Assembly (NCBI GenBank): GCA_025350055.1
Contig: JANXYK010000029.1
Coordinates: 1-64,000 of the forward strand
Direction: 5' to 3'
Length of the DNA stretch: 64,000 nucleotides
DNA from: Gammaproteobacteria bacterium
GTDB taxonomy: Bacteria; Pseudomonadota; Gammaproteobacteria; Steroidobacterales; Steroidobacteraceae
Below the pieces are notes generated by a model. The model was not told the origin of the DNA. It was given only the letters and a program-made list of their open reading frames with translations, and did no database searches. This document shows positions 1 through 64,000 of this stretch, one piece after another. The position numbers and the translations under genes were made by a program. Every line of letters starts with the position of its first letter. Position 1 is the stretch's first letter.

Positions 1-1
1 T

Positions 2-2311
2 GGTTACATCCACACGCCGCCACGCGCCGACCAGCCGCTGATCGCCTACTTCTGCGCGGAGTATGGCTTTCACGAAAGCTTCCCGATCTATTCGGGCGGC
101 CTCGGCGTGCTGGCGGGCGACTACTGCAAGGCCGCCAGCGATGAGCGGCTCAACTTCATTGCCGTGGGATTGATGTATCGGCAGGGCTATTTCACGCAGC
201 ACGTCGATGGCGATGGCGCCCAGCTCGCGGAGTACGCCGACACCGATGCGCGCGACCTGCCGGTCGAGCCCGTCAACGATGCGGCGGGCGCAAGGCTGCG
301 CATCAGCGTGCGCATCGGCGATCGCGATGTGGTGGCGCGCGTGTGGCGCGCGCAGGTGGGCCGCGTTTCGGTGTACCTGCTCGACACCAACTGCCCGGAG
401 AACAACAGCGAGGATCGCGACATCACGCACCGGCTCTACGGTGGCGATGAGGGCGTGCGCATCCGCCAGGAAATGATCCTCGGCATCGGTGGTGTGCGCG
501 TATTGCGCGCACTGGGCCTGGCGCCCGCGGTCTGGCACATCAACGAGGGTCATGCGGCGTTCCTGATCCTCGAGCTGCTGCGCGAAGGCCAGGCACGCGG
601 ACTCGATTTCGATGCCGCGCTCGAGGCGGCCGCGCCGCAGTGCGTATTCACCACGCACACGCCGGTGGCGGCAGGGCACGATGTGTTCAACGATGGCCTG
701 TTCGGCGCCTGCTTCAGCGGTTACTTGCATGAATCGGGTTTACCCTATGAGCGCGTGATCCAGCTCGGTCGCGCGCCCAGCGGCGGCCATGGTTTCAACA
801 TGACGCGCCTGGCGCTCTCGGGTGCGCGCCGCGTGAATGGCGTGAGCCGCATCCATGGTCGCGTCTCGGCCAAGCTGTGCGCCGATCACTGGAATGATGT
901 GCCGGTAGCGGAAAATCCCGTGGGCTATGTCACCAACGGCGTGCACGTGCCCACGTTTCTCGCGCAGACCTGGAGCCGCTTCTTTGATGCGCAGCTGGGC
1001 GAAGACTGGCGCGAGCGACTCAACGACAGCGTTTTCTGGCAGGGGCTGGAGCGCATTCCCGAGCAGTTGTTCTGGCAGACTGCGCAGGATGTCAAAGCCC
1101 GCATGCTGGCCGGCGTGCGCGAACGCCTGCGCCGCCAGTACGCGAATCGCGGCCTCAGCGTCGCCGAGCTGCGCCACATTACCCGTCTGCTCGATCCACA
1201 ACGACCTGATGTGCTGACGCTAGGCTTCGCGCGTCGCTTCGCCACCTACAAGCGCGCGGCGCTGTTGCTGCGCGATCGCGCGCGCCTCGCCAAGCTGATC
1301 GACGGCAGCGAGCGACCGGTGCTGTTCCTGTTCGCCGGCAAGGCGCATCCGGCGGATCAGCCCGGCCAGCAGATCCTGCGCGAGATCAAGCAATTGATGC
1401 TAAGCCACGAGTTCGCTGGCAATGTGGTGTTCCTCGAGGATTACGACATCGAATTGGCGCGCTGGCTGGTCTCGGGCGTCGATGTGTGGCTGAACAATCC
1501 GATCGCGCCGCTCGAGGCGAGCGGCACCTCGGGTATCAAGGCCGCGATCAATGGCCGCCTGAATCTCAGCATACTCGATGGCTGGTGGGCCGAGGCCTGG
1601 GATGGCACCAATGGCTGGGGCATGCCCGGCGCGCAGGTGCAGGATGCCGAGCGCCGCGACGCGCTCGACGCGGACCTGATGCTCGATACGCTGGAAGAAG
1701 AAGTGGTGCCGCTGTACTACGCGCGCGGTGCGAACGGCTATTCACCCGAGTGGGTGCGCCGCTGCCGGCGCGCGATGATGACGGTGATTCCGCAGTTCAA
1801 CATGCGGCGCATGATCGTCGACTACGACCAGGGTTTTTACCGGCCCGCCGCAACCCAGCACGCTGCGCTGGCCGCGCAATCGGATGCCGGTGCGCGCGCG
1901 CTTGCGAGCTGGAAGCAACGCATCCGCAAAGCGTGGAATGGCGTGGGACTGCGCGCGCTCTCGCCGCCCGCACGCGTGATGCAGCGGAGCGGCACCCTTA
2001 AACATCGTGTCGCCGTGGCGCTCAACGGCCTGACGCCGGAAGATGTGGCGGTGGAGTTCGTCGCCCGCCGCACCTTGCCGCGCGTGCGCGCCGAGTGGCC
2101 GGCATTGGCCTCAACGCGTCGCATGGAACGTGATGACCTGTGGCGCGCGCGGCTGAAGCCCACCGGTGAGACCGACAGCGATGGCTCGCGCGTGTTCGAG
2201 CTCGACGCAGCGCCGCCGACCTCGGGGCAATTCGAGCTGGAATTTCGCGTTCGCCCGGAACATGCGCTACAGGGGCATCCGCTCGAGATGGGGCTGGTCA
2301 AGCGGCTGTAG
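2..2311 (+). CDS. glgP: Alpha-glucan (glycogen) phosphorylase, GT35, 5'-truncated by the window edge
   Basis: Cytoplasmic PLP enzyme that phosphorolyses alpha-1,4-glucan to glucose-1-phosphate. The frame is open from base 2 and already reads AEYGFHESFPIYSGGLGVLA, a core phosphorylase motif, so the true start lies outside the window and the GTG at 107 is internal. The PLP-lysine region reads EASGTSGIKAAINGRL; the candidate lysine codon is 1538-1540. Compared with the E. coli-type signature the motif has SGIK for GNMK, which fits the shorter bacterial GlgP subfamily that carries an N-terminal DUF3417; that domain would be off-window. About 769 residues are visible. It converges with the minus-strand ATPase gene across a 15-bp gap. 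The nearby glgB, glgC and malQ support a role in glycogen turnover. The family call is firm; the exact chain-length preference is not visible. Confidence 0.93.
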   Translation, partial: GYIHTPPRADQPLIAYFCAEYGFHESFPIYSGGLGVLAGDYCKAASDERLNFIAVGLMYRQGYFTQHVDGDGAQLAEYADTDARDLPVEPVNDAAGARLRISVRIGDRDVVARVWRAQVGRVSVYLLDTNCPENNSEDRDITHRLYGGDEGVRIRQEMILGIGGVRVLRALGLAPAVWHINEGHAAFLILELLREGQARGLDFDAALEAAAPQCVFTTHTPVAAGHDVFNDGLFGACFSGYLHESGLPYERVIQLGRAPSGGHGFNMTRLALSGARRVNGVSRIHGRVSAKLCADHWNDVPVAENPVGYVTNGVHVPTFLAQTWSRFFDAQLGEDWRERLNDSVFWQGLERIPEQLFWQTAQDVKARMLAGVRERLRRQYANRGLSVAELRHITRLLDPQRPDVLTLGFARRFATYKRAALLLRDRARLAKLIDGSERPVLFLFAGKAHPADQPGQQILREIKQLMLSHEFAGNVVFLEDYDIELARWLVSGVDVWLNNPIAPLEASGTSGIKAAINGRLNLSILDGWWAEAWDGTNGWGMPGAQVQDAERRDALDADLMLDTLEEEVVPLYYARGANGYSPEWVRRCRRAMMTVIPQFNMRRMIVDYDQGFYRPAATQHAALAAQSDAGARALASWKQRIRKAWNGVGLRALSPPARVMQRSGTLKHRVAVALNGLTPEDVAVEFVARRTLPRVRAEWPALASTRRMERDDLWRARLKPTGETDSDGSRVFELDAAPPTSGQFELEFRVRPEHALQGHPLEMGLVKRL

Positions 2312-2326
2312 CCGCGCGAGCAGCGC

Positions 2327-3529
2327 TCAGGTCAGCAGCCAGTAGGGAATCCACAGCATGGACGGTGACTTGAAGTGGATCCTTGGCCCAGCGTAGGCCA
2401 CTACCACGCGCGCATCAGGATATCGACGCAGAAATGCGTTTGCGCTGCCCAGTGACTTGGCGGCTGGCTCCTCAAGCGTTGTGGCAATGATCCCCACACG
2501 ACCCTGGGCAAGATCGAACACCAGAGGCACTTCAGCATCGTGTCGTGTACGCCAGTGGCTGATGCGAGCGCCTGCCTTCGAGTTGTAGTGAATCTCTTGG
2601 CGCAGATTCGCATAGAGGCCACGGACGATGTCATCAGCCGAATCGAGCACTGTGCCAGAGAGCCACGATGCCAGGCCCTGATCCTCGAGAAAGATGGTTG
2701 GTTTGCCGTGTTCTAGTGCCGGCACCACCCGGATCAGAAACAGCGCTTCCAGAGCGAACAGTACGCGCTTGAGGGTGACGCTCGAAATCTGGCTTGCGCG
2801 CGCAGCCTCGGCCAGCTCGAACGGCCTGCCCTGGTGTCGCGCCAGGTATTCGAGCAGCGCCCGCAGCGATCCATAGAGCAGCGTGGTCGGGTAAATCTGG
2901 CGGATGTCGCGGTTCAGAAGTGTGTCCAGATGGGAGGCGAATTTCTCATGGCGAACATGCGCGTCGCGGAACCAGCAGATACCGGGCAATCCGCCCTGGG
3001 CCAGGTAGCGGGCAAAGGCCGCCGGCCGGGCACCGCGATCGCGTAGGAAGGTCAGGTCGTTCTCCGAGCGGACCTTGAGCAGCCTGGCGCAAAGATCGGG
3101 TAGCGGTCGGCCATCGGCCTCGGCCATCGTGAAGGGCAGCAGCTCGAGGCTGACGATGCGTCCCGTCAGTGACTCGCGGATGTCTGCCTTGCTGGTGAAT
3201 CGCACCGAACCGGACAGCAGAAACTGGCCCTTGCGCTTGTCTACGCGCACATGCTCCTTGAGAGCAGGGAACAACGGCGGACAAAGCTGTGCTTCGTCGA
3301 TACCAAATGGCACCGCATGCCCCTGCAGGAATCGCTCGGCGTCGGCGCTGGCCTGGGTCAGGACGGCGGCGCGGTCGAAGCTGATGTATTCGGCGCTGGC
3401 GGACTCCAGCAAAGTTGTCTTGCCGACCTGGCGCTGGCCCAGGATGCCGACTATCGGGCTGTGGGACAGTGCGCGGGGGATCGCGGCTGCGAGATAGCGT
3501 TGGCGTACATGAGGCATAAGCTTGATCAT
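2327..3529 (-). CDS. AAA+ ATPase with DUF4143-type C-terminal domain
   Basis: Predicted cytoplasmic P-loop ATPase of the widespread AAA/DUF4143 family, whose role is mostly unknown. The Walker A motif GQRQVGKTT lies at residues 31-39; GIDEAQLCP follows as the Walker B-like segment and SGSVRF as a sensor-type segment. The C-terminal half has the helical, nuclease-like DUF4143 pattern. I chose the ATG at 3529 (400 residues) because GAAGGAGCC lies immediately upstream; an in-frame ATG at 3592 lacks such a site. It stands alone between glgP and a CcdA-like gene and has no functional link to the glycogen genes. With the neighbouring antitoxin and ORF6N remnant it looks like an accessory patch. Confidence is high for the family and low for any cellular role. 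Confidence 0.85.
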   Translation of the reverse strand: MIKLMPHVRQRYLAAAIPRALSHSPIVGILGQRQVGKTTLLESASAEYISFDRAAVLTQASADAERFLQGHAVPFGIDEAQLCPPLFPALKEHVRVDKRKGQFLLSGSVRFTSKADIRESLTGRIVSLELLPFTMAEADGRPLPDLCARLLKVRSENDLTFLRDRGARPAAFARYLAQGGLPGICWFRDAHVRHEKFASHLDTLLNRDIRQIYPTTLLYGSLRALLEYLARHQGRPFELAEAARASQISSVTLKRVLFALEALFLIRVVPALEHGKPTIFLEDQGLASWLSGTVLDSADDIVRGLYANLRQEIHYNSKAGARISHWRTRHDAEVPLVFDLAQGRVGIIATTLEEPAAKSLGSANAFLRRYPDARVVVAYAGPRIHFKSPSMLWIPYWLLT

Positions 3530-3644
3530 AGGCTCCTTCGGCAAAACGCGGAAGGGGCCTTTCGATTTATTCCAAGCGTAGCGGTCCTGCAAAAATGCGT
3601 CACATCATGCGCGTACAATGCGAGTTCCCTACCCCTGTCGGCTC

Positions 3645-3887
3645 ATGGGTGCGCGCGTGACCAATTCTGGCAAGAAGGCTGCAAATCTCAGCACCAGTTC
3701 CGATCTGCTCGAGCAGGCACGGGCGCTGGGTATCAATCATTCGGCCACGCTTGAGAGTGCCCTGCTGCAGACTATAAGGGAACGGCAACGAGTCCTCTGG
3801 AGGGTTGAGCACCAACAGGCCATTGCCGCCTACAACGCCGACGTCGATGAACGAGGCGTATTCAGTGACGGACTGCGTAGTTTCTGA
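3645..3887 (+). CDS. CcdA-like type II antitoxin, apparently orphan
   Basis: Small 80-residue protein matching the CcdA antitoxin layout: a basic N-terminal part starting ARVTNSGKKAANLSTSSDLL, a helical DNA-binding segment, and a C-terminus ending EHQQAIAAYNADVDERGVF. That tail resembles the CcdB-binding tail of CcdA. An ATG at 3618 is in frame but overlaps a TACAAT -10-like hexamer at 3614-3619, so the ATG at 3645 is preferred. No CcdB toxin follows; the next frame is a damaged ORF6N gene whose start overlaps this gene. It may be a stranded antitoxin or a remnant of a lost module. The family call rests on the C-terminal pattern; function is inference. Confidence 0.7.
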   Translation: MGARVTNSGKKAANLSTSSDLLEQARALGINHSATLESALLQTIRERQRVLWRVEHQQAIAAYNADVDERGVFSDGLRSF

Positions 3888-4146
3888 TGGCGCAATTCTT
3901 GTGCTGCGTGGTCAAAAGGTACAACTCGATGCCGAGCTTGCTGCATTGTATGGCGTGACGACCAATCGCCTGAACCAGCAGGTGCGACGCAATAGTGGGC
4001 GCTTCCCGGCAGACTTCCTGTTTCAGCTCAATGCAGGGGAGTTCTCAGCTTTGATGTTGCAAAATGCAACATCAAAATCCGGTCGTCGTGGCCGCCGAAA
4101 GCTTCCGGTTGAAATGACAGTATATGTCGTACGCGCCTTCGTGTAG
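3847..4146 (+). pseudogene. ORF6N-domain protein remnant with internal deletion and early stop
   Basis: The translated frame reads ILVLRGQKVQLDAELAALYG then NRLNQQVRRNSGRFPADFLF and LNAGEFSALMLQNATSKSG, an almost perfect ORF6N domain (phage and mobile-element DNA-binding family). Intact family members continue from GRRKLP through an FTEHG-containing stretch of about 20 residues before VEMSVYVVRAFV. Here LP (codon 4105-4107) joins directly to VEMTVYVVRAFV, an apparent in-frame loss of about 60 bp. A TAG at 4144-4146 follows where family members have a lysine or glutamine. The start at 3847 lies inside the CcdA-like gene. The deletion and stop are inferred from my knowledge of the family consensus. 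It is most likely a dead gene marking an old insertion. Confidence 0.7.
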
Positions 4147-4246
4147 CTGCGTGGGGAATTGGTTTTACTGCCAATCTCGAAGTGGACAGCTGAACAAGTG
4201 CCGTGCCGCTATTGTCGAGCGGAGTCAGCGATGGACTGCGCGATTT

Positions 4247-6424
4247 CTAGCCTGGCGCGAATATCACTCCCGCCAACGGCGGCAGATTGATCACGATCGA
4301 GTGCGGTTGCCCATTCCACGCCGTTGCGCTGGCCTCAGCGCCTGCGCCGTTGCCGAGATTCCCGCCACCATAGTGCGCTGAATCCGAATTGAACAGCTCG
4401 CGATAGTGCCCGCCGTAGGGCACGCCGACGCGAAAGCCAGGACGCGGCACCGGCGTGAAGTTCAAGGCCACCACCACATGCGAATCGTCGCTCCAGCGCA
4501 CGTAGCTCAGCGTGGAGTGCTGCGCGTCGTTGGGGTCGAGCCAGGAAAATCCGCGCGGCTCGAATTCGTAGCGGTGCAGCGCAGGCTGCGTGGTGTACAG
4601 GCGATTCAGATCGCAAAGCACGCGCTGTACGCCCTGGTGTTCGCCGTGCTCCGTGAGCCACCAGGGCAGGGCGGCGCGGAAATTCCATTCCCAGGGATGC
4701 GCGAACTCGCCGCCCATGAATAGCAGCTTCTTTCCGGGCGTGGTCCACATGTAGGTGTACAGCAGGCGGAGGTTCGCGAGCTGCTGCCAGCGATCGCCGG
4801 GCATGCGGCCCAGCAGCGAGCGCTTCAGATGCACCACTTCATCGTGCGAGAAGGGCAGCACGAAATTCTCGGTATACGCATACACCTGCCCGAAGCTGAG
4901 CTTGTCGTGGTGGAAGCGGCGGTGGACCGGGTCTTCCTTGAAGTAGCTGAGCGTGTCGTGCATCCAGCCCATGTTCCACTTCATGCTGAAGCCGAGGCCG
5001 CCATCGTGTGTGGGGCGGCTCACCTTGGGCCAGTCGGTCGATTCCTCGGCGATGATCACGGTGCCGGGGTTGCGCGCATGCGTGGTGACATTCAATGAAG
5101 CAAGGAACTCGATCGCCTCGAGATTCTCGCGGCCGCCGTGCTTGTTCGGTACGAAATCGCCGTGGCGGCCGAAGTCGAGATACAGCATCGAGGCCACGGC
5201 ATCGACGCGCAGGCCGTCGAAGTGGAATTCCTCCAGCCAGTAGCAGGCGCTCGAGAGCAGGAAGGAGCGCACTTCCAGCCGCTCGTAATTGAAAATCAGC
5301 GTGCCCCAGTCGCGATGCTCGCCCTTGCGCGGGTCTTCATACTCATAGAGCGCGGTGCCATCGAAGCGCGCGAGGCCGTGGCCGTCGCGCGGAAAATGCC
5401 CGGGCACCCAATCGAGAATCACACCGACGCCGGCCTGATGGCACTGGTCGATGAAATAGCGCAGGTCATCGGGCGTGCCGTGGCGACGGGTCGGCGAGAA
5501 GTAGCCGGTGGTCTGGTAGCCCCAGGAATCATCGAGCGGATGCTCGGTGATCGGCAGCAGCTCGATGTGCGTGAAGCCCAGGTACTGCACGTGAGGGATC
5601 AGTTCGGCGGCCAGCTCGCGATAGCTGTAGAAGCGGCCGTCGTCGTGCTGGCGCCAGGAACCCACGTGCACTTCGTAGATACTCATCGGCGCGTGCAGCC
5701 AGTCACCTTCACGCCGCGCGCGCAGCCAGTCCGCATCGCCCCAGGCATGGTGGTTGTCGGCGACGATCGAGGCGGTGCCCGGCCGCAGTTCGCTGGCGCG
5801 GCCGTAAGGATCGCATTTCAGGGTTAGCGCGCTGGAGCCGCGATGGCGCAGCTCGAATTTGTAGAGCTCGCCCGCGCCCAGACCCGGAATGAAAATCTCC
5901 CACACCCCGCTGACGCCGAGATTGCGCAGCGGATAGCGGCGTCCGTCCCAGCGACAGAAGGGACCGACCACGCTTACGCGTTCAGCGTTCGGCGCCCAGA
6001 CCGCAAACCGCACACCGTTGATGCCATCGAGGCTCATGAGCTGCGCGCCCAGGAACTGCCAGCCGCGGGCCTCGTAGCCGCCGTTGAATGCTGTCAGGTC
6101 GCTGGTGCCAAAACTGGGGGCAAAGCTGTAAGGGTCGACGCGTTCGTGATCGTGGCCTTCGCTGTCGCGCCAGCGCAGGCGGTAGTGCACGGGCAGGCTG
6201 CCTTGCGGGCCATGCCAGGCAAAGAAATCGCTGTCGCCGAGCCGCGCCATATCGGCGCCGCCCTCGAACTGTACGCGCTGCGTTGCAGGCAGGTGCACGA
6301 GCACCGTGCACTGGCCGGCCCGGACATGCCCGCCCAGCACCCCATGCGGGTCGTGGTGGATGCCGACGGCTATGCGCCGCAGGTCATCCGCCAGATTCGC
6401 GCTCCAGTGGGTTCCCGGATCCAT
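4247..6424 (-). CDS. glgB: 1,4-alpha-glucan branching enzyme (GH13_9)
   Basis: Makes alpha-1,6 branches in glycogen in the cytoplasm. The 725-residue length is typical. It has an N-terminal GlgB/CBM48 module ([13 protein letters not shown] near residue 21; [15 protein letters not shown] near 140), then a GH13 barrel. Catalytic residues align with E. coli D405/E458/D526: D408 in [13 protein letters not shown]460 in IIAEESTDW and D528 in PFSHDEVVH. The C-terminus ends in an all-beta domain. Its start at 6424 lies 46 bp from the divergent glgC start, so the two genes share a short control region. It pairs functionally with GlgC here and with GlgA far to the right at 54631-56088. Confidence 0.97.
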
Positions 6425-6436
6425 GTGCGCAGGTAC

Positions 6437-6471
6437 TATACTGCAGGCCGGCCCTTACGAGATCGATTGCA
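6437..6471 (+). promoter_or_regulatory. glgB-glgC intergenic region: -10-like box and partial LacI-type half-site
   Basis: The 46-bp gap between divergent glgB and glgC contains TATACT at 6437-6442, a good -10 match, but no convincing -35. At 6462-6471 the sequence ATCGATTGCA, ending on the A of the glgC start codon, is identical to ten bases of the palindrome TGCAATCGATTGCA seen upstream of sucrose phosphorylase and receptor 2. The left arm is not conserved (11 of 14 positions overall). It could be a weak operator linking glgC to the same LacI regulator, or chance. Confidence 0.35.
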
Positions 6472-7751
6472 TGGCCAAGAAATCGCCCCGCGCGTCCTCA
6501 GGTCGCTATGTCAGCCGCCTCACCAGCGGCGCCTTGGCGGTGGTCATGGCCGGCGGACGCGGCGAGCGCCTGCACGATCTCACACTCAACCGCTGCAAGC
6601 CGGCCACGCCCTTCGGCGGCAAGTTCCGCATCATCGATTTCGTGCTCTCCAACTGCGTGAATTCGGGCATCCGCCAGATCTTCCTGATGACACAGTACAA
6701 GGGCCAGTCGCTGATCCAGCACGTACAGCGTGGCTGGAGCTACCTGCGCGGCGAGTTCGGCGAGTTCGTCGACGTGGTGCCGGCGCAGCAGCAGGTCGGC
6801 GCGTATTGGTATCGCGGCACGGCCGACTGCGTGTTCCAGAACCTGGACCTGATTCGCGCGCATCGGCCCAAGCATGTGCTGGTGCTGGCCGGCGATCACA
6901 TCTACAAGATGGACTATGGTCCGATGGTGGCCTATCACGTGGAGAAGGGCGCCGACATCACCGTGGGTGTGGTCGAGGTGCCGCGCGACAAGGCGCGCGA
7001 ATTCGGCGTGCTCTCGGTCACCGAATGGAATCGCGTCACCAAATTCGCCGAGAAGCCGCAGGAGCCCGAGGCGATACCGGGGCGCCCGGATGTGGCGCTG
7101 GCCTCGATGGGCATCTACGTGTTCAACGGCAAGCTGCTCGACAAGCTGCTAGTCGAAGACGCGAAAGATGAAAAATCCAAGCACGACTTCGGCCGTAACA
7201 TCATTCCGCCGGCCATCGACAACCTGCAGGTGTTCGCCTATCCCTTCACCGATGTAAAGACGCGCGCGCAGAATTACTGGCGCGATGTGGGTACGGTGGA
7301 TGCCTACTACGAGGCCAACATCGAACTGGTGCATGTGGCACCCGAACTGAATCTCTACGACGAGGAGTGGCCGATCTGGACCTACCAGCTGCACCAGCCG
7401 GCGGCCAAGTTCGTGCTCGATGAAGACACGCGCCGTGGCATGGCGATCAATTCCATCGTTTCGGGTGGTTGCATCATTTCGGGCGCGGTGATCAACCAAT
7501 CGCTGCTGTTCTCGAACGTGCATGTCGATGAACGTTCGAGTGTGTATCGCAGCGTGGTGTTGCCCAACGTGAAGATCGGCAGCCGTTGCACCATCCGCCA
7601 GGCGATTCTCGATGAAGGCTGCGAAGTGCCCGATGGCACGCAGATCGGCATCGATCGCGCCGCCGATGCGGCGCGCTTCCATGTGACCGCGGGCGGCGTA
7701 GTGCTGGTGACCCCGGAGATGCTCACGCGCGCGGCTGCAGTCAGCGCATGA
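6471..7751 (+). CDS. glgC: Glucose-1-phosphate adenylyltransferase (ADP-glucose pyrophosphorylase)
   Basis: Converts glucose-1-phosphate and ATP to ADP-glucose, the committed step of glycogen synthesis in the cytoplasm. The ATG at 6471 gives 426 residues (family about 420-430). The nucleotidyltransferase signature MAGGRGERLHDLT lies at residues 27-39, followed by CKPATPFGGKFRIIDF. WYRGTADCVFQNLD and GDHIYKMDY match the sugar-phosphate and ADP-glucose binding segments, and a C-terminal left-handed beta-helix follows (repeats near VYRSVVLPNVKIGSRCTIRQ). The open frame extends upstream to 6306 but that part overlaps glgB antisense and lacks the family pattern. It overlaps the GH57 gene by ATGA and begins a glgC-GH57-malQ transcription unit. 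Sucrose phosphorylase and GlgP in the same window supply its substrate. Confidence 0.96.
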   Translation: MAKKSPRASSGRYVSRLTSGALAVVMAGGRGERLHDLTLNRCKPATPFGGKFRIIDFVLSNCVNSGIRQIFLMTQYKGQSLIQHVQRGWSYLRGEFGEFVDVVPAQQQVGAYWYRGTADCVFQNLDLIRAHRPKHVLVLAGDHIYKMDYGPMVAYHVEKGADITVGVVEVPRDKAREFGVLSVTEWNRVTKFAEKPQEPEAIPGRPDVALASMGIYVFNGKLLDKLLVEDAKDEKSKHDFGRNIIPPAIDNLQVFAYPFTDVKTRAQNYWRDVGTVDAYYEANIELVHVAPELNLYDEEWPIWTYQLHQPAAKFVLDEDTRRGMAINSIVSGGCIISGAVINQSLLFSNVHVDERSSVYRSVVLPNVKIGSRCTIRQAILDEGCEVPDGTQIGIDRAADAARFHVTAGGVVLVTPEMLTRAAAVSA

Positions 7752-9436
7752 CCGCGCCACGGCGGTTTCCGGTGGTGCTGTTCTGGCACATGCACCAGCC
7801 GCAATATCGCGATCCGATCAGCGGCGAGTACGTGCTGCCCTGGACCTACCTGCACGCGATCAAGGACTACGTCGACATGGCCGCGCACCTCGAGGCCAAT
7901 GCGCAGGCGCGCGCGGTGGTCAACTTCGCGCCGATACTCATCGAGCAGCTCGAGGAACTGGCGGCGCGCGTCAATGCGCACCTGGGCCGTGGCGAGAGCC
8001 TGCCCGATCCGGTGATGGCGCTGCTCTCCGAGGCGCCGTTGCCGCTCGAGCCCGGCGCGCGCCTCGCGCTGCTGCAATCCTGCCTGCGCGCCGATCGCGA
8101 ACACTTGATCAACCGCTACCCGGCCTACGCGCGCCTGGCATCGCTGGCCACGGCACTGGGTGCGCGCGACACGGTGGCCTATGCCGCCGATCAATACCTG
8201 CGTGATCTGGGCATGTGGTACCACATCGCCTGGCTCGGCGAGACCGTGAAGCGCAGTGACTTGCGGGTCGCTGCGCTGATCGATCGCGAGCACGATTTCA
8301 CAGCGACCCATCGCCGGAGCCTGCTGGAGCTGATCGGCGAATTGCTGATGGGCCTGCTGCCGCGCTATCGCGCGCTGGCCGAGCGTGGCCAGGTCGAGCT
8401 CGCCGTGTCGCCCTACGCGCATCCGATCCTGCCGCTGCTGCTCGATTTCAATGCCGCGCGCGAATCGATACCGGGCGCGCCGCTGCCGCGTGCCGCGGCC
8501 TATCCGGGTGGCGAGGAGCGCTGCGCCTGGCACATGCGCGAGGCATTGCGTGTGTTCACGCGTGTGTTCGGTCGCGCGCCCGTGGGCTGCTGGCCCTCGG
8601 AAGGTGCGATCAGCGAGCGTGCGCTCGAGATCATCGGCGAGCATGGCCTGTGCTGGGCTGCCAGCAGCGGCAATGTGCTGCGCGGTTGCCTCGATGCTGC
8701 CACGGCCGAGCCCGCGCCCGAGCTGCATGCGTGGCAGGCGCCGGGCACCCATCTGCAACTGTTCTTCCGCCATGACGAGCTTTCCGACCTCATCGGCTTC
8801 GCGTATTCGAAGTGGCACGGCGACGATGCCGTGCGCCACTTCATCGGCGAACTCGAGCGCGTGGCCGCGCAGGCCGAAGGGCGCGAAGGCGCGATGGCGC
8901 TGGTGGCGCTCGATGGGGAGAACGCCTGGGAGCACTATCCCTTCAACGGCTACTATTTCCTGAAGGGCCTGTACGCAGCGCTCGCATCGCATCCAGGTCT
9001 GGAGCTCACCACGCTCGGCGATTGCCTGGCGCGCAATCCGCAAGCGCAACCGCTGCCACGTGTGGTGGCCGGCAGCTGGGTGCACGGTACGCTTGCTACC
9101 TGGATCGGTGATCGCGACAAGAATGCTGGCTGGGATCTACTGGTGCAGGCCAAGCAGGCCGCCGATGAAGTGCTGGCCAGCGGACGCCTGCCGCCGCACA
9201 AGCGCGAGTGGGTGCAGCGGCAACTCGCTTTGTGCGAGAGCTCCGACTGGTTCTGGTGGTTTGGGGACTACAACTCCTACGAGGCCGTGCGCGATTTCGA
9301 TCGGCTGTTCCGGCATCAGCTCGCCAGTCTCTATCTGCTGATCGGGCGCGAAGTGCCCGAGATCCTCACCCACGCCATTTCGGTGGGGCGCGGCGCGCCC
9401 GAGGGCGGCGGGGTGATGCGGCGCGCCCAGGAGTGA
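7748..9436 (+). CDS. GH57 alpha-glucan-active enzyme (amylase or glucanotransferase type)
   Basis: A 562-residue cytoplasmic protein (no signal peptide) of glycoside hydrolase family 57. The first GH57 region HMHQPQYRD is at residues 14-22. Further conserved blocks are GCWPSEGAISERALEIIG near residue 278, FFRHDELSDLIGF near 340 and ALDGENAWEHY near 387. GH57 enzymes use a Glu nucleophile and an Asp acid/base in the middle blocks; the E of WPSEG and the D of FRHDE are the candidates. It starts at the ATG overlapping the glgC stop and ends in a GTGA overlap with malQ, so translation is probably coupled. It probably acts on glycogen or maltodextrin. The family includes amylases, glucanotransferases and branching enzymes; sequence alone does not decide which. 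Confidence 0.88.
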   Translation: MTAPRRFPVVLFWHMHQPQYRDPISGEYVLPWTYLHAIKDYVDMAAHLEANAQARAVVNFAPILIEQLEELAARVNAHLGRGESLPDPVMALLSEAPLPLEPGARLALLQSCLRADREHLINRYPAYARLASLATALGARDTVAYAADQYLRDLGMWYHIAWLGETVKRSDLRVAALIDREHDFTATHRRSLLELIGELLMGLLPRYRALAERGQVELAVSPYAHPILPLLLDFNAARESIPGAPLPRAAAYPGGEERCAWHMREALRVFTRVFGRAPVGCWPSEGAISERALEIIGEHGLCWAASSGNVLRGCLDAATAEPAPELHAWQAPGTHLQLFFRHDELSDLIGFAYSKWHGDDAVRHFIGELERVAAQAEGREGAMALVALDGENAWEHYPFNGYYFLKGLYAALASHPGLELTTLGDCLARNPQAQPLPRVVAGSWVHGTLATWIGDRDKNAGWDLLVQAKQAADEVLASGRLPPHKREWVQRQLALCESSDWFWWFGDYNSYEAVRDFDRLFRHQLASLYLLIGREVPEILTHAISVGRGAPEGGGVMRRAQE

Positions 9437-10827
9437 GCGACGCGCAACCCGTGTTGCAGCAGCGGCGTACCGGCGTGCTGCTGCATCCCACTGCGCTCCC
9501 CGCGCAACAGGGTGCAATGGGCTCCGCCGCGCGCAGCTTCATCGACTGGCTGGCAACCGCGGGCTGCAGTGTGTGGCAGGTGCTGCCACTCGGTCCGGTC
9601 GGCGCCGATCGCTCGCCCTACTGGGTGCGTTCCGACCAGGCTGGCAATCCGCAGCTGATCGATCGTCATGAGGCGCCTGATCCCGATGCGGCGCGCGCGC
9701 AGTTCGCCGATTTCTGTGCGGCGCAGGCGGGCTGGCTCGAGGATTACGTATTGTTCGTTGCACTGAGCCGCGCGCATGGCGGTGCCGCGTGGTGGACCTG
9801 GTCCGCAGAGCTTCGCGATCGGCAGTCCGCCGCGCTCGCGCAGGCGCGAGTACGTCTGAGCATCGAGCTGCATGAACTGCGCGTCGAACAATGGCAATTT
9901 GCGCATCAATGGGCGGCGCTGCGCGAGTACGCGCACGCACGCGGCGTGCAGCTGTTCGGTGATCTGCCGATCTATGTGGCGCCCGATTCGGTGGCAACCT
10001 GGGTGCAGCGCGGGCAGTTCCAGTTGCAGGCCAACGGTGAGCCCGCAGCGCTGGCCGGTGTGCCGCCAGATTATTTTTCAGCCGACGGGCAGCTGTGGGG
10101 CAATCCGCTCTATAACTGGCAGCAGGCAACAGCCGACGACTTCGCTTTCTGGCGCCAGCGTTTCGCCGCGCAACTGCAGCGCTTCGATCTGCTGCGCGTC
10201 GATCACTTCCGAGGGCTGGCGGCTTACTGGTCGGTGCCGGCCGGTGCGCTCACCGCCCGCGACGGCCGCTGGGTCGATGCGCCGGGCGCCGCGCTGCTGG
10301 CGCGCTTGCGCGCGGCACACGGGGGCTTGCCGGTGGTTGCCGAAGACCTGGGCCTCATCACGCCCGACGTGGATGTCTTGCGCCGGCAGTTCGGCCTGCC
10401 CGGCATGCGGGTGATGCAGTTCGGCTTCGATGGCTCGCCCGACAACCCGCACCTGGCGCACAACTACACGCGTTTTACAGTTGTCTACACCGGCACGCAC
10501 GACAACGACACCACCCTCGGCTGGTACCGGTCGCTCGATGCCACCACCGCCGGCCGAGTCAACGACTACCTGGGGTGCTCCATGCCGAGCGCGCTGCTGC
10601 GGGCTGCGCTGGCCTCGGTGGCTGTGCTGGCGGTAGCGCCGCTCCAGGACCTGCTGGGGCTGGGGAGCGAGGCGCGTTTCAACACACCCGGCACCGTCAA
10701 CGGCAACACCAGCGACAACTGGAGCTGGCAATTTGCGCCCGGCGCATTGACCCCCGAGCTGGCCGGGGCCATGCGTGCCATGAACGAGCGTTACGGCCGG
10801 GTCGTACGGTATCCTCAGCCGCCATGA
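9433..10827 (+). CDS. malQ: 4-alpha-glucanotransferase (amylomaltase, GH77)
   Basis: Disproportionates maltodextrins in the cytoplasm. The GTG at 9433 overlaps the GH57 stop and has AGGAG just upstream, giving 464 residues; the longer open frame upstream lies inside the GH57 gene. SPYWVRSDQAGNPQLID (residues 61-77) is the family's N-terminal motif. Catalytic residues are D257 in LLRVDHFRGLAAYW, E304 in VVAEDLG and D357 in TGTHDNDTTLGW. The protein is slightly shorter than the usual 500 or more residues but has all core motifs. It is the third gene of the glgC-GH57-malQ unit and is followed after 24 bp by a LacI regulator. With GlgP it lets the cell degrade short maltodextrins to glucose-1-phosphate and glucose. 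Confidence 0.94.
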   Translation: MSDAQPVLQQRRTGVLLHPTALPAQQGAMGSAARSFIDWLATAGCSVWQVLPLGPVGADRSPYWVRSDQAGNPQLIDRHEAPDPDAARAQFADFCAAQAGWLEDYVLFVALSRAHGGAAWWTWSAELRDRQSAALAQARVRLSIELHELRVEQWQFAHQWAALREYAHARGVQLFGDLPIYVAPDSVATWVQRGQFQLQANGEPAALAGVPPDYFSADGQLWGNPLYNWQQATADDFAFWRQRFAAQLQRFDLLRVDHFRGLAAYWSVPAGALTARDGRWVDAPGAALLARLRAAHGGLPVVAEDLGLITPDVDVLRRQFGLPGMRVMQFGFDGSPDNPHLAHNYTRFTVVYTGTHDNDTTLGWYRSLDATTAGRVNDYLGCSMPSALLRAALASVAVLAVAPLQDLLGLGSEARFNTPGTVNGNTSDNWSWQFAPGALTPELAGAMRAMNERYGRVVRYPQPP

Positions 10828-10851
10828 AACAGCGATGAACATGAGATAGCG

Positions 10852-11880
10852 ATGGTCATGAAACCGCGACGCCGTACCGCTCCGGCGAAGATGTCCGACA
10901 TCGCCCGGCTTGCCGGGGTGTCGCCATCGACGGTGTCGCGCGCGCTCGCCGGCAGCCCGCTGGTGACGGCCCGCAAGCGCGAGGAGATCCATCGCCTCGC
11001 GCGTGAGCGCGGCTATGTGGTCAATTCCACGGCGCGCAACCTGCGGCTGCAGCGCACGCAGACACTGGGCGTGGTGATTCCGCTGGCGCACGAAACCAGC
11101 CAGCCGCTGAGCGATCCCTTCTTCATGGAAATGCTGGGCTGGCTGGCGGATGCGATCACGCAGCGCGGCTACGGCATGTTCCTGCTCAAGGTGCTGCCGC
11201 CGATGGAAGGCTGGCTCACCGACCTGATCGCCAGCCAGCGCGCCGATGGCATCATCGTGATCGGCCAGAGTACCGAGCACCAGACTCTCGAAGCGGCAGC
11301 GCTGCACTACAAGCCGTTGGTCGTGTGGGGCGGTCACCTGGCGGCGCAATCCTATTGTACGGTGGGCACCGACAACCTGGCCGGCGCACTGGCCGCGGTC
11401 GAGCACCTGATCAAGCTCGGCCGCAAGCGTATCGTTTTTGTCGGCGATCCGGCGGTGCCGGAAATCGGGCTGCGCTATGAAGGCTACCGTCTGGCGCACG
11501 AGCGTGCGCCGGGGCTGCGCGCGCCGCCGCACCTGGTGTCTTCGCACCTCACGCCCGACACTTCGTATGAAGCCGTGCGCGCCTTCATCAGTGCCGGCGG
11601 CAACTGCGATGCGATCTTCGCGGCGACCGATGTGATCGCCATGAGTGCGCTGCGTGCGCTGACCGCATCGGGTATCTCCGTACCGAGCCAGGTTTCGGTA
11701 GTTGGCTTCGATGACATTGCGCTCGCCGCGCATTCCAATCCGCCGCTCACCACGGTGCGCCAGGACATCGAGCGCGGCGCGCACACGCTGGTCGATCTGC
11801 TGTTCCGCCGTATGGCCGGCGAGGACGCGCCGTCCTCGACGATGCCCGCTGAACTGGTGGTACGCGAGTCGAGCTGCTGA
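10852..11880 (+). CDS. LacI-family transcriptional regulator (1)
   Basis: A 342-residue sugar-responsive repressor. The N-terminal HTH reads MSDIARLAGVSPSTVSRALA (starting at residue 14), followed by the hinge STARNLRLQRT, whose NL supplies the minor-groove leucine. The periplasmic-binding-like effector domain follows (TLGVVIP, GADDI-type VVGFDDIALAAHSNPPLTTV). It lies 24 bp after malQ, so it may be cotranscribed, and converges with an FGHS/FucP-like transporter. Two operator types occur in the window (ATGCAATCGATTGCAT and TATGAATACGTATGCATA) and there are two LacI proteins; which binds which cannot be settled from sequence. Its position next to malQ and the sucrose phosphorylase/transporter pair makes either assignment possible. 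Confidence 0.93.
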   Translation: MVMKPRRRTAPAKMSDIARLAGVSPSTVSRALAGSPLVTARKREEIHRLARERGYVVNSTARNLRLQRTQTLGVVIPLAHETSQPLSDPFFMEMLGWLADAITQRGYGMFLLKVLPPMEGWLTDLIASQRADGIIVIGQSTEHQTLEAAALHYKPLVVWGGHLAAQSYCTVGTDNLAGALAAVEHLIKLGRKRIVFVGDPAVPEIGLRYEGYRLAHERAPGLRAPPHLVSSHLTPDTSYEAVRAFISAGGNCDAIFAATDVIAMSALRALTASGISVPSQVSVVGFDDIALAAHSNPPLTTVRQDIERGAHTLVDLLFRRMAGEDAPSSTMPAELVVRESSC

Positions 11881-11881
11881 G

Positions 11882-11904
11882 GCCGCGCGCCCGCGCGGCG
11901 CTTT
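11882..11904. terminator. Weak bidirectional hairpin between convergent lacI-like and MFS genes
   Basis: GCCGCGCG at 11882-11889 pairs with CGCGCGGC at 11892-11899. The inner pairs would have to open to make a loop. It is followed by GCTTT, so there is only a short T run. It sits in the 28-bp gap between two convergent genes, where a terminator is expected. Confidence 0.4.
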
Positions 11905-11908
11905 GATC

Positions 11909-13135
11909 CTACTGCTGACTCAGCTCCTGCAGTCGCTGCTGTGCCGGGTCGCGCCACCAGTTGTACAGCAGGCCGATGAACAGCAGTGCCGCGAGTACGG
12001 TGGCCAGGCCGAAGGCGTAGCGCACGTTGCCGCCGTGCGCATCGGCGAGTGCGGCCATGGCCAGCGGCGCGAAACCTGCGGCAACGGCGGTGAAGAACAG
12101 GATCACACCCGCCACCGCGCCATGCTCGAAGCGCGGAAAGCAGCTGATGCCCTTGGAGTTGAGCGTCGGATACACCATCGACATGAACAGACCGGTGAGC
12201 GGCAGGAAGTAGATCGCCGCGTCCTGGCCACCCAGCATGGCGATGACGAAGCAGCACAGTATCGCGCCGCTCAACAGTACGAGCACCGTGGTCCAGCGCA
12301 TCACCTTCAACAGCCACACGCCCAGGAACCGGCCCGCGGCGCGCAGTACGAAGAACACCGTCAGCGCGTAGGCGACCAGGTTAATGGCCGGGCCGTGATA
12401 GCCGAGCAGGTAGGTCGGCATCCAGACGGTGATGGAATTCTCGACCGCGACATACAGCATGATCAGCAGCGAAAAGCCCAGCGCGTAGGGGTTGGCCGTC
12501 ATGCGCAGGGTGCGACCGAGATTGACCTGCTCCTCGAGCGGATGCGTGAGCTTCGGGTAGCGCACCAAAAAGGCCGCCAGCATCAGACCGGCGCAGACCG
12601 CGGCCGCCACCACGTACAACCACTTCCAGGACAAGCCGTGCGCGATCAGCAGCGTCACGATCAACGGGCCGGCAATCGCGCCGGCGCCGAAGAAGCCCTC
12701 GATCAGGTTCATCGTCGAGGTGTGCTGTTCAGAGGTCGGCGAGATGTCGCCTACCAGGGCCAGTGCGCCGATCTTGAAGATGGCGATGCCCAACCCCGAG
12801 ATCAGCAGCAGGAACACGAACAGGCCGAACTGCCGGCCGAAGATGAAACACAGCGAACTGCCGCCGAACAGCAGCAGGCCGAACAGGATCGTGCGGCGGC
12901 GGCCGAGGCTGTCGGCCAGGAAGCCGAGCAGGATGGCGCCGGCGCCCACGCCGATCATGGTGGCGTATTGCACCGCGCTCGCCGCGGTCAGGCTGAGGGT
13001 GAATTCGGCCTTCAGGCGCGCAATGACGGTGCCGATCGCATCGGTGGTCATCGCAAACATCAGGAACATCATGCAGGTCAGCATCCGCAGGGCCCTGGGA
13101 TTGTGCGTTGCCGCTGATGAGGTTGCCTTGTCCAT
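11909..13135 (-). CDS. MFS sugar transporter, FGHS/FucP-like
   Basis: A 408-residue inner-membrane protein with about 12 hydrophobic segments. Motif A-like GFLADSLGRRRTILFG follows helix 2, as in the fucose-galactose-hexose:H+ symporters. The start at 13135 is preferred because GGGGGGAAAG lies upstream; an upstream frame extension to 13174 adds no conserved sequence. It is divergent from sucrose phosphorylase, and the palindrome ATGCAATCGATTGCAT lies in the intergenic region, so both genes are probably under the same LacI control. A plausible cargo is a hexose released in the periplasm, but specificity cannot be read from sequence. Confidence 0.85.
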   Translation of the reverse strand: MDKATSSAATHNPRALRMLTCMMFLMFAMTTDAIGTVIARLKAEFTLSLTAASAVQYATMIGVGAGAILLGFLADSLGRRRTILFGLLLFGGSSLCFIFGRQFGLFVFLLLISGLGIAIFKIGALALVGDISPTSEQHTSTMNLIEGFFGAGAIAGPLIVTLLIAHGLSWKWLYVVAAAVCAGLMLAAFLVRYPKLTHPLEEQVNLGRTLRMTANPYALGFSLLIMLYVAVENSITVWMPTYLLGYHGPAINLVAYALTVFFVLRAAGRFLGVWLLKVMRWTTVLVLLSGAILCCFVIAMLGGQDAAIYFLPLTGLFMSMVYPTLNSKGISCFPRFEHGAVAGVILFFTAVAAGFAPLAMAALADAHGGNVRYAFGLATVLAALLFIGLLYNWWRDPAQQRLQELSQQ

Positions 13136-13184
13136 GCACTTTCCCCCCGACTTTGGCGATAATCGGCTTTTCAACCGTTAGCGC

Positions 13185-13213
13185 TTTACAGCTTATGCAA
13201 TCGATTGCATCAT
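13185..13213 (+). promoter_or_regulatory. Promoter of sucrose phosphorylase with embedded LacI-type operator
   Basis: A -35-like TTTACA (13185-13190) and -10-like CATCAT (13208-13213) are separated by 17 bp. A perfect 16-bp palindrome ATGCAATCGATTGCAT at 13195-13210 fills the spacer. Transcription would start near 13220, right at the ATG at 13221, which has no Shine-Dalgarno sequence. A repressor bound here would block RNA polymerase. The same palindrome core recurs at 30260-30273. Confidence 0.65.
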
Positions 13214-13220
13214 ACGCCCG

Positions 13221-14693
13221 ATGAAGACCCAGGTTCAACTGATCACCTATGTCGATCGCCTCTCGGGCGGCACGATCCGTGACCTGCAGGCGTTGCTCGA
13301 AGGCCCGCTGCGCGGGGTCTTCGGGGGCGTGCATCTGTTGCCATTCTTCGATCCCATCGACGGCGCCGACGCGGGTTTTGATCCGGCCGACCATACCGCC
13401 GTCGATGCGCGGTTGGGCAGCTGGAATGACATCCGGCGCCTCGCCACGACCACCGAGGTGATGGCCGATGTGATCGTCAATCACGTCTCCGCCGATTCGC
13501 CGCAGTTTCGCGATTTCCTGGCGCGCGGTGCGGCCTCCGAATATGCCGGCATGTTCCTCACGCTGGAGACCGTATTTCCCGGTGGCGCCAGCGACGAGCA
13601 GCTGGCACGTGTCTATCGCCCGCGACCCGGCCTGCCCTTCACACCAGTCAGGTTTGCCAACGGCGAACAGCGCCGCTTGTGGACCACCTTCACGCCGCAG
13701 CAGATCGACATCGATGTGCATCACGCGCAGGGGCGCGCCTATCTCACGCGCATCCTCGACGTGTTCGCGGCGCACGGCATCCGCATGGTGCGCCTCGATG
13801 CCGTGGGCTATGCGATCAAGAAGGCCGGCACCAGCTGTTTCATGCTGCCCGAGACCTTCCAGTTCATCGACGAGTTCGCCGCGCAGGCGCGCGCGCTCGG
13901 CATCGAAGTGCTGGTGGAAATCCATTCCTACTATCGCAAGCAGATCGAGATCGCCTCGCGGGTCGACTGGGTGTACGACTTCGCGCTACCGCCCTTGTTG
14001 CTGCATGCCTGCGCGTTTCACACCGCGAAGTGCCTGAAAGACTGGATCCGCATCCGCCCGCGCAACGCGCTCACGGTGCTCGACACGCACGATGGTATCG
14101 GCATTATCGACATCGGCGCCGATGCCAGCGATCGCACGGCGCGCCCCGGACTGGTGCCGCCGGCCGAGCTCGACCGCCTGGTGGAAATCATCCACGAGCG
14201 CACCGGCGGTGAGAGTCGTCGCGCTACCGGCGCCGCGGCTTCGAACCTCGATCTGTACCAGGTGAACTGCACCTTCTACGATGCGATGGGGCGCGACGAT
14301 CGCGCTTACCTGCTGGCGCGCGCGATCCAGTTCTTCCTGCCCGGCACGCCGCAGGTGTACTACGTGGGCCTGCTGGCCGGACACAACGACATGGAGCTGC
14401 TGGCGCGTACGCGCGTGGGCCGTGACATCAACCGGCATTACTACAGCACGGCGGAGATCGCCGCTGATCTCGAGCGCCCGGTCGTGCGTTCGCTCCTTGA
14501 GTTGATCCGCCTGCGCAATGAGCATCCGGCCTTCACTGGCGACTTCACGCTCAGTGAAACGCCCGATGAGCGCCTCCTGCTGCAATGGCGCCAGGGAAGC
14601 GCTTACGCGCAGCTCGATGCGGATCTGGCCAGCGGCCAGTGGCAGCTCAAGGCCTCCAGCGCAGAGGGGGGCAGCGCCGAGTACCTGTTGTAG
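13221..14693 (+). CDS. Sucrose phosphorylase (GH13_18)
   Basis: Cytoplasmic enzyme splitting sucrose with phosphate into glucose-1-phosphate and fructose. The 490 residues align closely from memory with the characterised Bifidobacterium adolescentis enzyme (catalytic D192/E232/D290). The equivalents here are D193 in MVRLDAVGY, E233 in VLVEIHSYY and D291 in VLDTHDGIG. The acceptor-site loops RPRPGLPFT and ASNLDLYQVN are also retained, which favours sucrose over phosphorylated sucrose analogues. The C-terminal beta domain is short. Its start may be leaderless. The neighbour is an SLC45-like disaccharide transporter 25 bp downstream, and a fructokinase-like gene lies at 53752. Sucrose-6-phosphate or glucosylglycerate phosphorylase remain possible, but less likely. 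Confidence 0.9.
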   Translation: MKTQVQLITYVDRLSGGTIRDLQALLEGPLRGVFGGVHLLPFFDPIDGADAGFDPADHTAVDARLGSWNDIRRLATTTEVMADVIVNHVSADSPQFRDFLARGAASEYAGMFLTLETVFPGGASDEQLARVYRPRPGLPFTPVRFANGEQRRLWTTFTPQQIDIDVHHAQGRAYLTRILDVFAAHGIRMVRLDAVGYAIKKAGTSCFMLPETFQFIDEFAAQARALGIEVLVEIHSYYRKQIEIASRVDWVYDFALPPLLLHACAFHTAKCLKDWIRIRPRNALTVLDTHDGIGIIDIGADASDRTARPGLVPPAELDRLVEIIHERTGGESRRATGAAASNLDLYQVNCTFYDAMGRDDRAYLLARAIQFFLPGTPQVYYVGLLAGHNDMELLARTRVGRDINRHYYSTAEIAADLERPVVRSLLELIRLRNEHPAFTGDFTLSETPDERLLLQWRQGSAYAQLDADLASGQWQLKASSAEGGSAEYLL

Positions 14694-14717
14694 TATGGGC
14701 CGGCAGCAGGGGGGAAC

Positions 14718-16220
14718 ATGGCTGTCAACTCAACGCGTGAGCGCCCGACACTCTCGTTCTGGCAGATCTGGAACATGTGCTTCGGTTTCTTGGGGCTGCA
14801 ATTCGGCTTCGCGCTGCAGAACTCCAATGTCAGCCGCATCTTCCAGACGCTGGGCGCGAGCCTTGATGAGATCCCCTCACTCTGGATCGCAGCGCCACTC
14901 ACGGGCCTCATTGTTCAGCCGCTGATCGGCTACTACTCCGATCGCACCTGGACGCGGCTCGGCCGGCGCCGTCCGTATTTCCTGGTCGGTGCCTTGCTCG
15001 CCTCGCTCGCACTGTTCGCGATGCCGCGCTCGCCCGTGCTGTGGATTGCGGCCGGCTTGCTGTGGATGCTCGATGCCTCGATCAACGTGTCGATGGAGCC
15101 GTTCCGCGCGCTGGTGGGCGACATGCTGGGGCCCTCGCAGCGTGCGGCCGGCTATTCGATGCAGAGCTTTTTCATCGGCGTCGGCGCGGTGGTGGCGAGC
15201 ATGCTGCCCTGGCTGCTGGGGCTCGCCGGCGTCAGCAATCACGCCTCTGCCACGCAAGGTGCGGCAGCCATCACCGACACCGTGCGCTACTCCTTTGATC
15301 TCGGCGCGTTGGTGCTGCTGGCCGCAGTGCTGTGGACGATATTCACCACCCGCGAAATTCCGCCGGACGAACTCAACGCCTTCAGCGACTCAGCCAGTAC
15401 TCACGCAGCGACCCAGGTGGTGGGCGCGCCGGCAGTGCAGCAGCGCAACGGTTTGATCTGGACACTGTGTGGTGTAGCACTGATCTTCGTGGTGGCGCAC
15501 TACCAGCTCGACCGACAGCTCTACGTGATTGCCTGCGGTGCCGCAATCTGGGGCGCGGCGCAGTTGCTGGCCAGCAAGTTCGGCGGCAACGGCGTGTTCG
15601 CCACGATCATGCACGACATCCAGTACATGCCCGATGCCATGCGCAGGCTCGTGCCGGTGCAGTTCTTTTCCTGGGTGGCCTTGTTCGCGATGTGGATCTA
15701 CACCACTTCCGCCGTCACGCAGGTGCACTACCACACCACCAGCGCCACCTCCGATGACTACAACGAAGGCGCCAACTGGGTGGGTGTGCTGTTCGGCGCC
15801 TACAACGGCTTCGCGGCGCTCGCGGCCATCGCCATACCCCTGATGGTGAGGCGCATGGGGTTACGTACCAGCCATGCGATCAATGTCTGGCTCGGTGGCC
15901 TCGGCCTGATCTCGATGCAGTTCATCCATGATCCGCATTGGCTGCTGCTGCCGATGCTGGGCGTGGGATTTGCCTGGGCCTCGATACTTTCGCTGCCCTA
16001 TGCGCTGCTGTCCGATAGCGTGCCCGCCGCGAAGATGGGCGTGTACATGGGCATCTTCAACTTCTTCATCGTGATTCCGCAGCTGGTGGCCGCGAGCGTG
16101 CTGGGCTTCGTGCTCAAGCAGTTCCTCGGCGGCGCGCCGATCCAGGCGCTGACGCTCGGGGGCCTGAGCATGCTTATCGCGGGCTTGCTGGCACTGCGGG
16201 TGCCGCAGCCGTCGGCGTAG
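14718..16220 (+). CDS. Disaccharide (sucrose/maltose) MFS transporter, SLC45/GPH-like
   Basis: A 500-residue inner-membrane protein with 12 predicted hydrophobic segments. The N-terminus SFWQIWNMCFGFLGLQFGFA and the loop SDRTWTRLGRRRPYFLVG are characteristic of the plant sucrose/SLC45-like group found in Caulobacter- and Xanthomonas-type bacteria. AGGGGGG precedes the ATG. It follows sucrose phosphorylase by 25 bp, so it probably imports sucrose for that enzyme; maltose is the main alternative. Its 3' end overlaps the convergent LacI gene by 47 bp, and the last 15 or so codons serve both strands. Confidence 0.87.
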   Translation: MAVNSTRERPTLSFWQIWNMCFGFLGLQFGFALQNSNVSRIFQTLGASLDEIPSLWIAAPLTGLIVQPLIGYYSDRTWTRLGRRRPYFLVGALLASLALFAMPRSPVLWIAAGLLWMLDASINVSMEPFRALVGDMLGPSQRAAGYSMQSFFIGVGAVVASMLPWLLGLAGVSNHASATQGAAAITDTVRYSFDLGALVLLAAVLWTIFTTREIPPDELNAFSDSASTHAATQVVGAPAVQQRNGLIWTLCGVALIFVVAHYQLDRQLYVIACGAAIWGAAQLLASKFGGNGVFATIMHDIQYMPDAMRRLVPVQFFSWVALFAMWIYTTSAVTQVHYHTTSATSDDYNEGANWVGVLFGAYNGFAALAAIAIPLMVRRMGLRTSHAINVWLGGLGLISMQFIHDPHWLLLPMLGVGFAWASILSLPYALLSDSVPAAKMGVYMGIFNFFIVIPQLVAASVLGFVLKQFLGGAPIQALTLGGLSMLIAGLLALRVPQPSA

Positions 16221-17238
16221 CGCCGCAAGAGCGGCGCACCACCAGTCGGGTCGGCAGCACCGTGCCCTCGGCGTGATCATCGGTGATCAGCCGCAGCAGC
16301 GTATCCACCAGTGTCTCACCCGCGCGCCGCGTGTCCTGCGCCACCGTGGTCAGCGGCGGATTGGTGAGACTGGCCGACGGAATATCATCGAAGCCCACGA
16401 TCGATACGCGGCCTGGCACCTCGATGTGCCGTTCCTGCAGTGCACGCAGCGCGCCGATCGCGATCAGGTCGCTGGCCGCGACGATCGCATCAAAGTGCAC
16501 GCCGCTGACCAGCAGCTGCATGGCCGCTTCGTAGCCTGATTGTTCAGCGCTGAGCGCGTCGCAGCGCAATTCAGGCGCGGCCTTGAGGCCCGACGCGCCC
16601 AGCGCTTCGGCATAGCCGCGATAGCGCTCCATGAATTCCGGATAGTGATCCGAGGCGTTGCCGAGAAAGGCAATTGCGCGGCGACCCAAGTCGATCAGAT
16701 GACGCGCGGCATCGAAGCCGCCGCGAAAATTATCGCAACCGATCGAGTGGCCCGGCTGGCCAGCCACCACCGCACCCCAGCGCACGAAATGCGTGCCCTG
16801 CCTGACCAGTTGTTCGAGCCGCGCCTGGTAGTCGAGGTAGTCGCCGTAGCCGAGCAGGATCAAGCCGTCGGCCTTGCGGCTGTCCTCGTAATCCTTGTGC
16901 CAGTCGCCCGAGAGCTGCTGGAACGAGACCAGCAGGTCGTAGCCACGGCGCGCGCAGGCGCGCGTGATCGAGCCCAGCATCGCCAGGAAAAAAGGATTGA
17001 TGTGCGAATCGTCGGGCGTGGGGTCTTCGAACAGCAGCAACGCCAGCGTGTTCGAATGCTGGAAGCGCAGGTTCGAGGCGTTCTTGTCGACCTTGTAGTT
17101 GAGCTGCTCGGCAATGGCCTCGATGCGCTTGCGGGTTTCGGCGCTCACCATCGGGCTGCCGCGCAAGGCACGCGAGACCGTCGGCTGCGAGACGCCCGCC
17201 AGGTACGCGATGTCGAATGACGTAGGCTTGCTTTGCAT
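16174..17238 (-). CDS. LacI-family transcriptional regulator (2)
   Basis: A 354-residue repressor with HTH SFDIAYLAGVSQPTVSRALR starting at residue 7, hinge KNASNLRFQHSNTL and a sugar-binding effector domain (IVGFDDIPSASLTNPPLTTV near the C-terminus). The C-terminal tail runs past the usual end and overlaps the convergent transporter gene by 47 bp. Its recognition helix (SQPTVSR) differs from that of the first LacI protein (SPSTVSR), consistent with the two operator types in this window. Its place between the sucrose transporter and the GH13 genes makes it a candidate regulator of either set. Confidence 0.92.
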   Translation of the reverse strand: MQSKPTSFDIAYLAGVSQPTVSRALRGSPMVSAETRKRIEAIAEQLNYKVDKNASNLRFQHSNTLALLLFEDPTPDDSHINPFFLAMLGSITRACARRGYDLLVSFQQLSGDWHKDYEDSRKADGLILLGYGDYLDYQARLEQLVRQGTHFVRWGAVVAGQPGHSIGCDNFRGGFDAARHLIDLGRRAIAFLGNASDHYPEFMERYRGYAEALGASGLKAAPELRCDALSAEQSGYEAAMQLLVSGVHFDAIVAASDLIAIGALRALQERHIEVPGRVSIVGFDDIPSASLTNPPLTTVAQDTRRAGETLVDTLLRLITDDHAEGTVLPTRLVVRRSCGATPTAAAPAVPASPR

Positions 17239-17327
17239 GAGTTGAGCGCAGGGCCGGCTAGGGGCATTTTGCCATAACGCCAGCCACGGCCACCCAGCCT
17301 CAAATTGATGTCATGATGCGACGATGC

Positions 17328-17333
17328 TATGAT
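17328..17333 (+). promoter_or_regulatory. -10 box of the toxin-antitoxin operon
   Basis: TATGAT at 17328-17333 ends 6 bp before the antitoxin ATG at 17340, so the mRNA may be leaderless. It lies in a run of GATGC repeats (17317-17338) that could be an autoregulatory operator for the antitoxin. Confidence 0.4.
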
Positions 17334-17339
17334 GCGGAC

Positions 17340-17582
17340 ATGAAAACTGACGATCAGGTACGCACCACCCTTGCTCTGGATGCCGAGATTCTGGGCGCCG
17401 CACGGCGCATTGCCGCGGCGCAGGCCCAGAGCCTGGGCAGAGTGGTGTCGGATCTCGCCCGCCAGGGGTTGAAATCGACACTGAAGAGCTCCTCACGGCG
17501 CGGCTTCCCGCTGTTTGCCATTCCGCCCAATGCCTTGCCCCTGACGCTTGCCGAGGTCAAGCAGGATGAGGATGAAGCGTGA
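17340..17582 (+). CDS. Ribbon-helix-helix-type antitoxin (VapB-like)
   Basis: An 80-residue protein beginning MKTDDQVRTTLALDAEILGA, a beta-strand then two helices as in ribbon-helix-helix antitoxins. The C-terminal segment RRGFPLFAIPPNALPLTLAE is the part expected to bind the toxin. The ATG at 17340 gives the family-like start; an upstream in-frame ATG at 17313 precedes the -10 box. It overlaps the PIN-toxin start by GTGA, the usual tight coupling of antitoxin and toxin. It should autoregulate the operon and neutralise the downstream toxin. Confidence 0.82.
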   Translation: MKTDDQVRTTLALDAEILGAARRIAAAQAQSLGRVVSDLARQGLKSTLKSSSRRGFPLFAIPPNALPLTLAEVKQDEDEA

Positions 17583-18016
17583 CCCACCTGCTCGATGCCA
17601 ACGTGCTCATTGCACTGGCCTGGCCCCAGCACGTGCACCATGCTTTGGCGCACCGGTGGTTTGAGCGCACCGGCAGCAAGGCGTGGGCAACCTGTCCACT
17701 GACGCAGTTGGCGTTTGTGCGTGTTTCTTCAAACCCGAAGATCGTGCAGAGCGCTGTCACGCCGCGCGACGCGGCGCTATTGCTGGAGCGAATCACTGCG
17801 CTGCCGAATCACCGCTTCTGGCCGGATGATGTGTCGGCGCTGGCGGCCATCAAGGCCAGCGGCATCGCCCTGATTGGCCACCGCCAGGTGACCGACGCTT
17901 ACCTGCTGGCGCTGGCCCGTGCCCATGAGGGCAGGTTGGCGACGCTCGATGGCGGCATCGCCGAGCTCGAGCCGAACCGCAAGCTGCGCGAGCGACTCCT
18001 CACGGTGCTCAGTTGA
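17579..18016 (+). CDS. PIN-domain toxin (VapC family)
   Basis: A predicted 145-residue ribonuclease toxin. PIN acidic residues are visible: D6 in THLLDANVLIAL, D106 in VTDAYLLALA and D124 in LATLDGGIAEL. The second conserved acid is replaced by Gln in CPLTQLAFVRV (residue 43), a variant I believe is common in this subgroup. The GTG start overlaps the antitoxin stop. The pair stands between the LacI gene and a secreted hypothetical protein and has no link to sugar genes. It looks intact, in contrast to the decayed module at 3.6-4.1 kb. Confidence 0.86.
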   Translation: MTHLLDANVLIALAWPQHVHHALAHRWFERTGSKAWATCPLTQLAFVRVSSNPKIVQSAVTPRDAALLLERITALPNHRFWPDDVSALAAIKASGIALIGHRQVTDAYLLALARAHEGRLATLDGGIAELEPNRKLRERLLTVLS

Positions 18017-18039
18017 TTTCGCAATCATCGGAGATGTCT

Positions 18040-18552
18040 ATGCGTAACCTTGCGTCGCTGACCCTGGTCCTTTCCCTGGTCCTTTCCCTGGCCTTGTCTC
18101 CGGCGCTCGCAGGCGAGGGCATGGTCATCCGCATCGCCGAGCCGCTGCAGAAAACACTGGCTGCCAGTTACGGCAGCGAGGAAGCGCAAGTGCTGCAGCA
18201 GGGGATCAGCGACAGTGTGGCACGGGCCGTAAAGCGCGCTGGCCTCGCGCCTGCGGCGCTGCCGCGCACGGAAGTGCTGCTCAGCGATGCGCGGCCCTCG
18301 CACCCAACGCACCACCAGCAGGCTGCGAATCCCAGCCTCGACCCGGTGCGCTCCATATCGCTGGGTGGCGCGACGCTCAGTGCGGTGCTGCGCGGCGCGG
18401 ACGACAAGGAGCTGGATCGCGTATCGGCCGATCACTACGCAAACAGCCTGCAGGAAGCTTCAGCGTCACTGGATACCTGGTCCGATGCGCGCCTGACGAT
18501 CGATCGCCTGGCCGACCAGCTCGTGAAGGCGTATCGACGGCAGGCGCACTGA
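18040..18552 (+). CDS. Exported hypothetical protein
   Basis: A 170-residue protein with a clear signal peptide (MRNLASLTLVLSLVLSLALS, cleavage likely after PALA). GGAG at 18030-18033 places the start at the ATG at 18040. The signal region contains two tandem 12-bp copies of CCTGGTCCTTTC (18063-18086), giving LVLSLVLSL; slippage could change the length of the hydrophobic core. The mature part is helical and polar, without cysteines or a motif I recognise. It follows the PIN toxin by 23 bp and converges with the GH13_23 gene. Function unknown. Confidence 0.6.
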   Translation: MRNLASLTLVLSLVLSLALSPALAGEGMVIRIAEPLQKTLAASYGSEEAQVLQQGISDSVARAVKRAGLAPAALPRTEVLLSDARPSHPTHHQQAANPSLDPVRSISLGGATLSAVLRGADDKELDRVSADHYANSLQEASASLDTWSDARLTIDRLADQLVKAYRRQAH

Positions 18553-18584
18553 GCAGCACGCGCGCTGAACGGCACGCGCGGGGT

Positions 18585-20246
18585 TTAGCTCAGTCGCAGG
18601 TACAGCACGCCGTGCGGTGGCAGCGTGAGCCGCGCGCCTTCGAGTCTGCCCTCGGGCAGGCCATGTCCCGATTGCACCTGACCCGACATCACGCGGGGCA
18701 GATCGCCAACCGCATTCTGTGACGACAGATTGAAAGCCACGAGCAGCCGCTCGTCACCGTAGTTGCGCGTGAAGGCTAGCACCGCATCGCTGCTCAGCAG
18801 GAATTCGATCGTGCCCCACAGCAGCGCCGGATGTTGCCTGCGCCAGCGCAGCAGGCGACGAAAGGCCTGCAACGTCGAGGTCGCTGCGTGCTCCTGCACT
18901 TCCACTGCCTGCTGCAGATGTTGCGCCGGCAACGGCAGCCAGGGCTTGCCACTCGTGAATCCACCGCGCTCGCCAGTGGTCCAGGGCATGGGTGTGCGAC
19001 AGCCGTCGCGCCCCTTGAACGCGGGCCAGAAGGCGATGCCGTAAGGATCGCGCAGCGACTCGAAGGGCACCTGCGCTTCGCGCAGCCCCAGCTCTTCGCC
19101 CTGGTAGATGCAGACCGCGCCGCGCAGCGAGCACACCAGTGCGCTCAATTGCGTCGCCAGGTGCGCGGGTGCATGGGCTTCGCCCCAGCGACTCGCGACG
19201 CGTTCGACATCGTGATTGGAAATTGCCCAGCAGGGCCAGGCCGCGCTCGAGGCGGCTAGTGCGCCCTCGACGGTGCTGCGGATGTGCGCCGGCGCATGAT
19301 CGGCGCCCAGCAACTCGAAGCTGTAGCCCATGTGCAGGCGGCCAGGGCGCGTGTACTCGGCAATGGTCGCGTTGGAATTTTCGGCCGAGATCTCGCCGAG
19401 CGTCACGCGGCCGGGGTAGCGGTCGATCAGCGCGCGCAGCTCTTCGATGAAGGGCAGGTTCTCAGGACGCGTGTTGTCGTACACGTGGTACTGGTACGCG
19501 TAAGGGTTGTCGGCACGAAAGCCGCGACCGCTGCGTTGTTCCGCCGGCTTGGGCGGATTGTCGCGCAGCTGCCCGTCGTGGAAACAGAAGTTGATGGCGT
19601 CGAGCCGCATGCCATCCACGCCGCGCTCCAGCCAGAAGCGCACGTTTTCGAGCACGGCACGCCGCACCGCCGGGCTGTGGAAACTGAGGTCCGGCTGCTC
19701 CGACAGAAAATTGTGCAGGTAGTACTGCGAGCGGCGCGGCTCCCACTTCCAGGCGCCGCCGCCGAAGATCGACAGCCAGTTGTTGGGCGGGCCGCCATCG
19801 GGGCGCGGATCGGCCCACACGTACCAGTCGGCGCGCGGATTGTCGCGGCTCTGTCGGCTTTCCTTGAACCACTCGTGCTCGTTCGAGGTATGGCTCAACA
19901 CTTGGTCGATCATGATCTTCAGACCCAGCGCGTGGGCCTTGGCGAGCAGCCGGTCGAAATCAGCCAGCGTGCCGAACAGCGGATCGACGGCGCAGTAGTC
20001 GGCGATGTCGTAACCGAAGTCGGCCATCGGTGACTTGAAGAACGGCGAGATCCACACGGCCTCGACGCCCAGGCTCGCCACATAGTCGAGCCGCTCGATG
20101 ATCCCCGGCAGATCGCCGACGCCATCGCCATTGGTATCGAGGAAGCTGCGCGGATAGATCTGGTAGATCACCGCGCCATGCCACCAGGCATGCGCTGGCG
20201 CCACCGCCGCCCGTCGCGATTCTTCGACCGCTATGTCCTTGCTCAA
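18585..20246 (-). CDS. Alpha-glucosidase, GH13_23-like
   Basis: A 553-residue enzyme without an evident signal peptide, similar in layout to the Xanthomonas XgtA and Halomonas HaG alpha-glucosidases that hydrolyse or transglucosylate maltose and sucrose-type substrates. Catalytic residues are D216 in GMRLDAINF, E285 in VTLGEISAEN and D346 in AISNHDVERV. YQIYPRSFLDTNGDGVGDL near residue 28 is the classic opening barrel motif. The start is a TTG with AGAGG upstream. It is divergent from the exported GH13 gene, with a palindromic GCATACGTATTCAT element between them, implying shared LacI control. It probably finishes degradation of imported maltodextrins. Confidence 0.92.
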   Translation of the reverse strand: MSKDIAVEESRRAAVAPAHAWWHGAVIYQIYPRSFLDTNGDGVGDLPGIIERLDYVASLGVEAVWISPFFKSPMADFGYDIADYCAVDPLFGTLADFDRLLAKAHALGLKIMIDQVLSHTSNEHEWFKESRQSRDNPRADWYVWADPRPDGGPPNNWLSIFGGGAWKWEPRRSQYYLHNFLSEQPDLSFHSPAVRRAVLENVRFWLERGVDGMRLDAINFCFHDGQLRDNPPKPAEQRSGRGFRADNPYAYQYHVYDNTRPENLPFIEELRALIDRYPGRVTLGEISAENSNATIAEYTRPGRLHMGYSFELLGADHAPAHIRSTVEGALAASSAAWPCWAISNHDVERVASRWGEAHAPAHLATQLSALVCSLRGAVCIYQGEELGLREAQVPFESLRDPYGIAFWPAFKGRDGCRTPMPWTTGERGGFTSGKPWLPLPAQHLQQAVEVQEHAATSTLQAFRRLLRWRRQHPALLWGTIEFLLSSDAVLAFTRNYGDERLLVAFNLSSQNAVGDLPRVMSGQVQSGHGLPEGRLEGARLTLPPHGVLYLRLS

Positions 20247-20309
20247 GAGCGACCTCTGATCAGTTCGTCTGGAAAGCTTAACCGCTGTTCCGCGCCGCCC
20301 GTCGGCAAC

Positions 20310-20323
20310 GCATACGTATTCAT
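20310..20323. promoter_or_regulatory. LacI-type operator (type B) between divergent GH13 genes
   Basis: GCATACGTATTCAT at 20310-20323 is an exact 14-base match, on the opposite strand, to the core of the palindrome upstream of receptor 1 (22486-22503). Both centre on TACGTA. It lies in the 151-bp intergenic region of the two divergent GH13 genes, 63 bp and 74 bp from their starts, so it can serve both directions. Confidence 0.6.
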
Positions 20324-20397
20324 TCGCAGCGCCGCGCCACCTGCGTCTATGTTCGAAAAAGTGAGGCGTAGCCCTTAAGACGCGCCAAGGGGATCAG

Positions 20398-21786
20398 ATG
20401 TTGCAACATTTTCGCCGCGTGGCGCGCACGCTCGTGCCCGCGCTCCTGCTGGCTGCCTCCAGCGGCATTGCCGTCGCGGCTGGCGCCACGCATGACTATT
20501 CAAAGGACAGCGCCCGCAGCAGCCCGGCCTGGGTGCACGATGGCGTGGTCTACGAGATCTTTCCGCGCGACTTCTCGGCGCGCGGTGACTTTGCGGGTGT
20601 CACCGTGCAGCTCGATCGCCTGCAGCAGCTGGGCGTCAGCATCCTGTGGCTGATGCCGATCCATCCACTCGGCAAGCTCAAATCCAAGGGTACGCTCGGC
20701 AGTCCGTATGCGGTGCGTGATTACTACGGCATCAACAGCGACTACGGCAGTGCCGACGACCTGCATCGCCTTTTCAATGAGGCGCACAAGCGTGGCCTCA
20801 AGGTGATCATCGACATCGTCGCCAACCACACGGCCTGGGATTCGAACCTGATGGCGCATCCGGCGTATTACACCCACGATGCCAAGGGCAACATCATCCC
20901 GCCCGACCCCGACTGGACCGACGTCGCCGACCTGAATTACGACAATCCCGAGCTGCGCCAGTACATGACCGGCATGCTGGTGCACTGGCTCAAGGATTTC
21001 GATCTCGACGGCTTCCGCTGCGACTACGCCGCGGGCGTGCCCACTGATTTCTGGGAACCCGCACGCGCGGCGCTCACGAAGACCAAGCCCGATATCTTCA
21101 TGCTCGCGGAAGCCGACTCGCCCGAACTCCTGGTGAAGGCTTTCGATGCGGACTACGCCTGGTCGTTCTATCACGCACTCTCTGATGTGCTGCAGAACGG
21201 CAAGCCCGCATCTGCAATTATCGATAACTGGCGCGCGAGCGCCGCGCAGTACCCGCACGGCGCGCTGCGCCTGCGCTTCACGGACAATCACGACCAGCGC
21301 CGCGCCATCGCGCGCTTCGGCGAGGCGGCGACGCTCGCAGCCAATGCACTGATGTTCACGCTCGATGGTGTGCCGCTGCTCTACCAGGGCATGGAAGTGG
21401 GCGACACCGCGGAATCCACCGCGCCCGCGCTGTTCGAGAAGCTGCCGGTGTTCTGGCAGGGCGATGCGATACGACCGCAGTATCCGCCGTTCTTTCACGA
21501 CCTCATCGCGCTGCGCAAGGCGCACAGCGCGTTGCGTGGTGGCGAAGTGCAATGGCTGCACAACAGCGACGAAAATCGCGTGCTCACGTACGCGCGCCGC
21601 GACGCGAGTGAGTCGCTGGTGATCGCGATCAACCTGTCGACGGCGCCGTTTGCCGGCGTTGTCATGGCCGGCGAGGGGCGCTACCAAGACATCACGCCGG
21701 GCCACGCAGCCACGGCTGCCAGCCTGCCCTCCGTGGCGCTGGGCGCCTGGGAATACCGTGTGTATTGGCGCATCACGACGCAATGA
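20398..21786 (+). CDS. Exported GH13 alpha-amylase-family enzyme
   Basis: A 462-residue alpha-glucan hydrolase with a signal peptide (hydrophobic run to about residue 27, AVAAGA cleavage region), so probably periplasmic. GH13 catalytic residues are D209 in DGFRCDYAAG, E238 in FMLAEADSPE and D299 in FTDNHDQRR. VYEIFPRDFSARGDF near residue 51 opens the barrel, and a short C-terminal beta domain follows. GGGGATCAG precedes the ATG. It overlaps the DUF6445 gene by ATGA and precedes TonB receptor 1, which suggests that it cleaves maltodextrins brought in by that receptor. Exact product pattern is unknown. Confidence 0.9.
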   Translation: MLQHFRRVARTLVPALLLAASSGIAVAAGATHDYSKDSARSSPAWVHDGVVYEIFPRDFSARGDFAGVTVQLDRLQQLGVSILWLMPIHPLGKLKSKGTLGSPYAVRDYYGINSDYGSADDLHRLFNEAHKRGLKVIIDIVANHTAWDSNLMAHPAYYTHDAKGNIIPPDPDWTDVADLNYDNPELRQYMTGMLVHWLKDFDLDGFRCDYAAGVPTDFWEPARAALTKTKPDIFMLAEADSPELLVKAFDADYAWSFYHALSDVLQNGKPASAIIDNWRASAAQYPHGALRLRFTDNHDQRRAIARFGEAATLAANALMFTLDGVPLLYQGMEVGDTAESTAPALFEKLPVFWQGDAIRPQYPPFFHDLIALRKAHSALRGGEVQWLHNSDENRVLTYARRDASESLVIAINLSTAPFAGVVMAGEGRYQDITPGHAATAASLPSVALGAWEYRVYWRITTQ

Positions 21787-22457
21787 CCGCGGTGCAGCTG
21801 CACTACGTCGGCCGCGAGCGCCAGCCAGTGCTCGTGATCGACGACTTCGTGCCCGATCCGCGCGCGCTGATCGACGAGGCGGCGCAACTTCAATACACCA
21901 CGATCGGTCCGCACTACCCGGGCATACGAGCCGGCGTGCCAGCCGCCCGTGTGCGCGCCTTCCTGGCGCCGATCGTCGACCTGCTGTGCAGCAGCTTCGA
22001 GTGTGGTTCGCAGTTGCAGGTGCTCGAGGCCTATTACTCGCTGGTGACCACGCGGCCCGGCGAGTTGCGACCGATCCAGCGGCTGCCGCACTTCGATGGG
22101 CTGGAGCGCGAGCGCCTGGCGCTGCTGCACTTCATCAGCAGCGATCGCAGCAGCGGCACGGCCTTCTACCGGCACCGATCGACGGGCTTCGAGAGTGTGG
22201 ATGCAGTGCGTTATCCGCAGTTCAGCGCGGCATTGACAGGCGAAGCGGCCAAGCACGGACTGCCGGACCCGGCCTATATCAGCGGCGATACACCGATGTA
22301 CGAGCAGATCGCGAGCTTCGATGGCGCCTTCAATCGCGCGCTGGTGTACCGCGGCCACGTACTGCACTGCGCCCTGCTGCCGGGGGGGCTTTCTTACTCA
22401 TCCGACCCGCGTGTAGGGCGGCTGACGGTGAACACTTTCCTGACAGGCGTGGCATGA
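21783..22457 (+). CDS. DUF6445-type protein, predicted Fe(II)/2-oxoglutarate oxygenase fold (1)
   Basis: A 224-residue cytoplasmic protein whose start overlaps the GH13 stop. I recognise it as the family often found beside TonB receptors and halogenase-like genes. It shows a double-stranded beta-helix pattern: H103-x-D105 in LPHFDG, the strand ALLHFISS followed by SSGTAFYRH, a distal H195 in RGHVLHCALL and R213 in GRLTVNTFL. The second copy at 43548 has H117-x-D119, H212 and R230; the His-to-Arg distance is 18 in both. This layout matches Fe(II)/2-oxoglutarate oxygenases, so an oxygenase role is inferred, not shown. The substrate is unknown. It belongs to a unit with the exported GH13 enzyme and lies upstream of receptor 1. 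Confidence 0.7.
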   Translation: MTAVQLHYVGRERQPVLVIDDFVPDPRALIDEAAQLQYTTIGPHYPGIRAGVPAARVRAFLAPIVDLLCSSFECGSQLQVLEAYYSLVTTRPGELRPIQRLPHFDGLERERLALLHFISSDRSSGTAFYRHRSTGFESVDAVRYPQFSAALTGEAAKHGLPDPAYISGDTPMYEQIASFDGAFNRALVYRGHVLHCALLPGGLSYSSDPRVGRLTVNTFLTGVA

Positions 22458-22485
22458 GAGCTGTGTCCGGCGCGCAACAGGCTGG

Positions 22486-22503
22486 TATGAATACGTATGC
22501 ATA
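22486..22503. promoter_or_regulatory. LacI-type operator (type B) upstream of TonB receptor 1
   Basis: TATGAATACGTATGCATA at 22486-22503 is an 18-bp palindrome with one mismatched pair, centred on TACGTA. It sits immediately upstream of the candidate -35 at 22508 and matches 14 consecutive bases of the element at 20310-20323 in inverted orientation. Confidence 0.65.
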
Positions 22504-22507
22504 AGCA

Positions 22508-22535
22508 TTGGCAAAGGGCGGCTGATCGCTAAGAT
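22508..22535 (+). promoter_or_regulatory. Candidate promoter of TonB receptor 1
   Basis: TTGGCA (22508-22513) and TAAGAT (22530-22535) are spaced by 16 bp, just downstream of the type-B operator. This leaves an untranslated leader of about 100 bases before the GTG at 22639. Confidence 0.45.
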
Positions 22536-22638
22536 TGCGACTGCCGGATATTTACAACACTTCCCTGGGGGGAAGGGCCGCCGCAAGTCTATGGGGAGAC
22601 TGCGACGCGCCGACCAAACATTCTAAGGAGACGCCTAG

Positions 22639-25494
22639 GTGAAGACCTTCAAGACGGCCTATTGCACGCAGCCGGCCACGCGCCGCGCCCTGTTTGCGGT
22701 GAGTTCCACGGCCACGGGCTGTGCAGTGCTGCTGATGGCAGCGACCAGCGCGGCACGCGCGGCCGATCAGTCCGCGGCAGCGGCAGAATCGAGCGCGCCC
22801 ATCGAAGAGATTGTCGTAACCGGTATCCGCAAGAGCATCGAGGATTCCATCGCGGCTAAGAAGAACAGTTCTTCAATTGTCGAAGTGGTGTCCGCCGAAG
22901 ACATCGGCAAGTTGCCCGACAGCTCGATTGCCGAGTCGATCGCGCGCCTGCCGGGCCTCGCTGCGCAGCGCACCGCCGGCCGTGCACAGACGCTGTCGAT
23001 CCGCGGCCTCGGTCCCGACTACACCGTCACGACCTTCAACGGTCGCGAGCAGCCCTCGACCAGCGACAGCCGTTCAGTCGAATTCGATCAATACCCGTCC
23101 GAGCTCGTGAGCCAGGTCAAGATTTTCAAGACGCCAGACGCGGGCATGTCATACCAGGGCATTGCCGGCACGGCCGACATCGAAACCGTGAAGCCGCTGG
23201 CCTATGGTCACCGTGCGCGTTCGATCTCCTACAAGTATGAGAAGGATGGACAGAAGGCCAACGTGCCGTTGCAGTCGAATGCCGGCAACCGCGCCAGCGC
23301 GACCTACATCGATCAGTTCATGGATAACAAGGTAGGCGTGGCCTTGGGCGTGGCTTACAACAAGTCGCCGTACCAGGAGCAGGCGCGCGAATCCTGGGGC
23401 TACGCCGATGGTCCCGGCGGCACCAAGATCGTGGGCGGCACCAAGGACGGCATCCAGTCATCATTTTTTCAGCGCACGGCGTTCCTGGGCGTGTTCGAAT
23501 TCCGGCCCAATGACCGGCTGCACTCGACCCTCGATGGCTACCATTCCAATTTCAAGGAAGTTCAGAACATCCGGCGCATGGAATATCCGCTGCAGTGGGG
23601 CAGCGGTACGCTCACCAATCCAGGGCCGGTTGTCGATAACCGCATCACCTCGGGCACCTACACCAATGTGCCGTTCGTCGTCATCGAAAACTACAACAAC
23701 GAGACTCACGCCAAGGTGGATGCCTATGGCCTGCAGACCGATTTCAAGCTGACCGACGACTGGACTCTGAACAACGACATCAGCTACTCGAAGGCCCACC
23801 GCAACAAACTGCGACTGGAATCAACGGCGGGCGATGGCTCATTGGACGCCGGTTCGCCGCTGGCCCCGACCACGCAGACCAACACGTTCACGACCGACGA
23901 AAACGGTGTCACGATACCAACCATCACCGGCGACTACAGCAGCTACAACACGACCTTCCTGGCCGATCCGGGCGGCTGGGCTGGTGGGAATGTCACGCAC
24001 AGCTCCCGCGCCGGTTTCTGGGACGACCAGGCCGTCGACGACGAGATCAAGTCCATCAAGCTGGCTGTGAGCAGCAAATTCGAGACCCGATTCCTGAGTG
24101 GCATGTCGATTGGCGTCAATTACGCGGATCGCAGCAAGACCAAGTACCGCCAGCAGAATGCGCTGTATATGCCGGGCGATCCCACTGCCGGGCCTTACCT
24201 GTTGGCTGTGCCCGATGCCTACCGCCACGGGGTACTGGACACCAGCTTCTTTGGCAATCCCAACGGGATGATCAACTACGACGCGCTGGCGATGTTCCAC
24301 GGCGGATTCTTCAACGTGATCGATGCCCGCCAGGACCCTCACGCCGATGGCGGTACGTGGTTTGCCGAAATTACCGCCAGCTGGCGCGTGACTGAAAAAC
24401 TGACGACGCCCTTTATCAAGTTTGACATCGACAGCCACCTCGGCGGCCACGCGCTGACGGGAAACTTTGGCGTGCAGGCGCAGCGGGCGGAACAGACCGC
24501 GTACCTGAACGCGATCAATGGCACGCAGGTGTCGCAGGTGACGGACGGCGCCACTTACACCGAAGTGCTGCCCAGCATGAACCTCAGTCTCGCCGTGGCA
24601 GAGGACATGAAGCTGCGCTTCGCCGCGGCGACCACTGTGTCGCGGCCGCGCATGGACGATATGGCCGGCGGCGCGAGCTACTCGGTCACCAACGACACCA
24701 CGCTGCCGATGTCGTACAACGGCCAGCTGTTCTATTGGCAGCGCAACAGCGGCGGCAATCCGCGGTTGAAGCCCTGGAAAGCCAATGCCTTTGACCTGTC
24801 GCTGGAAAGGTACTTTTCCAACAACAAGGGCTATGTCTCCGCTTCGGTGTACTACAAGCAGTTGAAGCGCTTCCTGTTCCAGGATGTGCAGATTGTCAGT
24901 TTTGACGGCGCGCTGCTGCCTGATCAGGTCAATCCCGGTGATCCGACGGTTGCCTACACCCTGGCCAACGACCATCGCCTGGGCACGGCGGCTACGTTCA
25001 TCAATGGACGCGGTGGCTACATCAGGGGCATGGAACTGACGGGCTCCTTCCCCGGCTCCATGCTCGCCAGCGCACTGAACGGATTCGGCTTGATTGTCAG
25101 CGCGTCCTGGAGCGCTTCGTCGGTCAGTCCGCACGGTTCATCCATGCCGATTCCCGGCCTGTCACCGCGGGTCATCAACTCCACCCTGTTCTTCGAGAAG
25201 TACGGCTTCTCGGCCCGGATCAGCAGTCGCTATCGCGGCGGCTTCCAGGGCCAGGTGCCGACCTTCGACGGGTCGATCCAGGACCGCAACGTGAAAGATG
25301 AATCTCTGCTCGACGCGCAGGTCGGGTACGAGTTCCGGGACGGTGCGATGAAGGGGCTGGCCCTGAACCTCGCGGGTACCAACCTGACCGATACCCCCTT
25401 CGTGCAGTGGAACGTGGGTGATCCCCAGAATCTCAACCAGAAGTACTCAAAGTACGGCGCTGTCTACACGGCCACGATCAGCTACAAGTTCTAG
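22639..25494 (+). CDS. TonB-dependent receptor 1 (Xanthomonas/Caulobacter maltodextrin-type)
   Basis: A 951-residue outer-membrane transporter. The GTG start has AAGGAG about 9 bases upstream, then a signal peptide (to about residue 42, SAARAAD). The TonB box is EEIVVTGIRKSIEDSIAAKK, the typical opening of the TonB-Xanth-Caul receptor subfamily that includes Caulobacter MalA. The plug shows SIAESIARLPGLAAQR and SIRGLGPDYTVTTFNGREQP; the C-terminus ends TATISYKF, with the aromatic terminal residue of outer-membrane beta-barrels. The mature part seems free of cysteine, unlike receptors 2 and 3. With an exported GH13 enzyme upstream and a shared operator, maltodextrin is the most likely cargo. 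A strong stem-loop follows its stop and separates it from the halogenase gene. Confidence 0.94.
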   Translation: MKTFKTAYCTQPATRRALFAVSSTATGCAVLLMAATSAARAADQSAAAAESSAPIEEIVVTGIRKSIEDSIAAKKNSSSIVEVVSAEDIGKLPDSSIAESIARLPGLAAQRTAGRAQTLSIRGLGPDYTVTTFNGREQPSTSDSRSVEFDQYPSELVSQVKIFKTPDAGMSYQGIAGTADIETVKPLAYGHRARSISYKYEKDGQKANVPLQSNAGNRASATYIDQFMDNKVGVALGVAYNKSPYQEQARESWGYADGPGGTKIVGGTKDGIQSSFFQRTAFLGVFEFRPNDRLHSTLDGYHSNFKEVQNIRRMEYPLQWGSGTLTNPGPVVDNRITSGTYTNVPFVVIENYNNETHAKVDAYGLQTDFKLTDDWTLNNDISYSKAHRNKLRLESTAGDGSLDAGSPLAPTTQTNTFTTDENGVTIPTITGDYSSYNTTFLADPGGWAGGNVTHSSRAGFWDDQAVDDEIKSIKLAVSSKFETRFLSGMSIGVNYADRSKTKYRQQNALYMPGDPTAGPYLLAVPDAYRHGVLDTSFFGNPNGMINYDALAMFHGGFFNVIDARQDPHADGGTWFAEITASWRVTEKLTTPFIKFDIDSHLGGHALTGNFGVQAQRAEQTAYLNAINGTQVSQVTDGATYTEVLPSMNLSLAVAEDMKLRFAAATTVSRPRMDDMAGGASYSVTNDTTLPMSYNGQLFYWQRNSGGNPRLKPWKANAFDLSLERYFSNNKGYVSASVYYKQLKRFLFQDVQIVSFDGALLPDQVNPGDPTVAYTLANDHRLGTAATFINGRGGYIRGMELTGSFPGSMLASALNGFGLIVSASWSASSVSPHGSSMPIPGLSPRVINSTLFFEKYGFSARISSRYRGGFQGQVPTFDGSIQDRNVKDESLLDAQVGYEFRDGAMKGLALNLAGTNLTDTPFVQWNVGDPQNLNQKYSKYGAVYTATISYKF

Positions 25495-25518
25495 GCCAGG
25501 CCGCGACGCAGTAACATC

Positions 25519-25555
25519 ACACCTGCCGGCAGCGATGCCGGCAGGTGTTTTTTTT
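25519..25555 (+). terminator. Rho-independent terminator after receptor 1
   Basis: A 12-bp perfect stem (ACACCTGCCGGC against GCCGGCAGGTGT, loop AGCGAT) is followed by eight T residues ending at 25555. The Shine-Dalgarno GGAG of the downstream halogenase starts directly after the T run, so the halogenase is transcribed by readthrough or from an unseen promoter. Confidence 0.88.
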
Positions 25556-25565
25556 GGAGTAGCCC

Positions 25566-27098
25566 ATGCCTGGCGTCGAGATCAAATCGGTAGTGATCGT
25601 GGGTGGCGGCACCGCGGGCTGGATGTGCGCCGCCGCGCTTGCCAAGGTGATGGGGCCGCGCCTGTCGATCACCGTAGTGGAATCGGATGAGATCGGCATC
25701 GTCGGCGTCGGCGAGGCGACGATTCCCGCGATCAACCTGTTCAACCAGATGCTGCGTCTCGACGAAGACGACTTCCTGCGCAACACGCACGGCACCTTCA
25801 AGCTGGGCATCGAGTTCGCCAACTGGTATGAACGCGGCCATTCCTACATGCATTCCTTTGGCACGGTCGGCAAGGACCTGGCCTACATCCCGTTCCACCA
25901 CTACTGGCTGCATGAACACCTGTTGGGGCGCGGTGGCTCGCTGTGGGACTACAGCCTCGACTACCAGGCCGCGCGCCAGAACCGCTTCACGCGCATGGCG
26001 CAGATCGAGGGCACGCCGCTCCCGGGTATCACTTATGCCTTTCATTTCGATGCCTCGCTGTATGCGGCCTACCTGCGCCGCTACGCGCAGCAACAGGGCG
26101 TACGCCGCGTCGAGGGCATGGTGGTCGAGGTGCTGCTCGATCCCGCCAGTGGCGACGTGCAAAAGCTCCGTCTGAAAGACGGCCGCGAGCTCAGCGGCGA
26201 GCTGTATGTGGATTGCTCCGGTTTCAGGGGCCTCTTGATCGAGCAGGCGCTGACGACCGGCTACGAGGACTGGACGCGCTGGCTGCCTTGCGATCGGGCG
26301 CTGGCCGTGCCCAGCGAGCGTGTCAGTCCGCTGACGCCCTATACGCGCTCCACCGCGCAGGATGCGGGCTGGCAGTGGCGCATCCCCTTGCAGCATCGCA
26401 CCGGTAACGGCCACGTGTATTCATCGGCGCACATGAGCGATGAGCAGGCGCACGAGCGGCTGCTGCAGAACCTCGATTCGAAGCCGCTCGCCGAGGCGCG
26501 GCCGATCCGCTTCACGACCGGGCGGCGGCGGCTGCTGTGGAACCGGAACGTCGTGAGCATGGGGCTGGCCAGCGGTTTCCTCGAGCCGCTGGAATCGACG
26601 GCGATTCACCTGATCCAGATGACGATCCACCGCCTGGTGCTGCTGTTCCCCGATCGCGGCGACAACTCGCGCCGGCGCGATGAGTTCAACCAGAGCTCTG
26701 CGGCCGAATACGAGTACCTGCGCGATTTCATCATCCTGCATTACTACGCCAACAACCGCGTGGGCGAGCCTTTCTGGGACGACTGCCGCCACATGTCGGT
26801 GCCCGATTCACTGACCCATAAGATCGAGCTGTTCCGCGAAACCGGTGGCATCTTCGTAGCGGCGCAGGATCTGTTCCAGTTGCCCAGCTGGCTGCAGGTG
26901 ATGTGGGGCCAGGGCATCAAGCCGCGCGCCGCGCATCCCTTCGTCGAGACGGTGTCGCCGCAGGATCGCGCCGACTACCTCAAGGGCATCCGTGACCTGA
27001 TGGCGGATGCGGCGCGCAAGCTCCCGCTGCATGAGGAGTTCATCAATGGCCATTGCCGCTCGAGCGCGGCCGTGACGCCGGCGGCGCGCGCGGGCTGA
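25566..27098 (+). CDS. Flavin-dependent (tryptophan-type) halogenase-like protein 1
   Basis: A 510-residue FAD protein. GGGTAGWM at residues 13-20 is the flavin-binding motif, WQWRIP at 269-274 is the halogenase WxWxIP signature, and the catalytic pair is K79 in GTFKLGIEF and E343 in FLEPLES, equivalent to PrnA K79/E346. All four copies in the window keep these residues. It is near the BrvH and Xanthomonas halogenases that act on free indoles in vitro; the natural substrate is unknown. It begins 10 bp after the terminator behind receptor 1 and converges with halogenase 2. A partner flavin reductase is not visible. Halogenation of a nutrient-derived or signalling aromatic is inference. Confidence 0.9.
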   Translation: MPGVEIKSVVIVGGGTAGWMCAAALAKVMGPRLSITVVESDEIGIVGVGEATIPAINLFNQMLRLDEDDFLRNTHGTFKLGIEFANWYERGHSYMHSFGTVGKDLAYIPFHHYWLHEHLLGRGGSLWDYSLDYQAARQNRFTRMAQIEGTPLPGITYAFHFDASLYAAYLRRYAQQQGVRRVEGMVVEVLLDPASGDVQKLRLKDGRELSGELYVDCSGFRGLLIEQALTTGYEDWTRWLPCDRALAVPSERVSPLTPYTRSTAQDAGWQWRIPLQHRTGNGHVYSSAHMSDEQAHERLLQNLDSKPLAEARPIRFTTGRRRLLWNRNVVSMGLASGFLEPLESTAIHLIQMTIHRLVLLFPDRGDNSRRRDEFNQSSAAEYEYLRDFIILHYYANNRVGEPFWDDCRHMSVPDSLTHKIELFRETGGIFVAAQDLFQLPSWLQVMWGQGIKPRAAHPFVETVSPQDRADYLKGIRDLMADAARKLPLHEEFINGHCRSSAAVTPAARAG

Positions 27099-27149
27099 GT
27101 TGCGGCGCGACCAGGCTCACTGGTTTGACGCGCCGATCAGGCGCGATGC

Positions 27150-28679
27150 TCAACTGTCGGCGAGTGCGCCAGCGAGGCGCAGGAACTCCCGGTGCGGCGA
27201 GCCCTCGTGCGCGATTGCGGCAATGTCGCCGCGCAGCCGGCGCGTCAGTTCCTTCAGATCATCGAGTGCCAGCAGGTTGGTGAGCGGATCCCAGGAGCGC
27301 GCCTCGACGCCGAAGTTCGCGTACAGGCACACCCAGCTCGGATCGAAAAAACTCTCGGATGGATATTGCACCAGGTGCCCACGTGCGCGGTACAACGCCA
27401 GCTTGTTGAGCAGGGTGTCGGGCAGCGGCATCTCGCGGCAGTAGCGCCATAGTTCGCCACCAGTGCGCGCGTTGGCCGAATAATGCAGGATGATGAAATC
27501 GCGCACCCGCTCGAATTCCTGGATCGACAATCGGTTGTATTCACCCGCGAGCTCGGGCGCCAGGTCGGTGCCGGGCCAGAAATGCAGCAGCTTGTCGATG
27601 CCCATCTGGATCAGCGAGATGCTGGTCGATTCCAGCGGCTCGAGGAAGCCGCCCGAAAGCCCGATGGCCACGCAGTTCTTCTCCCAGAACTTGCGCACGT
27701 GGCCAGCGCGAAAGCGCAGCATGTTGGGCGCGGCCAGCGCTTCGCCCTCGAGCTCGCTGCGCAACGCGGTCAGCGCCGCATCGTCGCAGATGTGATCGGA
27801 ACTGTAGACGTAGCCATTGCCCACGCGATTCTGCAGCGGAATGCGCCAGGTCCAGCCTGCGTCCATGGCGCGTGAGCGCGTGTAGGGCGCGAGCACATGC
27901 GCGTCGGCCGGCGCGCAGGGCAGGGCGATGGCGCGATCGCACATCAGCCAGTGGCGCCAGTCCTCGTAGCCCGCCTTGAGCGCGCCATCGATCAGCAGTC
28001 GATTGAAACCCGAACAGTCGATGAACAGCTGCCCACCGACCGACTCGCTATTGTCGAGCAACAGCTGCTCGATGTGCCCGCGCTCGGGGTGCAGCTTCAC
28101 CTGCTGCAGGCGCGCATCGATGCGCCGCACGCCGCGCGCCTCGCTGAACTGGCGCAACAATTGCGCGAAGCGGCCGGCGTCGAAATGCACCGCCCAGTCG
28201 AAGTGCTCGAAATCGCCGCGCGGCTCGCGCGGTTGCAGCAGTACGCGCCCGGCCCGGCACAGCTGCGTGCCCAGCGAATAATCATCCAGCGGCGCAGTTT
28301 CACCCGCGGCGCGCAACCGGTTCCAGATGCTGTGGAAGGCCACGGGGCCGGCCTGGATGCCGTAACGCCCGAAGGGATGGATGAAGCTGTAACCCTCGTG
28401 CCGCCAGCCGTCGAATTCGATGCCGAGCTTGATTGTGCCGTTGGTGGCGCGCATGACTTCGTAAGGATCCAGCTGCAGCGACTCGAAGTAGTTCTTGATC
28501 GCCGGCACTGTGGCCTCGCCCACGCCTATGGTGCCGATCTGCGAAGACTCGACCAGCGTGACCTTGACGCCCAGGCGCCCCAGGCGGTGCAGCAGCGAGG
28601 CCGCGGTCATCCAGCCGGCAGTGCCGCCGCCGAGGATGACGACCTCGGTGACAGGCGGGTGCGGCGTGTTCGGGTTCAT
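27150..28679 (-). CDS. Flavin-dependent halogenase-like protein 2
   Basis: A 509-residue member of the same family on the minus strand. GGGTAGWM is at residues 17-24, the catalytic lysine is K84 in GTIKLGIEF, the WTWRIPLQNR signature is present, and FLEPLES keeps the acidic residue. It is convergent with halogenase 1 and divergent from a TPR/2-oxoglutarate-oxygenase gene 37 bp away. A TAGAAT hexamer (minus strand, 28686-28691) lies 6 bp from the ATG at 28679 and there is no Shine-Dalgarno sequence, so the message may be leaderless. It is more diverged from copies 1, 3 and 4 in the middle region, which suggests a different substrate. Confidence 0.88.
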   Translation of the reverse strand: MNPNTPHPPVTEVVILGGGTAGWMTAASLLHRLGRLGVKVTLVESSQIGTIGVGEATVPAIKNYFESLQLDPYEVMRATNGTIKLGIEFDGWRHEGYSFIHPFGRYGIQAGPVAFHSIWNRLRAAGETAPLDDYSLGTQLCRAGRVLLQPREPRGDFEHFDWAVHFDAGRFAQLLRQFSEARGVRRIDARLQQVKLHPERGHIEQLLLDNSESVGGQLFIDCSGFNRLLIDGALKAGYEDWRHWLMCDRAIALPCAPADAHVLAPYTRSRAMDAGWTWRIPLQNRVGNGYVYSSDHICDDAALTALRSELEGEALAAPNMLRFRAGHVRKFWEKNCVAIGLSGGFLEPLESTSISLIQMGIDKLLHFWPGTDLAPELAGEYNRLSIQEFERVRDFIILHYSANARTGGELWRYCREMPLPDTLLNKLALYRARGHLVQYPSESFFDPSWVCLYANFGVEARSWDPLTNLLALDDLKELTRRLRGDIAAIAHEGSPHREFLRLAGALADS

Positions 28680-28716
28680 GGCTTGATTCTAATGCCTTTG
28701 CGATAAGCTGCGCCGC

Positions 28717-30147
28717 ATGTCCGGTGAGCGCAGCGCGACGATTGAAACACTCGAGGCTCTGGTACAGCGCGTGCCTGCCGATGCCCGCGCCTGGCAGCAG
28801 CTGGGCTTCGGCTATCGTGACGAACAGCGCATGGCAGAATCGGTGCAGGCCTTCGCGCGCGCGCTGGCGCTCGCTCCTGATGACGCGCTGAGTGCACTCG
28901 CGCATGCGGAGATCTGCCTCGAATCCGGCCTGCCCGCAGCTGCGCTCGCCAGGCGCGCGCTGGAACTTGCGCCAGCGAATTCCGCGGCCATCGGTTGCTG
29001 CGCGACGGCGCTGGCGGCCGAAGGCCAGCGCCGCGCGGCGGAAAATCTGCTGACCAGTGCGCTCGCGCAGCGACCCGACTGGCTCGAAGGGCACAAGCTG
29101 CTCGCCGCGCTGCGTTACACCGCTGGTGACGAGCACGAGTACGCGCGCAGTTACGCGGCCGCCGTGCGCGCCTTGCCGCAACATTTGCCCTTGCGCATGG
29201 CCTGGTTCCGCAGCGTGGCGCAGTCACGCAACTGGGAGGCGGCGAGCCGCATCATCGAAGAGTGCGAACGCAGCTTCGGCGCGCAGCCGGCATTCACCAT
29301 TGCGCAATTGTTCATTGCCAGCGAATCGGGCGATACAGCGCGCGCGGCAACGCTGTTCGCGGCAACTGCGGAATCGCACGATGAAGTGCGTGATCTGGCG
29401 TGGGTGCGTTATTGCCTGCGCAGCGGCGACCCACAGGCGGCCGAAGCGGCCGCCTTGCGCTTGACCCGCGGCCCTTCCGCGCGCCTGGCATGGCCGTATC
29501 TGTCGTTGATCTGGCGGCTGACGGACAACCCGCGTGCGGCTTGGCTTGATGGTTCGCCGCCCTATGTGCGCAGCTATGATCTCGCGTTCGAGGTTGGCGA
29601 GCTCGGGCAACTGGCTGTCTTGCTGCGCTCCCTCCATAGGGCGCGCTCGCCTTTTCTCGAGCAGTCCGTGCGCGGTGGGACGCAGACGGATCGACAACTG
29701 TTCTTCCGTCACGAGCCGATCATTGCAGCACTCAAGAGCAGAGTGCTCGCGGCTGTGCGCGAATATATCGGGTCTCTGCCGCCGCTCGAGGCCGGCCATC
29801 CGTTGCTCGCGACACCGCACGAGTCGCTCCTGTTTGCCGGTAGCTGGTCCGTGCTGTTGCGAGGACAGGGCTTTCACGTCAGTCACTCGCATCCCAAGGG
29901 CCGCATCAGTTCGGCGCTGTACGTTGCGCTGCCTGACCCGGCCGCGCGCGGCGATGCTCCGGCCGGTTGGCTCGAAATCGGCGCGCCGCCAGCAGAACTC
30001 AAGCTGCCGCTGCAGCCCTATTTGCGCGTGGAACCGAGGCCCGGGCGGCTGGTGCTGTTTCCCTCGACCATGTGGCACGCCACGGTACCTTTCAATGAGG
30101 GCGAGCGATTGACGATTGCCTTTGATGTAGCGCCACCGAAGCACTGA
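28717..30147 (+). CDS. TPR protein with C-terminal putative 2OG-Fe(II) oxygenase domain
   Basis: A 476-residue cytoplasmic protein. Residues 1 to about 240 form tetratricopeptide-like helical repeats (for example DARAWQQLGFGYRDEQRMAE, then several Ala-rich helix pairs). From about residue 290 a domain of the 2OG-FeII_Oxy_5 type follows: GFHVSHSHPKG (H387, H390 and H392), LYVALPD, then LVLFPSTMWHATVPF (H454) and ERLTIAFDV (R464). The family is annotated as putative 2-oxoglutarate/iron oxygenase; the precise metal ligands here are uncertain. It is divergent from halogenase 2 and precedes receptor 2. With the two DUF6445 proteins it is the third putative non-heme-iron oxygenase in the island. 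The TPR part may bind a protein or peptide substrate. Confidence 0.8.
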   Translation: MSGERSATIETLEALVQRVPADARAWQQLGFGYRDEQRMAESVQAFARALALAPDDALSALAHAEICLESGLPAAALARRALELAPANSAAIGCCATALAAEGQRRAAENLLTSALAQRPDWLEGHKLLAALRYTAGDEHEYARSYAAAVRALPQHLPLRMAWFRSVAQSRNWEAASRIIEECERSFGAQPAFTIAQLFIASESGDTARAATLFAATAESHDEVRDLAWVRYCLRSGDPQAAEAAALRLTRGPSARLAWPYLSLIWRLTDNPRAAWLDGSPPYVRSYDLAFEVGELGQLAVLLRSLHRARSPFLEQSVRGGTQTDRQLFFRHEPIIAALKSRVLAAVREYIGSLPPLEAGHPLLATPHESLLFAGSWSVLLRGQGFHVSHSHPKGRISSALYVALPDPAARGDAPAGWLEIGAPPAELKLPLQPYLRVEPRPGRLVLFPSTMWHATVPFNEGERLTIAFDVAPPKH

Positions 30148-30246
30148 TCTGTATTCGATGTTGTTGTGCCTTGGCAACATCTTTCCTCCGCGGATTCGCT
30201 ATGTTTTCCACCCGTGTCAGCCACGCGTCGGCGCTTTGAAACGAAA

Positions 30247-30287
30247 TGCAATCGATTGTTGCAATCGATTGCATTTCTTGCTCTAAT
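30247..30287 (+). promoter_or_regulatory. Receptor 2 promoter with tandem LacI-type operators (type A)
   Basis: Two copies of the type-A palindrome sit 13 bp apart: TGCAATCGATTGTT at 30247-30260 (imperfect) and TGCAATCGATTGCA at 30260-30273 (perfect). They overlap the -35-like TTGCAA (30259-30264); a -10-like TCTAAT (30282-30287) follows after 17 bp. A repressor occupying either site would cover the -35. The GTG start of receptor 2 is 60 bp downstream. The sharing of a T at 30260 means both sites can hardly be filled on the same face independently. Confidence 0.72.
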
Positions 30288-30347
30288 CAACTCGCCGGCC
30301 GGGTAACACGGCCTGAAAAACAAATCGTCCATCAGGGGGACAAGACT

Positions 30348-32888
30348 GTGAAGCACACGTACAAAGACTCGCTGTTGCTGCGGATTCTTGCGGCATCGTC
30401 ATTGCTGGCCACCGCACCGATTCATGCGCAAACGGCCGTTTCGACATCGGCGGCAGACACTGCGGCCGGTGGCGATACGCTCGAGGAGGTAGTCGTCACG
30501 GCATCGGCGGGCGACAAGTCAAAGTTGAATACTTCCACGTCGATCAGCTCGATCACCACCGAGCAGATCCAGAACTTCGACGCCACCAGCACCGCGGAAC
30601 TGTACCGCCTGATCCCGGGCATCCAGGTCGGCGGCACGCAAGGTGACGGTGGCAATTCCAACATTGGCGTGCGCGGCTTGCGCACGCCCACGGGTGGTTC
30701 GCCCTTCGTGCAGGTGCAGGAAGATGGTCTGCCCACGGTGCTGTTCGGCGACATCCAGTTCGGCAACAACGACTACTGGACTCATCCGATGCCGACCGAC
30801 GAGCGCATTGAGGCGATCCGCGGCGGTACGGCTTCGACACTCGCTTCGCAGGCCATCGGCGCGGTGCTGAACCACATCAGTTACACGGGGCGCAACGAAG
30901 GCGGCTACGTCGAGCTCGAGAAGGGCCTGGGCTACGACTTCACCAAGTTCAATTTCCGACTTGGCGGCAACGTCAATGACTCGACCTACTACAACGTCGG
31001 CGGCTACTATGATGTCGGTCGAGGCATCGCGCACGCGGACTACAACATCAGCAATTCTTATGCAGTCAAAGCGAACATCACCAAGGAATTGGCCGACAAC
31101 AAGGGCTACATCCGCCTGTTGTTCAAAGTCGCTGACACGCAGGAGCCCAGTTATACCGGCTGCGTCAGCTCGGCAAGTCTGAACGGCACCACGGTGGGCA
31201 GCCCCGGGCCGTCGGTGTACTGCGATGCCCGCAACCAGACTCCCGCCTACTCTGCGCTGAACTCGACGGCCCTGTTTTCCAATGTCAGCGGTCAGCTTAG
31301 CCGGCAGCCACTCAACGGCATCCTCACCAATGAAAAATGGGTACAACTGCAAACGCACTATGATTATGGGAACGGTCTGGTCATCGATGACAATGCGCGC
31401 ATCGCGCGGATGAGCGGCCAGTTCAATGTGCAGTTCTACGGCGCGGGAGCGACTGCCGGTGCGATCGGGGCGGGCCAGTCGCTGATCTACGCCAATGGTC
31501 CGAAGGCGGGCCAGTTGTTCACCGATCCGTATGTGAGCGCCAGCGCCTCGGTGCACACCAACATGAACCACATGGATCACATCGCCAACGACTTGTCGGG
31601 CACATTCAAGACCGACATGGGCGCGGCGAAGATCGACCTGAAGCTCGGCTACCTCTACTACTCGCAGCGCATTGCTGAAGACTGGCACTCGAACAACTCG
31701 ATCACCGAAGCACGCGGCTCCACGCCAGCCGAACTCGACCTGATCAGCGGACCCGCGTTACTGACGGATGGCAGCAACCTGCTGTGTGCGGGCGGGCAGT
31801 GCGGTTTCAACCAAGGCTGGAATCAGCAGTTCGACGCAACCTTCACGGACAATGCCCCGTATATCGACCTCAACACGGACATCGGCAAGCTGAACCTCGA
31901 CGCCAGTGTTCGTGAGGAGTTCTTCCAGGGCTCCGGCTATGCGCAAGGCAGCTCAGGCCACGCGATTGGCAATGCCTCGGTGGTGCAAACCGTTCCAGGC
32001 TCGGTTACCGCGGCCAACCCTACCGGTACGCAAGTCACTACGCTCGTGCCGCTTCTGGGTTACGACGGTCAAATAGAAGCCATCAACTTCAGCGAACGCG
32101 CTACCAACTGGTCGTTCGGCGCCTTGTACAAGTTCACGCCCGATCTGTCGGGGTTTGCGCGTGCTTCGCATGGAACACGCTTCAATGCCGACCGTCTGAC
32201 CAGAAGCACTCCTTCCTATTTCAATCCGGATGGGTCGCTGAGTGTCTCGGGCCTCGCCAACTCCGCCTTCCCCGTAAAGCAATACGAACTGGGCCTGAAA
32301 AGCCGCGGCGGATTGTTCGGTGGTCACTACACTGTTGAACTGACCGCCTTCTACTCGACCTATAGCATTTCCTCGCAGGAGATTAACGCTGCGAATTGCC
32401 TGGCCATTCTCGGCATCAACGCCACGACATGTATCATTTCCGGGCAGTACAAGGACAAGGGCCTTGAGCTGTTTTCGACCTACAAGAACCATGGTTGGAA
32501 CCTGCTGCTCAGCATGACCGCTGATAACTCGACGGTGGCGAAATCGCAGAAGGCGGCCTATACAAAATCACCCAACATCCCGGACCTGACCTATACGAGC
32601 GAGGTGAGCTACGACATCCTGTCTCGCGGTGAAGCAGGCCTCAGTCTTAATGGCCAGACGACCGTTCGAGGCGGCGATGGCAACACCTATCCGGCCTCAA
32701 ATCTCGTTGGGGCGTTCTTCAAGTATCGGCCGATCGCGAACATTCAGCTGGGGTTGAACGTCTATAACCTGTTCAACAAATTTGCCGGCCAGGGTGCGTT
32801 CGGGTTCGCCAACAGCACCAATACGTTAGCCAATATTGGTGCGGCACAGGGCCGGGCCATCAAGGGCTCGGTGAAGTTCAGCTTCTGA
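30348..32888 (+). CDS. TonB-dependent receptor 2
   Basis: An 846-residue outer-membrane receptor. The GTG at 30348 with GGGGGA upstream is chosen because it begins a proper signal peptide (HTYKDSLLLRILAASSLLAT, cleavage near HAQTA); an in-frame ATG at 30246 lies upstream of and within the operator. The TonB box is LEEVVVTASAG, the plug shows ELYRLIPGIQVGG and the C-terminus ends KGSVKFSF. Three cysteine pairs fall in long extracellular-type loops: GCVSSAS...VYCDA, LLCAGGQCGF and NCLAILGINATTC. It is under tandem type-A operators, so LacI control by a sugar is likely. The halogenase 3 and GH27 genes downstream suggest alpha-galactoside cargo. Two stem-loops follow the gene. Confidence 0.92.
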   Translation: MKHTYKDSLLLRILAASSLLATAPIHAQTAVSTSAADTAAGGDTLEEVVVTASAGDKSKLNTSTSISSITTEQIQNFDATSTAELYRLIPGIQVGGTQGDGGNSNIGVRGLRTPTGGSPFVQVQEDGLPTVLFGDIQFGNNDYWTHPMPTDERIEAIRGGTASTLASQAIGAVLNHISYTGRNEGGYVELEKGLGYDFTKFNFRLGGNVNDSTYYNVGGYYDVGRGIAHADYNISNSYAVKANITKELADNKGYIRLLFKVADTQEPSYTGCVSSASLNGTTVGSPGPSVYCDARNQTPAYSALNSTALFSNVSGQLSRQPLNGILTNEKWVQLQTHYDYGNGLVIDDNARIARMSGQFNVQFYGAGATAGAIGAGQSLIYANGPKAGQLFTDPYVSASASVHTNMNHMDHIANDLSGTFKTDMGAAKIDLKLGYLYYSQRIAEDWHSNNSITEARGSTPAELDLISGPALLTDGSNLLCAGGQCGFNQGWNQQFDATFTDNAPYIDLNTDIGKLNLDASVREEFFQGSGYAQGSSGHAIGNASVVQTVPGSVTAANPTGTQVTTLVPLLGYDGQIEAINFSERATNWSFGALYKFTPDLSGFARASHGTRFNADRLTRSTPSYFNPDGSLSVSGLANSAFPVKQYELGLKSRGGLFGGHYTVELTAFYSTYSISSQEINAANCLAILGINATTCIISGQYKDKGLELFSTYKNHGWNLLLSMTADNSTVAKSQKAAYTKSPNIPDLTYTSEVSYDILSRGEAGLSLNGQTTVRGGDGNTYPASNLVGAFFKYRPIANIQLGLNVYNLFNKFAGQGAFGFANSTNTLANIGAAQGRAIKGSVKFSF

Positions 32889-32901
32889 CCTGACCCCAAG
32901 T

Positions 32902-32981
32902 CCGGGCGCATCTCCCCCGATGTGCCCGGGCTCGTCGTTGAAGGGTGGGTGTAGCGGTCGATCCCGCTGCACCCGCCCTTC
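32902..32981 (+). terminator. Two tandem stem-loops after receptor 2
   Basis: Stem 1: CCGGGCGCATC (32902-32912) pairs with GATGTGCCCGG (32919-32929), one G-T wobble, loop TCCCCC. Stem 2: 18-bp arm GAAGGGTGGGTGTAGCGG (32940-32957) pairs with 32964-32981, two G-T wobbles, loop of 6, followed by CTATTTGC. The T run is weak, so this may be a partial terminator or an RNA stabiliser that lowers expression of halogenase 3 relative to the receptor. Confidence 0.7.
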
Positions 32982-33011
32982 CTATTTGCTAGGGTGGCAA
33001 CCACCATTCCA

Positions 33012-34529
33012 ATGAACAGCCCGCATTCCGATCGCGCCATTCGTTCCATCCTGATCGTGGGTGGGGGTTCGGCGGGATGGATGACGGCGGCGGCCTTGAG
33101 CCAGACGCTGAACAAGCGCTGCACGATCACGCTGGTGGAGTCCGAGGAGATCGGCACGATCGGCGTCGGTGAGGCGACCATACCGACGATCAAGCTGTTC
33201 AACCAGACGCTGGGGCTGGACGAAAACGACTTCGTCAGGGCAACTCAGGGTTCCTTTAAGCTCGGCATTCAGTTCGTGGATTGGGCGCGGGTGGGGCAAC
33301 ACTACTTCCACCCCTTCGGCAGTTACGGGCGTCCGTTCGACACGGTGTCCGTGCACCAGCACTGGCTGGCCACGCGCGCGGCCAGTGGCATTTCCCTCGA
33401 TGATTTGAGCATGGCCTGGTCGGCGGCGGTGCGTGGCAGGTTTTCGCCGCCGGTACAGGATGTGCGCAACGTGCTCTCCACGCACGACTATGCCTATCAC
33501 TTCGACGCCGGGCTCTACGCGGCCTATCTGCGCAAATATTCCGAAGCGCGCGGTGTCACACGGCACGAGGGCAAGGTGGCCTCCGTGCAGCAACATGCCG
33601 AGACTGGCTTCATCGAGAGTGTGACCCTGGCGGACGGCCGCGAGTTCGCCGCCGATCTGTTCATCGATTGTTCGGGCTTCCGGGGGCTCCTGATCGAGGG
33701 CGCGCTCAAGACCGGCTACGAGGACTGGAGCCACTGGTTGCCCTGCGATCGGGCCGTGGCCGTGCCTTGCGCCTCGACGCCGCAGTTCGCGCCTTACACG
33801 CGCTCCACCAAGCTCGGCGCCGGCTGGCAGTGGCGCATTCCGCTGCAGCATCGCACCGGCAACGGGTACGTCTACTCCTCGGCGCACATCAGTGACGATG
33901 CGGCGGCGGCCATGCTGCTCGCGAATCTCGATGGCAAAGCCCTCGGCGACCCGCGCCCGTTGCGCTTCGTCACCGGACGGCGCAAGCGGTCGTGGACCAG
34001 GAACGTGATTGCCGTGGGTCTCTCGAGCGGCTTCATGGAGCCGCTGGAGTCCACCAGCCTGCACCTGATCCAGGCCAACATCGCCAAGCTCCTGGCCTTC
34101 TTCCCGGACCGCGACTTTGATCCGCTGGTGATCGATGAATTCAATCGCGTCGCCGCGAATGAAACCGAGCGGATCCGCGACTTCCTGATTCTGCACTACT
34201 GCCTGACGACGCGCGACGAGCCGCTCTGGCAACAATGCGCGCACATGAGCATTCCCGAGACGCTGCAGTTCAAGATCGATCACTTTCGCAGCTACGGGCG
34301 CCTGATCGCGCGCGAGATGGATCTGTTCGGGCCCACTTCGTGGCTCGCGGTGCATGTCGGGCAATTCAACTGGCCGCAGCACGATGATCCATTGCTGGGC
34401 TACCGCAATGTCGACAGCCGGCAGTGGCTGGTGAAACTGCGCGCGGCAATGCAGGCCGCCGCCGAGGCCATGCCGGCGCACCGCGACTACATCAACAAGC
34501 ACTGCCAGGCCAACCAGGGGGTTCCATGA
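33012..34529 (+). CDS. Flavin-dependent halogenase-like protein 3
   Basis: A 505-residue family member. The flavin motif is GGGSAGWM (residues 17-24), with Ser for Thr unlike the other three. The catalytic lysine is K83 in [15 protein letters not shown] is retained, and FMEPLES keeps the acidic residue. The start is uncertain: a GTG at 32994 is also in frame, and neither has a good Shine-Dalgarno sequence; 33012 gives the length usual before the glycine motif. It overlaps the GH27 gene by ATGA, an unusual coupling of a halogenase-like enzyme with a secreted alpha-galactosidase. It lies behind two stem-loops following receptor 2. Confidence 0.9.
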
Positions 34530-36796
34530 GACTCACGACAACGCTGGGCACGCTCGCCTTGCTGGTCAGCGCGGCGGCAGTGCAGGGCGCCGGGCAAACG
34601 GCCGGGCGGACGCTCATCGAGCTGCCGCACGCACGCTTCGCCATCGGCGATGATCCGGCGCGCGCGCAGCCCGGCTTCGATGACAGCCAGTGGGCCGAAC
34701 TCTCGACGCTGGCGAATTACGAGAAGCAGGGTTTCCCCGACTACGATGGCTATTCCTGGTATCGCATCCATGTGCGCATTCCTGCCAGCCTGAAGGCCAG
34801 CGTGCGCTGGCCGCAGCGCCTGCATATGTATCTCTCGAGCATCGATGATGTCGATCAGACCTACCTCAATGGCGTGAAGATCGGCGAGACCGGTCAGTTT
34901 CCGGATGATCCGCAGGGCTATGCGACCCGCTGGAATGCTTTGCGCGATTACTACGTGGATGTCGCCACCGGCCTGGTGCACTGGGACGCCGACAATGTGA
35001 TCGCCGTGCGGGTCTATGACGGCTCGGGCGGCGGCGGTTTCTATCGCGACATGCCGACCCTCGGCATGGCCGAGATCGTCGATGGCCTGCAGCTCGATAC
35101 CGCGCGCTCGCGCATCGAGTATCAGCCGACCAGCTTTAGCGCGCGGCTGAAATGGGTCAACACCTTTCCGGTGGCGCTCACCGGCAAGATGGACTACGAC
35201 GTATACGATGCGGTTGCCGGCAAGGTGCAGCGCCATGCCAGCGCGCCATTCAGCGTAGGTGCGAACGCCGAGAGCGAGCTTGCCGTCGAGGCGCCGCAAC
35301 GTGCCGGTATCGAGCTGCGCTTTCGCTTCACCGAGACCCGCACTGGCGCTGCGACCGAGACCGTTTACCACGCACCTTACCTGCTGACGCCCGCCGAATC
35401 GCCGCGGCCACAGATCAACGGCGCCCTGGTGTTGGGCGCGCGCGCGGGCTCGCCGGTCTACTATCGCATCGCGGCCACTGGCAAGGCGCCGCTGGCGTAT
35501 GCCGTGGGCGCCCTTCCCGCAGGGCTCAGCTTCGATGCAGACGCTGGCGTCATCAGCGGCAAGGCGCCCGCAGCAGGCGAGTACCGCCTCGCACTCGAAG
35601 TGCGCAATGCGCTCGGCAAGGCGCAGCGCACCTTGACGCTGCGTGTGGGCGATCAGCTCGCGCTCACGCCGCCGATGGGCTGGAACAGCTGGAATGCCTA
35701 CGGCCTCGCGGTCGATGCCGATAAAGTCCGCGCGGTGGCCGATGCGATGATCGCTACGGGGCTCGCCGCACACGGCTGGACCTACATCAACATCGACGAT
35801 GGCTGGGAGTCTGCCGCGCGCGCTGCCGATGGCACGATCAGCAGCAACAGCAAATTCCCCGACATGCCCGGGCTCAGCAGCTATCTGCACGAGCGCGGCC
35901 TGCGCTTCGGCATCTATTCATCGCCGGGGCCGCTCACCTGCGGCCGCTTCCTAGGCTCCATCGATCACGAACGCCAGGACGCCGACACTTACGCGAAGTG
36001 GGGCATCGACTATCTGAAATACGACCTGTGCTCCTACGAAACGCTTATGCCCAAGCAACCTGCGCTCGCCGATCACCAGGCGCCTTACCGGCTGATGGGC
36101 GCGGCGCTTGCCGCGCAGCCGCGCGACATTGTGTTCAGCCTCTGCCAGTACGGCAATGCGGAGGTCTGGAAGTGGGGCGGCGAGGTGCGTGGCAACTCCT
36201 GGCGCACCACAGGCGACATCGAGGACAGCTGGCATAGCACGAAGGAGATCATCGATTCGCAGCACCTGTCGGCGCCCTACACGAAGCCCGGCCACTGGAA
36301 CGACCCGGACATGCTGGTGGTGGGCGAGGTGGGTTGGGGCGGGGCACTGCATCCCTCGCGCCTGACGCCCGACGAGCAGTACAGCCACATCAGCCTGTGG
36401 TCGTTGCTGGCCGCGCCCTTGCTGCTGGGCAATGAACTCACGCGCCTCGATGCCTTCACGCGCAACCTGCTGGTGAACGACGAAGTCATCGCCGTCGACC
36501 AGGATCCACGCGGGCTCGCGGCACGGCGCGCCTGGAACCAGGACGACTGGCAGATCTGGGTACGCGAACTCGCTGACGGGCGCCACGCCGTGGGCATCTT
36601 CAACTTCGGCGAGCAGTTTCGCACGCTCAAGATCGCCGGCCTGGTGCCCGAGCTCGGCGCCGGTGCAGCGCTGCGCGATCTGTGGCGGCAACGCCCGCTG
36701 GCGCCGCTCACGGATAACTCCAACGTGGGCGTGCCTGCGCATGGCGTGCTACTGGTGGCGGTGGGAATCGCCGGCGCGGCATCCGACGGCAAGTAG
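34526..36796 (+). CDS. Exported alpha-galactosidase (GH27) with N-terminal sugar-binding and Ig-like domains
   Basis: A 756-residue protein with a signal peptide ([20 protein letters not shown]). Domain order: beta-sandwich of the glycan-binding type at about residues 28-190 ([30 protein letters not shown]), an intervening beta domain to about 290, a putative Ig-like module ([19 protein letters not shown]) at about 310-375, then GH27 from [13 protein letters not shown] near 382. The nucleophile is D500 in [10 protein letters not shown]. The acid/base is D564 in [10 protein letters not shown], aligned with human alpha-galactosidase A D231. The start overlaps the halogenase 3 stop. It probably releases terminal alpha-galactose in the periplasm for the receptor 2 system. 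GH27 also includes beta-L-arabinopyranosidase and isomaltodextranase, which are possible but less likely. Confidence 0.9.
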
Positions 36797-37066
36797 CGCA
36801 ACTGGGGCAGTTGCAGAAAAGCAACTCTGTACACACGAAATCCGACCCGCCTCTTTTATAAGGAGAGATCTGCGCCCAAGAATCGCGCTGTTACCTATTC
36901 GATACGAAAATACAATCGTTTGTTGCCACGAATAGCTGAACTTGATAATGTAAAATCAGTGTGATCTGGGGTGCAGGATCGAGGCGGCAATGGCCCTGCA
37001 TCGCAATGCAATGCCCAGCGGCGGTTGGTCAACCGACGCGAGCGACAACATTCACGGGGGTAGTTT
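36797..37066 (+). promoter_or_regulatory. Control region of receptor 3: degenerate type-A site and candidate promoter
   Basis: The 270-bp gap holds no ORF that I believe in. TACAATCGTTTGTT at 36911-36924 matches 10 of 14 positions of the type-A palindrome. It overlaps TTGCCA (36923-36928), which with GATAAT at 36944-36949 (15-bp spacing) could be the promoter. The flanking TATTCG/CGAATA pair is a longer imperfect inverted repeat. GGGGG precedes the GTG at 37067. Confidence 0.4.
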
Positions 37067-39790
37067 GTGAAACATCATCAAGAAAACGGTAAGGGACTGC
37101 ACGAGAGTCGTGTGATCAATGTGCAACCTATGCCTGTCGGGAAAGCAACAGCGCCGCTGCGCGTTCAGACGCGCTGGCGCCGTGTGGGCGCACCTGGCAG
37201 CATCGCGGCCGCTGTAGCCGCCATATTGTACGGCGCGGCCGGAACCTCGGCCTACGCGGCTGACCAAGGCGCCGTCGCGACATCCGACGCTGGCGCTGGA
37301 GTGCCCGAAATGCCACTGGAAGAGGTGGTGGTCACCGGTACCACTGGAAAGAACCGCACCATCCTCACTTCATCCTCCGACATCATCGCCATTGACGAGT
37401 CAGCGCTGGAGCAGAAGGCGCCGCGCGGCACGGACGAAGTGCTGCAGCTGATCCCCGGCATGTTTGTTGAAGCCACCGCGGGCGCGGTGTCCAACAACTA
37501 CTCCGTGCGCGGACTACCGGGTGGCGGCCAACAATTCGTGAACTGGATGGAAGATGGCCTGATCATTGCCTACCCTGGTACCGGCAACCCCGATGAACTG
37601 TTCTCGTACGACCTCAACGTGCTCAAGGCCGAGGCGGTACTGGGCGGCAACTCCAACGTGCTGCTGCCCAATGCTGCCGGCGCGAGCGTTAACTGGATCA
37701 CGCGCAAGCCGAATTTTGCCAAAGAGGAATTCATTGCACGAGTGTCTGCGACCACATACGCGGATCGGCGCGCGGATTTATACTACTCCGCGCCGCTGAG
37801 CTCGGATCTCGCCTTCAACGTGGGTGGATATCTTGAAAGCAATCGCGGCACACGCGATGCAGGCATTACCTATTCCTCGTGGCACCTCAAAGCCATGCTC
37901 GAGAAGAAATTCGACAACGGTGCGACGCTGACGTTGAGTGCGAAAGTAGGCGACCAGCACGACCCCTACTACGCTGACATGCCCTACACTTTGAGCGGCG
38001 GATCGGTCGGCAACTTGCCGGGCCTTGATGGCTTGAAGGACAACATTGCGGGACCTGCGTTCGGCACCATCGGCATCCCGGGTTCCTGTGTCCTTGGGTG
38101 CTATCGCACGTTCAGCTTGAACAATGGCATTGGCGCTGACACCCACCAGGTGCGCTTGGATTTTGACTTGCCCCTCAGCAATGGCTGGGACCTGTTTGCC
38201 AAGGCGCACTATCTGACCTACCACTGGAATTTCAATGGTGTATTTCCAGGCTCGGGTATCGGCAATGCGGGTTTGGATACGGCCAACAATTATTTGAACG
38301 GCACCAGCTCGCCAATCTCCGGCTTGCTCACTGCCGGGGCCGCCGCCTACCCAGGAGCCACCTTCGGGTTTCGCGACCTGACGACGGGCGCCATCCTGGG
38401 CGCTGGCAATTTGACGGCACTCAACGCACTGAACGGTAATGGCTTGATGCAGCAGACCTGGCTCAATCGCCAGGAGCTGAGCGGGCAGGATTTTGCCAGC
38501 AATTTTGGCGCCCGCTGGGAAACAGGTGACGAGAATCTGAAGAACTCCCTCACCGTCGGTGGCATGTACTACCACGATACGCGTGACAACAATCAGAGTT
38601 CGGTAGCGCATGTCATCAACGGCGTGACTTCGCAGTCGCACATTTACGACGTGGTGGCGCTCAACGGCAGCGGGCTGGTGGTCGGGTCGCTCACTGACCA
38701 CGGGTTGGTGCACTACGGAGACTGGGGCACGGGCATCAATCGGGATGACACCACTTCGATCTCGGCCTATTTCAACGACGAGCTGACCCTCCACGACAAA
38801 TTGCACATTGACTTTGGTCTGCGCGCCGAACGTTACAAGGACACTCAGTCCTCCGGGCAATCGGTGGGTGGTGTCTGTCCCATCAACACCTTTACTTGCA
38901 ATGGCGTAAGCACTGGCCAGTTTTATGGGGTTACCGGTGTGCCGTGGGGCAGCATTTTCAATGGAGCCTATGACGCGCATAGTGCCGAACACGGCAAGGT
39001 TGCCCAGAGTCTCGGCGCCAACTACACGGTCGCCCGCAACCTCGCGGTCTATGGGCAATACGAGTTTGGGTTCCAGATGAATGGGGGCGGAGACCAGGCC
39101 GGTTCGAGGCCCACCAGCCTGACGTTGTACGAAGTGGGCGTGCGCTACAGTAGTGGCTTGGGCACTGGCTCGATGGGCCTGTTTCGCACCAAGTTGGGCG
39201 ATCAGAGCAATGGTTGTTTCGACCCTGCCAATCCAACCTTCAATTGCAATTTGACGTACGACGTTGTCAGCACGGGTCTTGAGTACGACGTCACCTTGAA
39301 GCCCTTGCACAACATGGGGATCAACTCATGGGAAGTCGAATTGCAGGGTGTGTTCCAGAAGCCGAACGTGTCTTCTGCCAGTGTCAGGGAATCCCTCAGT
39401 GGCGTGTTGCAAAGCCTGAGCAGTTATCCTTCCTTCGACGGCAACGTCGACCCCCGCACGCCCAAGACACTGCTCACGATGGATCAGGCGTATGTGTTTC
39501 CCAATAACCTGGGTCGGGTGTATGCACGCTATGCCTATCAAGGGGAGTTCTACAACGATATTGGCAATGGCGTGAAGATCCCCGGCTATGGCCGGTGGGA
39601 TGCAGGCGTGGTGTGGAACGCGACCAAGCGCATCAACTTCAACCTGTCGGTGCAAAACCTCAGCAATACGCTGGGGATCACGGAAGGCAATCCCCGCCAA
39701 GGATTGACGCAGCAGGTGGTCGACGGCTCGTTCTACGCGCGCGCCATCGCCGGACGCAATTTCCTGCTGAGCGCGACCATTACGCTCTAG
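37067..39790 (+). CDS. TonB-dependent receptor 3
   Basis: A 907-residue outer-membrane receptor with an extended basic N-terminal leader (about 45 residues) before the hydrophobic segment SIAAAVAAILYGAAGTSAYA. The TonB box is LEEVVVTGTTGKN; the plug shows TDEVLQLIPGMFVEATAGA and NYSVRGLPGGGQ. The barrel ends NFLLSATITL. Three cysteine pairs lie in loops: GIPGSCVLGCYRTF, CPINTFTCNG and GCFDPANPTFNCN. It is the first gene of a co-directional run that reaches the GH32 gene at 53738 (six-hairpin protein, halogenase 4, DUF6445, GH65, GH37, GH31, MFS, GH32). Those enzymes suggest trehalose, kojibiose-type or other alpha-glucosides as cargo. Confidence 0.92.
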   Translation: MKHHQENGKGLHESRVINVQPMPVGKATAPLRVQTRWRRVGAPGSIAAAVAAILYGAAGTSAYAADQGAVATSDAGAGVPEMPLEEVVVTGTTGKNRTILTSSSDIIAIDESALEQKAPRGTDEVLQLIPGMFVEATAGAVSNNYSVRGLPGGGQQFVNWMEDGLIIAYPGTGNPDELFSYDLNVLKAEAVLGGNSNVLLPNAAGASVNWITRKPNFAKEEFIARVSATTYADRRADLYYSAPLSSDLAFNVGGYLESNRGTRDAGITYSSWHLKAMLEKKFDNGATLTLSAKVGDQHDPYYADMPYTLSGGSVGNLPGLDGLKDNIAGPAFGTIGIPGSCVLGCYRTFSLNNGIGADTHQVRLDFDLPLSNGWDLFAKAHYLTYHWNFNGVFPGSGIGNAGLDTANNYLNGTSSPISGLLTAGAAAYPGATFGFRDLTTGAILGAGNLTALNALNGNGLMQQTWLNRQELSGQDFASNFGARWETGDENLKNSLTVGGMYYHDTRDNNQSSVAHVINGVTSQSHIYDVVALNGSGLVVGSLTDHGLVHYGDWGTGINRDDTTSISAYFNDELTLHDKLHIDFGLRAERYKDTQSSGQSVGGVCPINTFTCNGVSTGQFYGVTGVPWGSIFNGAYDAHSAEHGKVAQSLGANYTVARNLAVYGQYEFGFQMNGGGDQAGSRPTSLTLYEVGVRYSSGLGTGSMGLFRTKLGDQSNGCFDPANPTFNCNLTYDVVSTGLEYDVTLKPLHNMGINSWEVELQGVFQKPNVSSASVRESLSGVLQSLSSYPSFDGNVDPRTPKTLLTMDQAYVFPNNLGRVYARYAYQGEFYNDIGNGVKIPGYGRWDAGVVWNATKRINFNLSVQNLSNTLGITEGNPRQGLTQQVVDGSFYARAIAGRNFLLSATITL

Positions 39791-39802
39791 GGTGACATGA
39801 TC

Positions 39803-39837
39803 CAGGGGAGCCGGGCGACCGCCGCCCGGCCCCCTTG
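39803..39837 (+). terminator. Stem-loop after receptor 3 without a T tract
   Basis: GCCGGGCG (39810-39817) pairs with CGCCCGGC (39823-39830), and GGGG (39805-39808) with CCCC (39831-39834) across a bulged A, with further pairs at the base. No T run follows, so it may slow or end transcription with other factors, or protect the receptor mRNA. It lies in the leader before the ATG at 39950. Confidence 0.55.
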
Positions 39838-39949
39838 GTGCCAACAGTCATCCCGTCCGCTGAGCATGCAGCGGCAGACCACGCGGGGCGGTGGTGGCGT
39901 ATGCTCCCGCGGCCATGGCATTGTTGGTACCAAAGGGATAGGCACGTCC

Positions 39950-42010
39950 ATGCGATCACTGATCCTGCGGCTTCCAGGTATTGTAAGCGCAGCGCTGCTC
40001 GCGATTGCGCCGCTGCAGGCGCACAGCGCACAGGACAGGCGCGAGGTGCTGTCGTTTGCTGTCGACGAAGGACTCAATCTCAATAGTTTCCTTCGTGCCG
40101 GCCCGGTCGCTGCACATCTGCTGTTGCGCTCTGGATCGGACCCGCGAATCCTGGTGGCTTTTCCAGCCGGTAACAGTGGCGTTGGCCTTTGGTTCGCGCA
40201 TGTCGAGGAGACCGCGACCTGGAAGATGGTCGGCAAACCCCGACCGTACAGCGCGCAGGACGGTCGAGGCAGGGCACTGCATGGCATCGTTGCGGACACG
40301 GCGATTCGCGCCAGCGCGTTGTCGATCAAGCAGGCCGTGCTGTCCAATGTCCGTGTGCTGCGCGACTACCAAGCCTTGGGTACCTTTCCGGCGCAAGTAG
40401 GTACCGAAGCGGTCGTAAGCGGTTCCACGGTGACGTGGGCACGGGACCGTCTCGACGGCGCGCCGGGCTATCGACTGAGCATCGAAGTGACTCACGGGAT
40501 CTTGCAGCACGGAGCATTCCACGCCGGCGGGGACGGAAATATTGGACTGCGAATCACGGCGCTGAGCGGCGAGGCGCCGTTGTCGCCCCTGGCCGGGCCG
40601 GATCTGCTCAATGGGCACGCGCGGCCCGACTTTGCCGCGCGCAACGCCCTCAGTTTCCTCAGCTATCGGGAGAAGTTCCTCGCCGGGTCCTGGCGGTTCA
40701 ACACCTACTTCGGCAGGGATACCCTGATGTCCGTACGTCTGCTGATGCCGGCCCTGAAGCCGGTGGCGGTGGAGGCGGGACTGGACGCAGTGCTCTCACG
40801 GCTGTCAGCGCTGGGACAGGTCGCCCACGAGGAAGATATCGGAGAATTTGCGATCCTCGATCATCTGCACGCCGAGGGTTCGAAGTCCGACGCGCCCACC
40901 TACAACTACAACATGATCGACGGCGACTATATGCTTGCGCCGGTGGCTGGAGCCTGGCTGCTCGACGACGCGCGCGGGCGCCGCCGAGCGCAGGCGTTCC
41001 TGGCGCGATGGGATAGCCGCCATGGGGAGGCGCCGCGAACCATGGGCGCTCATCTGGTCAGCAATCTGCGACGGGTCGTGGACAGCGCTGCGGCCTTTGC
41101 CGACGCGCCGCTGGCAATCCATCTAATCGGCCTGAATAAGGGGTTCATGGCTGGCCAGTGGCGCGACAGCGACGAAGGCCTTGGGCGCGGCCGTTACGCC
41201 TACGATGTCAACGCGGTATTCGTTCCCGCAGCGCTTGCAGTGGCGAGCCGCCTCTACGCCAGCGGCTTGCTCGATCCCTATCTTAGTTCCGGGGATCGCG
41301 CGCTGCTCGCCCGTGCAACAGCCATGGCGGCCATCTGGCGTGCCAAAGCCGCGCCGCTGTTTACCGTCGAAGTGGCCAATGACCCGGCCCGTCAGCAGAT
41401 CAAGAGCTATGCCACGGCGCTGGGTGTGGTTCCCGATGCGGCATTGCGCTCCCTTGGCAACGAGCCGGTGCGCTTTCACGCCCTGTCGTTGGACGCGCAG
41501 GGCGCACAGGTACCCGTACTCCATTCGGATGAGGGTTTTGAACTCTTGTTCGGCGATCCGAGCCCGGCGGAACTCGATCAGGCGATCAGCGCCATGTTGC
41601 GGCTGTTCCCTGCCGGCTTGCTGACCGATGTGGGTATCGTAGTGGCCAATCCGGTGTTTGCGACGACCGCGGTGCAAGCGCGCTTCAGCAGCAACGCGTA
41701 TCACGGCACCGTCATCTGGTCCTGGCAGCAAGCGGTGCTCGCGGCGGGATTGGCGCGCCAGATGCAGCGCCGCGATTTGCCGGACGCAACACGGCAGCAT
41801 TTGCTTGCCGCGCAGAGGCAATTGTGGCGGGTCATCGAGGCGAGCCGAACTGTGCGCAATTCGGAGCTCTGGTCCTGGGCTTACGTCGATGGCAAGTTCC
41901 GGGTAGCGCCATTTGGCGCCAGCCAGGCAGATGTCGATGAATCCAACGCAGCGCAGTTGTGGAGTACGGTGTATTTGGGGATCGAACCCCCTGTCGGGTA
42001 TGCGCGCTAG
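39950..42010 (+). CDS. Exported six-hairpin-type glycosidase-like protein
   Basis: A 686-residue protein. The ATG at 39950 is chosen because it has AAAGGGATAGG upstream and starts a signal peptide (MRSLILRLPGIVSAALLAIA, cleavage near AHSAQ); the frame is open back to 39797 but that includes a stem-loop. The N-terminal half is beta-rich. From about residue 215 an alpha-rich region follows with SWRFNTYFGRDTLMSVRLLM, HEEDIGEF and YNYNMIDGDYMLAPV. The FGRDT motif resembles glycogen-debranching and other (alpha/alpha)6 glycosidases. I cannot assign a GH family; the likely catalytic acids are in FGRDT and HEED. It sits between receptor 3 and halogenase 4, suggesting periplasmic glucoside processing. 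Confidence 0.65.
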   Translation: MRSLILRLPGIVSAALLAIAPLQAHSAQDRREVLSFAVDEGLNLNSFLRAGPVAAHLLLRSGSDPRILVAFPAGNSGVGLWFAHVEETATWKMVGKPRPYSAQDGRGRALHGIVADTAIRASALSIKQAVLSNVRVLRDYQALGTFPAQVGTEAVVSGSTVTWARDRLDGAPGYRLSIEVTHGILQHGAFHAGGDGNIGLRITALSGEAPLSPLAGPDLLNGHARPDFAARNALSFLSYREKFLAGSWRFNTYFGRDTLMSVRLLMPALKPVAVEAGLDAVLSRLSALGQVAHEEDIGEFAILDHLHAEGSKSDAPTYNYNMIDGDYMLAPVAGAWLLDDARGRRRAQAFLARWDSRHGEAPRTMGAHLVSNLRRVVDSAAAFADAPLAIHLIGLNKGFMAGQWRDSDEGLGRGRYAYDVNAVFVPAALAVASRLYASGLLDPYLSSGDRALLARATAMAAIWRAKAAPLFTVEVANDPARQQIKSYATALGVVPDAALRSLGNEPVRFHALSLDAQGAQVPVLHSDEGFELLFGDPSPAELDQAISAMLRLFPAGLLTDVGIVVANPVFATTAVQARFSSNAYHGTVIWSWQQAVLAAGLARQMQRRDLPDATRQHLLAAQRQLWRVIEASRTVRNSELWSWAYVDGKFRVAPFGASQADVDESNAAQLWSTVYLGIEPPVGYAR

Positions 42011-42055
42011 CGCCGGCGCTTTGGCCAGCACGTCGCAAGATACTGCTGGGCCGTC

Positions 42056-43543
42056 ATGAACGACAGGCGAGTCGAAAAAATCGTAATTGTCGGCGGCGGT
42101 ACTGCGGGATGGATGACTGCTGCGGCTCTGGCAAAGGCCGTAGACCGGCAGCAGTGCAGTATTGTGCTCATCGAGTCCGAAGACATCGGAACGATCGGCG
42201 TCGGCGAGGCGACGATTCCCACGATTCACTGGTTCAACTCGATCGTGGGCATCAATGAGAAGGAATTCATGCGCGCGACCCGCGCGACCTTCAAGCTGGG
42301 CATCGAGTTCAGGGACTGGGCGCAGCCCGACTACCGGTATTTTCATCCGTTCGGCCGCTATGGATTGCCTGGTGACGGCGTGGCCTTCCAGCACCGTTGG
42401 ATCAAGGCGCAGCTGGAAGGGCTCGGCGGCGATGTCGAGGACTATTCGCTCAACAGCGTGGCGGCGCGTAACGGGAAGTTTTCGTTTCCTGTCGACGATT
42501 CGCGCTCGCCGCACTCGACGCTTGGCTATGCCTACCACTTCGATGCCGCGCTGTACGCCAAATTCCTGCGCACGCGCTCCGAATCGCAGGGCGTCGTTCG
42601 CCATGAAGGCATCGTGCTGCGGATCGATCAGCATCCCGAAACCGGGTTTGTCACGGCCTTACATACCAACAAGGGCGAAACCCTCAGTGGTGACCTGTTT
42701 ATTGACTGCACCGGCATCCGCGCCCTGCTCATCGAGGGAGTTTTGCAGTCAGGATTTGACGACTGGTCGCATTGGTTGCCCTGCGATCGGGCACAAGCCG
42801 TGCCCAGTGAACGTGTCGGCCCACCTGCACCCTACACTCGTTCCACGGCCCGCGCGGCGGGTTGGCAGTGGCGCATTCCCCTGCAACATCGCACGGGCAA
42901 CGGCTACGTCTACTGCAGCCAGTTCATCAGTGACGACGAAGCCGCGTCGGTGCTGCTGCAAAGCCTCGACGCACCGGCGCTGGCCGATCCGAAGCCCATC
43001 CGCTTCAAGGCGGGCCGCCGACGGGTTGCATGGAACAAGAATGTCATCGCAATCGGACTGTCGGGCGGTTTCCTCGAACCGCTGGAATCGACCAGTATTC
43101 ATCTGATCCAGAGTGGCATCGCCAAACTGCTGTCGCTGTTTCCGGATCGCAACTGTGATCCCTATGTGGTCGAGCAATACAACCGCGTGGTTGCCGAAGA
43201 GCTTTCGGGTATCAAGGATTTTCTGGCGCTGCACTACCACTCCACGCGGGAGCGGACCGAGCCGCTGTGGACTTACTGTCGCGCCATGTCCCTGCCCGAG
43301 ACGCTGCGCTATCGGGAGGAGCACTTCGCGCGTTCCGGCCGTATCGTGTTATCCACGGACGAGCTGTTCAAGGAGGCGAGCTGGTTTGCCGTGCTGCTGG
43401 GGCAAGGTCACAAGCCACGGGACTATAATCCGCTGATCGATTCGATCCAGTCGACGAACAACTTCAGCCACTTGAGGCGCATCCGGGAGCGCATTCAGGA
43501 GACTGCAGCCCGTATGCCCGATCATCTTGCGTTCCTGGCCTGA
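42056..43543 (+). CDS. Flavin-dependent halogenase-like protein 4
   Basis: A 495-residue family member. GGGTAGWM is at residues 13-20, the catalytic lysine is K80 in [19 protein letters not shown] is retained and FLEPLES keeps the acid. FIDCTGIR replaces the more usual FIDCSGFR. It is followed 4 bp later by the second DUF6445 gene, giving an immediate halogenase/putative-oxygenase pair in one transcript. The rest of the transcript encodes exported glycosidases. The role is unknown; the enzyme signature is complete. Confidence 0.9.
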   Translation: MNDRRVEKIVIVGGGTAGWMTAAALAKAVDRQQCSIVLIESEDIGTIGVGEATIPTIHWFNSIVGINEKEFMRATRATFKLGIEFRDWAQPDYRYFHPFGRYGLPGDGVAFQHRWIKAQLEGLGGDVEDYSLNSVAARNGKFSFPVDDSRSPHSTLGYAYHFDAALYAKFLRTRSESQGVVRHEGIVLRIDQHPETGFVTALHTNKGETLSGDLFIDCTGIRALLIEGVLQSGFDDWSHWLPCDRAQAVPSERVGPPAPYTRSTARAAGWQWRIPLQHRTGNGYVYCSQFISDDEAASVLLQSLDAPALADPKPIRFKAGRRRVAWNKNVIAIGLSGGFLEPLESTSIHLIQSGIAKLLSLFPDRNCDPYVVEQYNRVVAEELSGIKDFLALHYHSTRERTEPLWTYCRAMSLPETLRYREEHFARSGRIVLSTDELFKEASWFAVLLGQGHKPRDYNPLIDSIQSTNNFSHLRRIRERIQETAARMPDHLAFLA

Positions 43544-43547
43544 AGCC

Positions 43548-44282
43548 ATGCGCAGCGAGCCGGCCGCGACGCGCGTCTTCAATCTGCAAGCCGCGGTGGT
43601 GGTCGAGAAGTTCGACGAGCGGCACTGCTGCCTGATCATTGACGATGCAGTGCTCGAGCCGGAGAAGCTGGCGCAGTATGCCCTGGAGCGGCGCGGTGAG
43701 TTCAGCGCCGTGAATGCCAACTACTACCCAGGTATCCAGTTGCCAGCGCCGCGCGAGTTGAGCGCGGGTCTGGTTGACTACTTCCTGTGGCGGGTACGGC
43801 ATCACTTTGACGCCCGACGCGGGGTGGAAGCGCTGTGCCGCTACGCGATGGTCACGCAGTCACCGCAGGCGCTGCAGCCATTGCAGTGGATTTGTCATCG
43901 CGACGACAGCGGCCTGGACGCCAGGCACAGCATGCAGGCATCGGTTCTCTACCTGTTCCGCGACCAAGCCCTGGGGGGCACGAACTTCTATGCGCCGACC
44001 CGCCCCCAAGCAGAGATCGACGCACTGTTCGTGGCTGCGCGGCAGCAATCCGCCGCAGCATTTGCTGCCAGGTACGGCATCGAGGCGGGGTACATCAGCA
44101 CGGGGAACGAGTACTTCAGGCTGCTTGGCAACGTCGCAGCCAAGTGGAACCGCCTGATTTTTTACGACGGCGGCATGCTGCACTCAAGTGCTATCACGGC
44201 CCCGGAGCGGTTGAGTGACGATCCGCTGCGTGGCCGCTTGACACTCAACGGATTCTTTACCAGCCGACGGAACCTCAAATGA
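43548..44282 (+). CDS. DUF6445-type protein, predicted Fe(II)/2-oxoglutarate oxygenase fold (2)
   Basis: A 244-residue protein starting 4 bp after the halogenase 4 stop and overlapping the GH65 start by ATGA. It shows H117-x-D119 in ICHRDDSG, the strand SVLYLFRD followed by LGGTNFYAP, H212 in GGMLHSSAI and R230 in GRLTLNGFF. The GGTNFY after the second strand is typical of prolyl-hydroxylase-like oxygenases. The first copy at 21783 has the same residues at nearly the same spacing despite low overall identity, which points to selection on a metal site. Cytoplasmic, no signal peptide. An Fe(II)/2-oxoglutarate oxygenase activity is inferred; the substrate may be shared with halogenase 4. Confidence 0.72.
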   Translation: MRSEPAATRVFNLQAAVVVEKFDERHCCLIIDDAVLEPEKLAQYALERRGEFSAVNANYYPGIQLPAPRELSAGLVDYFLWRVRHHFDARRGVEALCRYAMVTQSPQALQPLQWICHRDDSGLDARHSMQASVLYLFRDQALGGTNFYAPTRPQAEIDALFVAARQQSAAAFAARYGIEAGYISTGNEYFRLLGNVAAKWNRLIFYDGGMLHSSAITAPERLSDDPLRGRLTLNGFFTSRRNLK

Positions 44283-46540
44283 AAACCAGTGTAGTGACCT
44301 TAATTGCGATGCTGCTCGGCGGCTTGACGCCAATGGCTTGGGCCGATGCGGACGCGGGCTTCGTGCTGAGCGCCGGTACGCAGGACCTGGCCAGCTATTT
44401 TCCACCGTACCTGGCCAACGGCTACGTATCCACGTTGGCCGCGCCGCGGGGCACCGAAGGCAACCTGGCTTACATGGTTGCCTTCATGGACTACGCGTCG
44501 GAGGACATTTCGCGGCCGGCCGCGATTCCGGGTTGGACGGAAATCGACTATCGCCCGGATGCCGCGCAGACCGGCGCGACCTGGCTGAACCGGGCGCCGA
44601 TCGACGCGGCGCACTTCAGAGACTATCGCCAGGCGCTCGATCTGCACAGCGGAACGCTGACCACAGACTATCGCTACGTTGATGGCTCGCGGCAAACCAG
44701 CATCGAAGTCGTCACCTTCATCAGCCAAGCCAATCCGCACTTGAGCGCGAGCCAGCTGACCATCCGCCCGGACTTTGACGGCCAGGTGCAACTGTCGTTC
44801 GCGTTCAATCTTTGGGCGCCCCACCAGCCTCGTTTCCCGCTCGGCTCCCTGAGCGGGCCGCAATTGGAAGAGGTGCTGGCCGCCCATAGCATGAAGCTGG
44901 AATCAGCGGAGCCCGCAACGCCCGATCGCGCTGCCATCTGGTATCCCGGCGACACCCACGTGCTTGGGGCCTCCGGCGATACCAAGACGCTCACCCTGTG
45001 GCTCGATGGCATGGCGGAACGCGGTCTCACGATGGCGCAGGCCGCGGCCGTCGAACTGCCGACCGGGCTCGCTCCGGAATCGGTGACGCTCTATCAGAGT
45101 CCCTATCGGCTCAGCCTGAACGTGACCTTCGCAGTCAGGAAAGACCGCACCTATCGATTCACGAAATACGTGGCCCACTCGCGCGCGCAGTGGGGTGGCG
45201 ATGCCGCGGATGACCGCAAGCTGGCCACTGACGCACGCGAGCGCGGTTTCCTGCAGCTGAAGAGGGACAACGACGCTGCCTGGGCGCAGTTGTGGCAGTC
45301 GGATATCCTCATCGAGGGGGACCAAGGTGCGCAGCGTGCCGCACGCTCCGAGTTGTACTACCTCCTGGCAAGCTCTACGGCAGACACCGCCTGGCCCATC
45401 GGCGCCTGTGCGCTCACACCAGGGTACAGCGGCCACGCCTTCTGGGACAGCGACACCTGGATCTTTCCGGCATTGCTGCTGCTGCATCCCGAGCGCGCCA
45501 AATCACTGGTCATGTTCCGTGATCGCACGCTTCCCGCCGCGCAGGCGCGGGCGCTCGAATACGGCTTGCAGGGTGCGATGTATCCCTGGGAGTCCGATCC
45601 GGAAAACGGCACCGAGCAGACGCCGCATTTTGCCGGTGTGCTCGGTGTACGCGAAATTCACGTCAATGCCGATGTCGCTATCGCCCAATGGCAGTACTAC
45701 CTTGCCACCATGGACCGTGAATGGTTGCGCGTGCACGGCTGGCCGGTCATCCGCAGCGTGGCCGAGTTCTGGGCCAGTCGGGCGAGCTACAACAAGGCGC
45801 TGCACCGCTACGACATCGATCACGTGACCTCAGTCGACGAAGACTACAATGACGTGCCCAATGACACCTTTACCAACGCGGCGGCCGCCAAGGCGCTGCG
45901 GATCGCGGCAGAGGCTGCGCTGGTCGTCGGTGCTCGCCCCGATCCGCGCTGGCGGAAGATTGCGGCCAATCTGCACCTGCCCTTTTCAGAGTCCGGCCAG
46001 CATCACCTGGATTTCGATGAGACCGTCCCGCATGGCAGTGACTCCTGGGGCGGCAGTTCCGTGCCCATGTTGCTGCTGCCCTCGGTCGACTTGCCGATGA
46101 GTGAGCGAGTGCGTCGCAACGACTATGAGTACGCGCGCAAGGTACTCGTACAGTCGCAACGCGATCCCAACAGCATGGGTTTGGCGCCCGCCTCGATCAC
46201 CGCGGCGGTGGCCGGTGACACGGCGGCAGCAGTCGACTGGTTCGACAGGAATCTGACTGGCGGTACGCTGAAACCGCCGTTCAATGTGCGCACCGAAACC
46301 GCGCGCAACAATGCGGGCTACTTTGTCACTGCCGCAGGGGGCTTGATCCAGAACCTCGTCTTCGGCTTTTCCGGCCTGCGAGTCGCCGCCGGCGGCCTGA
46401 TTGCGGCTTACCCGCCGCTGCTGCCACCTCGGTGGAGTTCGTTGACGCTGCGAAATCTGGTGTTCCGCGGCCAGCATTTCGACATACGCGTGGCGCGCGC
46501 TGCCAGTGGCCGTGTGACGCTGGCGCGCATACCACGGTGA
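44279..46540 (+). CDS. Exported GH65-type glycosidase (acid trehalase/kojibiose hydrolase-like)
   Basis: A 753-residue protein with a signal peptide (MKTSVVTLIAMLLGGLTPMA, cleavage near AWADA). The N-terminal beta-sandwich runs to about residue 300 and is followed by an (alpha/alpha)6 barrel: GHAFWDSDTWIFPALLLLHP, GAMYPWESDPENGTE, HVNADVAIAQWQYY and HVTSVDEDYNDVPNDTFTN. E521 in the last block is the candidate catalytic acid. The GHxFWDxxxWxFP and YPWxS elements match fungal acid trehalases and bacterial GH65 hydrolases. Phosphorylases of GH65 are usually cytoplasmic, so an exported form favours hydrolysis of trehalose or kojibiose. The GH37 trehalase gene follows 4 bp later, strengthening a trehalose-related role. 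Confidence 0.83.
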   Translation: MKTSVVTLIAMLLGGLTPMAWADADAGFVLSAGTQDLASYFPPYLANGYVSTLAAPRGTEGNLAYMVAFMDYASEDISRPAAIPGWTEIDYRPDAAQTGATWLNRAPIDAAHFRDYRQALDLHSGTLTTDYRYVDGSRQTSIEVVTFISQANPHLSASQLTIRPDFDGQVQLSFAFNLWAPHQPRFPLGSLSGPQLEEVLAAHSMKLESAEPATPDRAAIWYPGDTHVLGASGDTKTLTLWLDGMAERGLTMAQAAAVELPTGLAPESVTLYQSPYRLSLNVTFAVRKDRTYRFTKYVAHSRAQWGGDAADDRKLATDARERGFLQLKRDNDAAWAQLWQSDILIEGDQGAQRAARSELYYLLASSTADTAWPIGACALTPGYSGHAFWDSDTWIFPALLLLHPERAKSLVMFRDRTLPAAQARALEYGLQGAMYPWESDPENGTEQTPHFAGVLGVREIHVNADVAIAQWQYYLATMDREWLRVHGWPVIRSVAEFWASRASYNKALHRYDIDHVTSVDEDYNDVPNDTFTNAAAAKALRIAAEAALVVGARPDPRWRKIAANLHLPFSESGQHHLDFDETVPHGSDSWGGSSVPMLLLPSVDLPMSERVRRNDYEYARKVLVQSQRDPNSMGLAPASITAAVAGDTAAAVDWFDRNLTGGTLKPPFNVRTETARNNAGYFVTAAGGLIQNLVFGFSGLRVAAGGLIAAYPPLLPPRWSSLTLRNLVFRGQHFDIRVARAASGRVTLARIPR

Positions 46541-46544
46541 AGCC

Positions 46545-48230
46545 GTGAGTTCCTGTCTCTGCACCTGCCGGCCCGTGTGCAGCTTGCCCGCTGTCACCCG
46601 CTGGTCGACGGTGCTCTTGCTGCTGCTGTCATTGCGCGCAGGTCCGGCACATTCGCAACCGCCGTCGGCTGCCGTTGCCATAGAGACACCACAGCAGCAA
46701 TTTGCGGAACTGTACGCCGCGGTACAGAGGGCGGCCGTTTTTACAGACAGCAAGATGTTCGCGGACGCCGTGCCATTGGTAGCGCCTGCAGACATTCTGG
46801 CGCAGTACCGCCTGAGCAATCCGCACTCGACCGAGGCGCTGACGGCCTTCGTCCGTCAGTACTTCGCGATGCCAACAGAGTCGATCGCGGCACCGGAGTC
46901 ATCCACGGGCGTGGCACTCGCCAAGCACATTGACCTGCTTTGGGATCAACTGACGCGTTCCACCACGTCGGTGCCGGCGCACTCGTCGCAGTTGCCGCTG
47001 CCGCAGCCCTACGTCGTGCCAGGCGGACGGTTTCGCGAACTGTATTACTGGGACTCCTATTTCACGATGCTGGGGTTGGTTGCAAGCAAAAGGACTGACC
47101 TGGCCGAGAACATGGTGCACGACTTCGCTTACCTGATTGATGCCTACGGCCATGTACCGAACGGTACCCGCAGCTACTATCTGAGCCGGTCCCAGCCGCC
47201 ATTCTTTTACGCCATGGTGGGGTTGCTGAACCCCAAGGATCAGGTAGCTTCGTTCGCGCGCTACTTGCCGCAATTGCGACGCGAGTACGCCTTCTGGATG
47301 CAGGGCGCGGCAGGACTGCAGCGCGGCGCTGCGCACCGTCGCGTCGTGGCCATGCCCAATGGAGCCATCCTGAACCGCTACTGGGACGATCTGGATACTC
47401 CGCGGGATGAATCCTATCGTGAAGACTCGCAGCTTGCGGATCGCAGCGGCCGTTCAACCCAAGAACTGTACCGTGATTTGCGGGCGGCCGCCGAAAGCGG
47501 CTGGGACTTCAGTTCACGCTGGTTTGCCGATTCCAGTGCCTTGGCATCGGTTCGCACGACCGAAATCATTCCCGTTGATCTGAATAGCCTGTTGTACGGC
47601 CTTGAGGAGGCGATCAGCGCCGGATGTGCGCGCACGGGGAAACGGCCTTGTGCGTTCGAATTTCGTCACCGGGCCAACGTACGGCGAGCCGCGGTCGATC
47701 GCTACCTGTGGGACGCAAGCGCGGGCGTCTACCGCGACTACTGTTGGCCACAGCGAGTGCAGATCAAACGGCTGTCCGCAGCGACGCTCTACCCGTTGTA
47801 TGTTGCGCTTGCCAGCCATGCCCAAGCGGATGCCGTGGCGCGAGCGACCGAACGCGAGCTGCTGAAAGACGGAGGCATCGTCACGACCACATTGATCACG
47901 GGACAACAGTGGGATGCACCTAATGGCTGGGCGCCCTTGCAGTGGGTGGCTGTCTCGGGCCTGCGCCGCTACGCCATCTTCCCGCTGGCGCGCAGTATTG
48001 CCTGCCGATGGATCAAAACCGTGGAACGCGAATACAAGCGCAGCGGGAAATTGGTCGAAAAGTACGATGTCATGGCGATCGACCGCCCCGGTGGTGGCGG
48101 TGAATATCCGCGGCAGGATGGCTTCGGCTGGACCAATGGCGTCACGCGCAAACTCATGGCGAGCTATGACGAGGGACCTGACGGACCGAACGACACAGCC
48201 TGCGCGGAAGCTTGCTGCCCGGGTAATTGA
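46545..48230 (+). CDS. treA: Trehalase (GH37), exported
   Basis: A 561-residue enzyme hydrolysing trehalose to two glucose molecules. Both trehalase signatures are present: PGGRFRELYYWDSY at about residues 159-172 and QWDAPNGWAP at about 455-464. The catalytic Asp is D321 in ESGWDFSSRW. The leader VTRWSTVLLLLLSLRAGPAH predicts export to the periplasm. The start is the GTG at 46545, 4 bp after the GH65 stop, although the long Cys-rich N-region makes a later start possible. The pairing with a GH65 enzyme in one transcript supports a system for trehalose or trehalose-containing glycans. Confidence 0.92.
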   Translation: MSSCLCTCRPVCSLPAVTRWSTVLLLLLSLRAGPAHSQPPSAAVAIETPQQQFAELYAAVQRAAVFTDSKMFADAVPLVAPADILAQYRLSNPHSTEALTAFVRQYFAMPTESIAAPESSTGVALAKHIDLLWDQLTRSTTSVPAHSSQLPLPQPYVVPGGRFRELYYWDSYFTMLGLVASKRTDLAENMVHDFAYLIDAYGHVPNGTRSYYLSRSQPPFFYAMVGLLNPKDQVASFARYLPQLRREYAFWMQGAAGLQRGAAHRRVVAMPNGAILNRYWDDLDTPRDESYREDSQLADRSGRSTQELYRDLRAAAESGWDFSSRWFADSSALASVRTTEIIPVDLNSLLYGLEEAISAGCARTGKRPCAFEFRHRANVRRAAVDRYLWDASAGVYRDYCWPQRVQIKRLSAATLYPLYVALASHAQADAVARATERELLKDGGIVTTTLITGQQWDAPNGWAPLQWVAVSGLRRYAIFPLARSIACRWIKTVEREYKRSGKLVEKYDVMAIDRPGGGGEYPRQDGFGWTNGVTRKLMASYDEGPDGPNDTACAEACCPGN

Positions 48231-48302
48231 AATCCGATTGATCTGCAGTACGGGCGCCAGCGACTTGGATTAAGCTCAAGCTGTTTGTTGACCGGTGGAG
48301 CA

Positions 48303-50816
48303 ATGCGGATGTTCAGACTGAATACCGTTGCACGGTGCGTCGGCCTGGTGCTGTGCCAGGCCCTGTGGGTCGTGCGCGCAGACGCAGCCGCGCCCGCCAG
48401 CGTTGATCGCTATCGGCTGGAGCGCAACGGCGTGAAGCTTGAACTCAGTGCGCCGCGCGCCGACATCGTACGCGTGCGCGCCGGCCTGCAATCGCTCCCT
48501 GAAGACGCCTCCTGGGCGGTGAGTGCGGATACCCGCAGCAAATTGCAGCCGCTGTCCGTGTCGGAGACGGGCGTTTCCGCGGTGCTGCGCACGAGCGCGC
48601 TGGTCGTCAAGATTGATCGCGCCACGCTGCGCGTCAGAATCGAAGACCTGCAGGGCAACGTGGTGCTCGAGGATGCGCCTGGCCGTGCCCTGGACTTCGA
48701 GCATGCGCCGGCCGCAGTGAGCGGCGCAGTGAGCGGCGCCGCGGGCGCCGCGGCCGGTGCCGGCGTGATGAGCTCGCGCCTGCGCAAGCTCATGCCCGAG
48801 GATGCGCACTATTTCGGTCTCGGCGACAAGGCCGGCGCGCTCGATCGGCGTGGCGCGGCCTTTACACTCTGGGCCACTGACGCTTTCGGATTCGGCGAGT
48901 CCAGTGATCCCTTGTACAAATCGATTCCCTTCGTGCTGGGCGTGCGCGAGACCGGCCGCAGCTTCGGCCTGTTCTTCGACAACACCTGGCGCAGCTTCTT
49001 CGATTTCGGCAAGAGCGAGCGCGATGTGCTGAGCTTCGGCGCCGAAGGCGGCGGCGTCGACTACTACGTGATGGCGGGCGCGGCGCCGAAGCAGATCGTG
49101 CAGGCCTACGCTTACCTTACGGGCACCGCGGCGCTGGCGCCGCGCTGGGCGCTGGGCTTCCAGCAATGCCGTTACTCCTATGAGACCGAAGCGCAGGCGC
49201 GTGCGGTGGCCGATCGCTTGCGCGCCGACAAGATTCCTGCCGATGTGCTGTACCTCGACATCGACTACCAGGATCGCAATCGCCCCTTTACGGTATCGGG
49301 CACGGCTTTTCCTGATCTGCCGCGTTTCGTGGCAGATCTCAAGGCCATGGACCTGCGCGTGATCCTGATCACCGATCTGCATATCGCCGCGGCGGCCAAC
49401 CAGAATTACAGCCCCTACGACACTGGCACGAGCGCGGATGTGTTCCTGAAGCGCGCCGACGGCGCAACCTATGTCGCCGATGTGTGGCCAGGTAAATCGG
49501 TATTTCCGGATTTCAGCCGCGCGCCCGCGCGGGCCTGGTGGGGCGGGCTATATCACGACTTCACGGCGATGGGCGTCGCGGGTTTCTGGAACGACATGAA
49601 CGAGCCCGCGATCTTCAACGTGCGTGAAAAGACAATGCCGCTCGATACCGTGCATCGCATCGACGAGCCCGGCTTTCTGCCACGCGCGGCCAGTCATGCC
49701 GAGATGCACAACGTGTACGGCATGCTCAACTCGCGCGCCACCCACGAAGGCCTGCTGCGCCTGCAGCCGCAGCAGAGGCCCTTCGTGCTGACGCGCGCCA
49801 GCTATGCCGGCGGTCAGCGCTACGCCGCCACCTGGACCGGCGACAACACCTCGAGCTGGAATCACCTGCGGCTCTCGATATCGATGCTGAACAACCTGGG
49901 CCTGAGCGGCTTCGGTTACTCGGGCGATGACATCGGCGGTTTCGCCGGCGCCGGCCCATCGGCCGATCTCTTGACGCGCTGGATCGAAGTGGGCGCCTTC
50001 AATCCGATCTTCCGCGACCACACGGCCAAGGGCAAACCGCAGCAGGAAGTGTGGGTCAATGGGCCCGAACACGAAGCGATCCGCAAGCGCTACATCGAAG
50101 AGCGCTATCGGCTGCTGCCTTATATCTACGCGCTGGCCGAAGAAAACAGCCGCACCGGCATGCCGCTGATGCGCCCAGTGTTCCTGGAATTTCCGCAGCA
50201 GCTCGGCAAGGGTCAGAGCCTGGGCGGCAGTGCCGATCAGTTCATGCTCGGCCCCAACCTGCTGGTGGCGCCGCCGCCCGAATGGGAATCGCCCTATGCC
50301 TACGACATTGTGCTGCCGGGTGCAGGCTGGTACGACTATTGGACTGGCCTGCGCCAGAGCACAGACAAGCTCTCGGAAAAGCCGCAGCTCGAGCGCCTGC
50401 CGGTGTACGTGCGGCCCGGTGCCATCGTGCCGCGCCAGGCGCTGACGCAAAGCACAGTGCAAACGCCTGAGGGTCCACTGGAACTCGCGATCTATCCGGG
50501 CCCTGATTGCGAGGCGCAACTCTACTTCGATGACGGCGTCAGCTTTGCTTATCGCAATGGTGCCTATCTGCGCCAGAGTGTGCGCTGCCACGGCGATGAC
50601 CACAGCTTCAGCGTGGATTTCGGTACGCGCGAAGGCCACTACCGCGCCTGGTGGCAGCAGCTGGAGCTGGCGATTCACGGCATGAGTGCGCCGCCGCGCA
50701 GCGTGCACCTGGGCGCGACCGAGGTCAGCGGCAATTACGATGCGGCCAGCCAGACGCTGCGCATCAGGATTCCGGATCAGGCCGTGAACGCGCGTCTGAC
50801 CGTTGACACACCCTGA
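48303..50816 (+). CDS. Exported GH31 alpha-glucosidase-family enzyme
   Basis: An 837-residue enzyme. The ATG at 48303 has GGTGGAG upstream. A signal peptide (FRLNTVARCVGLVLCQALWV, cleavage near ADAAA) predicts periplasmic location. Domain order: N-terminal beta-sandwich, GH31 barrel (ALAPRWALGFQQCRYSY at about 285), then C-terminal beta domains. The nucleophile is D431 in FWNDMNEPAIFN and the acid/base is D514 in TWTGDNTSSW. YSGDDIGGF is the usual downstream motif. It probably hydrolyses alpha-glucosides such as isomaltose or maltose; alpha-xylosidase specificity cannot be excluded. An MFS sugar porter follows 13 bp downstream. Confidence 0.92.
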   Translation: MRMFRLNTVARCVGLVLCQALWVVRADAAAPASVDRYRLERNGVKLELSAPRADIVRVRAGLQSLPEDASWAVSADTRSKLQPLSVSETGVSAVLRTSALVVKIDRATLRVRIEDLQGNVVLEDAPGRALDFEHAPAAVSGAVSGAAGAAAGAGVMSSRLRKLMPEDAHYFGLGDKAGALDRRGAAFTLWATDAFGFGESSDPLYKSIPFVLGVRETGRSFGLFFDNTWRSFFDFGKSERDVLSFGAEGGGVDYYVMAGAAPKQIVQAYAYLTGTAALAPRWALGFQQCRYSYETEAQARAVADRLRADKIPADVLYLDIDYQDRNRPFTVSGTAFPDLPRFVADLKAMDLRVILITDLHIAAAANQNYSPYDTGTSADVFLKRADGATYVADVWPGKSVFPDFSRAPARAWWGGLYHDFTAMGVAGFWNDMNEPAIFNVREKTMPLDTVHRIDEPGFLPRAASHAEMHNVYGMLNSRATHEGLLRLQPQQRPFVLTRASYAGGQRYAATWTGDNTSSWNHLRLSISMLNNLGLSGFGYSGDDIGGFAGAGPSADLLTRWIEVGAFNPIFRDHTAKGKPQQEVWVNGPEHEAIRKRYIEERYRLLPYIYALAEENSRTGMPLMRPVFLEFPQQLGKGQSLGGSADQFMLGPNLLVAPPPEWESPYAYDIVLPGAGWYDYWTGLRQSTDKLSEKPQLERLPVYVRPGAIVPRQALTQSTVQTPEGPLELAIYPGPDCEAQLYFDDGVSFAYRNGAYLRQSVRCHGDDHSFSVDFGTREGHYRAWWQQLELAIHGMSAPPRSVHLGATEVSGNYDAASQTLRIRIPDQAVNARLTVDTP

Positions 50817-50829
50817 GGACTGGCAGCGC

Positions 50830-52155
50830 GTGAACACTCGTCTGATTTTCTGGTCGATCACCTCGGCGCTGGCCGGGTTCCTGTTTGGCTTCGATACGGT
50901 GGTGATCTCGGGCGCGGAGCAGAAGATCCAGTCGCTGTGGCACTTGAGTGCCCTCATGCACGGCGTCGCGATCGGCTCGGCACTCTATGGCACAGTGATA
51001 GGGAGTCTGCTGGGCGGCTGGCCCACCGATCGCTTCGGGCGCCGCAAGACGCTGCTGATGATTGGTGCGCTGTATCTGGTCGGCGCCGTGTGGTCGGCGA
51101 TGGCAGCCGATGTCTATTCCTTCATCGCCGCGCGCGTGCTGGGGGGCTTGGGCATCGGCATCTCGACCATCGCCGCGCCGCTGTACATCTCGGAGATCGC
51201 GCCACCGAAACGCCGCGGACTGCTGACCGGCATGTTCCAGTTCAACATCGTGTTCGGCATCCTGGTGGCTTTCTTCTCCAACTATCTGCTCAAAGGCAGC
51301 GGCGAGAACGATTGGCGCTGGATGCTGGGCGTAGCGGCGATTCCCTCACTGATCTACGCGCTGTTGTGTTTCGCCCTGCCCGAGAGCCCGCGCTGGCTGA
51401 TCAGCCGCAGGAACGATCTGGCCGGCGGCCGGCGCGTGCTGCAATTGATCCGGCCCGAAGCCAGCAGCGCCGAGATCGATGCCGAAGCCGCGGCCATCGC
51501 GCAGGCTGCCAGCGATCAGGTCTCGAGCGGGCACTTCTGGACCCGGAAACTGCGCCTGCCGATCCTGCTGGCGTTCCTGATCGCTTTCTTCAATCAGCTC
51601 TCGGGCATCAACGCGATTCTGTACTTCGCGCCGCGCATCTTCGAGATGACCGGCCTCGGGGCCCGCGCGGCCTTCCTGCAATCCATCGGCATCGGCGTGA
51701 CCAACCTGATCTTCACCTTCGTCGGCCTGTGGCTGATCGACCGGCTCGGCCGCCGCACGCTGTTGTACATCGGCGCCTGCGGCTACATCTTCTCGTTGAG
51801 CCTGGTGTCCTGGGCGTTCTATTCAGGTCACTACAGCATCGTGCCGGCCTGCATTTTCGCCTTCATCGCCGCGCACGCGATCGGCCAGGGCGCGGTGATC
51901 TGGGTGTACATCTCCGAGATCTTTCCCAACCGGCACCGCGCCGAGGGCCAGGCACTGGGCAGCTTCACGCACTGGATTTTCGCCGCGCTGCTCACGAGCT
52001 TCTTCCCGAAGATGGTCACGGCGTTTCCGCCTGGTGCGGTGTTCGCTTTTTTTGCGGGCATGATGGTGCTGGAACTGGTCTGGGTGAAGACCATGGTCGT
52101 CGAAACCAAAGGCGAATCGCTGGAGCATATCCAGGCACGCCTGAAGGCCGCGTGA
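50830..52155 (+). CDS. MFS sugar porter (sugar:H+ symporter family)
   Basis: A 441-residue inner-membrane protein with 12 hydrophobic segments. Family signatures: GGWPTDRFGRRKTLLM after helix 2, PESPRWLISR before the central loop and IDRLGRRTLLY in the second half, with QLSGINAILYF in helix 7. The start is the GTG at 50830 with GAGGA upstream; a TTG at 50803 overlaps the GH31 gene. It imports a hexose, probably glucose or fructose released by the exported GH31, GH37 and GH32 enzymes that flank it. The next gene (GH32) overlaps its stop. Confidence 0.9.
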   Translation: MNTRLIFWSITSALAGFLFGFDTVVISGAEQKIQSLWHLSALMHGVAIGSALYGTVIGSLLGGWPTDRFGRRKTLLMIGALYLVGAVWSAMAADVYSFIAARVLGGLGIGISTIAAPLYISEIAPPKRRGLLTGMFQFNIVFGILVAFFSNYLLKGSGENDWRWMLGVAAIPSLIYALLCFALPESPRWLISRRNDLAGGRRVLQLIRPEASSAEIDAEAAAIAQAASDQVSSGHFWTRKLRLPILLAFLIAFFNQLSGINAILYFAPRIFEMTGLGARAAFLQSIGIGVTNLIFTFVGLWLIDRLGRRTLLYIGACGYIFSLSLVSWAFYSGHYSIVPACIFAFIAAHAIGQGAVIWVYISEIFPNRHRAEGQALGSFTHWIFAALLTSFFPKMVTAFPPGAVFAFFAGMMVLELVWVKTMVVETKGESLEHIQARLKAA

Positions 52156-53738
52156 GCCGCGGTCCGCGACGCGCAATGCGGTGGCGTGCACTGCTTGCCG
52201 TTTGCGGCTCGCTGGCATTCGCGGGTGCTGCGTCGCGCGCCGACGAGCCTTATCGGGAGCTGTATCGTCCGCAGCTGCATTTCACGCCAGCGACGCAGTG
52301 GATGAATGATCCGAACGGCATGGTCTATCTCGATGGCGAGTACCACCTGTTCTATCAGTACCATCCGTTCAGCAACCGCTGGGGACCGATGCACTGGGGT
52401 CATGCGCTCAGCCGCGATCTGGTGCACTGGCAGCAACTGCCCATCGCGTTGTATCCGGACCCGCACGGCGCAATCTTTTCAGGCAGCGCAGTGTTCGATC
52501 GCGACAACACTTCCGGCCTGGGCACCGCCACGCGACCGCCGCTGGTGGCGGTGTTTGCCTACCACAACCACGAACTCGAGCGGCGGGGCGCTACCGAAGT
52601 GGAATCGCAGGGGCTGGCCTACAGTCTCGATCAAGGACGCAGCTGGTCCAAGTATCGCGGCAATCCGGTGCTCAAGAATCCCGGCATCCGCGACTTCCGC
52701 GATCCGAAAGTCTTCTGGTACGCGCCGACGCGTCGCTGGATCATGACGCTGGCCGCGAAGGACCAGGTCAGTTTCTATTCATCGCGTGACCTGAAGGATT
52801 GGCGACACGAAAGCGACTTCGGCCGCGGCTGGGGCGCACACGGTGGCGTGTGGGAATGCCCGGACTTGATCGACATGAAAGTCGTCGATGAGTCCACGCA
52901 TCGCTTCGTGCTGCTCAGCAGCGTGAATCCCGGGGCACCCAACGGTGGCTCGGGCACGCAGTACTTCGTGGGCCAATTCGATGGTCATCGCTTCAGGCCC
53001 GAGGGCGACGCGCAGCGCGCGGCCACAGAGGCGCGCTGGCTGGACTATGGCAGCGATGACTACGCGGGCGTCACCTGGTCCGGTGTGCCTGCCAGCGACG
53101 GCCGGACGCTGATGCTCGGCTGGATGAGCAACTGGAACTACGCCCAGGACGTGCCCACCGAACGCTGGCGCAGCGCGATGACGCTGCCGCGCGAGCTCTC
53201 GCTGCACCGCGACGCGCGCGGCCTCGCGCTGCGTTCTGCCCCGGTCGCGGAGCTGAAGAAGCTGCGGGTGCGCAGCGTTGCGATTCCCGCCCGAACTGTC
53301 GATGCCCCGGCCGAGCTCATCGACACAGCGCTACGCGGCGCCACGTTGCTGGAGCTTGAAGTCACACTCGACCTGCACGAAGCCACAAACGCCAGCCTGG
53401 CATTTCGCAACGCGCAGGGCGAGCAGGCGGTGTTGCGTGTCAATCGCGCGCTGCAGCGCTATGAGTTCGATCGTTCGGCTTCTGGCGAGACGGGTTTCAA
53501 TGCGGCCTTTGCGGGGCTACAGACCGCACCGATGATTGGAAACTCAAACCTCGTCAGGTTGCACGTCTTTATCGATCACTCGTCGGTGGAGATTTTCATC
53601 AATGACGGCGAGACCGTACTGACTGCGCTGGTGTTTCCGCACCTTCCCTATGAGTCGATGGTGCTGAGCGCCGATGCGGGCATTGAAGTGACTGCGGGCT
53701 TGGTCCACGAACTCAAGTCGATCTGGCAAGCCCAATGA
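52152..53738 (+). CDS. Exported beta-fructosidase (GH32; levanase/inulinase/invertase type)
   Basis: A 528-residue enzyme releasing fructose from fructans or sucrose. The GTG at 52152 overlaps the transporter stop and has GAAGG upstream; an ATG at 52176 is the alternative. A signal peptide follows (RWRALLAVCGSLAFAGAASR). GH32 catalytic residues: D53 in WMNDPNG (nucleophile), D184 in FRDPKVFW (transition-state stabiliser) and E235 in VWECPDLI (acid/base). The C-terminal beta-sandwich carries VFIDHSSVEIFINDGE. The frame is open far upstream but that part is antisense-like sequence inside the transporter gene. The fructose would be imported by the adjacent sugar porter and phosphorylated by the fructokinase-like PfkB protein encoded next on the other strand. 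Confidence 0.93.
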   Translation: MSRGPRRAMRWRALLAVCGSLAFAGAASRADEPYRELYRPQLHFTPATQWMNDPNGMVYLDGEYHLFYQYHPFSNRWGPMHWGHALSRDLVHWQQLPIALYPDPHGAIFSGSAVFDRDNTSGLGTATRPPLVAVFAYHNHELERRGATEVESQGLAYSLDQGRSWSKYRGNPVLKNPGIRDFRDPKVFWYAPTRRWIMTLAAKDQVSFYSSRDLKDWRHESDFGRGWGAHGGVWECPDLIDMKVVDESTHRFVLLSSVNPGAPNGGSGTQYFVGQFDGHRFRPEGDAQRAATEARWLDYGSDDYAGVTWSGVPASDGRTLMLGWMSNWNYAQDVPTERWRSAMTLPRELSLHRDARGLALRSAPVAELKKLRVRSVAIPARTVDAPAELIDTALRGATLLELEVTLDLHEATNASLAFRNAQGEQAVLRVNRALQRYEFDRSASGETGFNAAFAGLQTAPMIGNSNLVRLHVFIDHSSVEIFINDGETVLTALVFPHLPYESMVLSADAGIEVTAGLVHELKSIWQAQ

Positions 53739-53751
53739 AGTCCCTTGACAG

Positions 53752-54624
53752 TCAGCTGCGGAATCGCGCTGCCTCATACGCGGGCACCGCGCCCGACTGC
53801 GATGCCACGTAGGACGCCAGTCGCGCCGCACGCGCCAACGCCATCGGCGCCGCACTGCCGGCAAGCAGCGCGCACACCAGCATCGCCAGGAAGGCGTCGC
53901 CGGCGCCCACGGTGTCGGCCACCGTCGTGGGCACCGAGCCCTGCGCATGCCATTGACCCTGCCAGTACAAGCGCGAGCCCGCAGCACCGAGCGTAACGCA
54001 CAAGGCCTGCACGCCGAAGCGCGAACCCAGCGTGGTCCACAAGCCTTCGGGTGTGGCTGCGCCGCCAAACCATTCGGCGAACAGCCGGCATTCCTCTTCG
54101 TTGAGCTTCACCAGCGCCGCGCCGCGCAAGCCCGCCTCGCAGAGCGAGCGCTCGATATGCGGTGCGCGCAGGTTCGGATCGAACACGCGCCAGCGCGCGG
54201 CGCGCGCGAGCTGACCGATGGCTTCGCGCGAGCGCGGATCGCGCTGGCCCAGCGTGCCGTGCACCATCGCATCGGCGCTGGCGGCCGCGGCCAGCGCGGC
54301 TGGCGTGGCAGTGAGTGCGTCCCAGGCGGCCGGCGCCGGGAATTCGTAGTGTGCCGAGCCATCCGCGGCGAGTGCCGCGCGCGCCACGCCACTGGGCAGG
54401 CGCGGGTCGATCTGCAGCAGGCTGAGGTCCATGCCCAGAGCGCGCGCACTCTCGAGTGCGCGCCGACCGCGCTCATCCTTGCCGATGCGCGAGACCAGCA
54501 GCGTGCGCGCGCCGAGGCGCGCGCAGTGCGCAGCGACATTGAAAGGGGCACCGCCGATGAACTCGCCCGCGGGCAGCACATCCCACAGCGTCTCGCCGGC
54601 GCACAGTATGGTGGGCAGACTCAT
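53752..54624 (-). CDS. PfkB-family carbohydrate kinase, probably fructokinase
   Basis: A 290-residue cytoplasmic kinase. It has GETLWDVLP at the N-terminus, GGAPFNVAAH (sugar-binding) near residue 24 and DTVGAGDAF at 237-245 with catalytic D243, plus LVKLNEEE in the nucleotide lobe. Fructose is the likely substrate because the neighbours make fructose (GH32 next door, sucrose phosphorylase at 13221). It converges with the GH32 gene (13-bp gap) and is followed on its own strand after 6 bp upstream by glgA, so glgA and this kinase probably form one minus-strand operon transcribed from 56088. Ribokinase-type alternatives are less likely. Confidence 0.87.
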   Translation of the reverse strand: MSLPTILCAGETLWDVLPAGEFIGGAPFNVAAHCARLGARTLLVSRIGKDERGRRALESARALGMDLSLLQIDPRLPSGVARAALAADGSAHYEFPAPAAWDALTATPAALAAAASADAMVHGTLGQRDPRSREAIGQLARAARWRVFDPNLRAPHIERSLCEAGLRGAALVKLNEEECRLFAEWFGGAATPEGLWTTLGSRFGVQALCVTLGAAGSRLYWQGQWHAQGSVPTTVADTVGAGDAFLAMLVCALLAGSAAPMALARAARLASYVASQSGAVPAYEAARFRS

Positions 54625-54630
54625 CGCGGC

Positions 54631-56088
54631 TCAGGGCTGTGCGAGCCGCTCATAGGCTTCGACGTAGCGCTGTATCTGGCGATTCCAGGAGAAATCCTGC
54701 GCCATGCCGTTCTGCACTAGCCGACGCCAGGCGCCTTTCTGCTGGTACAGATCGAGCGCGTAGCCAATCGCCCAGCTCACTGCCACTTCGTTGTAGTCGT
54801 TGAAGAGGATGCCGGTGCCCGTGCCCGTAGCGACATCGAAGTGCTGCACGGAATCGGCGAGTCCGCCGGTGCGGCGCACGATCGGCACCGTGCCATAGCG
54901 CAGGCTGTACATCTGGTTCAGTCCGCAGGGCTCGTAGTGCGAGGGCATCAGGAACAGGTCGCTGGCCGCTTCGATCCAGTGCGCCAGCTCATCGCTGTAG
55001 CCGCACTTGAAATACACGCGACCCGGGTGCTGCTGTTCCAGCTGCGTGAAAAACGCTTCGTATTGCGGCTCGCCAGTGCCCAGCACGGCGAGATTGAAGT
55101 CACGCGTCGCGAGCAGCTCTGGCAGTGCGTCGATCAGCAGGTCAAAACCTTTCTGCGTGGCCAGGCGGCTGACCATGCCGACCAGCGGCCGGCGCTCGGC
55201 GGCCGCGAGGCCCAGGCGCGCCAGAAACTCCTGCTTGAGTCCGGCTTTCACACCGAGCTGCGCGGCGCCGAAGTGCCGCGGCAAATAGCGATCGACGCGC
55301 GGATCCCACTCCTCGTAGTCGACGCCGTTCAATATGCCGAGCAGTGAATCGCTGCGTGCGCGCAGCGTGTCTTCGAGGCCCATGCCGTACTCGGCAGTCT
55401 GGATCTCGCGCGCGTAGCTCGGGCTCACCGTGGTCAGCAGATCCGCATACAGCAGACCGTGGCGCAGCATGTTGATGCGGCCAGCGCGCAGTTCTTCCTG
55501 ATGCAGCAGCTCGATGCCGGCGCCGGCGAGCAGTTCGCCGCCGGCCACGGCGCCCACTACGCCCTGGTAGCCGATGTTGTGGATCGTCATCACGCTGCGG
55601 GTGCGCGCGAACAGCGCATCCCAGCGGTAGATCGAGCGCAGCCACAGCGGCGCCATCGCCGTGTGCCAGTCATTGCAGTGCAGGATCTGCGGCGCGAAGC
55701 CCATGCGCTGGCAGCACAGGAAGGCCGCGTGCGTGAGCAGCAGGAAGCGGCGGTATTCGTCCGGATCCTGCGTGTAGAGCGCGGGGCGGGCATACATCGC
55801 GGGGCAGTCGATCAGGTAGATGAAGGCCTGCGAGCCGGGGAGGCGCACGGTCTCCACCGAAAATTTGTAATCAAGGGCGCCGATGCGCACCGGTACGTCC
55901 TGCAGGAATTCGACCGGGTAGCGCTCCAGGCCCTCGCGCTTGATCGAGCTGTAACCGGGCAGGAACAGCCGGATGTCGTGCCCGGCCGCACGCAGGTATT
56001 TGACCAGCGCGCCGCTGACATCCGCCAGGCCGCCGGCCTTTGCAAACGGTGTCATCTCGGCGGAAATACAGCAAATCTTCAGCGGCAT
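54631..56088 (-). CDS. glgA: Glycogen synthase (ADP-glucose type, GT5)
   Basis: A 485-residue cytoplasmic enzyme that extends glycogen using ADP-glucose from GlgC. The KxGG motif lies at residues 17-20 in FAKAGGLADVSGAL. The C-terminal Rossmann domain shows PSHYEPCGLNQMYSLRYG and RRTGGLADSV, the nucleotide-sugar contacts typical of GT5. It is first in a minus-strand pair with the PfkB kinase. It is separated by about 48 kb from glgB/glgC, with the whole uptake island in between. Confidence 0.96.
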   Translation of the reverse strand: MPLKICCISAEMTPFAKAGGLADVSGALVKYLRAAGHDIRLFLPGYSSIKREGLERYPVEFLQDVPVRIGALDYKFSVETVRLPGSQAFIYLIDCPAMYARPALYTQDPDEYRRFLLLTHAAFLCCQRMGFAPQILHCNDWHTAMAPLWLRSIYRWDALFARTRSVMTIHNIGYQGVVGAVAGGELLAGAGIELLHQEELRAGRINMLRHGLLYADLLTTVSPSYAREIQTAEYGMGLEDTLRARSDSLLGILNGVDYEEWDPRVDRYLPRHFGAAQLGVKAGLKQEFLARLGLAAAERRPLVGMVSRLATQKGFDLLIDALPELLATRDFNLAVLGTGEPQYEAFFTQLEQQHPGRVYFKCGYSDELAHWIEAASDLFLMPSHYEPCGLNQMYSLRYGTVPIVRRTGGLADSVQHFDVATGTGTGILFNDYNEVAVSWAIGYALDLYQQKGAWRRLVQNGMAQDFSWNRQIQRYVEAYERLAQP

Positions 56089-56145
56089 GGGTCGAAGTTT
56101 ACTTCAGCGCAACAGCAATCTGCTTAAGCCGGCTATCATTTGCGC

Positions 56146-56277
56146 ATGCGTCGTCTCGCGGTCGCGGTATCGGTGGTGCTGCTGCTGGCCCTGTCATTGG
56201 GGGCCGGATGGATCGCGGCCGACTGGCCGCATTGGTGCCGCACGCTCGGGCTGTGCGACGGCCAGGGTCTGCTCTAA
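56146..56277 (+). CDS. Possible small membrane-anchored or exported protein (43 residues)
   Basis: ATG at 56146 to TAA at 56277 encodes a peptide with the hydrophobic segment VAVSVVLLLALSLGAGWIA and a short tail with two cysteines (HWCRTLGLC). TATCAT at 56133-56138 could be a -10 box and would give a nearly leaderless mRNA. There is no Shine-Dalgarno site and no known family. It lies in the 248-bp space between divergent glgA and the alkyltransferase gene. It may be real or a chance ORF. Confidence 0.35.
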   Translation: MRRLAVAVSVVLLLALSLGAGWIAADWPHWCRTLGLCDGQGLL

Positions 56278-56336
56278 GCGCCAGCGGCCGCGAATCAGCA
56301 ACTATCGGGTTGGGCTGCGTGGCGCGCGTGGCTAAC

Positions 56337-57275
56337 ATGGCCGCCATGCAGAACCTCAACAGCCGGAATTTCGAGCGCATCGCCCGCGCGATCGCCTACA
56401 TCGACGCCCACTGGCAGGAGCAGCCGCGGCTGCCCGACATCGCCGCCAAACTCCATTTGTCAGCCTTTCATTTTGATCGATTGTTTCATGAATGGGCCGG
56501 AATAACCCCAAAGACCTACATTCAGCACATTACTGGTACAGTGGCGAAGCAACGCTTGGGTCAGAAGGGCAGCCTGCTGGAGGCCTCCCTGGCGGTCGGG
56601 CTTTCGGGCCCCTCGCGCCTGCACGACCTGATCGTGAAGCTCGAGGCGATGACCCCGGCTGAGACCGCCCGCGCCGGCGCCGGCGTGCCGATCGACTTTG
56701 GCGTGGCCTCCACGCCCTTCGGCTTGATGCTCGCAGGCTGCACGGCGCGCGGCGTCTGCCACCTGGCTTTTGTCGAGGCTGCCACGCAGGCCAGCGCGCG
56801 CGCCGAGTTGCAGCAGAGCTGGCCCAAGGCGAGCTTGAACTGGAACCCGGAAGCCATTGCGGCACTGGCCGGGCGCATCTGGCCCGCGGCCGGCACGGTG
56901 GCCGGCGGGTCGGTCGTCACGCCGGCCGCGGGTCGCTTCGCGCGCTCGCCGCTCAAGCTGTGGGTGCGGGGTACCGCTTTCCAGCTGCAGATCTGGCGGG
57001 CGCTGCTGGCGCTGGGCAGCTCCGAGCGCACCAGTTACGGTGCCCTGGCGGAATCCATAGGCCAGCCGCGCGCGGCCCGGGCCGTGGGCACGGCGGTAGG
57101 GGCGAATCCCGTGGCCTGGCTGATCCCCTGTCACCGGGTGCTGCGCGCCAGCGGGGAGCTCGGGGGCTACCACTGGGGGGTGGAGCGCAAGCGCGCCATG
57201 CTGGCCTGGGAGAGCCTGCACCACGCCCGCCATCAGCCCGGTGCGGGCGCCGCCGGGGTTTATTTAAACACCTGA
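56337..57275 (+). CDS. Methylated-DNA-protein cysteine methyltransferase with AraC-type HTH
   Basis: A 312-residue cytoplasmic DNA-repair/regulatory protein. Residues 1-110 form an AraC-type helix-turn-helix (LPDIAAKLHLSAFHFDRLFH, AGITPKTYIQ). The C-terminal part is the alkyltransferase with TAFQLQIWRALLALGSSER, and the active Cys C265 in WLIPCHRVLR. The Ada-type N-terminal zinc domain that accepts phosphotriester methyl groups is missing, so regulation by methylation would differ from E. coli Ada. Two in-frame ATGs (56337 and 56346) are possible starts. It is a housekeeping repair gene with no link to sugars. Confidence 0.93.
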   Translation: MAAMQNLNSRNFERIARAIAYIDAHWQEQPRLPDIAAKLHLSAFHFDRLFHEWAGITPKTYIQHITGTVAKQRLGQKGSLLEASLAVGLSGPSRLHDLIVKLEAMTPAETARAGAGVPIDFGVASTPFGLMLAGCTARGVCHLAFVEAATQASARAELQQSWPKASLNWNPEAIAALAGRIWPAAGTVAGGSVVTPAAGRFARSPLKLWVRGTAFQLQIWRALLALGSSERTSYGALAESIGQPRAARAVGTAVGANPVAWLIPCHRVLRASGELGGYHWGVERKRAMLAWESLHHARHQPGAGAAGVYLNT

Positions 57276-57332
57276 TTTATAAGCGATAATTTTTGCTGCT
57301 AGAATCGTCAGCCTCGATCCCGGGGTCTGCCG

Positions 57333-58835
57333 ATGTCCGCCTCTCCATACCAACAACTCGAACAGGAATGGCGACGATTGCACGCCTTTCGCGGCGCGCT
57401 CTCGCTGCTGCGCTGGGATGCCGCGGTGATGATGCCGCGCGGCAGCTCGGAGGTGCGCGGCGAACAACTCGCAGCACTCGAGACTGAATATCACGCGCTG
57501 CTCACCGCGCCCAAGGTCACGCGGCTGCTCGATCGCGCGCAGGCCAATGAGCGCGGACTCGAGGATTGGCAGGTCTCGAACCTGCGCGAGATGCGCCGCC
57601 AGCGCGATCATGCGATCGCCACGCCGGCCTCGCTGATCTCGCGGCTTGCGAAAGCCGCGGCGCGTGCCGAGAACCAGTGGGCCGCGGCACGGCGCGAAAA
57701 CAATTTCGCACTGTTCGCGCCGCATCTTGAAGAACTGTTGTTGCTGGTGCGTGACAAGGCCGCGCTGCTCGGGCAGGCGCTGAACCTGCCGCCTTACGAT
57801 GCGCTGGTCGATGAGTTCAGCCCTGGTGTGGGCACCGCCGATATCGATGCGATCTTCAAGGCGCTCTCGCGCCGGCTGCCCGGCATGATCAACGAAGCGA
57901 TCGAGGCGCAGGCCAGTACCGCGCTGGCGCCGATCAGCGGCAAATTCCCGACCAGCAAACAGCGCGCGCTGGCGGTCGAAGTGATGAAAGCACTGGGATT
58001 TCCCTTCGATCAGGGGCGACTGGACGAGAGCGAACACCCGTTCACGGAAGGCGTGGCCGGCGACATCCGCGTGACCACGCGCTTTGATGCCAACAATCCC
58101 TTCGATGGTTTGCTGGGTGCGCTGCACGAAACCGGTCATGCGATGTACGACCTGGGCATTCCGGTGGGCTGGCGCGATCAGCCGGTCGGACGCGATCGCG
58201 GCATGGCGCTCGAGGAGAGCCAGTCATTGCTGCTGGAGATGATCATCGGTCGCGGCGCTCCGTTCCTGCGCTATCTGCAGCCGCTGCTGCAGAAGCACCT
58301 GGGCGTCAGCGGGCCGGAATGGGAGTTCGATGCGCTCTACGCGCGGCTCACGCGCGTGCGGCGCGGTCTGATCCGCGTCGATGCCGATGAGATGAGCTAT
58401 TCGCTGCACATCATGCAGCGCTACGACATCGAGAAGCAGCTGCTCTCGGGCAAGCTCGCGGTGCGGCACCTCGAGGAGAGCTGGAACAGCGGCATGGAAC
58501 AACGCTTCGGCACTCGCCCCGCCGGCGCGGCCGACGGTTGCCTGCAGGATGTGCATTGGGCGCTGGGTTCCTTCGGCTATTTTCCTTCCTATGCGCTCGG
58601 CATGGTGATCGCGGCGCAGTTGTGGGAGAGCCTGCATGCGCAGCTGCCCGAAGTGGAGACCCAGCTCGCGCAAGGCGATTTCGCCGGCGTTTTCGGCTGG
58701 CTGCGCGAGAACGTCCATGGGCAGGGCGCGAAGCTCCCGGTGAAGGAATTGATCAAGCAGGCCACGGGCCAGCCGCTCGGCGCCAGTGCGCTGCTGCGCT
58801 ACCTGCAGGCCAAATACCTGGCGGCCGCGCCGTGA
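57333..58835 (+). CDS. Carboxypeptidase, peptidase family M32
   Basis: A 500-residue cytoplasmic metallocarboxypeptidase. The zinc motif is H265-E-T-G-H269 in [12 protein letters not shown], and the M32-specific [14 protein letters not shown] is present. It also has [13 protein letters not shown] and [16 protein letters not shown], all family blocks. It is the first gene in a run of overlapping genes (GTGA overlap with ttcA). Function is general peptide turnover. Confidence 0.93.
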
Positions 58836-59677
58836 ACGCCGAGGCGCGCGCCGTGACGATCGAGGCGCGCGTCGCGCGCGGGTCGAACACGCTGCGGCGC
58901 CTGGGGGCCTCGCTGCGCGGGCTGGCCGGCAAGGCGATTGCCGACTACCGGATGATCGAGGCGGGCGATCGCGTGATGGTGTGCCTCTCCGGCGGCAAGG
59001 ATTCCTACACGCTGCTCGACCTGCTGCTCTCGCTCCAGCGCAGTGCGCCGGTGCCCTTCGAGCTCATCGCGGTGAACCTCGATCAGAAGCAGCCGGATTT
59101 TCCGGCGCATGTGCTGCCCGATTACCTGCGCGCACTCGGTGTGCCTTTCCACGTGATCGAGCAGAACACCTACAGCGTGGTGAAGCGGCTGATCCCGGAG
59201 GGCAAGACCCTGTGCTCGCTGTGCTCGCGCATGCGGCGCGGCGCGCTGTACCGCTACGCGAGTGAAAATGGTATTACCAAAATCGCGCTCGGCCATCATC
59301 GCGATGACATCATCGAAACGCTGTTCCTGAATCTCTTCCACGGCGGCCGGCTCAAGGCCATGGCGCCGAAATACCGCTCGGATGACGCTCGTCACGTGAT
59401 CATCCGGCCGCTGGCCTATATCCCCGAGCGCGAGATCGCCCGCTATGCGCGCGGCCGCGAATTTCCGATCATTCCCTGCAACCTGTGCGGCTCGCAGGCC
59501 AACCTGCAGCGCCGCAGCGTCAAGCGCATGCTGGCGGCCTGGGAGTGCGAACAGCCCGGACGCAGCGAGAGCATCTTCACGGCGCTGCGCAATGTGGAGC
59601 CGGTACACCTGGCCGATACCACGCTCTACGATTTTGCGACCTGTCCGCCCACGGGCGGCGCCACAAGCACGAGCTGA
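58832..59677 (+). CDS. ttcA: tRNA 2-thiocytidine biosynthesis protein
   Basis: A 281-residue enzyme that thiolates cytidine 32 in tRNA using an iron-sulfur cluster. The PP-loop SGGKDS is at residues 53-58, and the cluster ligands are C128-x-x-C131 (LCSLCSRM) and C216-x-x-C219 (PCNLCGS). [19 protein letters not shown] is a family block. The GTG start overlaps the M32 stop; the frame upstream lies within the carboxypeptidase gene. Its stop TGA overlaps the ATG of the phosphatase/ADP-ribosylglycohydrolase fusion. Confidence 0.95.
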
Positions 59678-61209
59678 TGGACCGGCCACTCGCCAACAGC
59701 TACTGGGTGCAGGCCGGTCGCCTGCTCGCCGGTGAGCATCCGGCCGGGCGCGAGCGCGTGCAGAGCCTGCTGGGCGCGGGCATCACCGGCTTCGTCGATC
59801 TCACCGAGGAAGGCGAGTGCGCGGCCTATGAATTGCTGTTGCCGAGGACCGTGCTGTACCTGCGCCACTCCATTCCCGACCAGGACGTGCCGCGTGATCC
59901 GAAGTACATGCGTCGCATCCAGGATGATATTGCCGCGGCGCTGGGCGAAGGTCGCTCGCTCTATCTGCACTGCCGCGCCGGCATCGGCCGCACCGGACTC
60001 ACGGCTGGCTGCTATCTGGTCGAGCAGGGCAAGAGCGGCGAGGTCGCGCTGCGCGAACTGAACCAGCTGTGGACCGAGCAGTGCGCGCGCGCCGCCACCT
60101 GGCCCACGATTCCGCAGACCGAGCGGCAGGCTGATTACATCCGCGGCTGGCGTGCACGCCGGCGACGCAATCTCGCCGCGACCATCGCCAGCGCCGCGGC
60201 CGGCGCCGTGGCCAGCGCGGCCTCGGTATTCACCGGGAGCGATGTCAGCGATGCCGAGCTCGCGCCGGTGCGCGATCTGCGTGAGCGCTTCCACGGTGCG
60301 CTGCAGGGGCTCGCGATCGGCGATGCGCTCGCCGCGGCCACACAGTATCGACGCACCGGCAGTTTTCCGCCGGTGGGCGATCTGCTCGGCGGCGGCCCCT
60401 TCGAACTGCCGCGCGGTGCCTGGAGCGACGACACCGCCATGGCACTGTGCCTGGCCGAGAGCCTGGTGGAATCCAATGGCTCGGATCCGCGCGACCAGGT
60501 GGCGCGTTACACGCGCTGGCAGCGTGAGGGCTATCTCTCGGCCACGGGCCAGTGCTTGGGCATTACCGCCAGCACGGCGCAGGCGCTGGCTGCGGCGCAG
60601 TGGCGCGCGCAACCCTATTCCGGCTCGCACGATCCGAAGCAGCTGCATCCCGAGCCGCTGGCGCGCGTTGCACCCGTGGTGATGTACGCCTTTGCCAATG
60701 CGCCGCAGGCCGTGGAGATGGCCGCCGACTCAGCGCGCACCACTTCGCAGGCGCCGCTGGTGCTTGATGCCTGCCGGCTGCTGGGCGCGATGCTGCATGC
60801 CGCCTTGCGCGGCGAGCCGCGTGCGCAGGTACTCTCGCCCTCGGCCGCAGTGTTCGGAGCTCGGCCCTTGCGCCCGGAACTCGCAGCCATCGCTGCCAGT
60901 AGCTGCGCTGGCGCGCCGCAGCCGGCCGACGCCAACGGCGATGTACTGGCCGTGCTGGCGCTGGCGCGCTGGGCTTTCGGCAGCACCAGGAATTTTCGCG
61001 AAGGCGCATTGCGGGCCGTGAATCTGGGCGGCCACAGCGATGTGATCGGCGCGGTCTACGGGCAATTGGCTGGTGCCTTCTACGGACTGGCGGCTGCGCC
61101 ACGCGGCTGGCGCGAAGCGCTGGTGCAGTCCGAAACGATCGCGCAACTGGCCGATCGGCTGCTGCGCGACGCGCTGCTGCAGCTGGGCGAAAACGCGGCG
61201 GTGCTATGA
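59677..61209 (+). CDS. Fusion of dual-specificity-type phosphatase and ADP-ribosylglycohydrolase-like domain
   Basis: A 510-residue fusion. Residues 1-155 are a protein-tyrosine-phosphatase-like domain with the P-loop HCRAGIGRTG (C99, R105) and a candidate general acid D70 in PDQDVP. Residues 160-190 form a basic then Ala-rich linker. From about 205 the DraG/ARH fold begins: GALQGLAIGDALAA and GAWSDDTAMA (W249-T253, the first metal cluster). The second metal cluster, normally GGDTDT, reads GGHSDV at 451-456: the first Asp is His and the last Thr is Val, so metal binding may be altered or activity lost. The gene overlaps both neighbours. It could remove phosphate and ADP-ribose from one target, or the ARH half may only bind ADP-ribose. 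Confidence 0.85.
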   Translation: MDRPLANSYWVQAGRLLAGEHPAGRERVQSLLGAGITGFVDLTEEGECAAYELLLPRTVLYLRHSIPDQDVPRDPKYMRRIQDDIAAALGEGRSLYLHCRAGIGRTGLTAGCYLVEQGKSGEVALRELNQLWTEQCARAATWPTIPQTERQADYIRGWRARRRRNLAATIASAAAGAVASAASVFTGSDVSDAELAPVRDLRERFHGALQGLAIGDALAAATQYRRTGSFPPVGDLLGGGPFELPRGAWSDDTAMALCLAESLVESNGSDPRDQVARYTRWQREGYLSATGQCLGITASTAQALAAAQWRAQPYSGSHDPKQLHPEPLARVAPVVMYAFANAPQAVEMAADSARTTSQAPLVLDACRLLGAMLHAALRGEPRAQVLSPSAAVFGARPLRPELAAIAASSCAGAPQPADANGDVLAVLALARWAFGSTRNFREGALRAVNLGGHSDVIGAVYGQLAGAFYGLAAAPRGWREALVQSETIAQLADRLLRDALLQLGENAAVL

Positions 61210-62261
61210 AGCGCCAACCCGCCTGGGCGCGGCTCGACGACGAGCAACTGCTCGATCTGCGGCTGTGCGACTTGCATCTGCAGCTGCGCGGCTCGGGGCT
61301 GGAGCCGCGCATCGCGCGCCTGTATCGCGAGCTCGCGGCGCGCGGCATCGCGTTCCGGCCGCACGCCTGGCTGGCGGAAGAATGGTTCTCGCCCGATGGG
61401 GTGCCGGGTTTCGCGGTGCCGTTCTATCTGGCGCATCCGCGCCTGCAGCGCCTCGAGCGCAAGATGACGGGCGAAGTGGAGGGCAGCAACTACAACTGGC
61501 AGATGCGCATCCTGCGCCACGAAGCCGGTCATGCGATCGATTCGGCCTACCGGCTGCGGCGGCGCGCGCGCTGGCGGGCGCTGTTCGGTCCGGCCTCGCA
61601 GCGCTACGCGCCGCACTATCGCGCGCGGCCGGCGAGCCGCCGTCACGTGCAGCACCTGGGCGAGTGGTATGCGCAGGCGCATCCGACCGAGGATTTTGCC
61701 GAGACCTTCGCAGTGTGGCTGCAGCCGCACTCCGACTGGCGCCGCCGCTATGCCGCCTGGCCAGCGCGCGCCAAGCTTGAATACGTGGCCGAAGTGGCCG
61801 CGGAATTCTTCAAGCATCGTCCGCTGGTGCGCTGCCGCGATCGCATCGAGGCGCTCGAGTACAACACCATCACGCTGCGCGAACACTACCGCCGCAAGCG
61901 CCAGGCGCTGCGGCGCCGCCATCGCGCGCGCGCCGATCGTGCGTTGCGGCGCGTGTTCGGCGGCGCCGATACGCGCGCCGCGGGTACGCGCTCTGCAAGC
62001 TCGCGCGCTGCCGGCAATGGCGCCGGCGCTGCGACACTGCTGCGCGCGCACAAGCTCAAGCTGCGCGCGGTGCTCGAGCGTGAGGCTGGCGCCGATCGCT
62101 ACGCCGCGCAACAACTGGTGCGTATGGCGATCGAGCGCTGCGATCGCCTGCAGCTGCCGGCTCATGGTTCGCGCCGTGCGCTGCTGCCGCGCCTGCGCCA
62201 GGCGTTGGTCAGCATGGCGCGCGGCTACATCGCCAGCGACCAGATGAGCCTGCGCTTGTGA
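61206..62261 (+). CDS. Putative zinc metallopeptidase (HExxH) with basic C-terminal extension
   Basis: A 351-residue protein without a signal peptide. The zinc motif H105-E-A-G-H109 lies in RHEAGHAIDSA, and TEDFAETFAVWL (about residue 162-173) should supply the third ligand. VEGSNYNWQMRIL precedes the motif. The last 120 residues are strongly basic and helical (EHYRRKRQALRRRHRARADR), suggesting nucleic acid or membrane contact. It overlaps the fusion gene by ATGA and the ATP-grasp gene by GTGA, so the three proteins are likely made together. I believe it belongs to the putative zinc-binding metallopeptidase family often encoded beside ATP-grasp proteins. Substrate unknown. Confidence 0.75.
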   Translation: MKRQPAWARLDDEQLLDLRLCDLHLQLRGSGLEPRIARLYRELAARGIAFRPHAWLAEEWFSPDGVPGFAVPFYLAHPRLQRLERKMTGEVEGSNYNWQMRILRHEAGHAIDSAYRLRRRARWRALFGPASQRYAPHYRARPASRRHVQHLGEWYAQAHPTEDFAETFAVWLQPHSDWRRRYAAWPARAKLEYVAEVAAEFFKHRPLVRCRDRIEALEYNTITLREHYRRKRQALRRRHRARADRALRRVFGGADTRAAGTRSASSRAAGNGAGAATLLRAHKLKLRAVLEREAGADRYAAQQLVRMAIERCDRLQLPAHGSRRALLPRLRQALVSMARGYIASDQMSLRL

Positions 62262-63289
62262 AATCGCTGCGTACGCTGGTCGTGGTGCATTCCGACCTGC
62301 TGCCGCCGGCGAGCCTGGAAGGCCACAGCGACAAGGAAATCGCCGAGTGGCGCACCGAGTACGATGTGATCGGCGCGCTGAAAAAGGCCGGCCACACCGT
62401 GCAACCGCTGGGCGTGCTTGACTCATTGACCGAACTGCGCATTGCGCTGCTCGAGTGGCGCCCCGACGTGGTGTTCAACCTGCTCGAGGAATTCAACGGC
62501 ATCGTCACCTACGACCAGCACGTGGTCGCGTTCCTGGAGCTGATGAGCCAGCCCTACACCGGTTGCAATCCGCGCGGCCTGCTGCTGGCGCGCGACAAGG
62601 TGCTGTGCAAGCAGCTGCTGGCCTTCCATCGCATTCCGACACCGCAATTCGCAGTGTTTCGCCGTGGCGAGCGCTTCCATCTGCCGCGCCGGCTGCGGCT
62701 GCCACTGTTCGTGAAGTCGGCGACCGAGGATGCCTCGCTCGGCATCGCGCAGGCCTCGGTGGTCGATGATGCGCACAAGTTGCGTGAGCGCGTGCAGTTC
62801 ATGCATGAGCAGATCAAGTCGGACGCGCTGGTCGAGGAATACATCGAAGGGCGCGAGCTCTATGTGGGCGTGCTTGGCAACGAGCGCCTGAGCCGCCTGC
62901 CGGTATGGGAGATGGAGTTCGGCTCGCTCCCTGAATCGTTGCCGGCGATCGCGACCCGCAAGGTGAAGTGGGATCGCGCCTACCAGCAGAAATACGGCAT
63001 CACCACGCGCGAGGCGCGCGAACTGCCGCCACTGCTGCTGGCGCGCATCGACCGGCTGGCGCGGCGCATCTATCGCGCGCTGCACCTGTCGGGCTATGCG
63101 CGCATCGATTTCCGCTTGAAGGCTGACGGGAGCCTCTATGTGCTGGAAGCCAACCCCAATCCCAATCTCGAGCAGACCGAAGACTTTGCCGCCTCGGCGC
63201 AGGCTGGCGGTGTAGGCTATGGAAAACTGCTGGAGCGGATCGTGCGACTGGGAATGGCCTATCGCGCCGAATGGCGCAACTATGGTTGA
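62258..63289 (+). CDS. ATP-grasp ligase, D-alanine:D-alanine ligase-like
   Basis: A 343-residue cytoplasmic enzyme with the ATP-grasp fold: PRGLLLARDKVLCKQLLAFH (domain linker), PLFVKSATEDASLGIAQAS (ATP-binding lysine), LVEEYIEGRELYVGVLG, and ARIDFRLKADGSLYVLEANP near residue 285, which holds the metal-binding acidic residues and Asn. It lacks the usual Ddl substrate-binding pattern, so peptide or amino-acid ligation of another kind is likely. It is encoded in the same overlapping run as an HExxH protein. Together they could build and process a small peptide; this is inference. Confidence 0.8.
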   Translation: MKSLRTLVVVHSDLLPPASLEGHSDKEIAEWRTEYDVIGALKKAGHTVQPLGVLDSLTELRIALLEWRPDVVFNLLEEFNGIVTYDQHVVAFLELMSQPYTGCNPRGLLLARDKVLCKQLLAFHRIPTPQFAVFRRGERFHLPRRLRLPLFVKSATEDASLGIAQASVVDDAHKLRERVQFMHEQIKSDALVEEYIEGRELYVGVLGNERLSRLPVWEMEFGSLPESLPAIATRKVKWDRAYQQKYGITTREARELPPLLLARIDRLARRIYRALHLSGYARIDFRLKADGSLYVLEANPNPNLEQTEDFAASAQAGGVGYGKLLERIVRLGMAYRAEWRNYG

Positions 63290-63953
63290 GCAAGTGACAG
63301 GCGCTGCCGGCACGCGCGCATGCCGCGCAGCGCGCCGCTACCTGATGTGTGCAGTGCTGCTGGTGGCATTGTCTGCCTGCACCAGCCAGCAGGAGCTGCG
63401 CAAGGCAGAACTTGCCACCCTGATGGCAGCGCTCCCTGGCGCCTATGACAACCAGCAGCAGGTGCTGGCCGACGCCGCCGCGGGGCACGATGGCGCCCAT
63501 GCGCCCCAGGCCCTGCTGATCCTGCGATTGCAATCGCCGTTGGTGGGCGATGACGTGCTGTACGTGCGCGAGACCGCGGCCGAAGATGCGCGGCGCGTGA
63601 CGGCCGAGCGCGTCTGGAGCCTGAAGGTCGATGCCACCGGCCGCATCGTCGCCACGCAGGCTCGTTTCGAGGAGGCTGATCGCTGGCGCATCGGACTCGA
63701 GAGTCCCGAGCTGTTTCGTTCGCTCCTGCTGCGCGATCTGCAGGTGGTCGACGGCTGTGAATTGCTGTGGTCGAAGAGCGCCACCGGTTTCAGTGGTGAT
63801 ACCTCAGGCAATGCCTGCCGCCGCGGCGGTGGCGCGCTGCAGCTGCGGCACTGGCGCCTGGGGAGCGAGGCGCTCGAGCTGAGCGAGGAATCGAACCTGG
63901 CGACTCCGGCGCCCGACACCTATCGCTTCCAGCGTCGCGGCGGTGGCGCATGA
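63282..63953 (+). CDS. CpeT/CpcT-like (DUF1001) lipoprotein
   Basis: A 223-residue protein with a lipoprotein signal: LMCAVLLVALSAC, with acylated C33. The mature part resembles the CpeT/CpcT fold first known from cyanobacterial phycobiliprotein lyases: ATLMAALPGAYDNQQQ, then LVGDDVLYVRETA, and the terminal GCELLWSKSATGFSGDTSGN with a conserved Cys. Many non-photosynthetic bacteria have such proteins of unknown function. The ATG at 63282 overlaps the ATP-grasp stop by 8 bp. Its role here is unknown; a periplasmic carrier or binding function is possible. Confidence 0.75.
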   Translation: MVEQVTGAAGTRACRAARRYLMCAVLLVALSACTSQQELRKAELATLMAALPGAYDNQQQVLADAAAGHDGAHAPQALLILRLQSPLVGDDVLYVRETAAEDARRVTAERVWSLKVDATGRIVATQARFEEADRWRIGLESPELFRSLLLRDLQVVDGCELLWSKSATGFSGDTSGNACRRGGGALQLRHWRLGSEALELSEESNLATPAPDTYRFQRRGGGA

Positions 63954-64000
63954 TCGCGAGCGGCGAGGGCGGCCTGCAGGGCGTGGGCGATGTGATCCGG
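63950..64000 (+). CDS. Start of a further gene, truncated by the window end
   Basis: ATG at 63950 overlaps the stop of the CpeT-like gene (ATGA) and the frame stays open to the window end (MIASGEGGLQGVGDVIR). The overlap pattern matches the rest of this gene run. Too short to assign. Confidence 0.45.
   Translation, partial: MIASGEGGLQGVGDVIR

Follow-up and report, generated by a model that had tools for sequence, protein, structure and literature searches.

The flavin halogenases BrvH from Brevundimonas and Xcc4156 from Xanthomonas do not halogenate free tryptophan; their active sites are open and peptides have been proposed as substrates (PMC5945002, PMC7336383). Both have been studied as single biocatalysts, and TonB is mentioned in neither structure paper (PMC5945002, PMC7336383), whereas the enzymes described here are known from their sequences and encoded beside TonB-dependent receptors (TBDTs). 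A second halogenase gene also adjoins that of BrvH (PMC5945002). A homologous phage enzyme is VirX1 (6qgm; 2.3e-54), and in Pelagibacter phage HTVC008M a 2OG oxygenase gene overlaps a halogenase gene; these phage systems differ in their identity of about 30% and in their position among virion genes, with no TBDT. Receptors of this kind are known from proteobacterial carbohydrate utilisation loci (CUT/PUL-like), where they occur together with glycoside hydrolases, MFS transporters and LacI regulators. A cytoplasmic enzyme that is encoded beside an outer-membrane protein and modifies this protein prior to export is known from the autotransporter heptosyltransferases of the AIDA-I/Aah type. They provide a precedent for the mode of action considered below, although they glycosylate rather than halogenate or hydroxylate their target and are unrelated to the enzymes found here.

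The window, that is the whole stretch of 64,000 nucleotides that was analysed, represents a sugar-catabolic island in which glycogen and maltodextrin genes (1–20 kb) are followed by three receptor modules and then by GH65, trehalase, GH31 and GH32 genes. It resembles the CUT/PUL-like loci in this respect, but additionally carries genes for halogenases, DUF6445, Cupin_8, SapC or TPR-2OG proteins in its modules or their relatives, which are out of keeping with sugar catabolism; no SusD-like protein was present among the scanned window proteins. Pfam scans confirmed the number and location of the three TBDTs, four flavin halogenases (all complete) and three oxygenase-like proteins reported in a preliminary description of this DNA, the latter being two DUF6445 proteins and one TPR-2OG oxygenase. 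All features given here are encoded on the plus strand except Hal2. Module 1 consists of DUF6445 copy 1, a 2OG-Fe(II) oxygenase-like protein (21786..22457, alternative start 21765; PF20043, 227 bits), TBDT1 (22639..25494), which has a plug domain, and the BrvH/Xcc4156-like Hal1 (25566..27098; PF04820, 632 bits; K79, E340 and WxWxIP). Hal2 (27150..28679; PF04820, 546 bits), the most divergent copy, has kept its catalytic residues; it lies between modules 1 and 2 and is encoded on the minus strand. Module 2 comprises the TPR-2OG oxygenase (28717..30147; N-terminal TPRs and a 2OG-FeII_Oxy_5 domain, PF13759, 1.1e-19), TBDT2 (30246..32888; PF00593 and PF07715), Hal3 (32994..34529, alternative start 33012; PF04820, 621 bits) and a GH27 alpha-galactosidase as its sugar enzyme (34526..36796; PF16499, 1.1e-52); the longest open reading frame of the latter begins at 34424, and its true start is presumably near 34526. 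In module 3, TBDT3 (37067..39790; PF00593 and PF07715) is followed by a 737-aa protein (39797..42010) that matched no Pfam or NCBIfam model and is probably a secreted glycoside hydrolase, by Hal4 (42056..43543; PF04820, 604 bits), by DUF6445 copy 2 (43548..44282; PF20043, 222 bits) and by GH65, GH37 trehalase and GH31 genes (44279..50816), of which GH65 and trehalase also occur in the related locus L034. Intergenic gaps in the window measure 4–105 bp, except for 270 bp upstream of TBDT3. As described before, 4 bp separate the stop of Hal4 (43543) from the ATG of DUF6445 copy 2 (43548).

The Trp_halogenase domain was detected in full length and above its cut-off of 21 in all four window copies (546–632 bits), and the FAD motif GxGxxG, the catalytic Lys, the catalytic Glu and WxWxIP are intact in each of them, as in BrvH and Xcc4156. 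For Hal1, the sole copy compared, the nearest solved structures were 9luq, then Xcc4156 (6y1w, 4e-150) and BrvH (6frl, 2e-139), with 469–542 bits for these three versus 264–294 bits for structures of the RebH/PrnA/Thal type. Hal1 is nearer to these enzymes than to free-tryptophan halogenases, and the window halogenases appear to be of the BrvH/Xcc4156 type. The 3.29 Mb genome encodes six full-length halogenases, four of them in the window; the two others (C69 and C46) likewise adjoin a TBDT.

Both DUF6445 genes of the genome are located in the window. The iron/2-oxoglutarate oxygenase hallmarks noted in the preliminary description are real: H102, D104, H194 and R212, which form the pattern HxD...H...R, are invariant across 52 diverse DUF6445 homologues. 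The AlphaFold model of DUF6445 copy 1 (pLDDT 95.8) has a DSBH fold, and its top structural matches are all 2OG oxygenases (Z 12–13.8). The leading matches include the protein hydroxylases OGFOD1, LH3, PPHD, which acts on EF-Tu, PHD2 and Tpa1. The model shares fold and facial triad with these prolyl/lysyl hydroxylases, but DUF6445 is only 12–15% identical to them and forms a separate Pfam family. The small-molecule oxygenases SnoN, AsqJ and HygX are interleaved with the protein hydroxylases at tied Z values. The assignment of DUF6445 to the 2OG-Fe(II) oxygenases, based on sequence and a confident model, is well supported, and the matches would fit a protein as well as a small molecule as its substrate. 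Literature searches, with subscription journals outside their scope, returned no paper mentioning DUF6445 and, for halogenase paired with TonB or SapC, no paper on this module.

The enrichment check proposed earlier was carried out on DUF6445 loci, 80 of them named and drawn from a search of 11.3 million genome contigs and the others taken from order- and phylum-level searches. Genes were called as open reading frames and assigned with home-made profiles seeded from Pfam-verified members; locus counts carry no phylogenetic correction, and TBDT detection may overlook divergent receptors. Among the 66 named loci whose flanks reach 5 kb or more in either direction, a set skewed by its search pattern to one DUF6445 branch, a halogenase was encoded within 5 kb in 52, a TBDT in 45, Cupin_8 in 39 and SapC in 27. 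The corresponding numbers for 35 independently collected loci were 25, 20, 12 and 13, and 17 of 22 genus-level DUF6445 groups had a halogenase in the locus. Weak DUF6445-like matches (about 30–58 bits; L067–L076), which served as a control, were accompanied by a TBDT once in ten loci and by a halogenase in none of the ten. Within 97 genomes of the order, all nine with a strict DUF6445 match encode a full-length halogenase, compared with 31 of the 97 overall (P ~1e-5, kinship ignored). Starting from the halogenases of the same order, a TBDT was found within 5 kb in 29 of 32 loci, with approximately 12.6% of this genome lying within 5 kb of a TBDT as background. Binomial figures assume that related genomes are independent and share the TBDT density of this genome, and they are indicative only. 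The pairing of halogenase, oxygenase and TBDT thus recurs in Alpha- and Gammaproteobacteria far beyond chance, and the lack of enrichment that would have refuted the preliminary description was not observed. DUF6445 also occurs with neither halogenase nor TBDT in the fetched flanks, e.g. in Acidobacteria.

An oxygenase of the families tested (Cupin_8, DUF6445, TPR-2OG and Asp_Arg_Hydrox) was found within 5 kb in only 13 of the 32 halogenase loci, and 16 of the 29 TBDT-linked halogenase loci contain none of them. The constant partner of the halogenase is therefore the receptor and not, as had been assumed, an oxygenase. DUF6445 is usually accompanied by a halogenase, which agrees with the suggested two-oxidation pathway; however, an obligatory pathway of this kind is only partly supported because the reverse does not hold, and halogenation needs no second oxidation by the tested families.

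The receptors concerned fall into three different classes, and the halogenase clades follow the type of receptor. TBDT1 belongs to the Xanthomonas/Caulobacter type, exceeding the curated cut-off of TIGR01782 (536 versus 310 bits), whereas TBDT2 and TBDT3 fall outside this family; for TBDT2 no NCBIfam receptor model scored above its cut-off. In the tree, Hal4 clusters with full support with the halogenases of L064 and L176 (Sphingomonas hankookensis), both from another bacterial class; each of these two adjoins the same 737-aa protein and a receptor of the TBDT3 type. The clade of Hal3 contains the halogenases of L242 and L091 (starred, 99), which both adjoin TBDT2-type receptors. Hal2 lies in no starred clade and is not clearly tied to one receptor. 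Near relatives of the receptor with no halogenase close by were found in 15 loci.

The TPR-2OG gene starts 37 bp from the start of the divergent Hal2 (28717 and 28679), as had been described, but the gene accompanies TBDT2 and Hal3 rather than Hal2, and this arrangement is kept in the orthologous loci L242 and L243. In 14 of 17 cases its homologues lie within 3.5 kb of a TBDT, and in nine of the 17 a TPR-sulfotransferase is present. TBDTs of another class in the genome of the window have TPR-sulfotransferases and an Asp/Asn hydroxylase as neighbours (L199–L201), and DUF6445 loci that lack a halogenase contain TBDT, TPR-sulfotransferase and Asp_Arg_Hydrox genes. The Cupin_8 proteins of these loci are JmjC-like. 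TPR-fused catalytic domains, JmjC-like Cupin_8 proteins and Asp/Asn hydroxylases typically act on polypeptides. Thus, the set of enzymes encoded beside the TBDTs, i.e. Cupin_8/JmjC-like proteins, the TPR-fused 2OG oxygenase, Asp_Arg_Hydrox and TPR-sulfotransferases, would fit peptide substrates, as would the protein hydroxylases among the best structural matches of DUF6445. By inspection, the window halogenases and the TPR-2OG oxygenase have no signal peptide and begin directly with the catalytic or TPR domain. For SapC, a confident model (pLDDT 90.5) matched no solved structure at E≤0.001.

In the explanation that we favour, and to which we would give nearly an even chance, enzymes dedicated to a receptor modify a polypeptide encoded in the module, most likely the TBDT before its export. 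Each receptor of the window would head a module that includes a halogenase of its own and, in many cases, at least one 2OG-Fe(II) oxygenase, and these cytoplasmic enzymes would act on the module polypeptide, above all the TBDT precursor, ahead of Sec export. The halogenase would halogenate an aromatic side chain using FADH2, O2 and halide, and the oxygenase would hydroxylate with Fe(II) and 2OG. Such a modification might tune ligand binding or hide the receptor from phages and bacteriocins. From the linkage of the enzymes to the receptor we infer that they act on it, and the protein nature of the substrate, the TBDT as target and the purpose are to be read in the same way. Directly observed are the association, the conservation of the modules, the intact catalytic residues, the oxygenase fold in the DUF6445 model and the scant space for precursor genes.

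In many loci the genes form a tight operon, most commonly TBDT>SapC>Cupin_8>halogenase>DUF6445 (Rheinheimera, Luteimonas, Lysobacter, Pseudoxanthomonas and Microbulbifer), whereas many Sphingomonas loci show the order Cupin_8<DUF6445>TBDT<Hal>Hal>Hal>Hal and a mobilizable Sphingomonas plasmid carries the three-gene unit TBDT>DUF6445>halogenase. Median gaps in the conserved operons are -1 bp (Hal–DUF6445), 5 bp (SapC–Cupin_8), 27 bp (Cupin_8–Hal) and 114 bp (TBDT–Hal). With gaps of mostly about 30 bp or less, and about 115 bp 3′ of the TBDT, the gap lengths alone leave little room for a RiPP precursor-peptide gene. The sugar enzymes differ from locus to locus and include GH13, GH3, GH16, GH27, GH31 and GH97, on plasmids also GH43, GH68 and GH9. 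GH27 homologues adjoin the orthologous modules of L242, L243 and L091. Since the CAZymes change while receptor and halogenase persist, a sugar is unlikely to be the common substrate.

The same loci bear on the proposal that halogenase and oxygenase tailor a small aromatic compound (an indole derivative, a phenolic linked to a glycan, or a signal) that enters the cell together with the sugar or is released once uptake has taken place. Import by a TBDT followed by modification through cytoplasmic enzymes would suit this idea, as would the small-molecule oxygenases among the structural matches of DUF6445, and BrvH and Xcc4156 accept free indoles in vitro (PMC5945002, PMC7336383). However, BrvH converts indole only very poorly, and the authors of that study question whether indole is its substrate (PMC5945002). 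Moreover, sugar specificity differs between the loci, the loci compared showed no genes for small-molecule biosynthesis in common, and the minimal loci L085, L093, L098 and L101 contain just TBDT, halogenase and sugar genes. We thus regard a small-molecule substrate as rather unlikely, and the aromatic compound linked to nutrient uptake that the preliminary description had suggested is disfavoured.

Arguments for a polypeptide do not single out the TBDT, and the modified protein could be another exported protein of the module, for instance SapC or a CAZyme that is secreted, or else a surface protein whose gene lies in another part of the genome. CAZymes are often co-encoded, and the 737-aa protein has stayed with TBDT3, Hal4 and DUF6445 across large distances (L034, L064 and L176; 55–69% identity). 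This appears improbable, given that CAZyme families are swapped or vanish where the TBDT stays and that SapC accompanies only part of the named DUF6445 loci. A mere co-location of oxygen- or iron-dependent housekeeping or antioxidant enzymes in sugar-uptake regulons, with no common substrate, could by itself yield the linkage of receptor and enzymes and would agree with the frequent LacI-type regulators in these loci and with the lack of a known substrate, but is quite improbable in view of the overlapping genes, the halogenase clades that track receptor type and the coupling of TBDT, DUF6445 and halogenase also on a mobilizable plasmid.

Several points speak against the TBDT as target, among them the receptors and DUF6445 genes that have no halogenase nearby and the small-molecule oxygenases among the matches of DUF6445. 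We know of no modified TBDT residue. For TIGR01782 receptors, a comparison of 70 halogenase-linked with 18 unlinked sequences revealed no aromatic alignment column that separates the two groups. The best separating columns were D380, R136, G174, G364, N366 and T297, none of them aromatic, and a single conserved aromatic target residue was rejected by this comparison, which is a weak one because linked and unlinked receptors differ partly by descent. A target site that varies between receptors would escape it, and such variation would be compatible with the several halogenases that occur in tandem beside one receptor. Tryptophan is not enriched in halogenase-linked TBDTs either (1.53% versus 1.46%).

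In its general form, the modification of the receptors would mean that dedicated cytoplasmic enzymes, encoded next to proteobacterial TBDTs, halogenate and hydroxylate these receptors post-translationally and sulfate those of other subfamilies, a generalization that we consider possible but less likely than not. BrvH-type halogenases are used as biocatalysts, and their natural substrate has been a question since 2018. With the receptor as the constant partner, and with DUF6445, TPR-2OG, TPR-sulfotransferase and Asp/Asn hydroxylase genes beside TBDTs, this question about orphan enzymes becomes one that proteomics of a single outer-membrane protein could address directly. If the proposal is correct, the orphan halogenases of the BrvH type, DUF6445, the receptor-linked Cupin_8 proteins and the TPR-sulfotransferases would all be accounted for by one receptor-tailoring system, and this system would add a new layer to outer-membrane biology with a bearing on sugar uptake and on recognition by phages and bacteriocins.

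The TPR-2OG oxygenase (TPR plus 2OG-FeII_Oxy_5) adjoins a TonB-dependent receptor across most of its homologous loci (14 of 17 in L242-L261), where a TPR-sulfotransferase gene often lies directly 3' of the homologue with a 4-bp overlap. In module 3, the 737-aa protein encoded at 39797-42010 of the window matched neither Pfam nor NCBIfam, and its conservation at 55-69% identity, alongside DUF6445, a halogenase and a TBDT3-type receptor, reaches from this genome as far as Sphingomonas. It is probably an undescribed glycoside hydrolase. An ORF within the sugar island (17579-18016) was judged by eye to encode a putative VapC-type PIN-domain protein.

In the Pelagibacter phage HTVC008M (L264, 63198-65157), a halogenase gene is overlapped by a 2OG-Fe(II) oxygenase gene; their neighbours are terminase and tail genes, and two further 2OG oxygenases are encoded close by. 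The mobilizable Sphingomonas sanguinis plasmid pNP2-R2 (L265) carries the minimal unit TBDT>DUF6445>halogenase together with GH43. Elsewhere, a single receptor is flanked by a tandem array of three to five different halogenases (L078, L079, L047, L107-L117 and L262). Two partial halogenase matches in this genome (C60:33340-33864 and C20:2288-2602) are N-terminally truncated fragments or assembly breaks. SapC (PF07277; for example L180:6689-7432) is a frequent operon partner of receptor and Cupin_8 genes. Its structure was predicted confidently (pLDDT 90.5), and no solved relative was found at E ≤ 0.001.

Receptors adjoining TPR-sulfotransferase or Asp/Asn hydroxylase genes share, in the few sequences compared, the plug segment VYLD[EQDN]QP[VIL]T. 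The comparison of linked loci covered three from this genome (L199 and L200 on contig C9, L201 on C18) and L023, L037 and L103. L199 has the variant IYLDNQSG. Most unlinked relatives, again few sequences, carry YIDGV or YIDDT at this position; the L197 receptor has VYLDEQAV, with no linked gene within the short stretch fetched. Because its Tyr lies beside acidic residues and Asp/Asn, the segment in these few sequences is a possible modification site.
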